DNA of 43,940 bases from Candidatus Ornithomonoglobus merdipullorum. Its GTDB lineage: Bacteria; Bacillota; Clostridia; UBA1381. Both the position numbers and the translations under genes were made by a program. Positions 1-43,940 of this stretch are shown here, one piece after another. The DNA is taken from the NCBI GenBank assembly GCA_018714695.1, contig DVNB01000106.1:1-43940 (forward strand), in the 5' to 3' direction. The notes beneath the pieces were generated by a model that worked only from the letters and a program-made list of their open reading frames with translations, did no database searches and was not told where the DNA came from. Position 1 is the first letter of the stretch. Every line of letters starts with the position of its first letter.

Positions 1-38
1 TATATAAATAAAGATCTTTATGAAAGGAGATGCTGCAA

Positions 39-1943
39 ATGATAAGAAAGAGCGGTCTTATACTGACAACGGCCGCAATGCTGCTTGCGTCCGGGACATG
101 TGCGGCTGCTCAGGTACAGTGGTATACAGCAGTCAGTGAGAATTCGGAGAATTCTGTGCTCAACTATACTGTGTATGACAGCTCGGACAGGGCGGCGGTG
201 GAGTCTATATCATCATGTCCTAATGATGACGCCTCGGAGTGGAATGTCAGCGGAGTAAAATATGAAGGTATAAACTATGTCGGCTCGTCTGCCGGAGGGA
301 TAAGGACAAACATAACCGCGTATATCGAGTCAGGAGACAGACTGAGGATAAGCTTTGATTACCGTTCGCCGGGCTATGAGAGCTTTGTGTATGATGTAAC
401 TCCGGTGATAGAGGTAAAGAGCGCGGACGGCACGATTTCGGGCAGATATGAATTTGCCGCAGCGCCGCAGAGCGATGTCTGGACATCGTATACGAGCGGA
501 GAGAGTGAGCCGATAGAGTTTGGCGGCGGCGACAGCGTCAGCCTGTCATTGATGAACGAGAGAGGCTTCTGGCACATGAAAGATCTTGTGATAGAGCGGT
601 ACGGTGAGGAAAAGAAAACGCCGTTTATATCCGATCTTGAAATAGGCGGAGCCGCGGAGGGCGGGATCCTAACTGACGGAGAGGTGAACATAAGCGGAAG
701 TACCGGTGTGCCATGTACGCTTTATACGGCATTTTACAATAACGGAAGACTTTTGTCGGTGCAGGGGCAGGATGCAGACGGAGATTTTGAGCTGAGCGCA
801 CAGAGCAGCGGTGCTGACACGATGAAGCTTCTGGCTTGGAACGGAATGACGCCTGAGACAGGTGAGATAACGGTGAACTCGGACGGCAGCGGAAATTACA
901 AACAGGAGACAAGTACAATGAAAGAAAAATACAGAGACAGCTTTTTGATAGGAAACATATTTAACAGCTATAATCTCAGCGGTGAGGACAGGGACATCCT
1001 GCTCAAGCATTTTAACGTAATAACCGGTGAAAATAATATGAAGCCGGAGATACTGGCGCCTGCGAAAAATTATTATAACTGGACAGAGGCTGATGCTATG
1101 GTGGACTTCGCAGAGGAAAACGGTCTTGATGTGATAGGGCACACTCTGGTATGGCACAAGCAGACCCCGGCGTGGTTCACCGAGGGAACTGCCGAAGAGG
1201 TCTGGCAGAACATGGAGACTTATATAAAGACTGTTGTCGGACACTATAAGGGCAGAGTAAAGGGCTGGGATGTTGTAAACGAGGCAATACGTGACAATAT
1301 AGACCAGATGCCGCCCTCGTGGAGCTATTATATACGAAAGGAGTCGGACACATCCGGTACGCCGTGGTTCAGAGCGCTGAAAGATGCCGATTATATTTAT
1401 CGTGCATTTCTGTTTGCACATGAGGCAGATCCCGATGCAGAGCTTTATTATAACGACTATAATCTTGACATGCCGTATAAACGTGAAGCGGCAGCGCTGC
1501 TTGTTGAGCATATAAACAATAAGTACAAGGAAGAATACGATACGGATGAAAACCTTATCGATGCTATAGGGATGCAGTCACATTACAACCTTGAGACAAA
1601 TGTGGATGAGGTGAGAAAATCGATAGATCGGTTCAGAGAAATTGGTGTAAAGGTAAATATAACCGAGCTTGACATATGTATAAACAGGGTAGATGATAAC
1701 GGCGAGGGTGCCGATTCGGGAAGCTATGTATTTAACGCCTCAGATGAGATGAAGCAGGCTGTAAAATATGCCGAGCTTATGACGGTTTATGAAGATAATG
1801 CGGACATTATTGACCGAGTTACCTTCTGGGGTTACAGCGATGGGAAGAGTTGGCGCTCTGCGCAGTATCCGCTTATGTTCAATGCGGATCTGACCCCGAA
1901 AAAGGCTTTTTATGCGATCATGGAGCCGGAGAATTACAGGTGA
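39..1943 (+). CDS. Secreted GH10 endo-beta-1,4-xylanase with N-terminal beta-sandwich modules
   Basis: Hydrolyses internal beta-1,4 linkages of xylan outside the cell. I place the start at ATG 39 because AAGGAGA at 24-30 is then 8 nt upstream; an in-frame ATG at 30 overlaps that site. Residues 1 to about 25 form a signal peptide. Residues 25-190 look like a carbohydrate-binding beta-sandwich I cannot assign. Residues 197-281 are a recurring domain found in five other enzymes here (motif LLAWNGMTP). The GH10 barrel runs from about residue 294 to the end, with acid/base Glu415 in WDVVNEA and nucleophile Glu543 in ITELDI, so it should be active. No SLH, sortase or dockerin signal is visible, so it may be released or held by an unknown module. 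A TATAAA-like sequence at the window edge may be its -10. An AraC-type gene follows 53 bp downstream. Confidence 0.93.
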   Translation: MIRKSGLILTTAAMLLASGTCAAAQVQWYTAVSENSENSVLNYTVYDSSDRAAVESISSCPNDDASEWNVSGVKYEGINYVGSSAGGIRTNITAYIESGDRLRISFDYRSPGYESFVYDVTPVIEVKSADGTISGRYEFAAAPQSDVWTSYTSGESEPIEFGGGDSVSLSLMNERGFWHMKDLVIERYGEEKKTPFISDLEIGGAAEGGILTDGEVNISGSTGVPCTLYTAFYNNGRLLSVQGQDADGDFELSAQSSGADTMKLLAWNGMTPETGEITVNSDGSGNYKQETSTMKEKYRDSFLIGNIFNSYNLSGEDRDILLKHFNVITGENNMKPEILAPAKNYYNWTEADAMVDFAEENGLDVIGHTLVWHKQTPAWFTEGTAEEVWQNMETYIKTVVGHYKGRVKGWDVVNEAIRDNIDQMPPSWSYYIRKESDTSGTPWFRALKDADYIYRAFLFAHEADPDAELYYNDYNLDMPYKREAAALLVEHINNKYKEEYDTDENLIDAIGMQSHYNLETNVDEVRKSIDRFREIGVKVNITELDICINRVDDNGEGADSGSYVFNASDEMKQAVKYAELMTVYEDNADIIDRVTFWGYSDGKSWRSAQYPLMFNADLTPKKAFYAIMEPENYR

Positions 1944-1996
1944 ACGGTTACTTTGTGTCCGTGCTGTAAAAATTGATCAAGGAAACGAGCGCGGAT

Positions 1997-2323
1997 ATGG
2001 AAAATGATTTTGAGCGAATTGAACGATATATAAGAGCACATTACAAAGAAAATATCATCATAAAAAGCATGGCGCAGGAGCTCTACATATCGCCAGCATA
2101 TCTTGGGCTGCTGTTTTCAAGAGAAGCCGGTACAAATGTCAAGACCTATGTACATTCAATGCGTATGGAACAGATAGTCACCGGAATGGTTGACGAAAGC
2201 AATACGATAAAGGATCTGGTATACGAGGCAGGATATAATAACTATAATAACTTTTTCTCATGGTTTGAAAGGTTTTTCGGAGTTTCTCCCGAGCAATTCC
2301 GAAAGACGCTCTGGCTGATATAA
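1997..2323 (+). CDS. Orphan AraC-family helix-turn-helix protein (108 aa)
   Basis: This is a stand-alone DNA-binding domain with the two helix-turn-helix units of the AraC family. The first is around residues 20-50 (MAQELYISPAYLGLLF) and the second around 70-105 (DLVYEAGYNNYNNFFSWF, ending FFGVSPEQFRK). AraC regulators normally exceed 250 residues because they carry a sensor or receiver domain, and none is present. I chose ATG 1997 with AAGGAA at 1979-1984; a TTG at 1973 in the same frame has no ribosome-binding site. It resembles the C-terminal third of the response regulator at 41946. It may be a small constitutive regulator of the xylan genes or a remnant of a truncated YesN-type gene. The frame is intact and the HTH residues look conserved, so I call it a gene and not a pseudogene. 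Confidence 0.75.
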   Translation: MENDFERIERYIRAHYKENIIIKSMAQELYISPAYLGLLFSREAGTNVKTYVHSMRMEQIVTGMVDESNTIKDLVYEAGYNNYNNFFSWFERFFGVSPEQFRKTLWLI

Positions 2324-2344
2324 AAATAAATATTTTTTGAGATT

Positions 2345-2468
2345 GCTGCAAGGTGTATAAGCTGCAAGACCATTTAGCCGAAATATTCCGGACCATATGG
2401 TCAAGCGGGATAACTGCGGATCTGACAAAAGGGCGATACCGTGCTTAAATTCACCTTGCGGCTTTTTT
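2345..2468 (+). terminator. Long-stem intrinsic terminator / candidate structured RNA
   Basis: GCTGCAAGGTG (2345-2355) pairs along all 11 bases, with one G-U, with CACCTTGCGGC (2452-2462), and six T follow immediately (2463-2468). The enclosed 96 nt contain an inner stem GACCAT (2368-2373) / ATGGTC (2397-2402). They also contain a second GCTGCAAG (2361-2368) that could pair with CTTGCGGC (2455-2462) as an alternative 5' arm. It probably ends the GH10/AraC transcript. The unusually large structured loop leaves open a regulatory RNA, but I recognise no riboswitch class. Confidence 0.55.
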
Positions 2469-2517
2469 CTTGTAAAGTTCATGAATAATTGTTTGTTTTT
2501 TATATAATGTGTGTAAA

Positions 2518-2554
2518 AATGATAATGTATTTATAAATTTTTTTGTGATATAAT
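2518..2554 (+). promoter_or_regulatory. Promoter of the GH115 gene with shared upstream box
   Basis: The box AATGATAATG (2518-2527) lies exactly 31 bp upstream (start to start) of TATAAT (2549-2554), as at four other transcription units here. The hexamer at the -35 position (TGTATT, 2526-2531) is a poor match to TTGACA, consistent with activator dependence. The predicted transcript starts about 40 nt before ATG 2601. Confidence 0.65.
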
Positions 2555-2600
2555 TTTATTAACATAATATTAATTTTTTTGAACAGGAGGGAAAGGCTTT

Positions 2601-5600
2601 ATGAAGATGAAAAAATTTGTGGCATTGGTATCGGCGGTATCGATGCTAGGCTCGGCTTTTACGGCTCTGCCTTTGACAGCAGGCGCAGAGGGATCGGAAA
2701 CGGTGTTCTATGAGCAGGATTTCGAGGAGCTTGGAGCGCAGACGCTGCTCGAGCACAAGCTAGACACCGAAGAGGCGGTGAACGCTGTAAAGGACGACTA
2801 CACCGACATGGTCGTATCCGGAGAGCCGGCAGTTTTGACATGGACGGATGCGGGCGGCGGAAGTATGAACATGAATGATGTTCAGGGAAGATATAATTCC
2901 GCGGGGATCAGATATGACATAACAGAGCTTGTGGCCGGAAAGAGCGGAAAACTTACCATAACCGCTGATGTCAGAGGCGGCTACGGTGAGGTGTTTGAGG
3001 ACGCGGGCAGAGTAGGCTTTATGAACGAGACGCAGGCTGCCGCAGCGGACTCATCTGGTTCGTCAAACGGTTTTATGTATAATTTCCCTGCGGCAACGGT
3101 AGGAACACAGAACAGCGGTGACTTCACAACAATAAGCTATACGGCAAATTCGATCCCGGAATACGATACAAATTTGTATTTCTTTATAGGGATAACAAAA
3201 CCGGATATGAACGTGAAAAATGTAAGGCTCACGCTTGAGGATGAAAGCGCCGGTGACAGCAGGATAACGCCGTTTTCAAGATTTTATTCGATGACATCTT
3301 CGATCACTTCGGATACAAGGGACGGCATGACGGGAAATTATCTTGCATTGAAGCATTCAAATGAAGGAACCGATCCGGGGCAGGGCGTGGTGATAGATCT
3401 GTCGGGATCGGGGATAGAGAACGGTGAAAAGCTTGATATATCATTTGATATAGCGACAGATTCGGAGAATCTGGGTCATCTGCAGACATTTGTAGTGTCG
3501 GATACATCCGTTGAGAGCCTGACAGGCACAGAAGGATTTTTAAGGACCGTCACAGCGAGCGGGGGAGAAAACGGATGGGTGGCTCAATCCAACGGCGGAT
3601 ATGAGAACACATTCTACAGCTCGGCAAATTATCATGTCAGCTACACAGTTGATCAGGTAACGCTCGATGAGGGAGAGAATCCTTATCTCTGCATAATGAA
3701 TAATAATCCGACGATATATATCGACAATATCATGGTAAGCCCCGCGGCTGCAGAGCCTGATCCGGATGAGACTCCGGAGAGCGCATCGCCTGTGCCGACT
3801 GCCTCAGCGCCTGTGGGAACACCGGCGGCAGGCGATTTTGTTATCGCGGATGTGAACGGTGTTACGGACATATACATAGACTCCGCAGGCGCGGATTATG
3901 ACGGTATCTCGCTTGTTGCCGAAGCGTTCGCAAACGATGTGACGCTCGTGAGCGGACAGACGCCGGATATCGTGACGGATGCGGCGCAGCTGGGTAGCAC
4001 AGCGATCATAGCCGGAACGACGGCTGACGCAAATATACAGGCACTCGTTTCAAGCTCCAAGATAGACGTGAGCGACATAGAGGGCAAGAACGAGGTATAT
4101 AAGATACAGTATGTTGAGGAGCCGATGGATGGTGTTGATAAGGCTGTAGTTATTGCCGGGAGCGACAAGCGCGGAACGATTTACGGAATCTTCCATATTT
4201 CCGAGCTCATAGGTGTGAGCCCATGGGTATATTGGGGCGATGCCCTGCCTGAGCAAAAATCGGGAATAGTTCTCAGCGCGGATGAGCTCAACACAACATC
4301 AAAGGAACCGTCGGTGCGATTCAGAGGTATATTCTTAAATGACGAGTACCCCAATCTCACGAAGTGGTCGAAAAATACCTTCGGCGGTTATAATCACAAC
4401 TTCTATCAGCAGGTATTCGAGCTGATATTAAGGCTCAAGGGCAACTATCTCTGGCCTGCAATGTGGTCAAACGTTTTCAATAAAGAGGGTATAGCAGGAC
4501 TCTCCGCCGAGCAGGCAGAGGGATTTGACTCGCTCGAGAGTGCAAGGCTGGCGGATAAGTACGGTGTGCTTATGGGAACATCACATCATGAGCCTATGCA
4601 CCGCGCGGGAATGGAATGGGGACAGGAATATAAGAATTACCTCACGGCTGAGGATGCGGCGCTTGGTTCGGGCGCAACCTGGGATTACTTCAATTATGCG
4701 TATGCTCTTGATAAATTCTGGGACGATGGCTTTAAACGCAGTAAGGATTTCGAAACGGTAACGACTATAGGCATGAGAGGCGAGGCGGACTCCTCACTCG
4801 CAGGCGGTCTTGCGACCAACGTGGAGAATCTTGAAAATGTTATTTCATCACAGCTTGAGATCATTGAAAAGTACGGTAAGAGCGATGCCCCGACCATGCT
4901 TGCGCTCTACAAGGAGGTAGAGGAGTACTGGTATGGCGGCGAGGAGAACGGTGAGCATGTTCCGGGACTCAAGGAATGGAGCGTGAACGGCAAAAATCCG
5001 CTTGATGATACGATAATAATGCTCTGCGACGATAACTTCGGAAATCTCCGCTCGGTACCGCAGCCTGACGAGATCGACCGTCCCGGCGGCTGGGGGCTAT
5101 ATTATCATTTTGACTACCATGGCGCGCCGACAGATTACCGCTGGGTAAGCTCAACGCCGCTTGAAAAGATATGGGAGAACCTCACGAGAGCATACGAGTA
5201 TAAGATGGACGATCTCTGGATCGTAAACGTGGGCGACCTCAAGCCGCACGAGCTTGAGATCTCATACTTCCTTGATCTCGCGTATGACTATGACGCGTGG
5301 AAGGATGAGAATAAGATAGAGGAATACACGCGTGAGTGGACGGAGCAGCAGTTCGGATATGAGGGGGTTTCGGAGGAAACGGTAAACGAGATCGCAGAGC
5401 TGCAGCTTGACTATCTCAAGCTCAACGGTACAAGGCGTCCGGAGATAGTTTACAACACGACCTACAGCGTTACGGACGCGAATGAGGTCTACAATTACAT
5501 AGACAAAGCAAACAGCATATACGATAGGGCATATGAGCTGCTTGAGAGGATACCGGAAAGGATAAAGGATTCGTATTATCAGATAGTCCTGTATCAGGCG

Positions 5601-8600
5601 GCGGGCAGCGCGAATGTAAATCTTATGAGCCTGTACTCTGCACTAAACGGAATGTACAGCTCTGCAGGCAGTGTGCTCGCGAACAAGTATGCGGTGCTCG
5701 TAAACGAATGTATTGAGCGCGATACACAGATGCAGGATTATTACAACAATACGATGAGCGGCGGCAAGTGGAAGGATATGATGAGCGACGAACTTGCGCA
5801 TATCGGCTGTACGTCGTGGGATCTCACGAAGTGGGCTTATCCGAGCGCGGTATATGTTTCACCCAGCGCGGATGCGTCACTCATAGTAAATGTTGACGGA
5901 ACAAGAACTGCCGCGAAGGCGGGCGGAACGGTTTCGCTCCCGACATTCACAAGCACAAATAAAGAGGCATATGCCATAACCGTATCAAACGGAGGAAAGA
6001 ATAAATTTAACTATACCGCTCAGGCAAACGTTGATTGGATCGTGCTGTCAAAGGCGAGCGGAACGATCTATTCGGGTGACACGATAGGCGTGAGCATCGA
6101 CTGGTCAAAGCTTACCGAGGACAGCACAGGAACTGTAACGATAAGCGGTGCAGACGGGTCGGTAACGGTGAATGTTACGGCTGACGTTATAGACGTGAGC
6201 GGTCTTGACAGCATGACATTTGTGGGCAGAGACGGTATGACCGCGATAGAGGCGGAACACTATGCTTCATCGAACGGTAACTGGATAACAATAGATAACT
6301 ATGGAAAAACACTTTCGACGATAAAGACGAAGCCGTTCAATGTTGATTATAATGTTGACAATGCTCCGTATGTTGAGTACAAGGTAATGGCAGACGAGGC
6401 GGGCGATTATACACTGAAGGTATATGCCACACCGTCGAATCCGACCACAACGAGCGGTGATGTACGTTATGCTGTAGGAATCAACGGAGGCAAGGCTGTT
6501 GAGTACAGCTCGCTCGAGGATGGATTCCTTGCGGGTGACCACGGCACACGCTGGGGCAATGGCGTTTTGGTGAATATCCATGAGGACACTGTCACTGTAT
6601 CGTTAAATGCAGGAGTGAACACGATAAGGATATATCAGCTGAGCTCTGGCTTCTCGCTTCAGAAGCTGGCTCTGGCAGCGCCGGGCGTATCGTTTGGGAA
6701 CGCGTACACAGGCCCTGAGGAGAGCTGGTATGTCGGCGCAGACGATGCACAGAAGGCTCTTGTTCACTTCTCGCCGGAGGATACTATGAATATCCCGGGC
6801 GTGATCGAGGACAGCGGCAAAAAGGTTATAGTTACCGCGGAGAGCGATTATCTTATAACTGCACCGGAGGGAACTGTAATAAGTCTTGACGGAGTACCGA
6901 TAGACACCATAGCAAATCCGGATGGAACGATGGAGACGACACTTTCACAGGGCGAGTACACGATAACTTACACAGGGGAAGGTCCCGTTGAATTTGAGGC
7001 GCTTGACAGCACGCCGGGCGTTATAATCAACCATCCGATGTCCACCGAGGCAGAATTCGCAGCAGCGGCGGCAGGCTATGTAAACCGTGTGGACGGCAAT
7101 GATGACAAGAGAGTTGTAAGCTTTGCGGACGATTCAATGAATTATACGACCAGCGGGCTCTATACAAGCTCGGGTTTCAAATACGATATCACAGCGCGTG
7201 TCAGGAAAGCGATCGAGGAATACGGTGCCGGCACAGAGTTCACGCTGTCGATGGATATCAAGGGCAAGATAGGCGGCAACGGAACACCTGCGATAGGATT
7301 CATGGCAGGAGGCGCGACGGTTGCATCTACACCGATAACGGGTGTTGTAAACGAAAGTGGATTTACAAAGGTAACCTGCAAAACGACATTCAGCAGTACG
7401 GACGATCTGGCATTCTTTGTATACACAGGAGAGCCGACAGTATATGTAAAGAACATATCGGTCACATTCCCTGCACCGCAGGAGGTAGAATTGTTTGATC
7501 ATAAGAGCGACGACGATTGGGACAACTATGTTGTATACGACGAGACGAACGAGAATGCGGTTCTCACGAACAATGGAAGCAGTCTGAGCGCGGAATTCCA
7601 CACTGCTGACGGCTGGAGCGCTGATAACGGTATAAAGATCGACGTAACGGATTACGTAAAGAAGTGTGATAACGGCGGAAAGTTCGGCGTGGAGCTGACG
7701 TTCACCTGCTGGTACTGGGGCGGCAGCGTAAGCGCGTTCCTTGAGGATCAGAACGGTGAAAACAAGGTCATCCTGGCCGAACAGGCTACGGATACAAGCA
7801 ATCCTCCCGAGGATAATACGATAACGATCTCGGGCAGCGCGGCATATTCGTATTCCGAAAACGAGAGGACGTATCTATGTATAACACAGATGTCGGATAA
7901 TCATCAGTATAAGGAGATCAAATTCACAGGTATGCAGACACCGGGCGGAGGCGATGATCCCACGGAGACTGTACCGCCGACCGAGACAGAGGATCCTACG
8001 GAGAAGAACATGATCTTCACACATGGCGATGCGGCTGACTGGGCAGCATATACAATATATGATGAAACGAATACTGCAGCGTCGAGAACGGAAGGAGAGC
8101 AGCTACAGATAGCGTACAGTGGCAGCGATACTCCCGATGATGAAAAGGCGCATGAGTGGGATACTAATAATGGTATCAAGATCGATATAACCGATGCGGT
8201 AACGGGCTCTGGCGCGTCAAAGCTCGGCGCGTCGGCAGATGTGCTCAGCTGGTGGTGGGGCGAGACCGCGGCCAGGCTGTTCATAGAGGTAGTAAGCGGC
8301 ACGGATACAAAAATCATAACTCTTGACGAGACAGCCGGCAGCGAGAACGGCACCGCGTTGACACTCAGCGGAGAGGGCAGCGTAAGCTATGCAGACGGTG
8401 ATAAGATCTATCTGTGCGTAACGCATCCGAGCGGAACGCAGCAGTATGACAACATTTCGCTCTGGAGCTATGAGGGAGGCGGCGATCCCGACGCAACACC
8501 GGGACCGACAGAGCCTGTGCCTGAGCCGACACCGGATACTCGTATAGTGGTATTCAGCGACGACTTCTCGGATGAGTCCGAGGCGGACCGATATGCACCG

Positions 8601-10451
8601 TATGAGGATGGATCGCTTGATGAGACCGCCGATAACGGCATCAAGTGGGGCAGACTTGCATATAACTTCTCGAACGGAAGCTATGCCGATAACGGAATGA
8701 AGGCAGACATAACGGATATAGTAAAGAATAACGGCATAACAACGCTCAATGCTTCGATAGACGTGCTTTCCTATTGGTGGGGCGGCAATCAGGCGGTATT
8801 CAGAGCCGTTGTGACGGATGCCGGCGGGAATGCAAAGAACACATATCCGCTCGGAACAGCGCCGGAGGATCTCACTGATAAGGACGGAACATATGTGAGC
8901 GTAAGCGGCTCGGCTGAGATAGAGTACGAGGAGACGGATATCATTTATCTTGTTGTAACGCATCCGAGCGGAACGCATGCATACGACAATCTAGTGATCT
9001 GGATGGACGGTTCGGAGCTGCCGGTAAACGACAGTCTGAAGATCGCCTCGCCTGTACTCAATGAGGACGGAAACGGCGGATACATAACAGCCTCAAACGG
9101 AGCCGAAACTGCTTCGGCGATCACGGTGTATGTCGCCCGGTACAATGACGACGGAACGCTCGCAGCGCTCAGTCTAACACCTGCTGAGATACAGGCAGGA
9201 GCCGAAAACGTGAGAATAGACTTTGAGGCGGCAGAGGGGGATACCGTATTCGTATGGGACAGAGCTATGAGACCTCTTACGGATAAGACTGTGCTTGAGG
9301 CAAGCGTATGGGTAGCAGGCTGGGGCAGTGCTCAGCAGCAGTATATGGAGAGCGACATGCCCTCCACCCCGCTTGACGGTAGCGTTATAAGACAGGTAAT
9401 AAGAATGTCCACGGGCGGTGACTATATGAAGCTCACATTCTCGAACTATTACGGCAAGAGCGATCTCGTGCTTGACTCGGTGCATATCGCTGATTCGCTT
9501 GGCAGCGGTATGATAGATCTTGCAACGGATACGGCAGTGACCTTCGGCGGCAGTGAGAGCGTGACTATCCCGGCAGGACAGACGGTAGAGTCTGACGTTA
9601 TATGCTACAGTGTTCCCGATCTCGGAAGCATTGCAATGACGATAAAGGCTGCGGAGGTCCCCGATGAGGTGACCGGACATTCCGGCGCAAGGACTACGAC
9701 GTATATAAAGAGCGGCGCAACGGTTTCCGATGCATCCATGATAGGTGCTGAGACGAATGAGCACTGGTACTTCGCATCGGAGATAGATGTTCTTAAGGAT
9801 GCGGAATACGCTGTTGTAGCATGTCTCGGAGACTCGATAACCGACGGACGCGGCTGTACAACCAATGCTAACGATCGATGGACCGATGTTCTCATGGAAC
9901 GAATGAAGGATGCGGGAATGAAGCTCACCGTCGTAAACGATGGTATAGGCGGAAATGCGATCAACAACTGGGGGCTCGGTGAGAGCGGACGTGACCGTTA
10001 CGAGAACGAAGTCAAAAACCGCACCGGGATAAAATATCTCATAGTCCTCGAGGGAATAAACGACATCGGCGGAAGAACAGAGGACGTTTTTGAAGGCGAT
10101 ATGTCGAAATGTCCCGAGGATGGAAAGATAACCACCGGTATAATTGAGGCATATCAGGAGATAATCGACAAAGCGCACGAGCAGGGCATAAAGGTGATCG
10201 GCGGAACGATACTTCCGTGCGGAAACAACGATTACTATAACGAGACCATGGAGGAAATGCGTCAGACCATAAATGCGTGGATACGCGAGGAAGGCAATTT
10301 TGACGCGGTGATCGATTTTGATGCCGTTATGAGCGATCCTGACGATCCAACAAAGATGAAGGCGGAATACGATTCAGGCGACGGACTGCATCCCGGTCCG
10401 GCAGGCTACAGAGCAATGGGCGAATGCATCGATCTTGCACTGTTCGATTGA
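2601..10451 (+). CDS. Giant secreted GH115 xylan alpha-1,2-glucuronidase with C-terminal SGNH esterase
   Basis: A 2,616-residue protein that should remove (4-O-methyl)glucuronic acid from xylan and carries a second hydrolase. The start follows AGGAGG (2585-2590). Order: signal peptide (1-29); two beta-sandwich modules (about 30-210 and 215-385); Pro/Thr/Glu linker; GH115 (about 412-1080) with family stretches WPAMWSNVF, GTSHHEPM, TIGMRGEAD, CDDNFGN and YYHFDYHG; GH115 C-terminal beta domain (about 1217-1380); another sandwich module (1479-1629); three tandem 'WWG' modules (1630-2135); the recurring domain (2147-2230); an SGNH-associated beta-sandwich (2234-2400); and an SGNH catalytic domain (2404-2616). 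The SGNH blocks are intact: Ser2412 in GDSITDG, Gly2450/Gly2451, Asn2487 in GINDIGG, Asp2594 and His2597 in DGLHPG. Acetylxylan esterase activity is inferred. GH115 enzymes are usually under 1,000 residues. It is transcribed alone, between a shared-box promoter and a strong terminator. Confidence 0.92.
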   Translation: MKMKKFVALVSAVSMLGSAFTALPLTAGAEGSETVFYEQDFEELGAQTLLEHKLDTEEAVNAVKDDYTDMVVSGEPAVLTWTDAGGGSMNMNDVQGRYNSAGIRYDITELVAGKSGKLTITADVRGGYGEVFEDAGRVGFMNETQAAAADSSGSSNGFMYNFPAATVGTQNSGDFTTISYTANSIPEYDTNLYFFIGITKPDMNVKNVRLTLEDESAGDSRITPFSRFYSMTSSITSDTRDGMTGNYLALKHSNEGTDPGQGVVIDLSGSGIENGEKLDISFDIATDSENLGHLQTFVVSDTSVESLTGTEGFLRTVTASGGENGWVAQSNGGYENTFYSSANYHVSYTVDQVTLDEGENPYLCIMNNNPTIYIDNIMVSPAAAEPDPDETPESASPVPTASAPVGTPAAGDFVIADVNGVTDIYIDSAGADYDGISLVAEAFANDVTLVSGQTPDIVTDAAQLGSTAIIAGTTADANIQALVSSSKIDVSDIEGKNEVYKIQYVEEPMDGVDKAVVIAGSDKRGTIYGIFHISELIGVSPWVYWGDALPEQKSGIVLSADELNTTSKEPSVRFRGIFLNDEYPNLTKWSKNTFGGYNHNFYQQVFELILRLKGNYLWPAMWSNVFNKEGIAGLSAEQAEGFDSLESARLADKYGVLMGTSHHEPMHRAGMEWGQEYKNYLTAEDAALGSGATWDYFNYAYALDKFWDDGFKRSKDFETVTTIGMRGEADSSLAGGLATNVENLENVISSQLEIIEKYGKSDAPTMLALYKEVEEYWYGGEENGEHVPGLKEWSVNGKNPLDDTIIMLCDDNFGNLRSVPQPDEIDRPGGWGLYYHFDYHGAPTDYRWVSSTPLEKIWENLTRAYEYKMDDLWIVNVGDLKPHELEISYFLDLAYDYDAWKDENKIEEYTREWTEQQFGYEGVSEETVNEIAELQLDYLKLNGTRRPEIVYNTTYSVTDANEVYNYIDKANSIYDRAYELLERIPERIKDSYYQIVLYQAAGSANVNLMSLYSALNGMYSSAGSVLANKYAVLVNECIERDTQMQDYYNNTMSGGKWKDMMSDELAHIGCTSWDLTKWAYPSAVYVSPSADASLIVNVDGTRTAAKAGGTVSLPTFTSTNKEAYAITVSNGGKNKFNYTAQANVDWIVLSKASGTIYSGDTIGVSIDWSKLTEDSTGTVTISGADGSVTVNVTADVIDVSGLDSMTFVGRDGMTAIEAEHYASSNGNWITIDNYGKTLSTIKTKPFNVDYNVDNAPYVEYKVMADEAGDYTLKVYATPSNPTTTSGDVRYAVGINGGKAVEYSSLEDGFLAGDHGTRWGNGVLVNIHEDTVTVSLNAGVNTIRIYQLSSGFSLQKLALAAPGVSFGNAYTGPEESWYVGADDAQKALVHFSPEDTMNIPGVIEDSGKKVIVTAESDYLITAPEGTVISLDGVPIDTIANPDGTMETTLSQGEYTITYTGEGPVEFEALDSTPGVIINHPMSTEAEFAAAAAGYVNRVDGNDDKRVVSFADDSMNYTTSGLYTSSGFKYDITARVRKAIEEYGAGTEFTLSMDIKGKIGGNGTPAIGFMAGGATVASTPITGVVNESGFTKVTCKTTFSSTDDLAFFVYTGEPTVYVKNISVTFPAPQEVELFDHKSDDDWDNYVVYDETNENAVLTNNGSSLSAEFHTADGWSADNGIKIDVTDYVKKCDNGGKFGVELTFTCWYWGGSVSAFLEDQNGENKVILAEQATDTSNPPEDNTITISGSAAYSYSENERTYLCITQMSDNHQYKEIKFTGMQTPGGGDDPTETVPPTETEDPTEKNMIFTHGDAADWAAYTIYDETNTAASRTEGEQLQIAYSGSDTPDDEKAHEWDTNNGIKIDITDAVTGSGASKLGASADVLSWWWGETAARLFIEVVSGTDTKIITLDETAGSENGTALTLSGEGSVSYADGDKIYLCVTHPSGTQQYDNISLWSYEGGGDPDATPGPTEPVPEPTPDTRIVVFSDDFSDESEADRYAPYEDGSLDETADNGIKWGRLAYNFSNGSYADNGMKADITDIVKNNGITTLNASIDVLSYWWGGNQAVFRAVVTDAGGNAKNTYPLGTAPEDLTDKDGTYVSVSGSAEIEYEETDIIYLVVTHPSGTHAYDNLVIWMDGSELPVNDSLKIASPVLNEDGNGGYITASNGAETASAITVYVARYNDDGTLAALSLTPAEIQAGAENVRIDFEAAEGDTVFVWDRAMRPLTDKTVLEASVWVAGWGSAQQQYMESDMPSTPLDGSVIRQVIRMSTGGDYMKLTFSNYYGKSDLVLDSVHIADSLGSGMIDLATDTAVTFGGSESVTIPAGQTVESDVICYSVPDLGSIAMTIKAAEVPDEVTGHSGARTTTYIKSGATVSDASMIGAETNEHWYFASEIDVLKDAEYAVVACLGDSITDGRGCTTNANDRWTDVLMERMKDAGMKLTVVNDGIGGNAINNWGLGESGRDRYENEVKNRTGIKYLIVLEGINDIGGRTEDVFEGDMSKCPEDGKITTGIIEAYQEIIDKAHEQGIKVIGGTILPCGNNDYYNETMEEMRQTINAWIREEGNFDAVIDFDAVMSDPDDPTKMKAEYDSGDGLHPGPAGYRAMGECIDLALFD
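7488..9006 (+). repeat. Three tandem 'WWG' beta-sandwich modules in the GH115 protein
   Basis: Three diverged copies of about 150 residues (near 7488-7938, 8007-8480 and 8545-9006) are separated by Pro/Thr/Glu-rich linkers. Each has an Asn-Gly-(Ile/Met)-Lys-x-Asp-(Val/Ile)-Thr strand, then an aromatic patch (WYWGG, WWWGE or YWWGG), then a hydrophobic IYLCV-type strand, and the last two end PSGTQQYDN or PSGTHAYDN. Two more copies are in the next gene. I do not recognise a named CBM family. A carbohydrate-binding role is inferred from the aromatic patch and the context. Confidence 0.7.
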
Positions 10452-10489
10452 GTTGATATTTTGTCGGATATATCTGAAAAACAGAATCA

Positions 10490-10526
10490 CAAAACCGAAG
10501 CTTGCGTGCTTCGGTTTTGCAGTTTT
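10490..10526 (+). terminator. Strong intrinsic terminator after the GH115 gene
   Basis: CAAAACCGAAGC (10490-10501) and GCTTCGGTTTTG (10508-10519) form a perfect 12-bp stem with a 6-nt loop, followed by CAGTTTTATA. The stem's own T-run plus the following TTTT serve as the U-tract. Confidence 0.88.
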
Positions 10527-10563
10527 ATATAATTTATATAAAAATAATAGAGAAAACGATTAA

Positions 10564-10600
10564 TTTGTTAATGGACATTAACGATATAAAGCTATATAAT
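10564..10600 (+). promoter_or_regulatory. Promoter of the GH43-SGNH / GH43-CE1 operon with shared box
   Basis: TTTGTTAATG (10564-10573) overlaps a good -35, TGGACA (10572-10577), which is 17 bp from a perfect TATAAT (10595-10600). Box-to--10 offset is 31 bp, identical to four other promoters here. The 5' leader is about 28 nt. Confidence 0.8.
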
Positions 10601-10635
10601 AAAATCGTATAAAAAGAATTACAGGAGGGATTTAG

Positions 10636-13600
10636 ATGAAAAAAATTGCAAGCGCGATATTGTCGTTGACGGTTGCCGGAGGATGCTTTACCGGATTTAA
10701 CGGTGCTCTGGCACAGGATGGTACGAGCGAGCTTGTCACAAACGGCGGTTTCGAGTCCGGGACTACAGATCCGTGGCTGAGCTTCTGCGGTTCGGAAATT
10801 GAGGTGTCAAACGAGGAATATCACGGGGGAGAGCGTTCGATGAAGATAACCGGCCGTGAGGCTGCGAATTCGGGCGCGATAATCGATCTTTCCGGAGGAA
10901 GTATCACTCCGGGGGCTACGTACAAAATAAGTGCATGGGTAAAGTATAATGAGGGACCCGATATATTGTCGTATAACATTATAATGATCGGAAATGACAG
11001 CAGCGCCAACGCGTCATATAAGCCTGTGGCGACCGCTGCGGCGCAGAAGGGTGAATGGACACTTATAGAAACAAGTTATACTGTACCGGACGATCTTGAC
11101 ACGACATCCTTGGCGCAGTTCTATTTTGAAACTCAGACGGAGGATGATAACATCTATTATGATTTTTATGTCGATGATGTATCTATAGAACTGGAGAGTG
11201 TGAGTGATGCAAAGCTCGCACTTGCAAAGACACCCGGAAGGGCAAATCCGCTCATGGGCTATGATTTCGGTGCGGATCCGTTTGCGATGGAGTATAACGG
11301 AAGACTTTACGTTTATATGACTGCCGACGCATTCACCGAGGAGGTAGACGGTGAGCCGGGCGCGAATTCATACGGACAGATACATACGATAAAGGTGATC
11401 TCGTCCGAGGATCTTATAAACTGGACCGATCATGGTGAGATACCTGTAGGCGGCAGAGTGCTTGAAAACGGCACCGCAAAATGGGCAACGAACTCATGGG
11501 CGCCTTCGGTGGTCCATAAGACGATAAACGGCGAGGAGAAGTTTTTCCTTTACTTTGCCGACAACGGCTCGGGTATAGGAGTGCTTGTTTCGGATTCTCC
11601 GACAGGACCGTTTACCGATCCTATAGGCGGACCGATCGTAAACGGAGATACCCCGGGCGCGCAGGGAGTTGTGTGGATGTTTGATCCGGCTGTATACATA
11701 GACGATGACGGTTCGGCATACATGTATTTCGGCGGCGGTATCCCGGCGCAGTCGGGCGGTACGAGTCTGCCGGAGGATATTTTGCATCCGAGATCGTCAA
11801 GGGTCATAAAGCTTGGAGATGATATGATAAGTACCGAGGGTGAGGCTGTAATGATAGATGCCCCGGGAATACTTGAGGACAGCGGCATGCATAAGTATGG
11901 TGACACGTATTATTACTCATACTGCACAAATTTTGATGTGCAGAATTACGAGGACACTGACGGAACGAAATATCCGTCGGGAACGATATGCTATATGACA
12001 AGTGACAGCCCTATGGGGCCGTTCACGTATCGCGGCTCTGTGCTTGACAATATGTACGGATTTTTCGGTATGGGCGGGAACAATCACCATGCCATCTTTG
12101 AGTTCAAGGACAGCTATTATATGATTTATCATGCACGCACGCTTGAAAAGGCTATGGGTTATGATAACAAGGACTGCCGTTCGACTCATATAAACAAAGT
12201 GGAGTTTAATGAGGACGGCACAATGCAGCCGGTAATTGCAGATTATATCGGAGACCCGATAGAAGGTGTCACCATTGATGCAGGAAACAGATTAGAGGCG
12301 GAAACCATAGCCTACGGTACGGATATAAGTGTAGAGAGAATGGATGAGGCCGGAAATTCTAAGGTGACAGGCATAACTAACGGCAGCTGGACTTCTGCTG
12401 CAAACGTCGATTTCTGCTCGGGTGAGCTTGCATATATCTCGGCGAGAGTGTTCGGAAAGACGGGCGGTACAGTTGAGGTAAGATATGACAGTGTGAACGG
12501 CGAGACAGCCGGAACGATAAATATCGCTCCGTCAGATGACTGGCAGACGGTGAACGCGGTGATAACGCCGGCATCGGGAGTGCATGATCTGTATTTCGTA
12601 TTTAAAGGCGAGGACGGTTCGGAGCTTTTCGATGTGGACTGCTGGCAGTTCAGTGAGGATGCGCCGATAGATCAGCCGTCAGAAGATCCAGGTGAGACAG
12701 GGCACAAAGTGCTTTTTGAGGATGATTTTTCAACCGATGATAACGCTGCGCTGTACGCTGAGTATACCAAGGACACACTTGACAGTGAAAACAGCGGTAT
12801 TATGTATGAAAAGCTTGTTCACAAATTTGTGAATGATTGGGGCGATAGCCACGGTATGAGGATGGATATAACTTCGATCGTAACGGAAAACGATGTGACT
12901 TCGGTAGGGGCGTCGGCATTGATGGGCAGCTACTATTGGGGCACTTCAGATGAGCTTGTGACGGCAAGAATGGTGATAGAGGTCACAGATGCGGAAGGAA
13001 ATGTAAAGAACACATACAGCCTCGACGAGAAGCCGGATTCGTACGATGAGCTTGATTTTGCTGATGGCAGGGCGGAGGTGCAGCTCTCGGGAGAAACAAA
13101 CATATCGTATCAAGACGGAGACAGCATTTACCTCTGCATAATAAACGGCACAGGCTATCAGGATTATGATAATATAAGCATCTGGACAAATGAGGGCGGT
13201 CCTACGGATCAGCCGGGTGAGACGGAACAGCCCGGACAGGATACAAGAGTGATCATATTTAATGATGATTTTTCATCACAGGATGATATAGACAGATATG
13301 AGCCTTATGCCGAAGGAACGCTGAGCGAAAGCGCGGACGCGCCGAGCGGTATTGACTACGGCGCGCTCGTATATAATTTTGCGGATGGCTGGGGCGATGA
13401 TCATGGCATGAGAATGGATATAACCGATATAGTTAAAGACAATTCTCTCGACAGCTTCGGTGTGAACGCGAAATTCGGCAGTTATTATTGGGGCACATCA
13501 GATGCTGATCTGGCAAAAGTGTCTATGTCGATAGAGATCGCAGCGTCTGACGGAACCGTAAAGGATACAACGGAGCTGTGTTCTATGCCGGACAGTTATG

Positions 13601-15198
13601 CTGATTTGACCTTTAACAACAACAGAGCAGAGGTCTATCTGATGGGCGAGCTCGGAGAAAACGAGCTTTCATATGATGACGGAGATACGATATACCTCTG
13701 CATAAAACATGGCAGCGGCAGACACGATTATGATGATATTACTATCTGGACGCGCGGCGGCGCTGAGGAGCCGGACAAGACCGTAAAGGTATACACACCG
13801 TATCTTGACGGCAGCGAGGCTGTAGTTACTGTTACGAATACAATGGATACATCAGCAGAGCTGCGTGTATATGCGGCGGAATATGACGGAGAGTCGCTTA
13901 AGGGCATTACGTCTGCTTCCGCATCGGTAGAACCCGGAGCGGTGAACCGCGAGATAAGAGTTGCGGCAAAGGCCGGTGACGCTATATATGTATGGAATGA
14001 GGAGCAGCAGCCGTACCGTGAAGAGACAGTGCTTGAGGAACAGTCGATGATCACCTCGTGGACGACGGCACAGATGGAGTTCCGCGACGAGATAAACCCG
14101 TCTACACCGCTTACGGGAAGCACTATAAGACAGGTCGTAAAGCTTTCGGAGACGGGAGACAATATGCAGCTTACGCTGTCGAATGAGTACGGCAAGGAGC
14201 CGCTTGTTATAGATGCTCTGCATTTCGCAAAGCCGCTCGATGGCAGCATGATCGATATTGCGACCGATACGGCGGTAACGTTCAACGGCAGCGAGAGCGT
14301 AACGATCCCCGCCGGTGAAACGATAGTGAGCGATCCTGTTATGTTTGACGCGGGCGAGGACGGAAAAATAGCGGTGACGATGCATATTGCTGGCGCGCCG
14401 CAGATGATAACGGGACATGAGGTATCGCTTACAACAACGTATATAAGAAACGGCGGCACAGTCTCGGATATTTCGATGATAGGCAGCGAGACCAACGAGG
14501 AATGGTTCTTTATATCATCGATAGACGTTATGCAGGATGCGGACAACGGTGTTATTGTATGTCTGGGGGATTCTATAACGGATGGCGTGGGCGCATCCTC
14601 TGCGGCAAATACATGGCCGGCTCTTTTGAACGAAAGGCTCAATGCTGATCCTGAGACAGCAGGGCTGTCGGTAGTAAATCAGGGTATCGGCGGCAACAAG
14701 GTCAACGGCTACAGCTGGGGTGACAGGGCAAGATGGAGATATGAGCGCGATGTGCTTGGACAGAAGGGTGTGAAGTACCTCATAATCCTTGAAGGTATAA
14801 ACGACATCGGCGGAAGAAGCGAGGACATAAACGGTGAATACGACGGTGCAAGCACTGACGGAACGCTTACGGGAGGCATCATCGACGCTTATCAGGAGAT
14901 AATCGATGCTGCGCACGAGCAAGGCATAAAGGTCATAGGTGCTACGATACTTCCGTGCGGAAAGAGCGGCTATTATGAGCAGGGCGGAGAAGGAATGGAG
15001 GCAATGCGTCAGAAGCTCAATGCGTGGATCAGGACAGAGGGGAATTTTGATGCCGTTATCGATTTTGATGCGATAACAGCCGATCCGGAGAATCCGCTGT
15101 ATCTGCTTGACGAATATGACTGCGGCGATGGGCTCCATCCCGGCGACGCAGGATATAAGGCGATGGCGGACTCGATCGATCTGGGACTTTTTAAATAA
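10636..15198 (+). CDS. Secreted GH43 (arabinoxylan arabinofuranohydrolase type)-CBM6-SGNH esterase
   Basis: A 1,520-residue protein behind AGGAGG (10623-10628). Order: signal peptide (1 to about 27); CBM4/9-like module (30-190); GH43 five-blade domain (about 205-540) with Asp214 (FGADPFAME), Asp350 (FDPAVYIDD) and Glu414 (ILEDSGMHKY); CBM6 (554-675); two 'WWG' modules (690-1040); the recurring domain (1049-1135); SGNH-associated sandwich (1136-1300); SGNH domain (1306-1520) with Ser1313, Asp1498 and His1501. The GH43-CBM6 half closely follows the Bacillus XynD/AXH-m2,3 pattern (probably subfamily 29), so removal of arabinofuranose from arabinoxylan is the likely activity. The C-terminal third parallels that of the GH115 protein (shared HEQGIKVIG and LPCG stretches), so the two share a duplicated esterase cassette. 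The next gene starts 56 bp downstream with no own promoter visible. Confidence 0.9.
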   Translation: MKKIASAILSLTVAGGCFTGFNGALAQDGTSELVTNGGFESGTTDPWLSFCGSEIEVSNEEYHGGERSMKITGREAANSGAIIDLSGGSITPGATYKISAWVKYNEGPDILSYNIIMIGNDSSANASYKPVATAAAQKGEWTLIETSYTVPDDLDTTSLAQFYFETQTEDDNIYYDFYVDDVSIELESVSDAKLALAKTPGRANPLMGYDFGADPFAMEYNGRLYVYMTADAFTEEVDGEPGANSYGQIHTIKVISSEDLINWTDHGEIPVGGRVLENGTAKWATNSWAPSVVHKTINGEEKFFLYFADNGSGIGVLVSDSPTGPFTDPIGGPIVNGDTPGAQGVVWMFDPAVYIDDDGSAYMYFGGGIPAQSGGTSLPEDILHPRSSRVIKLGDDMISTEGEAVMIDAPGILEDSGMHKYGDTYYYSYCTNFDVQNYEDTDGTKYPSGTICYMTSDSPMGPFTYRGSVLDNMYGFFGMGGNNHHAIFEFKDSYYMIYHARTLEKAMGYDNKDCRSTHINKVEFNEDGTMQPVIADYIGDPIEGVTIDAGNRLEAETIAYGTDISVERMDEAGNSKVTGITNGSWTSAANVDFCSGELAYISARVFGKTGGTVEVRYDSVNGETAGTINIAPSDDWQTVNAVITPASGVHDLYFVFKGEDGSELFDVDCWQFSEDAPIDQPSEDPGETGHKVLFEDDFSTDDNAALYAEYTKDTLDSENSGIMYEKLVHKFVNDWGDSHGMRMDITSIVTENDVTSVGASALMGSYYWGTSDELVTARMVIEVTDAEGNVKNTYSLDEKPDSYDELDFADGRAEVQLSGETNISYQDGDSIYLCIINGTGYQDYDNISIWTNEGGPTDQPGETEQPGQDTRVIIFNDDFSSQDDIDRYEPYAEGTLSESADAPSGIDYGALVYNFADGWGDDHGMRMDITDIVKDNSLDSFGVNAKFGSYYWGTSDADLAKVSMSIEIAASDGTVKDTTELCSMPDSYADLTFNNNRAEVYLMGELGENELSYDDGDTIYLCIKHGSGRHDYDDITIWTRGGAEEPDKTVKVYTPYLDGSEAVVTVTNTMDTSAELRVYAAEYDGESLKGITSASASVEPGAVNREIRVAAKAGDAIYVWNEEQQPYREETVLEEQSMITSWTTAQMEFRDEINPSTPLTGSTIRQVVKLSETGDNMQLTLSNEYGKEPLVIDALHFAKPLDGSMIDIATDTAVTFNGSESVTIPAGETIVSDPVMFDAGEDGKIAVTMHIAGAPQMITGHEVSLTTTYIRNGGTVSDISMIGSETNEEWFFISSIDVMQDADNGVIVCLGDSITDGVGASSAANTWPALLNERLNADPETAGLSVVNQGIGGNKVNGYSWGDRARWRYERDVLGQKGVKYLIILEGINDIGGRSEDINGEYDGASTDGTLTGGIIDAYQEIIDAAHEQGIKVIGATILPCGKSGYYEQGGEGMEAMRQKLNAWIRTEGNFDAVIDFDAITADPENPLYLLDEYDCGDGLHPGDAGYKAMADSIDLGLFK
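12706..13755 (+). repeat. Two tandem 'WWG' modules in the GH43-SGNH protein
   Basis: Copies near 12706-13194 and 13246-13755 share DHGMRMDIT or SHGMRMDIT, SYYWGTSD and an IYLCI strand, with a D/Q/P/G/E-rich linker between them. They match the GH115 modules in order of motifs but have YYWG where those have a Trp-rich patch. They lie between CBM6 and the esterase cassette. Confidence 0.68.
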
Positions 15199-15204
15199 GA
15201 CTTA

Positions 15205-15230
15205 TACGGGCGGTAGGATAGCCGCCCGTA
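15205..15230 (+). other. Intercistronic hairpin between the GH43-SGNH and GH43-CE1 genes
   Basis: TACGGGCGG (15205-15213) and CCGCCCGTA (15222-15230) form a perfect, GC-rich 9-bp stem with an 8-nt loop. No T-run follows; the next bases lead straight into AAAAAGGAG, the ribosome-binding site of the next gene. It is more likely an mRNA-stabilising, processing or partial-termination element than a full terminator. Confidence 0.6.
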
Positions 15231-15254
15231 CACATAAAAAGGAGTTGAAACTAT

Positions 15255-18200
15255 ATGCTTAAAAAAATCATAAAAACGGCTGTGCCGGCAATGCTTGCAT
15301 TGGCGGTCACGGTATCGTCATTTGCGGAGGTGAGTGTAATGGCGTATTATAAGGATACTAACGGCACGTCAAACGATAACGGAGACGGCACATACACAAA
15401 TCCGGTCATGAACACCGATGTTGCGGATCCGGATGTTATATGCGCGCCGGGACCGGACGGCAAGGAGGCATATTACATGGTCAGCACGGCTATGCAGTAT
15501 TCACCGGGCTGCCCCATAATGAAGTCCACAGACCTTGTGAACTGGGAGACAGTGAACTATCTGTACGACTCGCTCGACTATGACAGCGATGCGCTCTCGC
15601 TCCGCAACGGTCAGCAGGCGTACGGAAACGGACAGTGGGCGACGAGCATAAGGTATAATGAGGCAACCAAGATGTTCTTTATCCTCACGTTCTCGTATAC
15701 CACCGGAACAACACAGGTCTATACCTCGTATGATGTTGAAAACGGACCGTGGAAGAAATCGGAGTTCAGGGTATTCCATGACCCGTCGATATTCATAGAT
15801 ACCGATGGCAGGATATATGTGTACTACGGTCAGAACTCGCTCTACTGCAAGGAGCTCATAGAGGAGGACGGATATCTTTATCTCAAGGAGGAGGAGAACG
15901 ACCCCGATAATGCCGGGGTAAATGTCATTCCCGACATGGGTGATTTCGAGGTCCCCGATACGATATATAAGGATGCCGAGCCTCCCACGGAGTTTTACAT
16001 AAAGGGCGAGGGCACACATGCGTATAAGATAGACGGCAAGTACTATCTCATTTCGATAACATGGCCCACTGGCAAGGTATGGCCTGACCGCGATGAGTAT
16101 TGGAAACGCGGTGAGATATGCTTTAGGAGCATCCCCGACGAGAACGGAGAACACCATCCTTACGGACCGTTCGAGGGGATGCTGATCATGAATCAGACCG
16201 CTGATTTTGACGGCTACATAGGCGGAGGCGGCGTGGGTCAAGGCGGTATGACCAACGCTATAGGCGGAAGCAACCGTTCGAGTGAGGGAAATTGGTACGG
16301 TATCATATTCCAGGACAGAGGAGCAGTGGGAAGATGTCCTCTGCTTGTAAATGTTGACTGGAATACGCCCGGCTATGAGGGCTGGCCGATGATGAGCGCC
16401 GCAGAGACGGGGACCATACCCGCCGACAGCGGAGAGAAGAGCGAAATAAAGTCGCTTACGAAGCCGGATGAGTTCAATAACGGTGACAAAATAAACTACG
16501 CGCCTATCATGACGGCCGAGCCTGAGATCGAGCTGACCGAGGCGCGCGCGGCTGAACCTGCGGTGATAAGCGCCGTATACGCGTATCAGGACGAGAACGG
16601 GCAGGAGCAGCGTATACCGATAGGAAATGTGACTAATGACGGCAGCGGCTGGAGCGAGCTTTCAGGGAGCTTTACCACCGGCAGCACTCTGACTTATGGG
16701 CGTATCGAGATCTCCGGCGGCGATCCCGATGTTGATTTTTATCTGGATGACGCGTCGCTGCGTGATGCGGAAGAGACCGAGTATCTTCAGAACGGAGAAA
16801 TGAGCGGCAATGACGGTGAGTCGCCCTGGTGGTGGGGACCGACGAGCGTATGGGATAATGCCGCAGGCGGCAATGTAGATACATCGAGCATAGTGACAGA
16901 TCTGTCGGAATTCCATAGTGCGGCACCGTCTATGTACGTGTACGGCAGAGAGAGCGAACAGGCAGGAGCTATGCAGTACATAAACGGCGATGGGGATAAC
17001 CCGATAGCTCCGGAAACCGAGTACGACTTCAGCGTATGGGTAAAGGCAGTGCCTCCCGAGCCGTCGGAGCCGGATCCTGATTCGGGCTATGTCGAGAACG
17101 GTGAATACATTATAAACGGCAGCATGGAAGATGTCTACGAGGGACACCCGAGCTATTGGGACGCACATGGCAATGCTGTAGTTACCGCTGATGAAACAGA
17201 GTTTACTGACGGCACGATCGGACTTAAGGTGAGCGGCAGAGCTTCCGCGGAGGACGGCGTAATGCAGTATGTAAGCGCCGACTTTAAGGCGGGCAGGGAG
17301 TACAGACTCACGTTCAATGTAAAGACGGATGAGGCGGATACCGTAAAGGCGGTGCTTTTGAGCAATTATTCAACTGAAATACCGATCGTCAGCGGCAGCA
17401 CGGCGGCGGGAGAATGGACAGAGCTCAGCAGCGTGTTCACCGCTCCGGATGATTTTGACGGCGGATATATAAAGTTTATAACGGAGAATACCGCTGCCGA
17501 CTTTTATATGGATGAGGCATCGATGCCTATGCTCACGGATCTTGGCACACAGCTGATAGTAAACGGTGGTTTCGAAACAGAGATCGCCCCGTGGGTGCCG
17601 AGGTACAATAACGGAACCGGTCTTGAGCTGAGCGCCGAGGCAGCAGAGGGAAGCGGAAGCCTGTATGTGACCGGAAGAACACAGACAGGTGATGGACCCA
17701 TGTATGATGTTACAGGAAAGATCGATCGTCAGCGTGAGTATAAAGTGAGAGCTATGGTCCGTTACGACGAGGGTCCTGATACGAAAACCTTTAATCTTAC
17801 AATGGAGCACGTTAACGATAATGGTGATATGGGTTGGTATGTGCTTGGCAGTGTTGAGGCAGTAAGAGGCGAATGGTGTGAGATAACCGGAACTGCTGTG
17901 ATCGATGACAGCATCGGAGTGAAGGAAAACAGACTTTATTTTGAAACAACATACAACAGTCCGGCCGATCCCGAGAACGATCTTATGGATTTCTATGTTG
18001 ACGCTGTATCGGTTGTGGAACTTCCGGCGGAGGAATGGGTATCACGTGAGGAGGGCGAGCATGAATATAACGGTTCGAATCTCGATCTCGTGTGGCAGTG
18101 GAATCATAACCCCGATAACAGATATTGGTCTCTCACCGAACGCGAGGGGTATCTCAGACTGAAAACAGGAAGTGTTGTTGAGAACATACAGCAGGCGCGC

Positions 18201-19829
18201 AACACGCTCACGCAGCGCACCTTTGGTCCCGAGTGTTCAGGTTGGATCTCAATGGACACAGCCAATATGAAGAACGGCGACTACGCAGGGCTTGCGGCAC
18301 TTCAGTCGAAATATGGATTTATAGGCGTCAAAAAATATGGCGGAAAACGGTATATCGTTTACGTGCACACAGATTCTCAGCCTGCCGACCGGGATGAGAT
18401 GATGAATGTCGTTCCCGATGAGCAGATAATTGCGGAACTGGAGCAGGATGTCGTGTATCTTAAGAGTGAGTACACATTTGATGGAACCGTAAGCGGTGAC
18501 ACCGTAACGTTTTACTATAGCACGGACGAAGTGAATTGGACAAAGGCGGCGACGCTTGGTGATCTTGAATACAGTATGCTTCACTTCACCGGATACAAAT
18601 TCGCGTTGTTCAACTTTGCGACAAATTCTGTAGGAGGCTACGTTGATTTTGATTATTTCAGAGTTGACGATAAGCTCAGCGGCAGAGGCGGTGAAATTGA
18701 AACGGACGCTAAGCTTGGAGAAGTTACTGACGGCATACTCAATGTAAACGCAGAGATCACGGATCCGTATTATCGAGGTATGACGGTATATGCCGCGGCA
18801 TATGATGAGAGCGGCAGATTGATAGCGTTGGATTCGGCGGAGACCGACGGCAGTACAGAGTGCACATTCGGTCTTAATATCGGAGACGCGGAGAACTACA
18901 GCGTGAAGCTGTATGCGTGGGACGGAATGGAGCCGCTTGCTGAGGCAACGCAGGCTCGTGAAGCGGGGACGGTAACGCCTGCTGAATTTATGGAAAATGT
19001 ACGTTCAGCGCTGTCTGAGAACGAGGCACCTGGTATAACCGAAGAGAGGCAGGGGACTGATTACGGAACACTGCAGAAATATACGTATTATTCCGAAACG
19101 GCAAAGCGCGACACCAATGTGAATGTTCTGCTCCCGCCGGGCTATGACGAGAACCGCGAGTATCCGGTGCTCTATATGCTTCACGGCTATTGGGGCAATG
19201 AGGATTCGCTGCTTGATGCGGGCGATCCGTCCTTAAAGCTCAGACAGATACTCGGCAATCTCATAGAGGACGGAGAGGCGGAGGAGATGATAGTGGTGTT
19301 CCCATACATCTTCTGCAGTGAGGATAAGCCTTACTGCACAGCGCTGGATCTTGAAAACACGCTGTGCTACGATAACTTCATAAACGACCTCACAACGAGC
19401 CTTATGCCGTTTATCGAGGAGAATTTCTCGGTAAAGACCGGACGTGAGAACACAGCCATAACCGGTTTCTCACAGGGCGGCAGGGAAGCGCTGTTTATAG
19501 GCATAACGCGCTCCGACCTGTTCGGCTATGTCGGCGGCGTATGTCCGGCTCCGGGACTTACACCGGGCGCGGATCTGAGCCAGCATCCGGGGCAGCTTGA
19601 GGAGAGCGAGCTTAAGATCGACAAGTCGAAAGGCGAGCCGTATCTCCTTATGGTGAGCGCGGCGGTAAACGACAGTGTGGTAGGCGATGCGCCGTATAAT
19701 TATCATAATATCCTGACACGGAACGGTGAGGATCACGTATGGCACACAGTCACCAACGGCGATCATGGCGGTAATTCGATAAGACCTCATTTTTATAATT
19801 TTGTAAAGGCGATATTTAAAGCTGAATAA
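15255..19829 (+). CDS. Secreted GH43 (xylosidase/arabinofuranosidase type) with CBMs, GH43 C2 domain and CE1 esterase
   Basis: A 1,524-residue protein. Order: signal peptide (1 to about 30); GH43 domain with Asp58 (VADPDVI), Asp176 (FHDPSIFID) and Glu252 (KGEGTHAYK), to about residue 400; CBM4/9-like sequence including a half-swapped copy (about 434-600) and two complete copies (about 616-930); the concanavalin-like GH43 C2 domain (934-1146, starting near SNLDLVWQWNHNP); the recurring domain (1152-1236); and a CE1/esterase-D hydrolase (about 1241-1524) with Ser1406 (GFSQGG), Asp1473 and His1504. CE1 domains beside xylanolytic domains are often feruloyl or acetylxylan esterases, so it should cut side chains while GH43 removes pentose. 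In relatives the C2 domain normally packs on the GH43 propeller; here about 530 residues separate them. It is probably co-transcribed with the gene before it. Confidence 0.9.
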   Translation: MLKKIIKTAVPAMLALAVTVSSFAEVSVMAYYKDTNGTSNDNGDGTYTNPVMNTDVADPDVICAPGPDGKEAYYMVSTAMQYSPGCPIMKSTDLVNWETVNYLYDSLDYDSDALSLRNGQQAYGNGQWATSIRYNEATKMFFILTFSYTTGTTQVYTSYDVENGPWKKSEFRVFHDPSIFIDTDGRIYVYYGQNSLYCKELIEEDGYLYLKEEENDPDNAGVNVIPDMGDFEVPDTIYKDAEPPTEFYIKGEGTHAYKIDGKYYLISITWPTGKVWPDRDEYWKRGEICFRSIPDENGEHHPYGPFEGMLIMNQTADFDGYIGGGGVGQGGMTNAIGGSNRSSEGNWYGIIFQDRGAVGRCPLLVNVDWNTPGYEGWPMMSAAETGTIPADSGEKSEIKSLTKPDEFNNGDKINYAPIMTAEPEIELTEARAAEPAVISAVYAYQDENGQEQRIPIGNVTNDGSGWSELSGSFTTGSTLTYGRIEISGGDPDVDFYLDDASLRDAEETEYLQNGEMSGNDGESPWWWGPTSVWDNAAGGNVDTSSIVTDLSEFHSAAPSMYVYGRESEQAGAMQYINGDGDNPIAPETEYDFSVWVKAVPPEPSEPDPDSGYVENGEYIINGSMEDVYEGHPSYWDAHGNAVVTADETEFTDGTIGLKVSGRASAEDGVMQYVSADFKAGREYRLTFNVKTDEADTVKAVLLSNYSTEIPIVSGSTAAGEWTELSSVFTAPDDFDGGYIKFITENTAADFYMDEASMPMLTDLGTQLIVNGGFETEIAPWVPRYNNGTGLELSAEAAEGSGSLYVTGRTQTGDGPMYDVTGKIDRQREYKVRAMVRYDEGPDTKTFNLTMEHVNDNGDMGWYVLGSVEAVRGEWCEITGTAVIDDSIGVKENRLYFETTYNSPADPENDLMDFYVDAVSVVELPAEEWVSREEGEHEYNGSNLDLVWQWNHNPDNRYWSLTEREGYLRLKTGSVVENIQQARNTLTQRTFGPECSGWISMDTANMKNGDYAGLAALQSKYGFIGVKKYGGKRYIVYVHTDSQPADRDEMMNVVPDEQIIAELEQDVVYLKSEYTFDGTVSGDTVTFYYSTDEVNWTKAATLGDLEYSMLHFTGYKFALFNFATNSVGGYVDFDYFRVDDKLSGRGGEIETDAKLGEVTDGILNVNAEITDPYYRGMTVYAAAYDESGRLIALDSAETDGSTECTFGLNIGDAENYSVKLYAWDGMEPLAEATQAREAGTVTPAEFMENVRSALSENEAPGITEERQGTDYGTLQKYTYYSETAKRDTNVNVLLPPGYDENREYPVLYMLHGYWGNEDSLLDAGDPSLKLRQILGNLIEDGEAEEMIVVFPYIFCSEDKPYCTALDLENTLCYDNFINDLTTSLMPFIEENFSVKTGRENTAITGFSQGGREALFIGITRSDLFGYVGGVCPAPGLTPGADLSQHPGQLEESELKIDKSKGEPYLLMVSAAVNDSVVGDAPYNYHNILTRNGEDHVWHTVTNGDHGGNSIRPHFYNFVKAIFKAE

Positions 19830-19834
19830 AAAGT

Positions 19835-19891
19835 AAGGGCTGCAGCAAAGGAGCGTTTTTAATGCTCATTTGCTGCAGCCCTTTTATTTTT
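19835..19891 (+). terminator. Strong intrinsic terminator after the GH43-CE1 gene
   Basis: AAGGGCTGCAGCAAA (19835-19849) and TTTGCTGCAGCCCTT (19869-19883) form a perfect 15-bp stem. The 19-nt loop contains a smaller GAGC/GCTC stem, and TTATTTTT follows. Confidence 0.9.
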
Positions 19892-19918
19892 ACCGATTTA
19901 TTATATATTAATTCTAAG

Positions 19919-19955
19919 TTTGATAATGTACTCTTATATGTATTTGGTATATAAT
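19919..19955 (+). promoter_or_regulatory. Promoter of the double-GH43 operon with shared box
   Basis: TTTGATAATG (19919-19928) is 31 bp (start to start) from TATAAT (19950-19955). The -35 position holds TGTACT (19927-19932), a weak hexamer, 17 bp from the -10. The leader to ATG 19997 is about 35 nt. Confidence 0.72.
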
Positions 19956-19996
19956 AAAAAATAATGTTAAAAGACATGTTTGAAGGGAGTGTTTTT

Positions 19997-22900
19997 ATGA
20001 AGTCTAAAAGATTTATCTCAGCGGTCACGTCATTTGTCCTGACTGCGTCGTGCGTCGCATTGCCCGGTGCGGGTGCAGCGGCGGATGATGGGGATGTGTC
20101 ATTGATGAGCTATTATACGACCAACGGCGCTTCGTCGGATAATGGTGACGGTACATATAAAAATCCGGTGCTGTACACAGACGTTGCGGATCCGGATGTA
20201 ATATGCGCGCCGGGACCGGACGGGAAGGAAGCGTATTATATGGTGAGCACTGCAATGAGCAGCTCGCCGGGTTGTCCGATCATGAAATCGTATGATCTTG
20301 TGAATTGGGAAACTGTAAGCTATCTCTATGACAGTCTTGATTTTAATAACGATGCTCTGGCACTCAGGAACGGCAAGCAGGCTTACGGCTGGGGTCAGTG
20401 GGCAACGAGCATAAAATACGATAAGGTAAAGGAGCAGTTCTATATTCTTTTGTTCTCTTATACCACCGGCACTACTCAGATATACACCACAAAGGATATC
20501 GAGAACGGACCGTGGAAGAAGTCGGACCTCAGATGCTATCACGACTCGTCGATCTTCATTGATGACAACGGAGAGGTGTATGTGTTCTACGGACAGAACG
20601 AATTCTACTGCATGCATCTGATAGAGGAGGACGGATATCTGCGTGAGGATCCGAAGTATCAGAACTATACCGACGGAAACGACGGAGTGCGGATAATAGA
20701 AGATTCCGGTGATTATTATGTTCCCGATTTTATTGATTCACAGTATGCGGGTGTTGAAAAGGGAACGCTTGCGGATCAGATGGATGATTTCATCATCCGC
20801 GGCGAGGGCTGCCATGCGTATAAGGTGGATGGCGTGTATTACCTCATATTCATCACGTGGCCGGGCGGCGATATATGGAGGCGCAGTGAGGCGTGCTTTA
20901 GGAGCGTGGCGGACGAAAATGGTGAGCATCATATCTACGGCCCATATGAGGGAATGATGGTCATGAGCGAAAACGTCAAATACGACGGGTACACCGGCGG
21001 ACAGGGCGTTGCGCAGGGCGGCATCACGAACGCTATAGGCGGAGATGTGAGAAGCTCAGACGGAAAATGGTACGGCATCATATATCAGGATCGCGGCGCG
21101 GTGGGAAGATGCCCGATGCTTGTAAATGTTGACTGGAACAAGGAAGGCTACGAGGGCTGGCCGATGATGTCGGTCGCGGAAACGGGCGATATACCGGATG
21201 AGAGCGGCGAGGCGAGCGAGATAAAGAGTCTTGTTGAGTCGGATGAATTCGATAACGGAACTAAGCGGACGACACCGCAGATAATCACAAAGCCGGAGGC
21301 GGAGGTCGAGCTTCAGGAGGCTGCCGAGCCTGTGGAGCTTGCCGAGGCGGCGACCGGGCCGGTGACCTTTAATTTCATATTGAAAAACAACTACTGGCAG
21401 GATGTGACCGCGGCTTCGGAGTCAGTTCAGCCGAACGAATGGACTCAGCTTACGGGTGAGTTTACAGTCCCCGACGATTGGACAGGCGGGTATATAGCGG
21501 TAAACACAAGCGGTTCAACGACAGATTTCTATGTTGACGACTGCTCGGTAAAGGACTCGTCGAGAACGGAGATATTGCAGACAGGCGATATGGAAGGGAT
21601 CGACACCGAGAATAACGGCGTATGGTACTGGGGTATCAATAATGACGGCGGAGCAGGCACAGCGACAGCCTCGGATGAGGCTTACAGCGGAGCTCACTCG
21701 CTGTTCATAAGCGGCAGAGCGGATGCCGGAGTCGGAGCTATGCAGTACGTTGAGCTAACGCCGGGAGAAACATACACTGTGTCGGCATGGGTGAAATTCA
21801 AGGGTGACACAGTGACGGAGCCGGATCCGGTACCGGAGAACGGCTATGAGCTTTCCGGCAGCTACATAAGCAACGGCGACATGGAAAGCGTGAATGGTGA
21901 CGGCACTCCAAGTTACTGGGGAGCGAGCGGCACGGCAGCGGTGACCTCGAATGATATCGAGTATGCGGGCGGAAGCAGGAGCATGAAGATAGCGGACAGA
22001 GCGTCAGCCTCCGATGGAGCTATGCAGTATACGAGCGCCGATACAAAAGCTGACAAGACGTATAAGGTCAGCATGAAGATCAAGTCGGATCAGACCGATA
22101 CATTCAAATTTATATTCCAGAATAATTTCTGGCAGGATATGACGGTCGTTTCCCAGGAGGTAAACGCCGGGGAATGGACGGAGATCAGCGGCTATTTCGA
22201 TACGCCGGACGATTTTGACGGCGGCTCGATAAGAATAGTGAGCGAGAACACAAATGCGGATTTCTATGTTGATGATGTTATGATGCAGCTTGCGACCGAG
22301 GTCGGGGTTGATATAGTAACGAATGGCGGCTTTGAGGATGGATTGTCGCCGTGGACAGGACGCTACGGAGATGTGAAAGTTGAGCTGAGCAGTGACGCGC
22401 ACAGCGGCAGTAACAGCGCGTATGTTTCAAATCGTACGGATACTGGTCAGGGTGTGAAACTTGATATTGCCGAGGGGCTGATGGAAACTCCGCGTGAATA
22501 TACCGTAAGCGCTTGGATCAAATACGATGAAGGACCGGACGAAAAGACCTTCAACCTCACTGTTGAAAGCGACAGCGCGACTTCTCCGTATACGGTGCTT
22601 GCTTCAGGTACAGTAAAGAAGGGCGAATGGTGCGAGATCACCGGTACGGCCACTCTCGGCAGTGAGATCGGAACGGTAAAGAGCATATATATCGAAACGC
22701 CTTGGAGCGCGACTCCGACAGCCAACGATCTGATGCCGTATTACGTTGACGACGTATCGGTGATAAAGCAGCCCGAGGTCGAGTGGGAGACTGTTCAGGA
22801 GGGCGAGAACGACTATAACGGCTCGAATCTCAAGCTTGTATGGCAGTGGAACCATAATCCCGACAACAGATATTGGTCTCTTACAGAGCGTCCGGGCTAC

Positions 22901-25726
22901 CTGAGGCTTGGAACGGCTAAGGTCGTTGAGAATATCCAGCAGGCGAAGAACACGCTGACGCAGAGGACGTTTGGTCCCGTATGCTCAGGCTGGACGAAGC
23001 TTGACGTTTCGAATATGCGTAACGGCGACTATGCGGGCTTAGGCGCGCTGCAGGAGGGTTACGGATTGCTTGCGGTAAAGAAGTACGGCGGGCAGAAGAC
23101 GATAGTTATCGTAGAACCGGAGAGCGAGCCTGACGATGCCGCGCTGATGATGGACGTTCCGACAAAGGAAACATATATAGCAAACCTTGATCAGGATGAG
23201 GTATATTTCAAAACGGAGTACGAGTTCCACGGCGAGGAGTATAACGACTATGTACGGTTCTATTACAGCCTTGACGGAGTGAACTGGACGTTCGCATACG
23301 AGAAGAATAACCTGAAATATCATCTCACACATTTTGCAGGATATAAGTTCGCGCTGTTCAATTATGCAACTAATTCTCTCGGCGGATATGTTGATTTCGA
23401 TTACTTCCGTGTGGATGATAAGATCACCGGCGCAGGAGAAACGGAAAACATAAACGTGGAGCTGGGTTCACCGGAGGCGGTAGCGGGCGTACCAAACAAG
23501 GAATACACCGTGCCGGTAACGATGGACAGCGTGCCAGCGGGCAGCGAGAAGATCGAGGCGGTATTTACGATACCGGAAAACTCTGAGCTTTCAACGGTGA
23601 TGTTCGGAAGCGGAGTTTCCGATAAGGCAAAGTATGAGGTAAAGGACGGAAAGGTAATAATAACTGTTGAGGGCGATGACGAGCTGTACACAGCAGACGC
23701 TGACAGAAAATTTGCTGATCTCGTGTTTAAAACGACGGACTTTATTCAGGAGAACATAACTCTTAAGTTCGCTCCCGACTATATACGTATATACGGAGAA
23801 TCGGACGGAAAGGAGATAGATGTAAGCACACAGAATGCTACTGCGGAGATAGTTATGAATAAGCCGGACTACGGCACGGTCATAAAGCACCCGGGTCTCG
23901 GAAATCCGCTCATAACTCATAAGTACGGTGCGGATCCGTTTGCGCTTGAGTATAACGGCAGGCTGTATCTGTATCTGACGGGTGACAACTATTATCTGGA
24001 CGAAAACGGACAGATAACAGCATCACCAGAGACCGGAAGGGTAAACAACGAGTACGCCAACGCACAAAGCATAACGGTGATCTCGACATCGGATATGGTC
24101 AACTGGACCGATCATGGTGAGATAAAGGCGGCAGGACCGGACGGCGCAGCGACATTTGCGAATTATTCATGGGCACCGTGCATAGCGGTCAAGGAGATAG
24201 ATGGGAAGGACAAATTCTTCCTTTATTACACGGATAATACCGCGGGCATAGTTGTGCTGGAGGGCGACAGCCCAGTAGGCCCGTTCACATCACCGCTCGA
24301 TAAGCATCTTATCGGCTGGGAAAAGGATGCGGACGGAAATTATCTCATCCCCGGAGTAGAGGACTGTGTATGGATATTCGATCCGGCTGTTCTTGTGGAT
24401 GACGACGGCAGCGCTTATCTCTATTTTGGCGGCGGCTCAGCGGGCGAAGGAGTGCCGGGAATGACCCCGGACTATGAAAATCCGGGTTCGGCAAGAGTGG
24501 TGAAGCTTGGAGATGACATGATATCGCTCGACGGAGAGATGCAGACGATAGATGCTCCGTGCATCTTGGAGGACAGCGGTATACATAAGTATGATGGGAA
24601 GTATTATTATTCCTATTCGACGAACTGGTACTGTGAAAGCCTGCCCACTGTATCTATAGCATATCTTGTATCTGACAGTCCGATGGGACCGTTTGTGGCG
24701 CCGGAGGGTGAGGATAAAGCTGGTATCGTGCTTCCGGCTATGGGAGATTATTTCGATATCTATTCGAACAATCATCATTCGGTATTTGAATTCAAGGGCG
24801 AGTGGTACATAGTATATCACTGCGGACTTGTTGACGCGGGTTATCATACGACAGCGGGGTATCTCGGCTACAGGAGCGCACAGATAAACAAGATAACGCA
24901 CAACGACGACGGCACTATGGAAATGACTGTGCCCGACAGAAAGGGTGTCGGAGCGGTGGACACGCTCGATCCGTACAAGCGCGTCGAGGCTGAGACAATC
25001 GCATGGCACAAGGAGAAGGTCGACGGCGAATATCAGACAGTAAATCGTGCGGACAGCATGGATACTATCTGGATAGAGGATGACAGTCAGAAGATGAAGA
25101 CTGCCGTATGTGATGAGCCGGGCGGCGAGTACGATTTCAATAATCTCGCGCTCGTAAATATCAAGGACGGTGATTGGTCCGCAGTTGCGAATGCCGATTT
25201 CGGAAACGGCGGAAAGCTGACCTTTACGGCAAATGTAAAGGGTATCGGCGGCGGTACGGTCAAGGTATACCTTGACAGCCTTGACGGCGAGTGCATTGCA
25301 GAGCTAAATGTGCCGGCTGATTCCGGATATGGTCTGCTGAGCACCGATATAACTGCCGATGTGAGCGGAGTCCATAACATATTCTTCGCATACGAGGGCG
25401 GCGACGGACAGCTGTTCGATATAGATTACTGGCAGTTTGAGGATAACACGCCGCGCGACTGGCAGCTGAGCGCAGAGCTTGAAAACGGAGCTGTCAAGGC
25501 GGAGGTAGCAAAGCTTTCGGGCGATATTGAGACTGCTGTGGTCTACGTTGCTGCGTATGACTCTGACGGCACGCTTGTCTCAGTCTCGTCACAGGAGGCT
25601 TCACCGGAAGCGGGAAACAGCGTGAGTGTAACGTTTGAGCTTGATACGGAAGAAGCGGCAAATATAAAGGCATTCCTGTGGACGGACAGAATGGAAGCAC
25701 TCGACAGAGCTGTCAAAGTGAAGTAA
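19997..25726 (+). CDS. Secreted protein with two GH43 catalytic domains, CBMs, C2 and cohesin-like domain
   Basis: About 1,909 residues. I chose ATG 19997 because GAAGGGAG (19982-19989) sits just upstream and a signal peptide follows (ending near GAGAAA); in-frame ATGs at 19964 and 19976 lack both. Order: first GH43 with Asp65, Asp183 and Glu270; CBM4/9-like modules including a half-swapped copy; GH43 C2 domain (about 935-1147); a cohesin-like beta-sandwich (about 1150-1291); second GH43 with Asp1313 (YGADPFALE), Asp1462 (FDPAVLVDD) and Glu1525 (ILEDSGIHKY); CBM6; and the recurring domain at the C terminus. The first half parallels the protein at 15255; the second half parallels the AXH-type GH43-CBM6 at 10636. 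Inferred activities are beta-xylosidase or arabinofuranosidase in the first half and arabinoxylan arabinofuranohydrolase in the second. It heads an operon with 25837 and 27743. Confidence 0.9.
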   Translation: MKSKRFISAVTSFVLTASCVALPGAGAAADDGDVSLMSYYTTNGASSDNGDGTYKNPVLYTDVADPDVICAPGPDGKEAYYMVSTAMSSSPGCPIMKSYDLVNWETVSYLYDSLDFNNDALALRNGKQAYGWGQWATSIKYDKVKEQFYILLFSYTTGTTQIYTTKDIENGPWKKSDLRCYHDSSIFIDDNGEVYVFYGQNEFYCMHLIEEDGYLREDPKYQNYTDGNDGVRIIEDSGDYYVPDFIDSQYAGVEKGTLADQMDDFIIRGEGCHAYKVDGVYYLIFITWPGGDIWRRSEACFRSVADENGEHHIYGPYEGMMVMSENVKYDGYTGGQGVAQGGITNAIGGDVRSSDGKWYGIIYQDRGAVGRCPMLVNVDWNKEGYEGWPMMSVAETGDIPDESGEASEIKSLVESDEFDNGTKRTTPQIITKPEAEVELQEAAEPVELAEAATGPVTFNFILKNNYWQDVTAASESVQPNEWTQLTGEFTVPDDWTGGYIAVNTSGSTTDFYVDDCSVKDSSRTEILQTGDMEGIDTENNGVWYWGINNDGGAGTATASDEAYSGAHSLFISGRADAGVGAMQYVELTPGETYTVSAWVKFKGDTVTEPDPVPENGYELSGSYISNGDMESVNGDGTPSYWGASGTAAVTSNDIEYAGGSRSMKIADRASASDGAMQYTSADTKADKTYKVSMKIKSDQTDTFKFIFQNNFWQDMTVVSQEVNAGEWTEISGYFDTPDDFDGGSIRIVSENTNADFYVDDVMMQLATEVGVDIVTNGGFEDGLSPWTGRYGDVKVELSSDAHSGSNSAYVSNRTDTGQGVKLDIAEGLMETPREYTVSAWIKYDEGPDEKTFNLTVESDSATSPYTVLASGTVKKGEWCEITGTATLGSEIGTVKSIYIETPWSATPTANDLMPYYVDDVSVIKQPEVEWETVQEGENDYNGSNLKLVWQWNHNPDNRYWSLTERPGYLRLGTAKVVENIQQAKNTLTQRTFGPVCSGWTKLDVSNMRNGDYAGLGALQEGYGLLAVKKYGGQKTIVIVEPESEPDDAALMMDVPTKETYIANLDQDEVYFKTEYEFHGEEYNDYVRFYYSLDGVNWTFAYEKNNLKYHLTHFAGYKFALFNYATNSLGGYVDFDYFRVDDKITGAGETENINVELGSPEAVAGVPNKEYTVPVTMDSVPAGSEKIEAVFTIPENSELSTVMFGSGVSDKAKYEVKDGKVIITVEGDDELYTADADRKFADLVFKTTDFIQENITLKFAPDYIRIYGESDGKEIDVSTQNATAEIVMNKPDYGTVIKHPGLGNPLITHKYGADPFALEYNGRLYLYLTGDNYYLDENGQITASPETGRVNNEYANAQSITVISTSDMVNWTDHGEIKAAGPDGAATFANYSWAPCIAVKEIDGKDKFFLYYTDNTAGIVVLEGDSPVGPFTSPLDKHLIGWEKDADGNYLIPGVEDCVWIFDPAVLVDDDGSAYLYFGGGSAGEGVPGMTPDYENPGSARVVKLGDDMISLDGEMQTIDAPCILEDSGIHKYDGKYYYSYSTNWYCESLPTVSIAYLVSDSPMGPFVAPEGEDKAGIVLPAMGDYFDIYSNNHHSVFEFKGEWYIVYHCGLVDAGYHTTAGYLGYRSAQINKITHNDDGTMEMTVPDRKGVGAVDTLDPYKRVEAETIAWHKEKVDGEYQTVNRADSMDTIWIEDDSQKMKTAVCDEPGGEYDFNNLALVNIKDGDWSAVANADFGNGGKLTFTANVKGIGGGTVKVYLDSLDGECIAELNVPADSGYGLLSTDITADVSGVHNIFFAYEGGDGQLFDIDYWQFEDNTPRDWQLSAELENGAVKAEVAKLSGDIETAVVYVAAYDSDGTLVSVSSQEASPEAGNSVSVTFELDTEEAANIKAFLWTDRMEALDRAVKVK
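23445..23870 (+). other. Cohesin-like domain inside the double-GH43 protein
   Basis: About 140 residues follow the pattern of cohesin-fold domains: VELGSPEAVAG, then YTVPVTMDSVP, a VFTIPENSEL strand, YEVKDGKVIITVEGDD and ADLVFKTTDF. It links the C2 domain to the second GH43. I saw no dockerin in the window, so it could be a spacer or a partner-binding domain. The assignment rests on pattern recognition alone. Confidence 0.5.
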
Positions 25727-25768
25727 CGTAAATATCCGCTTGGTTCTGTGATGCGGAATCAGGTGAAA

Positions 25769-25804
25769 GAGCTGCTGCGAGGCAAGTTGGTCTTGCGGCG
25801 GCTC
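25769..25804 (+). other. Stem-loop between the double-GH43 gene and the unknown gene
   Basis: GAGCTGCT (25769-25776) pairs with GGCGGCTC (25797-25804) using two G-U pairs. GCAAG (25782-25786) pairs with CTTGC (25792-25796) around TTGGT, leaving a 5-nt bulge on the 5' side. AAATTATATT follows, not a T-run. It may cause partial termination or separate expression of a secreted and an intracellular enzyme in one operon. Confidence 0.5.
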
Positions 25805-25836
25805 AAATTATATTCGAAAAGGAAGTGGCTAACTAT

Positions 25837-27759
25837 ATGAAACTGATCTTTACGGCGCGAAACACGTTGCCGGACAGTACATATGAACCGATCGAGAGGT
25901 ATGGGCTTCGCGCGGAGACTGAATGGCTCAGCGGGAGCGGGACAGCGGACGATCCGTACCGTGTGCGGCTCACGATAGAAAACAGCTCAGAGGAGCGCTT
26001 TTGCGGGATCATCCATTCCGAGCTGTGCTTTGAGAAAAAGGAACCTCGATTTTTTTTACCTGCGTTCATGTACGGGCGCAACCGAGGCGAGTGTCCGCAG
26101 CATGTGGAAAACAAATTTCCGCGCCTGCGTGAGGATTCTAATGAGCTTCCGTCGTCTCCCTGGTGGATGGTACGCGGCGACAGGCTCTCGCATCCGGCGG
26201 CGTTCGTATTCGATAGCGGGATTGTATACGGACTGTGCGCGCCGCCATATATAAAGAGCGCGGACGGCGGGCTCGGACAGTTCTGCGGCTATTCCTGTTC
26301 GCTCGCGCGCGGCACGGTCGGCTGGACGCTCGGGTATGAGAATGCGCCGTATCTTTTCATATCCTCGCATAATATAAAGGAGCGCGAGACTGTGCCGTTC
26401 AGACTTGGCGCGGGGGAGAGTGTATGCGCAGAGCTCAGGCTGTACGAGTATTCCGCAGAGGATGAGACGGGGATAAACGCGGCAATAAAAAACGTGTATT
26501 ATACGTTTCATAAGCAGCCCCGCAATGGTGCGTCTGTGCCGGAGGCGATACGCGAGCTGTCTGATGCGGTAGCCGAGTACGCGTGGATCGAGGAGGAAAG
26601 TATGTATTCCTGCTTTGTTTTTGAACGGGATGGCGGATACGAGTACAACAAGCTCGGTTCGCTCACGTGGACGAACGGACTTTCAGTCGCGGTACCAATG
26701 CTTGAAGCGGGGCTCAGGCTTGGGGACGGTAAAAAGCGGGCTCAGGCGCTGCGCTTTATCGATAACACGCTTGCGAACTGTATGAATCCGCACTCGGGGC
26801 TGCCGTATGACGCGGTGGAGAACGGCAAGTGGTCGGTGAAGGGCTGGTGGTTTGACGGAATGTATACGAAGGGTCACAGCGCATATCTTATGGGTCAGGC
26901 GATGTATTACATACTAAAGGCATATCTTGCGGAGAAAAAGCATGCCGGTATCGAGCATCGTGACTGGCTTGATTTCGTGTCACCGGTAATCGAAAGGCTT
27001 GAAAAGACCCGAAACGGGGATCAGGAATATCCGTATATCATTTCGGAGGAAACCGGAGCCGGTCTTGAATATGATTCTATGGGCGGGGCGTGGTGCATGA
27101 CTGCCGCAGCAATGTATATGAAGATCACAGGAGACAGGAAATATTTAAAACAGATAAGAATAAGTGAACTGCACTATTATGAAAGATACGTAAAACGTAT
27201 GGAATGCTTCGGCGGACCGCTTGATGTGAGCAAGGCGGTGGACAACGAAGGCATCCTCGCGTATATCCGCGCTGTAAGGCTTCTGCACGAGCTTACAGGA
27301 GAGGCGGTATATCTTGAGCATATGTATGATGCGCTGTGCTATGAGTTCACGTTCAAGTTCTGTTATAACACACCTGTGCAGGTGCCGCCTTTAAGCAGTG
27401 TAGGCTGGTCGGCGTGCGGAGGCAGCGTAACGTCGACGGCGAATCCGCATATACATCCGATGTCATCATCTATAGTCGATGAGATGCTGTACTATTGTCT
27501 GCAGACCGGGAATGGGTATGTACTTGACAGGATGAATGATACGGTGAAATGGGGATGCCAGACCTATAACCATTATGACGGGGAGTTCGATCACGGCAAG
27601 AAGGGCTGGATGAGCGAGCGTTTCTGTTACTCGCAGGGGCTGCTTGACGAAAAATACCCGGACGGTTCTCCGGCGAGCACGTGGTTCGCGCTCATGCCGT
27701 GGGGTTCCTGTTCCATCATAGAGGGACTTGCTGGAGATTATTATGAATATATTGAGTAG
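25837..27759 (+). CDS. Unrecognised cytoplasmic protein, putative (alpha/alpha)6-barrel glycosidase
   Basis: I cannot assign this 640-residue protein to a family. ATG 25837 follows AAAAGGAAG (25817-25825); a GTG at 25825 in frame overlaps that site. There is no signal peptide. The first 220 or so residues look like a beta-sandwich (many Tyr, Phe and Gly strands, including FYxYGRNRG-like FMYGRNRGE). From about residue 240 the sequence reads as repeated helical hairpins with aromatic, Gly-rich loops (SLTWTNGLS, KGWWFDGMYTKGHS, DSMGGAWCM, SVGWSACGG, PWGSC). That layout is common in inverting glycosidases and lyases of the six-hairpin class. Its stop overlaps the GH39 start by 17 nt, so the two are translationally coupled. 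That places it in intracellular breakdown of xylan oligosaccharides, perhaps acting on a decorated one. The function is inference only. Confidence 0.6.
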   Translation: MKLIFTARNTLPDSTYEPIERYGLRAETEWLSGSGTADDPYRVRLTIENSSEERFCGIIHSELCFEKKEPRFFLPAFMYGRNRGECPQHVENKFPRLREDSNELPSSPWWMVRGDRLSHPAAFVFDSGIVYGLCAPPYIKSADGGLGQFCGYSCSLARGTVGWTLGYENAPYLFISSHNIKERETVPFRLGAGESVCAELRLYEYSAEDETGINAAIKNVYYTFHKQPRNGASVPEAIRELSDAVAEYAWIEEESMYSCFVFERDGGYEYNKLGSLTWTNGLSVAVPMLEAGLRLGDGKKRAQALRFIDNTLANCMNPHSGLPYDAVENGKWSVKGWWFDGMYTKGHSAYLMGQAMYYILKAYLAEKKHAGIEHRDWLDFVSPVIERLEKTRNGDQEYPYIISEETGAGLEYDSMGGAWCMTAAAMYMKITGDRKYLKQIRISELHYYERYVKRMECFGGPLDVSKAVDNEGILAYIRAVRLLHELTGEAVYLEHMYDALCYEFTFKFCYNTPVQVPPLSSVGWSACGGSVTSTANPHIHPMSSSIVDEMLYYCLQTGNGYVLDRMNDTVKWGCQTYNHYDGEFDHGKKGWMSERFCYSQGLLDEKYPDGSPASTWFALMPWGSCSIIEGLAGDYYEYIE

Positions 27760-29290
27760 AAATAAAATGATCGAGAAACATATACATGTAAAAAAAGACG
27801 ATACAGTGAAGGAGTTCCGCAACAATGTGGATTTCTGTGTCGGTACCGGACGAATGGGACTTGCGCTGCATGAGGAGTACATGGACGAGCTAAGGTTCGT
27901 GCAGGAGGAAATAGGCTTTAAACATATTCGCGGACACGGGCTGTTCTGTGACGATATGGCAATATATCAGTTCAGAGAGGACGAGGAAGGAAACAAGGTG
28001 CTTGAATATAATTTCACATATCTTGACCGCGTTTTCGATGGATATTTAAAGCTGGGGATACGTCCGTTTCTGGAACTTGGATTTATGCCGGCAGAGCTGG
28101 CGAGCGGAGATCAGACGGTATTCTACTGGAAGGGGAATGTTACCCCTCCTAAGGACTATCGCGGCTGGTGTGCATTGGTGCAGGCGCTTTTGAGACATCT
28201 TATAGATCGCTATGGCAGGGATGAGGTAACGTCATGGCCTGTTGAGGTGTGGAATGAGCCTAACTTAACAGGATTCTGGAAGGATGCCGATATGGATGAG
28301 TATTTCAGACTGTTCGATGAGACGTTTCGTGCAGTGAAAGAGGTGGACGAGAGGTTCCGAGTCGGCGGACCGGCGGTCTGCGGCGGAACTGATGAGATCT
28401 GGATCAAAGCATTTCTGGATTTCTGTGACGAAAACGGGATAGATGTGGATTTTATAACGCGTCATCATTACACCTGCGGCATATCTGAACGTATCGGACA
28501 TTATACATATCCGGACCCGGACGATCCGCAGTGGGGCAGGGACAATTTGAAAACGACTCGCGATATAACGGACAGTTATGACCGATATCGAGGCAAAGAG
28601 ATACATATAACCGAATTCAACACATCATGGTATCCGAGAACTGTTATACATGACACGAATTTCAATGCGGCATATATTGCACATCAGCTGTCGTGGTTGG
28701 GTGATCTGAACGAGTCATATTCCTATTGGACGTTTGGTGATGTTTTCGAGGAAACGGGAGTGCCGTTCAGTTTGTTCCATGGTGGATTCGGAATGGTGGC
28801 AAACGGATGTATCCCAAAGCCGACCTTCTGGACTTTTAAATTTTATAAAAATTTAAAGGATCGCGGGGCGGAATGTGCCTATCGCTCGGATAATGCCGTA
28901 ATAATGAGAAAAACAGGCGGAGGCTGGTGCGGGATCGCATGGAATTTCGGCATGGACGGCGGGAACGAAGAGCTTGAGCTGAAATTGTCGCTTGACGCGG
29001 CGGACGGCGAGTATTCGTTTGTCATGCACACGGCAGATCCCGTTACCTGCAATCCGCTGAAGGCGTGGCATGACATAGGGGAGCCTAAGACCCCGACGGA
29101 GATGCAGCTTGATATAATAAAGGGGGCTGCACAGCCGTTTGTGAGCACTGAAAGACTGTCTGCACATGAGGGCAGGCTTGAAAAAAAGATACCGGTACGG
29201 GACTGCGGCGTGGTGTATTTTGAGCTTACACCGTCTGAGCTTATAAGTGACAGGGGGTATGATTACAGCCGTGTCACTGAGATAAGATAA
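27743..29290 (+). CDS. Intracellular GH39 beta-xylosidase
   Basis: Releases xylose from the ends of xylo-oligosaccharides with retention of configuration. It is 515 residues, close to the usual GH39 length of about 500. I start it at ATG 27743 with GGAG at 27733-27736; the frame also extends up to a TTG at 27728, which lacks a ribosome-binding site. Catalytic residues are visible: acid/base Glu172 in VEVWNEPN and nucleophile Glu291 in HITEFNTSW, followed by YPRTVIHDTNF and a C-terminal beta-sandwich. No signal peptide, so it acts on imported sugars. It overlaps the preceding gene by 17 nt and ends the operon that begins at 19997. No terminator is visible before the next promoter, so read-through into 29402 is possible. 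Confidence 0.92.
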   Translation: MNILSRNKMIEKHIHVKKDDTVKEFRNNVDFCVGTGRMGLALHEEYMDELRFVQEEIGFKHIRGHGLFCDDMAIYQFREDEEGNKVLEYNFTYLDRVFDGYLKLGIRPFLELGFMPAELASGDQTVFYWKGNVTPPKDYRGWCALVQALLRHLIDRYGRDEVTSWPVEVWNEPNLTGFWKDADMDEYFRLFDETFRAVKEVDERFRVGGPAVCGGTDEIWIKAFLDFCDENGIDVDFITRHHYTCGISERIGHYTYPDPDDPQWGRDNLKTTRDITDSYDRYRGKEIHITEFNTSWYPRTVIHDTNFNAAYIAHQLSWLGDLNESYSYWTFGDVFEETGVPFSLFHGGFGMVANGCIPKPTFWTFKFYKNLKDRGAECAYRSDNAVIMRKTGGGWCGIAWNFGMDGGNEELELKLSLDAADGEYSFVMHTADPVTCNPLKAWHDIGEPKTPTEMQLDIIKGAAQPFVSTERLSAHEGRLEKKIPVRDCGVVYFELTPSELISDRGYDYSRVTEIR

Positions 29291-29312
29291 AAAACAATAC
29301 ATAAACAGTTAA

Positions 29313-29349
29313 TTTGGTAATGGAAATCCCGTTGGTTATATTGTATAAT
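29313..29349 (+). promoter_or_regulatory. Promoter of the GH43-CBM6-Ig gene with shared box
   Basis: TTTGGTAATG (29313-29322) overlaps -35 TGGAAA (29321-29326), 17 bp from TATAAT (29344-29349). The four bases before the box (TTAA context) also match the 10564 promoter, making these two the closest pair. The leader to ATG 29402 is about 46 nt. Confidence 0.78.
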
Positions 29350-29401
29350 ATTATAATGATTTTTATACAAATATACTTTTACGAGGAGGATGTGAATATT
29401 T

Positions 29402-32305
29402 ATGAAAAAAAAGATTAATGAAGTGCTGCTCTCCTGTGTGACGGCGGTAGGAATGCTGCAGACTGCGGTCTACGCGAACAATCCTATAGTCCAGACTCGG
29501 TACACGGCCGACCCTGCGCCGATGGTGAGCGCGGACGGCGAAACGCTGTATCTGTTCACCTCGCATGATGAGCCGGAGGGCGGTGAGAACGGCGCCATGT
29601 ACGTGATGAACGACTGGAACCTGTACTCGACGCAGGACATGGTGAATTGGACGGATCTGGGAGTGCCGGCAAGCTATCATGTGTTTGAATGGTCAAAGGG
29701 CGACGCGTGGGCGATACAGACCGTTAGAGGCTTTGACGGCAAGTATTATCTGTATGCGCCTGTGAGAGGACAGAGCTCCACGGCTATCGGTGTCGCGGTC
29801 GCAGACAGACCGGAGGGACCTTATAAGGATGCTTTGGGCAAGCCGCTTACGGAAAAACCGAATTTTATCGATCCGTCGGTATATGTTGACTACGAGAGCG
29901 AACGCGCGTTCATAGTGTGGGGAAATCCCGATCCGTATTTCGCAGAGCTCAATCCCGATATGGTAACGTTCAAGACGCAGCCTGTGAGGATAAATAAGAC
30001 AACAACTGCCTTCGGTACCGCCGATGCGGGCAAGGACAGGGAAACAAGATACGAAGAGGGACCGTGGATATATGTGAGGAACGGCTATTGTTACCTTGTG
30101 TATGCAGGAAACGGCATCCCGGAGGATCTTGAGTATTCAGTGTGTGATAATGACACCTTCCTTGCTTGGGTAGACACACTTCCTAAGGCTGACGGGACAG
30201 AGGAATATGCAGCGGTAGAAGGACCGTGGACGTACGGAGATGTGCTGATGCCTACATTTGACAGCGGAACATTTACGAATCATCCGGGACCGATCGATTT
30301 CAAGGGAAATTCGTATCTGTTCTACCATACGGCAAAGCTGCCCGGCGCAAACGGGTTCAGACGCTCCGTAGCGGTGGATGAGATGACGTATAATTCTGAC
30401 GGTTCGATCGAGGCTGTGGTTCCGACAACTTCGGGGCCCGCGAAACTGAAGAATCTTGATCCGTATTCGCGCACTGAGGCTGAAACGATGGCATTTTCGG
30501 AGGGGCTTGAGACGGATGAGTATTATACGAATACAGAGACCGGAGCGGTGACTGATACGTTCACAAATGAAGATACAAAGAATGTCTATGTGACCGGGGT
30601 CAGCAGCGGCGATTACATAAAGGTCGCAAATGTGGATTTCGGCAGCGGTGCGGGAACGTTCACGGCGAGCGTTGCGTCTGCCGCAAAGGGCGGCGAGATC
30701 GAGCTCAGGCTCGACAGCAAAGACGGCATCCTCATAGGGACACTCCCTGTTTCATACACCGGAGGCAATGGCGTATGGCAGGAGAAGACCGCAGCAGTTT
30801 CCGGCGCCGAGGGCGTGCGTGATCTCTATCTTGTGTTCAAGGGTGAAGAGAGAGTTGAGGATCTGTTTGATGTGGATCATTGGAGATTCACACAGAAGAC
30901 GGATGAAAAGACGCTCACAGCTATCAATGCATCGATCGATGAGTACAAGATAGATACAAGGGACGGTGCGAACACGGCAAATATGACCGTAACTGCTGTC
31001 TACAGCGATGGAACATCAGAGGATGTGACTTCACAGGCTCAGGTAACATCGGACAATATAACATATAACAACGGAGTGATAACCGGCACCTCATACGGCG
31101 ACGCGGTGATCGATGTAAGCTACGGCGGAGTGAGCGAGCAGGTACGTCTCTTGGTAAAGGATATGGAGACCGAGGAAAAGGTAGCGAGCCTTTCGGTTGA
31201 ACCGGAGTCTGTAAAACTGGTCTACGGCGGCACGCCGGCAGACGTAACGGTGACTGCGGTATACGAGGACGGACATACAGAGGATGTAACGCTCAAGGCA
31301 GACTATACAGCAGCTGATTCGTCTGTAGTGTCGGCCGGAAACGGTACGATAGCGCCTTTGAAGGTCGGAAGCACGAATGTAACGGTAAGCTTTAAAGGAA
31401 GACTCGGCGAGGCGAAGCAGGCAGTGATACCTGTTACGGTAACGAGCAATATGATAATTAACGGCGATCTCGAGACAGGCTCAACAGAGCCATGGGTGAA
31501 CTATTATTCCACACTCTCCGTTGAGGATGAGGGCGGCAATAAGATCCTCAAGGTTTCAGACAGAGTTTCAGACGAGGAATGGGAGCAGGGCACGGCCAAC
31601 GGTGCGCATTACACGTTCGGCTCGGAGCTGCAGACAGGAAAGACATACAGATACTCTGCAAGACTCAAATATACCGAGGGACCGGATACAAGAGATTTCG
31701 CCATGGTATTCTGGAACGGCTGGCAGAAATATTTTGATGACACAAGCTGGGGAGACGAATACGGCGGATACAATCTACAGACAGTAACGGCTGCAAAGGG
31801 TGAATGGGTAACATTCTCAGGGACTGTAACGATCCCCGAGGGCGCGGACCTGTCAGACGAATTTGCTCTCGGATTCGTGACGACATGGGTGGCGGACCCC
31901 ACCGCTGAAAACGATCTGATGGACTATTATATCGACGATGTGACATTTGCCGATATGGATGCTGAGGATCCCGTAGCTACAGAAGATCCGGGCAGCTCGG
32001 AGGAACCTGATAAACCGCTCACGACAGTATCCAAGGCAGAGAGGATAGGCGGAAATATCGTGCTGACGACGACTGCGTCTGAGATCATAACCGATAAGGT
32101 CCTGCATGTTGCACTGTATGACGAAAATGACAAGTTGGTAAGATATATGCAGATCCCGACATCGGCTTCCGAAAAGACGGCATATGTCGTATTTGAGGAT
32201 AATGATTCGGCGGAATACGCTAAGGTATTCATTTGGGATTCGATAGGTCAGATGACGCCGAGCGCGGATGCTGAGACCGTAGAAATACATAAAATACATA
32301 TCTAA
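29402..32305 (+). CDS. Secreted GH43 with CBM6, two Ig-like domains, CBM4/9-like module and recurring domain
   Basis: 967 residues behind GAGGAGGA (29383-29390). A signal peptide of about 24 residues leads straight into the GH43 domain: Asp37 in YTADPAPM, Asp157 in FIDPSVYVD and Glu219 in EEGPWIYV. This is the pattern of GH43 beta-xylosidase/arabinofuranosidase enzymes with a short N terminus (subfamily 10-like, not certain). Then come CBM6 (about 352-497), two bacterial Ig-like domains (502-587 and 594-682, each with a VTAVYxDG(T/H)xEDVT core), a CBM4/9-like module (685-850), an acidic Pro linker, and the recurring domain (875-967) ending the protein. It is monocistronic: its own shared-box promoter upstream, hairpins and a terminator downstream. 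The Ig-like domains probably act as spacers at the cell surface. Confidence 0.9.
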   Translation: MKKKINEVLLSCVTAVGMLQTAVYANNPIVQTRYTADPAPMVSADGETLYLFTSHDEPEGGENGAMYVMNDWNLYSTQDMVNWTDLGVPASYHVFEWSKGDAWAIQTVRGFDGKYYLYAPVRGQSSTAIGVAVADRPEGPYKDALGKPLTEKPNFIDPSVYVDYESERAFIVWGNPDPYFAELNPDMVTFKTQPVRINKTTTAFGTADAGKDRETRYEEGPWIYVRNGYCYLVYAGNGIPEDLEYSVCDNDTFLAWVDTLPKADGTEEYAAVEGPWTYGDVLMPTFDSGTFTNHPGPIDFKGNSYLFYHTAKLPGANGFRRSVAVDEMTYNSDGSIEAVVPTTSGPAKLKNLDPYSRTEAETMAFSEGLETDEYYTNTETGAVTDTFTNEDTKNVYVTGVSSGDYIKVANVDFGSGAGTFTASVASAAKGGEIELRLDSKDGILIGTLPVSYTGGNGVWQEKTAAVSGAEGVRDLYLVFKGEERVEDLFDVDHWRFTQKTDEKTLTAINASIDEYKIDTRDGANTANMTVTAVYSDGTSEDVTSQAQVTSDNITYNNGVITGTSYGDAVIDVSYGGVSEQVRLLVKDMETEEKVASLSVEPESVKLVYGGTPADVTVTAVYEDGHTEDVTLKADYTAADSSVVSAGNGTIAPLKVGSTNVTVSFKGRLGEAKQAVIPVTVTSNMIINGDLETGSTEPWVNYYSTLSVEDEGGNKILKVSDRVSDEEWEQGTANGAHYTFGSELQTGKTYRYSARLKYTEGPDTRDFAMVFWNGWQKYFDDTSWGDEYGGYNLQTVTAAKGEWVTFSGTVTIPEGADLSDEFALGFVTTWVADPTAENDLMDYYIDDVTFADMDAEDPVATEDPGSSEEPDKPLTTVSKAERIGGNIVLTTTASEIITDKVLHVALYDENDKLVRYMQIPTSASEKTAYVVFEDNDSAEYAKVFIWDSIGQMTPSADAETVEIHKIHI

Positions 32306-32307
32306 AG

Positions 32308-32415
32308 GCTGTCGCCTACGGCGCAGCTTATTCCAAGGCAGCTAAGCCCTGGAACTGCAAACAGACCGCACCGCTCGGAGTACACTGTGTACACCTAATG
32401 GTGCGGTCTGTCTGT
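32308..32415 (+). terminator. Two hairpins ending the GH43-CBM6-Ig transcript
   Basis: A first small hairpin, GCTG-CGCC / GGCG-CAGC (32308-32327, one bulged T), begins just after the stop codon. The main stem is ACAGACCGCACC (32361-32372) with GGTGCGGTCTGT (32400-32411), a perfect 12 bp with a 27-nt loop holding GTACAC/GTGTAC. CTGTTCTG follows, which is only moderately T-rich, so termination may be incomplete or bidirectional. The remaining gap to the next promoter is AT-rich with nothing else recognised. Confidence 0.65.
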
Positions 32416-32518
32416 TCTGCGTTGGTAATAGAGCAGTCATATTCACGTTTTGATGTGTATGCTCCGTTTATGAATGAAAATTTACCGATATATTAAAAAT
32501 TACGCATAAAATTATAAA

Positions 32519-32555
32519 TTTGATAATTTCAATGAACAAGAAAATATAGTATAAT
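32519..32555 (+). promoter_or_regulatory. Promoter of the GH10/GH43/GH43/GH3 operon with shared box
   Basis: TTTGATAATT (32519-32528) is 31 bp (start to start) from TATAAT (32550-32555). The -35 position holds TTTCAA (32527-32532). The leader is about 38 nt to ATG 32600. Confidence 0.7.
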
Positions 32556-32599
32556 GATATTAATATTAATATGATTTTAAATACGGAAAGGAGAAAAAC

Positions 32600-35578
32600 A
32601 TGAGAAAGAGATTTATCAGCGCAGCTCTCTGTTGCGCTATGCTTGCCTCGGGGGCTGCGGCATTCAGTCCGCTGACAGCCGGAGCATACGGTATCGACAT
32701 AATGAATTTTGATTATGACGATAATATCGGTTTTGAAGCTTTGGGCAGCGCGAAGCTGGAGATTTCCTCAGATGGCGGACATTCCGGAGAGAGAAGCGTA
32801 CTTGTGTCGGGCAGATCATCGGAATCGGACGGAGCGAAGATAAGCGTTGAGATGGCGGAAGAACCGACGGCATATAATGCAACTTTATGGGTAAAGTCCG
32901 ACAGCGCATGTAAGCTGACAGCGACTCTGGGCGGTCAGAAGATCAATTCCGCGAACGTGAGCCCGGATACATGGACAAAGATAAGCGGAAAAGTGTACGT
33001 TGAGGGAACGGAGTCTGAGCTTGATCTTGAGGTATACAGTCTTAGCGGAAGAGATAATTTTTATATAGACGATGTTTCGGTTCTTGCCGAAGGGCAGCAG
33101 ATAACAACTCCGTATATGCCTGAAGGCATGAATATGATAGACAACGGCGATTTTGAAAGCGGCGAGCTCAGCCCGTTTGCTGCAAGGGGCTGCACGGTGA
33201 CCGCAGCGGAAGCCTCTGCACATGATGGCAGTTTCGGAGCGAGTGTCAGCGGAAGGACAGACGGCTGGAACGGTATCGAGATCGATATAAAGGACATGCT
33301 CGTGAGCGAGTGCAATTATGAGGCAACTGCGTGGGTAAGACTTGACGATACGTCTGTTGACAGCGCGTCGTTTTATCTGCAGCTTGAGATAGCAGAGCAG
33401 GGATATGACACGAGGTATCCTTCTGTAACAAAGTTTACCGTGAAATCGGGAGAATGGACAGAGGTGCGCGGAGTGTTTTCAACAAGCGATTTTGCGTATC
33501 CTGTGAATGCAGTAAAGCTGTATATAGGTTCGGCGGACGACAACAATACCTGTGATTTTTCGGTTGATGATATAACGCTTGCCTATACCACAGACGAGGT
33601 AACAGGCTCAAGCTCAAGACCGGTAGATGCCAATCCATGGGTAAACACAGAGCTCACACCTCTTAAAGATGTATATAAGGATTACTTCCTTATCGGCGCG
33701 GCAAGAAGCTCGGATGTGGGAGAGGCGTCACAGGTCGAGGATGATATGATAAAGTATCATTTCGATATCGTGACAGCCGGAAACGCAATGAAGCCTAATG
33801 CGCTTGAAAATACAAAGGGTCGCTTTACGTGGGATACTGCTGATTATATAGTGAACAAGAGCCTGGAAAACGGTGTAAAGGTACACGGACATGTGCTCTG
33901 TTGGCATGAGCAGTCGCCGGACTGGCTCAATTATGAAGGAATAACGCGCGAGGAAGCGCTTGAAAATCTGCGTACATATATATTTGACGTTATGGGTCAC
34001 TACAAGGGACAGTGCTACAGCTGGGATGTTGTAAACGAGGCGATCGACGGTATAACCGACACGTCGACCGTTTCGGGGATACTCCGAGATACGCCTTGGA
34101 GACGTGCCATAGGCGATGACTGGATCGAATATGCGTTCATGTATGCTGCTGAGGCTGATCCGAGCGCAAAGCTGTACTATAACGATTTTAACCTTGATGA
34201 TGCTACAAAAGCGGACGCGGTCGTAACGCTCGTAAAGAGTCTTCAGGAAAAGGGTATAAGGATCGACGGTATAGGAATGCAGGGACATTATAATACGACC
34301 ACCTCTATAAAGGCTGTCGAGAATTCGATCAAGAAGTTTGCTGAGCTCGGAGTAGAGATATCAGTTACTGAGCTTGACGTTGGTCACTACAGCATGATCG
34401 GTACAGAAATGACCGAGGAGGAGGAGATCCTTCAGGCGCAGAAATATGCTCAGTTGTTCCAGCTCTATCGGAAGTATTCGGACGTGATCGACAGAGTCAC
34501 ATTGTGGGGTATCGATGATGCTACGAGCTGGCGCGCAAAGAACTGTCCATTGATATTCGATAAGGATTATCAGCCAAAAGAGGCTTACTACGCGTTGCTG
34601 GATCCGGACAAGTATCTTGAGGAGCATCCGCTCGCCGCGAGAACGACAACTCAGGGCATTGCAATAAAGGGCACGCCTACTATCGACGGTACTGCCGAGG
34701 CGCTGTGGGATAATGTTCCGGAGTATAATATAAACAAATACGTAATGGCATGGCAGGGCGCGACTGCGACCATGAAGACTATGTGGGATGAGAACAATCT
34801 CTATGTGCTGATGGATGTAAAGGACAGCCTGCTTTCGACTGCCGCGGCTGACGCGCATATGCAGGACAGTGTCGAGGTGTTTGTAGACGAGAACAACGGA
34901 AAGACAACTTATTATGAGGATGATGATGCTCAGTATCGCGTAAGCTGCGAAAATGTCCATTCGTTCGGAACCGGAGCTGTTGAGGACGGATTCAACACAG
35001 CGGTCACAAAAACGACGGGCGGCTATCTGGTGGAGATGGCTGTGCCGTTCAAGACACCGCGGACAGAACCGGGTATAATCGGATTTGACGCGCAGGTAAA
35101 TGATGACTCGAACGGTGACGGAAACAGAACATCAGTAACCAAGTTTAATGATATGACTGACCTCTCATGGGGCAACACTGAGAACTGGGGCGAGCTGTTC
35201 CTCACAATAAACGGCGAGAGAGATGATATACTCGTAAATCTTGACGGAAGAACGCTTTCGTTCGACGTTCCGCCGATGATAATAAACGACAGAACTATGG
35301 TACCGTTCAGAACGATACTTGAAGCGCTTGGAGCAACTGTTGAGTATCAAGAAGACGGTCAGTATATAACGGCAACAGAAGGTGATACCGTTATAACGAT
35401 GCAGATCAACAATCCTGTTGCAACGGTGGACGGAGAGAAAGTCACGCTCGACTCACCGCCGGTAATAGTTGAAGGAAGAACGCTTGTTCCGGTAAGATTT
35501 ATTTCGGAGGCGCTTTCGGCTACGGTCAACTGGAATGCGGAAACGAGAGTTGTATCGATACTTCCGGGAGAATACTGA
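32600..35578 (+). CDS. Secreted, probably surface-attached GH10 xylanase (CBM22-like x2, GH10, CBM9, copper-amine-oxidase-N-like)
   Basis: 992 residues behind AAGGAG (32588-32593). Order: signal peptide (1-30); two CBM22/CBM4_9-like modules (about 33-165 and 175-335); GH10 barrel (about 350-680) with acid/base Glu480 in WDVVNEA and nucleophile Glu591 in VTELDVG; CBM9 (about 685-870); and a C-terminal domain (876-992) of the copper amine oxidase N-like type, with paired motifs DRTMVPFRTILEALGA and GRTLVPVRFISEALSA. The CBM22-GH10-CBM9 order is classical for large xylanases of clostridia and Thermotoga, which often end in SLH repeats. Here the C-terminal domain occupies that place and may serve in surface attachment, though its function is not established. 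The CBM9 closely resembles the one at 37085. This is the first gene of a four-gene operon. Confidence 0.93.
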   Translation: MRKRFISAALCCAMLASGAAAFSPLTAGAYGIDIMNFDYDDNIGFEALGSAKLEISSDGGHSGERSVLVSGRSSESDGAKISVEMAEEPTAYNATLWVKSDSACKLTATLGGQKINSANVSPDTWTKISGKVYVEGTESELDLEVYSLSGRDNFYIDDVSVLAEGQQITTPYMPEGMNMIDNGDFESGELSPFAARGCTVTAAEASAHDGSFGASVSGRTDGWNGIEIDIKDMLVSECNYEATAWVRLDDTSVDSASFYLQLEIAEQGYDTRYPSVTKFTVKSGEWTEVRGVFSTSDFAYPVNAVKLYIGSADDNNTCDFSVDDITLAYTTDEVTGSSSRPVDANPWVNTELTPLKDVYKDYFLIGAARSSDVGEASQVEDDMIKYHFDIVTAGNAMKPNALENTKGRFTWDTADYIVNKSLENGVKVHGHVLCWHEQSPDWLNYEGITREEALENLRTYIFDVMGHYKGQCYSWDVVNEAIDGITDTSTVSGILRDTPWRRAIGDDWIEYAFMYAAEADPSAKLYYNDFNLDDATKADAVVTLVKSLQEKGIRIDGIGMQGHYNTTTSIKAVENSIKKFAELGVEISVTELDVGHYSMIGTEMTEEEEILQAQKYAQLFQLYRKYSDVIDRVTLWGIDDATSWRAKNCPLIFDKDYQPKEAYYALLDPDKYLEEHPLAARTTTQGIAIKGTPTIDGTAEALWDNVPEYNINKYVMAWQGATATMKTMWDENNLYVLMDVKDSLLSTAAADAHMQDSVEVFVDENNGKTTYYEDDDAQYRVSCENVHSFGTGAVEDGFNTAVTKTTGGYLVEMAVPFKTPRTEPGIIGFDAQVNDDSNGDGNRTSVTKFNDMTDLSWGNTENWGELFLTINGERDDILVNLDGRTLSFDVPPMIINDRTMVPFRTILEALGATVEYQEDGQYITATEGDTVITMQINNPVATVDGEKVTLDSPPVIVEGRTLVPVRFISEALSATVNWNAETRVVSILPGEY

Positions 35579-35594
35579 TTGAAAGGGGATCCCT

Positions 35595-37073
35595 ATGGAT
35601 CTTAAGAATAAAAAGAGAATAAAAGGGGCAAATCCTTATATGCCCCTATGGGAACATGTGCCCGATGGTGAGCCAAGGGTATTTACTTATAACGGCGAGA
35701 GCCGAGTATATGTTTATGGTTCTCACGACACGCTGAAAACGGAATACTGCGGACTGGACCAAGTTGTCTGGTCCGCGCCGGTCAGTGATCTTACAGACTG
35801 GCGCTGTGACGGAGTGTGTTTCCGCTCACCGGACGGTGAGCCGCTCTACGCTCCGGATGTGGTGCAGAAAGGCGATACATTTTATATGTATGCCGCACTG
35901 AGCCGCGGCAGTAAGGTAGTTGTCGCAAAAAGTAAAAATCCTGCCGGACCGTTTGAAGATCCGGTGGAAACAGAGCTGGGCTTTGATCCCGGTATACTTG
36001 TTGACGACGATGGGCGCGTATATGCGTACTGGGGATTCACCTCGGCATACTGCGCTGAGCTCAATGACGACATGGCGACCATAAAGCCCGGAACACTCAG
36101 AGAGCACATCATACCGCACTGCGAGCGAGGCAGCGGCTGGTGGGATGCCGAGGAGGAGCACACCGATAAGGTGTTCAGTTTCTTTGAGGCGTCGTCGCTT
36201 CGAAAGATCGGCGGAAAGTACATCTATATATACAGCCGCCGTCAGTGTGAGGCGGTGCCGGAGGAGGGGCTTCCTGCCGATTCGAATGGATATCTGGCAT
36301 ATGCGTACAGTGATAATCCGCTCGGCGATTGGGTATACGGCGGTATTATAAGCAATAACGCCGGTGAGATCGTTGAATGTGCAGACGGCTCGAAAAAACG
36401 CGCTTATCCGACTGGAAACAATCACGGAAGCATAGCCGAGGTGAATGGACAGTGGTATGTTTTCTATCACAGGATGATCGGAACTGACGAATTTGCAAGA
36501 CAGGCGATGCTTGACCCGATAGACGTTGCTGTTGACAGCAGCGGAAGGGTGTATATAGGAAGAATAGAGTACGGTGAAAACGGTGAACCGATATCGTCGT
36601 CGGAGACTGAAATGACATCCCAGGGTGCTCATCTGAACGGCCTTGACGCGCGAGCGCTCATCTCAGCAGGCTACGCATGTTATCTCACCTCGGAAACTGA
36701 TGGGGTCACGCCGTTTGCTTCGTCCTCGAAAGGAGCGTATATAAAGCCTGTCTATGACGGCATCGAATCTGCGCCTGTAGCGGGAATAAAAAGCGGGACC
36801 GTTGCCGGATTCCGTTATATAAATTTCGGAGCGGAGTCTCAGAAGGAGATATATCTTAAATTAAACTCCGCGGTAAACGGAGGGATCGTGAATGTGCGGC
36901 TCGATTCATCGGACGGAGATATTGCCGCGTGTGCAGAGACCAAAGATGGGTTGAGTGAATATGTGATCCCATTGCGCTGTGAGATAACAGGAAAGCGGGC
37001 ACTGTTTTTCGAGTTTATCCATAAAGATACGGATAAGCAGATTTGTGAGTTTGACTGCTTTACATTTGAATGA
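35595..37073 (+). CDS. Intracellular GH43 with C-terminal CBM6-like domain
   Basis: 492 residues, starting at ATG 35595 with AAAGGGGA at 35582-35589, only 16 bp after the GH10 stop. There is no signal peptide. The GH43 domain covers about residues 10-340, with likely base Asp24 (VPDGEPRVF), Asp131 (GFDPGILVDDDG) and acid Glu198 (FFEASSLRKI). A CBM6-like beta-sandwich fills the rest. Signal-less GH43 proteins of this type usually act on short arabinoxylo- or xylo-oligosaccharides as arabinofuranosidases or xylosidases; I cannot tell which. The stop TGA overlaps an ATG (ATGA at 37070-37073), so it is tightly coupled to the next gene. Confidence 0.88.
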   Translation: MDLKNKKRIKGANPYMPLWEHVPDGEPRVFTYNGESRVYVYGSHDTLKTEYCGLDQVVWSAPVSDLTDWRCDGVCFRSPDGEPLYAPDVVQKGDTFYMYAALSRGSKVVVAKSKNPAGPFEDPVETELGFDPGILVDDDGRVYAYWGFTSAYCAELNDDMATIKPGTLREHIIPHCERGSGWWDAEEEHTDKVFSFFEASSLRKIGGKYIYIYSRRQCEAVPEEGLPADSNGYLAYAYSDNPLGDWVYGGIISNNAGEIVECADGSKKRAYPTGNNHGSIAEVNGQWYVFYHRMIGTDEFARQAMLDPIDVAVDSSGRVYIGRIEYGENGEPISSSETEMTSQGAHLNGLDARALISAGYACYLTSETDGVTPFASSSKGAYIKPVYDGIESAPVAGIKSGTVAGFRYINFGAESQKEIYLKLNSAVNGGIVNVRLDSSDGDIAACAETKDGLSEYVIPLRCEITGKRALFFEFIHKDTDKQICEFDCFTFE

Positions 37074-37084
37074 CGGGGGATGCA

Positions 37085-39697
37085 ATGAAACGAATATTGA
37101 TTCTGATGATATTTGCGTCTGCGGTCCTGTCGGCTTATCAGGTATCGGCGGCGGAGGGTGACGGCAAGCTCGAGGCCGCCTACGGCACGCCGGAAATAGA
37201 TGGAGTGCGTGATGAGATGTGGGATGCTGCGCCGGAGGGCGGGATAGACCTGTTCACTATGGAAACGCACGGAGCACATGGAAGCTTCAGATGTATGTGG
37301 GACGAAGAAAATCTGTATGTGTTTGCTGATGTGACAGATCCTGTGCTAAGTACGGCTGCCGATGCTGCGCATATGCAGGACAGCGTTGAGATATTTCTTG
37401 ACGAGAATATGGGCAAGACCGAATACTATGAATATGATGACGCTCAGTACAGGATAAGCTGCGAAAATAAGCAGTCCTACAGCACCGGTGCGGTTGCCGA
37501 TTTTAGGTCTGCGGCGGTAAAGACTGATGGCGGTTATATTGTTGAGGCTGCGATACCGTTCAAATCTATAATCGGAAGCGTCGGCAGAACGATCGGCTTT
37601 GAGATACAGATAAATGACGACGGAACCGGTGACGGCGAGCGTTCATCAATAGCCAAATTCAATGATCCGACTGACCTGTCATACTGTAATACGTCTCTTT
37701 ACGGCGAGCTGTCCTTTGCGGCTCCGGAATGTACGTTTGCGGATCTGACAGACTCAGAGGAATCCGATATCGTCTCATATCTGTCGGTTAAGGGAATAAT
37801 AAACGGATATGACGAGAATACCTTCATGCCGGACGGTATCATAACAAGGGAGGAATTCCTGAAGCTGCTTGTAAGACTTTTCGATATTGAACAGGCTTAC
37901 GGAGATGTCTCGTTTGAGGATGTGCAAAGCGGTGCATGGTATGAGCAGGATATAAAGACCGCCGTTGCTGCAGGGATAGTCAGGGGTGTGTCCGATACGG
38001 AGTTTGGTATAGGCAGACCGGTAACGAACGGAGAGGCTTCGGAGATGATTTGCCGCGCGATGGAGTATCTCGGAGTCTTCGAGGAACTCAATAAGGAAGC
38101 TGCAGAGCAGCTTAAGGAGTTGGGTATCGCCGACAGCGACATGGATGAGGCTGAGAGTACACTGCGCGCGGAGAGCGCGGCTATGCTGTATAAAGCCCAC
38201 ATATATACTGCCGAATATCTGGCAGATAAAACCCGGGAGGAAGAAAAGATGAAGAATTACGGAAAAGAGCTGATAAATGCATCGGGCGCAAAGGAGATAG
38301 GGAATAATAATCCCTTATATACTCAGCGTTTCGGGGCTGATCCGTTTGCTATGGAATATAACGGCAGGATCTATGTGTATATGACGAGCGACAGCCTCAT
38401 GTATGATGAAAATAACGAGATCAAGGATAACGATTATTCAAATATCAGCACTATATCGGTGATATCGAGTGCGGATCTTGTAAACTGGACAGATCATGGA
38501 GAGATCGACATAGCCGGTCGTTCAAATCCGGACGGCGCGGCAAAATGGGCGACAAACTCATGGGCGCCGGCTGCTGCTCATAAGACTATAGACGGAAAGG
38601 AAAAATTCTTTTTGTATTTTGCCGATAACGGATCTGGTATAGGAGTGCTCGAGGCCGACAGCCCCATCGGGCCGTTCCGTGATCCTATTGGGGGCGCTCT
38701 TATCAAACCGGGTGAAACACCGGGCTCGGACGGAGTGGTATGGTATTTTGACCCCGCAGTGTTCATTGATGACGATGGTCAGGCATATCTTTACTTCGGC
38801 GGCGGACTTCCGACAAAGGAGGACGGTACCGTAGAAGCCGATCACCCGAATACCGTAAGAGTTATAAAGCTTGGTGATGATATGATAAGCACTGTCGGCG
38901 AAGCGGTTACGATAGATGCGCCGGCGGTTTTCGAAGATTCGGGAATACATAAATATAACGGAAAGTATTATTATTCGTACTGTACGAACTTTGAGGGCTC
39001 GCATGAGGACGGAAAATATCCTTACGGAGCTATCGCGTATATGACAAGTGACAGCCCTATGGGACCGTTTACATACGAAGGAACGGTGCTTAACAATATG
39101 TCCGACTTTTTCGGCGTCGGAGGAAACAATCACCATGCCATATTTGAATTCAAGGATAAATGGTATATAACGTATCATGCTCAGACAGTTGGGAAATATA
39201 TGGGTCTGGATAAGGGCTATCGCTCAACTCATATAAACGAGCTTGAATATGACGAGGAAGGAAAGATAAAGCCTGTGACCGCAGATTTTGCGGGCGTTGA
39301 ACCGGCGGGAACGCTTGATCCGTTTGAGCGTGTGAATGCTGCAACTATAGCATGGCTTTCGGGAGTCGGCACACGCCCGAACGGAAATGACGGAACAATG
39401 CAGCTCACAGCGATTGATGACGGTGACTGGACGGCGGTAGGCAATGTCGATTTTTCTGACGGTGCATCGGGATTCACGGTCGGAGCTGTATCATCCGCCG
39501 GCGGCAGCATAGAGCTCCGTCTCGACAGTGCCGATGGCGAACTCATAGGAACGGTCAATATAACAGGTACCGACGGAACATACGAGGAATACAGCTGTGA
39601 TATAGGCGATGTGTCGGGAACGCATGATCTGTTTCTTGTGTTCAGGGGCAGCGGCAGTGATATATTTGAGGTAGCCTCATGGCAGTTTGAAAAATAA
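37085..39697 (+). CDS. Surface-layer-bound GH43: CBM9, SLH repeats, GH43, CBM6
   Basis: 870 residues from ATG 37085, where GGGGGA sits 4 nt upstream and a signal peptide begins at once. An ATG at 37070 in the same frame overlaps the previous stop and is an alternative. Order: signal peptide (1-22); CBM9 (about 26-215); two clear SLH repeats and one degenerate one (about 216-385; motifs GIINGYDENTFMPDG, TREEFLKLLVRLF and NGEASEMICRAM); GH43 with Asp419 (FGADPFAME), Asp556 (FDPAVFIDD) and Glu617 (VFEDSGIHKY); and CBM6 to the C terminus. The GH43-CBM6 half is of the XynD/AXH-m2,3 arabinoxylan arabinofuranohydrolase type. SLH repeats bind secondary cell-wall polymers, so this enzyme should sit on the cell wall. 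SLH repeats are normally at a terminus; here they are internal. Confidence 0.92.
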   Translation: MKRILILMIFASAVLSAYQVSAAEGDGKLEAAYGTPEIDGVRDEMWDAAPEGGIDLFTMETHGAHGSFRCMWDEENLYVFADVTDPVLSTAADAAHMQDSVEIFLDENMGKTEYYEYDDAQYRISCENKQSYSTGAVADFRSAAVKTDGGYIVEAAIPFKSIIGSVGRTIGFEIQINDDGTGDGERSSIAKFNDPTDLSYCNTSLYGELSFAAPECTFADLTDSEESDIVSYLSVKGIINGYDENTFMPDGIITREEFLKLLVRLFDIEQAYGDVSFEDVQSGAWYEQDIKTAVAAGIVRGVSDTEFGIGRPVTNGEASEMICRAMEYLGVFEELNKEAAEQLKELGIADSDMDEAESTLRAESAAMLYKAHIYTAEYLADKTREEEKMKNYGKELINASGAKEIGNNNPLYTQRFGADPFAMEYNGRIYVYMTSDSLMYDENNEIKDNDYSNISTISVISSADLVNWTDHGEIDIAGRSNPDGAAKWATNSWAPAAAHKTIDGKEKFFLYFADNGSGIGVLEADSPIGPFRDPIGGALIKPGETPGSDGVVWYFDPAVFIDDDGQAYLYFGGGLPTKEDGTVEADHPNTVRVIKLGDDMISTVGEAVTIDAPAVFEDSGIHKYNGKYYYSYCTNFEGSHEDGKYPYGAIAYMTSDSPMGPFTYEGTVLNNMSDFFGVGGNNHHAIFEFKDKWYITYHAQTVGKYMGLDKGYRSTHINELEYDEEGKIKPVTADFAGVEPAGTLDPFERVNAATIAWLSGVGTRPNGNDGTMQLTAIDDGDWTAVGNVDFSDGASGFTVGAVSSAGGSIELRLDSADGELIGTVNITGTDGTYEEYSCDIGDVSGTHDLFLVFRGSGSDIFEVASWQFEK

Positions 39698-39719
39698 GCT
39701 ACGGAAGGGAGTGCATTAT

Positions 39720-41831
39720 ATGGAAAAATATCTTGATGAAAGCCTTTCCCTGGAGGAAAGAGCTGACGATCTTGTATCAAGACTCACGGTACAGGAAAAG
39801 GTCGAGCAGATGATACACGGCGCGAAGGGTGTAAAGAGACTCGGGATAAGCGAGTATAACTGGTGGAACGAATCTCTGCACGGTGTGGCAAGGGCCGGTA
39901 CCGCTACGGTGTTCCCGCAGTGTATCGGTCTGGGGGCGACGTTCAACGTACCGCTTGTAAATAAGATCGCAGACATAACCTCCACCGAAGGCAGGGCAAA
40001 ATATAATGTTCAGAGTGCTCACGGAGACTTTGATATATATAAGGGTCTCACGTACTGGACGCCGAATATAAACATATTTCGTGATCCGCGCTGGGGCAGG
40101 GGGCACGAGACATACGGAGAAGATCCGTATCTTGCGACAAGAATGGGTCTGGCTTTTGTTGACGGGCTTCAGGGACATGAAAAGCATATGAAGATAGCCG
40201 CCTGCGCAAAGCATTTTGCAGTGCACAGCGGACCGGAGGAATTGCGTCACGAATTCGATGCTAGAGTGTCTAAAAAGGATATGGAAGAAACATATCTGCC
40301 GGCCTTCAAGGCGCTTGTTCAGGAGGGCAAGGTCGAATCCGTGATGGGCGCTTACAACAGAACAAACGGTGAGCCCTGCTGCGGAAGCAAGACATTGCTT
40401 CAGGATATATTGAGAGACGAATGGGGCTTTGAGGGACATGTTGTTTCCGATTGCTGGGCAATACGTGATTTTCACGAAAATCATCATGTTACCAAGACAC
40501 CGGAGGAATCGGCGGCGATGGCGCTTAAAAACGGTTGTGATCTTAACTGCGGATGTACATATGAATATCTTATGAAGGCCTATAACAAGGGACTGGTAAC
40601 TGAGGAGGATATAAACACAGCATTCAAGCGGCTTGCTATGACATGGCTGAAACTCGGAAGATTCGACAGGAAAACAGAGTTTGATGACATTCCGTACAGT
40701 GTAGTGGCCTGCAGAGAGCACAGAGAAACGGCGGTAGAGGCTGCAAGGCAGAGTATGGTTCTTTTGAAAAACGACGGTATCCTTCCGCTCAGAGGGAACA
40801 TAAAAACTATCGGCGTAATAGGACCGAATGCAGACAGCAGGGCGGCGCTTCTGGGAAATTACACAGGGACGCCGATCAGATACGTAACTGTGCTTGAAGG
40901 GATAATGAACGAGGCGGAAAAACGAGGAATAAGAGTCATGTATTCTGAGGGTTGCCATCTTTATAAGGACAGGACAAGCGTTCTGGCTAAAAAATACGAT
41001 CGCGACAGTGAGGCATTGACGGTAGCTGAGCAGTCGGACGTTGTGGTTATGTGTCTGGGACTTGACGCATCTATAGAAGGTGAGCAGGGCGATGCCGGAA
41101 ACGAGTTTGGATCCGGCGATAAGCATGATCTGAGCTATCCTGCCATACAGCGCCATCTCATGGAGATCGTTTTGGGAACGGGAACCCCCGTTATACTCGT
41201 TTCCATGACGGGGAGCGCTATGGATATGCGTGAGGCTGATGAAAAATGTGCGGCTGTGGTCCAGGCATGGTATCCGGGAGGAGAAGGAGGCATAGCGGTT
41301 GCCGATATGCTTTTCGGAAAGTTCTCGCCGTCCGGAAAGCTGCCGGTAACGTTTTACGAGTCAACAGAGGATCTGCCGGATTTCACAGATTATGATATGT
41401 CCGAAAGGACCTACAGATATTTCAGCGGAACACCTCTGTATCCGTTTGGCTACGGGCTTTCATATACAAGCTTTGCATATGAGGGAGGCGGAGAGCTGCC
41501 TATGGCGGAAGAGATGACCATGGAATGCAAAGTGAAAAATATCGGAAATGTTGACGGTTATGAAAAGGTCCAGTTTTATGCGGAGCCGGCAGCTCCGGAA
41601 TGCAGAGTGCCAAAATATGAGCTGAAAGGCTTTAAAGCCGTGTATCTGAAGGCAGGTGAGGAAACGACTGTGACCTTCACTGTGACGAGAGAGGATCTGC
41701 AGCTTGTCGATGAGGAAGGGAACCGGTTCGATACCAAAGGCGGATTCAGATTTTATATAAGCGGCGGACAGCCTGATAAGAGAACCGCGGAGCTTACGGG
41801 AAAAGAGCCGCTGATTTTCACTGTAAAATAG
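39720..41831 (+). CDS. Intracellular GH3 beta-xylosidase
   Basis: 703 residues. I start at ATG 39720 with GAAGGGAG at 39704-39711; the frame extends up to a TTG at 39687 overlapping the previous gene. It opens with the family pattern WWNESLHGVAR and has YWTPNINIFRDPRWGRGHETYGEDP-type sequence at about residues 110-140. The nucleophile is Asp244 in VVSDCWAI, and the likely acid/base region is Glu453/Glu455 in SIEGEQGD. A C-terminal fibronectin-III-like domain follows. The SDCWAI and EGEQGD motifs favour beta-xylosidase over beta-glucosidase. No signal peptide, so it releases xylose (or arabinose) from imported oligosaccharides. It ends the operon begun at 32600 and is followed by a terminator. 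Confidence 0.93.
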   Translation: MEKYLDESLSLEERADDLVSRLTVQEKVEQMIHGAKGVKRLGISEYNWWNESLHGVARAGTATVFPQCIGLGATFNVPLVNKIADITSTEGRAKYNVQSAHGDFDIYKGLTYWTPNINIFRDPRWGRGHETYGEDPYLATRMGLAFVDGLQGHEKHMKIAACAKHFAVHSGPEELRHEFDARVSKKDMEETYLPAFKALVQEGKVESVMGAYNRTNGEPCCGSKTLLQDILRDEWGFEGHVVSDCWAIRDFHENHHVTKTPEESAAMALKNGCDLNCGCTYEYLMKAYNKGLVTEEDINTAFKRLAMTWLKLGRFDRKTEFDDIPYSVVACREHRETAVEAARQSMVLLKNDGILPLRGNIKTIGVIGPNADSRAALLGNYTGTPIRYVTVLEGIMNEAEKRGIRVMYSEGCHLYKDRTSVLAKKYDRDSEALTVAEQSDVVVMCLGLDASIEGEQGDAGNEFGSGDKHDLSYPAIQRHLMEIVLGTGTPVILVSMTGSAMDMREADEKCAAVVQAWYPGGEGGIAVADMLFGKFSPSGKLPVTFYESTEDLPDFTDYDMSERTYRYFSGTPLYPFGYGLSYTSFAYEGGGELPMAEEMTMECKVKNIGNVDGYEKVQFYAEPAAPECRVPKYELKGFKAVYLKAGEETTVTFTVTREDLQLVDEEGNRFDTKGGFRFYISGGQPDKRTAELTGKEPLIFTVK

Positions 41832-41842
41832 TATTAATTGCC

Positions 41843-41875
41843 AAAGAGCTGTAAAAATATGTGCAGCTCTTTTCG
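41843..41875 (+). terminator. Intrinsic terminator after the GH3 gene
   Basis: AAAGAGCTG (41843-41851) pairs with CAGCTCTTT (41864-41872), 9 bp with a 12-nt loop, and the T-run ends at 41873. It separates the enzyme operon from the regulatory genes. The 70 bp after it hold no convincing promoter and no shared TTTGnTAATG box at the right spacing. Confidence 0.75.
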
Positions 41876-41945
41876 GCGTTATTGAAAAAAACGGATACTT
41901 ACTGAGAGCGCTCTGTAGGTAATGTGACAAAAGGGAGAGAGTTTG

Positions 41946-43448
41946 ATGTTCACAGTTTTTTTTGCGGACGATGAGCCGTTCGTTCTGGAAGGACTAAAGA
42001 TAATGATAGACTGGGAGAAACTCGGGATTGAGATAGCAGGTTCTGCCGAAGACGGAAAAACGGCGTACGATATGATAAAGGAGCTTGAGCCGGATATAGT
42101 TATTTCGGATATATGTATGTCCGGAATGGACGGATGTGAGCTCATTGAAAAATGTATGACCCAGATGAAGAAAAAACCGAAGTTTATTATGCTCAGCGGC
42201 TACAGCGAGTTTGAGTATGTAAAGAAAACAATGAGGTACGGAGCGAAGCACTATCTGTTGAAGCCGCTTGATCCTGAAGAAATACAGAAAACACTTGAGG
42301 AGATATGCGGAGAGATCGCGGAGGACAGAGAGAGGGAAGCAGAAAATCTTCGGCTGATCCGTTGCGTTGAAGAAGATGTTTTCAGAAAGCTTTTTCTTTG
42401 CGGAAGTGATGCAGAAACGGTGGAACGCGCAAGATTTCTGCTGAATGTGCCGTCTGTTGATACTCCGCTTTCGATGGTAATGTTCAGAATGAATCAGCAT
42501 ATGAATCTGAAGGATATCGACAGGCTCGTCGAAAAGCTCAGGAGCGAGGTACCGGATGAAAATATGCTTGTGATGTATATAGGAATGAGAACGGTGACGG
42601 CGATAGGGGCGGAGCAGCCTGTAGTACTTTTGCGGGAATTTGCTGCTGCCGGAGAAAACTGCTGCGACGCTATAAATATATGCTCGGTGCCGGGCATAAA
42701 TCAGCTTAAAGAGGCTCACAGATATATGATCACAAATGTTTACGGGTCGGCCGGTGAAATAAAAGTTGTTGATGAGCATGATAGGGGCGACTATGAGTTC
42801 GGTGTAGATATTGATCCGGACAAGGTCGTGACAATGCTGCTGAAGAACGACAGAAAAAAGGCGGAGGAGACAGTAAAACGTGATTTTGAAATGATGAAGA
42901 GAAAGCGGGCACCGAACGGTATCGTGCGCGGATATACGGTGTCACTGCTGTTTGCGATGTATCGTTTTTCAAATGAAATGGGTATAAATCTAGAGGAAAT
43001 ATATAATGAGGCATTAAAACAGTTTAGCAAATCATTAAATTATGACAGAGCAGAGCTGATGTGTATCGACCTGCTTAACAATTTTGCCGATTCGGTCACA
43101 AATGTGAGTGTGACCGACGATATTGCCAGCTCGAAGGATATAATGGAGTACATAGAGGAACACTATCCGGAGCATATAACACTCAATGATATTTCGAATG
43201 CTGTGTATATCCAGCCCGGAACGGTAAGCAAGATCATCAAGAAGCGCACCGGTATGAAATTCAGTGATTATCTGGCGTATGTGCGTATAAAGCATGCTCA
43301 GCTGCTCATGGCGAATACAAACAGGAAGATCACTCAGATAGCATCAGACGTAGGTTATAGCTATTACTATTATTTTGCAAACAGATTCAAGAGTATAACC
43401 GGTTATAATCCGTCCGATTATCGCAAAAGGGCGCTTAATAAAGGGTGA
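41946..43448 (+). CDS. YesN-like response regulator (receiver + AraC HTH)
   Basis: 500 residues from ATG 41946, preceded by GGGAGAGAG (41933-41941). The N-terminal receiver (about 1-125) has the acidic pair Asp8/Asp9, phospho-acceptor Asp55 in VISDICMSGMDG and Lys106 in LLKPLDP. A central region of about 260 residues has no recognised domain. The C-terminal 105 residues are an AraC-type double helix-turn-helix (DISNAVYIQPGTVSKIIKK, then IASDVGYSYYYYFANRF). The architecture is that of YesN regulators, which pair with YesM kinases and usually control carbohydrate genes in Bacillota. It lies just after the xylan enzymes and is followed at 6 bp by a kinase gene, so it is the best candidate to activate the shared promoters here. 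That link is inferred. Confidence 0.92.
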   Translation: MFTVFFADDEPFVLEGLKIMIDWEKLGIEIAGSAEDGKTAYDMIKELEPDIVISDICMSGMDGCELIEKCMTQMKKKPKFIMLSGYSEFEYVKKTMRYGAKHYLLKPLDPEEIQKTLEEICGEIAEDREREAENLRLIRCVEEDVFRKLFLCGSDAETVERARFLLNVPSVDTPLSMVMFRMNQHMNLKDIDRLVEKLRSEVPDENMLVMYIGMRTVTAIGAEQPVVLLREFAAAGENCCDAINICSVPGINQLKEAHRYMITNVYGSAGEIKVVDEHDRGDYEFGVDIDPDKVVTMLLKNDRKKAEETVKRDFEMMKRKRAPNGIVRGYTVSLLFAMYRFSNEMGINLEEIYNEALKQFSKSLNYDRAELMCIDLLNNFADSVTNVSVTDDIASSKDIMEYIEEHYPEHITLNDISNAVYIQPGTVSKIIKKRTGMKFSDYLAYVRIKHAQLLMANTNRKITQIASDVGYSYYYYFANRFKSITGYNPSDYRKRALNKG

Positions 43449-43453
43449 GCGTC

Positions 43454-43940
43454 ATGAATGGATTAAGAAATAAGCTGAAGAAAAAGATACTTATATATCT
43501 GAACAACAGATCGCTGATGGTGAAATTCACGATAATATGCGTGTGCTGTATCCTGCTGCCGATCATAGTTTCGTGTACCGTTCTTTCGTACAGCCTCAAC
43601 AAGAATCTGTACAATAGGGAGATGGACAATCTGAATTTTGTTGTCAAGAATGCGATGTCCGAGGCGAAGAATATTTTCGATGATGCTGTAGCGGTGGGAA
43701 ATGTTATCGCGTATGATCAGGCAGTTATTGAAATAGGCAACATGAGGTTCGATTCGGAACTGGATTATTACGAGTATATGATGAACAATAATCTTAAGGA
43801 TTATTACGGGACATATATCGTACAGAAGCCGGGTATAGATGGCGTGAAGGTATACCTGAATAATAATACGATACTGAGCGGAGGGATCTTGTGGAAGCTG
43901 ACCGATGCGGAGAAGGAAAGCGGTTGGTATAAGACCATAG
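43454..43940 (+). CDS. Sensor histidine kinase, YesM-like (5' part; cut by window end)
   Basis: An open frame of 162 codons runs off the end of the window. ATG 43454 is 6 bp after the response regulator stop, with AAAGGG at 43440-43445. The visible part has a basic N terminus, one membrane helix (about residues 25-47, hydrophobic with Cys and Ile) and then an extracytoplasmic region of at least 110 residues. This is the layout of YesM kinases with a dCACHE-like sensor before HAMP, and the next segments should be a second helix, HAMP and a HisKA/HATPase pair. The ligand is not known from sequence; a xylan-derived oligosaccharide is the natural guess from context. Confidence 0.8.
   Translation, partial: MNGLRNKLKKKILIYLNNRSLMVKFTIICVCCILLPIIVSCTVLSYSLNKNLYNREMDNLNFVVKNAMSEAKNIFDDAVAVGNVIAYDQAVIEIGNMRFDSELDYYEYMMNNNLKDYYGTYIVQKPGIDGVKVYLNNNTILSGGILWKLTDAEKESGWYKTI

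Follow-up and report, generated by a model that had tools for sequence, protein, structure and literature searches.

Does a short box found at one fixed distance before five TATAAT hexamers mark the binding site of a regulator that governs a whole set of xylan genes? The question arose from a sequence-only reading of a 43,940-nucleotide contig of Candidatus Ornithomonoglobus merdipullorum (hereafter the window), which described a TTTGnTAATG-like box exactly 31 bp before TATAAT at five transcription units and proposed it as a candidate operator for the xylan regulon. All five boxes were present in the window sequence, as AATGATAATG (start 2518), TTTGTTAATG (10564), TTTGATAATG (19919), TTTGGTAATG (29313) and TTTGATAATT (32519), and a perfect TATAAT was found 31 bp from each box start (2549, 10595, 19950, 29344 and 32550). 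The relevant features of the window are as follows.

30 to 1943, plus strand: GH10 xylanase gene, upstream of the small AraC gene
1997 to 2323, plus strand: 108-aa AraC-type protein, DNA-binding domain only; possible operator binder
2514 to 2530, plus strand: putative operator copy 1, TAAAAATGATAATGTAT, before the GH115/GDSL gene; box 2518-2527; orthologous site at G013:C19:897
2549 to 2554, plus strand: -10 TATAAT of copy 1; predicted start 2561, from the pyrimidine-purine step
2601 to 10451, plus strand: secreted GH115 and GDSL esterase protein
10560 to 10576, plus strand: putative operator copy 2, TTAATTTGTTAATGGAC
10595 to 10600, plus strand: -10 TATAAT of copy 2; predicted start 10607, from the pyrimidine-purine step
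10636 to 15198, plus strand: GH43, CBM and GDSL protein, followed by a GH43/esterase gene (15255-19829)
19915 to 19931, plus strand: putative operator copy 3, TAAGTTTGATAATGTAC
19950 to 19955, plus strand: -10 TATAAT of copy 3
19997 to 25726, plus strand: double-GH43 protein, start picked after GAAGGGAG, followed by 25825-27759 and a GH39 gene (27728-29290)
29309 to 29325, plus strand: putative operator copy 4, TTAATTTGGTAATGGAA
29344 to 29349, plus strand: -10 TATAAT of copy 4
29402 to 32305, plus strand: GH43 and CBM6 protein
32515 to 32531, plus strand: putative operator copy 5, TAAATTTGATAATTTCA; orthologous site at G013:C13:17812
32550 to 32555, plus strand: -10 TATAAT of copy 5; predicted start 32562, from the pyrimidine-purine step
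32600 to 35578, plus strand: GH10 xylanase, followed by GH43 (35595-37073), GH43-SLH (37070-39697) and GH3 (39687-41831)
41946 to 43448, plus strand: RR1, a YesN-type response regulator with a receiver and an AraC DNA-binding domain; best candidate binder
43455 to 43940, plus strand: 5' part of a sensor kinase gene adjoining RR1, cut by the contig end

The 644-aa product of the gene at 25825-27759, between the double-GH43 and GH39 genes of one unit, matched no Pfam family and may represent a new one related to xylan.

The window holds 36 TATAAT hexamers on the plus strand and 26 on the minus strand. A search of both its strands for TTTGNTAATK returned four boxes, every one belonging to the five promoters. 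Site 2518 is the weakest, with two mismatches to the box, and is backed by the orthologous site in G013, which carries the identical variant. Under a first-order Markov model of AT-rich upstream regions the chance of a box is ∼1e-4 per position, and the probability that four of five promoters share one common offset is ∼3e-14. We extended the search to the organism's own 2.65-Mb assembly (G000), to further genomes of its genus (among them G009, G011-G013 and G015) and to G020, from another genus of the same family. The bare box matched 24 times in the own assembly, against 24 for a reversed control pattern, and most of these copies apparently lie inside coding sequence without a -10; the signal is therefore the box plus its spacing. 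Box, N21 and TATAAT together gave 4 exact matches in the own genome and 0 for the reversed pattern, and the looser TTTGNTAATK, N21 and TANNAT gave 10 against 1. Across 16 genus genomes, 20 of the 64 box/TATAAT pairs at gaps of 6-36 bp fall at gap 21, the other gaps averaging 1.47 pairs each, and all 20 are confined to G000, G009, G011, G013 and G015. The Markov probability, the reversed-pattern controls and the gap distribution together rule out a chance origin. There was no Rfam match in the window or near operator sites, and a literature search on TTTGATAAT gave nothing relevant among the papers listed.

Alignment of 27 sites revealed that the true site is longer than the box: TWAnTTTGnTAATKTAC, 17 bp and asymmetric, or by position T(-4), W, A, n, TTTG, n, TAAT, K, T/G, A, C. 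The 27 include orthologous promoters, so they are not all independent. T at -4 (24/27) and A at -2 (25/27) were not demanded by the search pattern. With -12 assigned to TATAAT, the site extends from about -47 to -31 and its downstream end runs into the -35 hexamer at spacer 17, which bears out the earlier placement of the box across the -35 region. The remark that several -35 hexamers are poor held across the alignment, where they match the consensus at a mean of 3.5 of 6 positions and lack its G in 22 of 27 sites. A pyrimidine-purine step at box +42/+43 occurs in 25 of the 27 (at most 12 at neighbouring positions), window sites 19919 and 29313 being the two exceptions; this step is, judging from the alignment, the sign of a genuine transcription start. 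Identity among the five window promoters is 0.33-0.36 in the flanks, no higher than in AT-rich DNA, compared with 0.72 inside the motif. Flanks so unlike rule out recent duplication as the source of the five promoters.

An asymmetric site of about 17-20 bp that overlaps the -35 at a fixed register has the form of a class-II site of the AraC/XylS family. No clear second half-site was found 20-32 bp upstream in either orientation, nor a clear second motif copy at 20-21 bp; direct repeats about 21 bp apart occur, not universally, in the YesM/YesN-like family, and a degenerate copy is possible. Either a monomer suffices, then, or the second half-site is degenerate. The best shifted self-match of the site is a weak internal repeat of period 9. 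A Rex-like palindrome, GTTAATGGACATTAAC, at 10564 was set aside, being present at that promoter only.

Which genes carry the site? Besides the five window units, with their GH115/GDSL, GH43 and GH10 genes and operons, it precedes in the own genome a GH67 gene (contig C30), an isomerase-xylulokinase-phosphoketolase operon (C39), a GH30-CBM9 gene with a solute-binding protein (C6) and a GH43 gene (C6:7554). The sole unrelated target is dapL (C58), identified by sequence; nine of the ten loose matches are thus regulon-like, in several functionally linked units. By our tally 26 of 31 loose matches in the genus are regulon-like, the remaining five being two dapL promoters, two matches within coding sequence (G005) and one in non-coding DNA (G009:C50). 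Targets in relatives comprise GH43, GH39, GH10, GH67, GH30, solute-binding protein, isomerase and AraC genes, and the site is kept before the GH115, GH10, GH67, isomerase and GH30 orthologues of other species. Scanning a sequence profile of the promoter across the genus genomes recovered matches absent from the set used to build it, namely the GH115 ortholog with the 2518 variant, a GH3 gene in G011 and a GH67 gene in G012. In G020 the motif precedes solute-binding protein, GH30 and GH10 genes. Profile matches at G014:C38, G013:C2, G003 and G007 were rejected since they resemble ordinary promoters of unrelated genes. Hits in the genome and its relatives thus fall before carbohydrate genes at equal spacing, as the sequence-only reading had anticipated, and motif, spacing, conservation and target genes support its proposal of a xylan operator. 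The regulon itself is strongly supported.

Two observations concern single promoters in these scans. The dapL promoters of G000 (L034, C58, 4173-4209) and G008 (C126:6073) mimic the box at equal spacing; dapL is the one clear housekeeping match, G008 has no copy of the regulator, and the look-alike is probably an ordinary TTGAAA promoter. In G015 (L132, C38, 4899-5230) an operator promoter is followed by an apparent broken GH67 start, which reads MEYSKL and then TGA where relatives have Trp and lies directly before RR1.

One predicted target is not a protein gene. The promoter at C6:281 does not read directly into GH30; it is predicted to give a transcript of ∼225 nt before that gene, folded into a hairpin at the 5' end and a long closing stem and ended by an intrinsic terminator. 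GH30 has an operator-like promoter of its own, a weaker one with its box at C6:596. Copies of the structured RNA were found in G000, G009 and G013 only, all regulon genomes, without an Rfam match:

324 to 550, L031 (G000:C6): structured RNA
49480 to 49708, minus strand, G013:C34: structured RNA
3623 to 3843, minus strand, G009:C190: structured RNA

The RNA has a C-rich loop, CUCUCUCCCUU, complementary to AAGGGAGAGAG, the Shine-Dalgarno of RR1, and by duplex energy RR1 ranks 1 of 67 genes as pairing partner in G000 and 3 of 49 in G013. Such pairing is suggestive only, because any C-rich loop fits Shine-Dalgarno sequences. A similar arrangement stands in G011 (L130, C133, 1032 to 576, minus strand), where operator promoter, structured stretch, terminator, operator promoter and GH3 follow one another; despite the likeness, the stretch has no detectable sequence similarity to the G000 RNA. 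A partial copy of this RNA's 3' end, with terminator and then promoter-like DNA, lies just 3' of the phosphoketolase gene (L032, G000:C39, 12278-12353).

RR1, the best candidate for the activator, lies at the window end. It has a receiver and an AraC DNA-binding domain (PF00072, PF12833, PF00165). The gene next to it in G013, G011 and G020 encodes a kinase with His_kinase and HATPase domains (PF06580, PF02518), and the order RR1-kinase-RR2 recurs in G013, G011, G015 and G020 (we took L223 as the G020 contig, the RR1 match coordinates being identical). In G013 a solute-binding protein gene and two permease genes follow the module, with the operator before the former. Close full-length relatives of RR1 (E<1e-85) were found in 6 of 70 family genomes (G000, G011, G012, G013, G015, G020), and the exact motif with TATAAT in 7 (G000, G009, G011, G013, G015, G020, G053); five genomes have both (Fisher p 1e-5, before kinship correction). 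G012, which has RR1, carries variants only, TTTATTAATT before GH67 and TTTGTTAATA before GH43. G020 has RR1 and the motif, and its congeners G016-G019 have neither. Most of the 70 genomes without RR1 also lack the motif, the exceptions being G009, which has three conserved sites yet neither RR1 nor RR2 detected in an assembly 88% complete, and G053, whose single isolated match, before another AraC-type response regulator, may be chance. RR2 was found wherever its locus is complete, and RR1 and RR2 co-occur, so that their distributions are not separable. The RR1 promoters of G011 and G015 share TTAA-TT-AATCATTTACC before GATAAAAT (L131, upstream of 9191 on the minus strand; L132, 5148-5196), a possible variant operator that would permit autoregulation. 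In named genomes, RR1 relatives come from assemblies of uncultured Clostridia; the isolate label of several is 'Lapin', which we take to mean rabbit-gut samples.

The 108-aa AraC protein is encoded between GH10 and GH115, and an equivalent gene, 81% identical, holds the same place in G013. The pair shows purifying selection (dN 0.11, dS 1.54). The DNA-binding domains of this protein and RR2 group together at 42-51% identity, and a sequence search for solved structures placed YesN-type domains, AraC and MarA (1bl0, E 3.5e-4) among its nearest.

Quite probably, in our view, the box forms the core of an operator at which a class-II activator controls a glucuronoarabinoxylan regulon, and this activator is likely to come from the RR1-kinase-RR2 module. 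An AraC-type activator would dock on the 17-bp operator always the same way round and at the same distance from the -10, and through contact with sigma region 4 would recruit polymerase to a sigma-A promoter with a weakened -35, spacer 17 and a perfect or near-perfect TATAAT. This would switch on secreted xylanases, arabinofuranosidases, glucuronidases and esterases, a sugar-binding protein, the cytoplasmic GH67 and the isomerase/xylulokinase/phosphoketolase operon; the likely activator would belong to the module whose first two genes stand at the window end. Class-II activation fits because the site is asymmetric, has one orientation and one register and is joined to a weakened -35 (consensus G in 5/27), in keeping with the activator-assisted transcription suggested earlier from the poor -35 hexamers. 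That five promoters and the relatives carry the site at a fixed distance before xylan genes makes it a putative activator site, very probably that of an undescribed activator of the whole xylan programme. Activation rather than repression, the sigma contact, the identity of the binder and the inducer are what we infer from these data. RR1 or its partner is most likely to bind, co-occurrence being the one line of evidence that points to RR1; RR2 and the small AraC protein are alternative candidates. A possibility to be held tentatively, and clearly second to the foregoing, is that the operator is real and read mainly by RR2 and/or the 108-aa protein as a MarA/SoxS/RamA-like monomer, RR1 controlling other things, for example the transporter. 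The kinship of the two domains, the presence of RR2 at every complete locus and the selection on the small gene favour this, as does the single 17-bp site, which suits a monomer, whereas a dimeric response regulator might be expected to use a second half-site 21 bp upstream, of which there was no clear trace; however, the small gene is found in G000 and G013 only, the motif is spread wider, and RR1 is co-distributed equally well. It is unlikely that a phosphorylated response regulator and a MarA-sized relative both read the operator and that the same operator drives a small RNA which pairs with the RR1 Shine-Dalgarno, closing a feedback loop; were this so, the MarA-sized protein would be a built-in amplifier or competitor within the xylan regulon.

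Readings without an AraC-type activator fare worse. A repressor operator on the -35, of LacI, ROK or GntR type and relieved by a xylan sugar, would account for the overlap with the -35, and most predicted carbohydrate regulators of Caldicellulosiruptor are repressors (PMC8579813, as reviewed in PMC10766802). The site is not palindromic, however, its invariant G has no dyad partner, a repressor needs neither strict register and orientation nor a weakened -35, and the co-distributed regulators are AraC-type; we regard this reading as improbable. The AT-rich promoters and the dapL look-alike could be taken to mean that the box is common to sigma-A or AT-rich promoters of the species at large, the outcome that would have undone the original proposal, but box, gap 21 and TATAAT occur together in just 5 of 16 genus genomes, nearly always before carbohydrate genes, a restriction that largely refutes it and leaves it a very small chance. 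Sites of ResD read TTTGTGAAT, and the superficial likeness of TTTGnTAAT and the weak period-9 repeat might recall the tandem sites that ResD/PhoP-like response regulators of OmpR type bind. Against this, T at box position 6 is invariant, there is no second TTTGnTAAT and the domains of the co-distributed regulators are of AraC rather than OmpR type; we give it hardly any credence.

The closest working analogue of the proposed activator operator is XydS/XydR of Ruminiclostridium (Clostridium) cellulolyticum, a sensor kinase and AraC-type response regulator encoded beside a secreted hemicellulase cluster, needed for straw induction of hemicellulases and binding promoter regions (PMC3572039). It resembles our system in regulator kind, in hemicellulase targets and in common sequences upstream of and on the -35 (PMC3572039), but those sequences, for example GATTTATA-N6-TGGAAA-N3-TTTACA, differ from the present motif, and it acts on few targets and a single long transcript, unlike the present operator, which recurs at many units, sugar catabolism included. 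Since the regulator is of the same kind and the sequence differs, the operator and regulon are new but their type is known. MarA, SoxS and RamA likewise place a ∼110-aa AraC-family domain on one asymmetric site, overlapping core promoter elements at class-II promoters, and in the RamA-RNAP structure a single monomer reaches both sigma region 4 and alpha-CTD through its two helix-turn-helix motifs (PMC8811837); these are enterobacterial stress regulators, however, and our system differs from them in motif, in targets and in its probable two-component input. The BxgRS, AxuRS and AviRS systems of Caldicellulosiruptor bescii are local two-component regulators of xylan and cellulose loci predicted from conserved motifs (PMC8579813). 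They share with ours local two-component control of xylan loci predicted from motifs, but there repeats of 21- or 32-bp periodicity were sought and here one 17-bp site has no clear second copy.

The host Clostridia have the look of fibre degraders from herbivore guts. Bacteria of this sort very commonly possess AraC-type response regulators, few of which, to our knowledge, have been assigned an operator. The single register-locked site described here spans the programme from secreted xylanases through phosphoketolase, which provides a concrete, testable operator and a candidate regulator for glucuronoarabinoxylan use in uncultured Clostridia without genetics. It lets the regulon be predicted in metagenome-assembled genomes and would supply a xylan-responsive promoter of natural origin.
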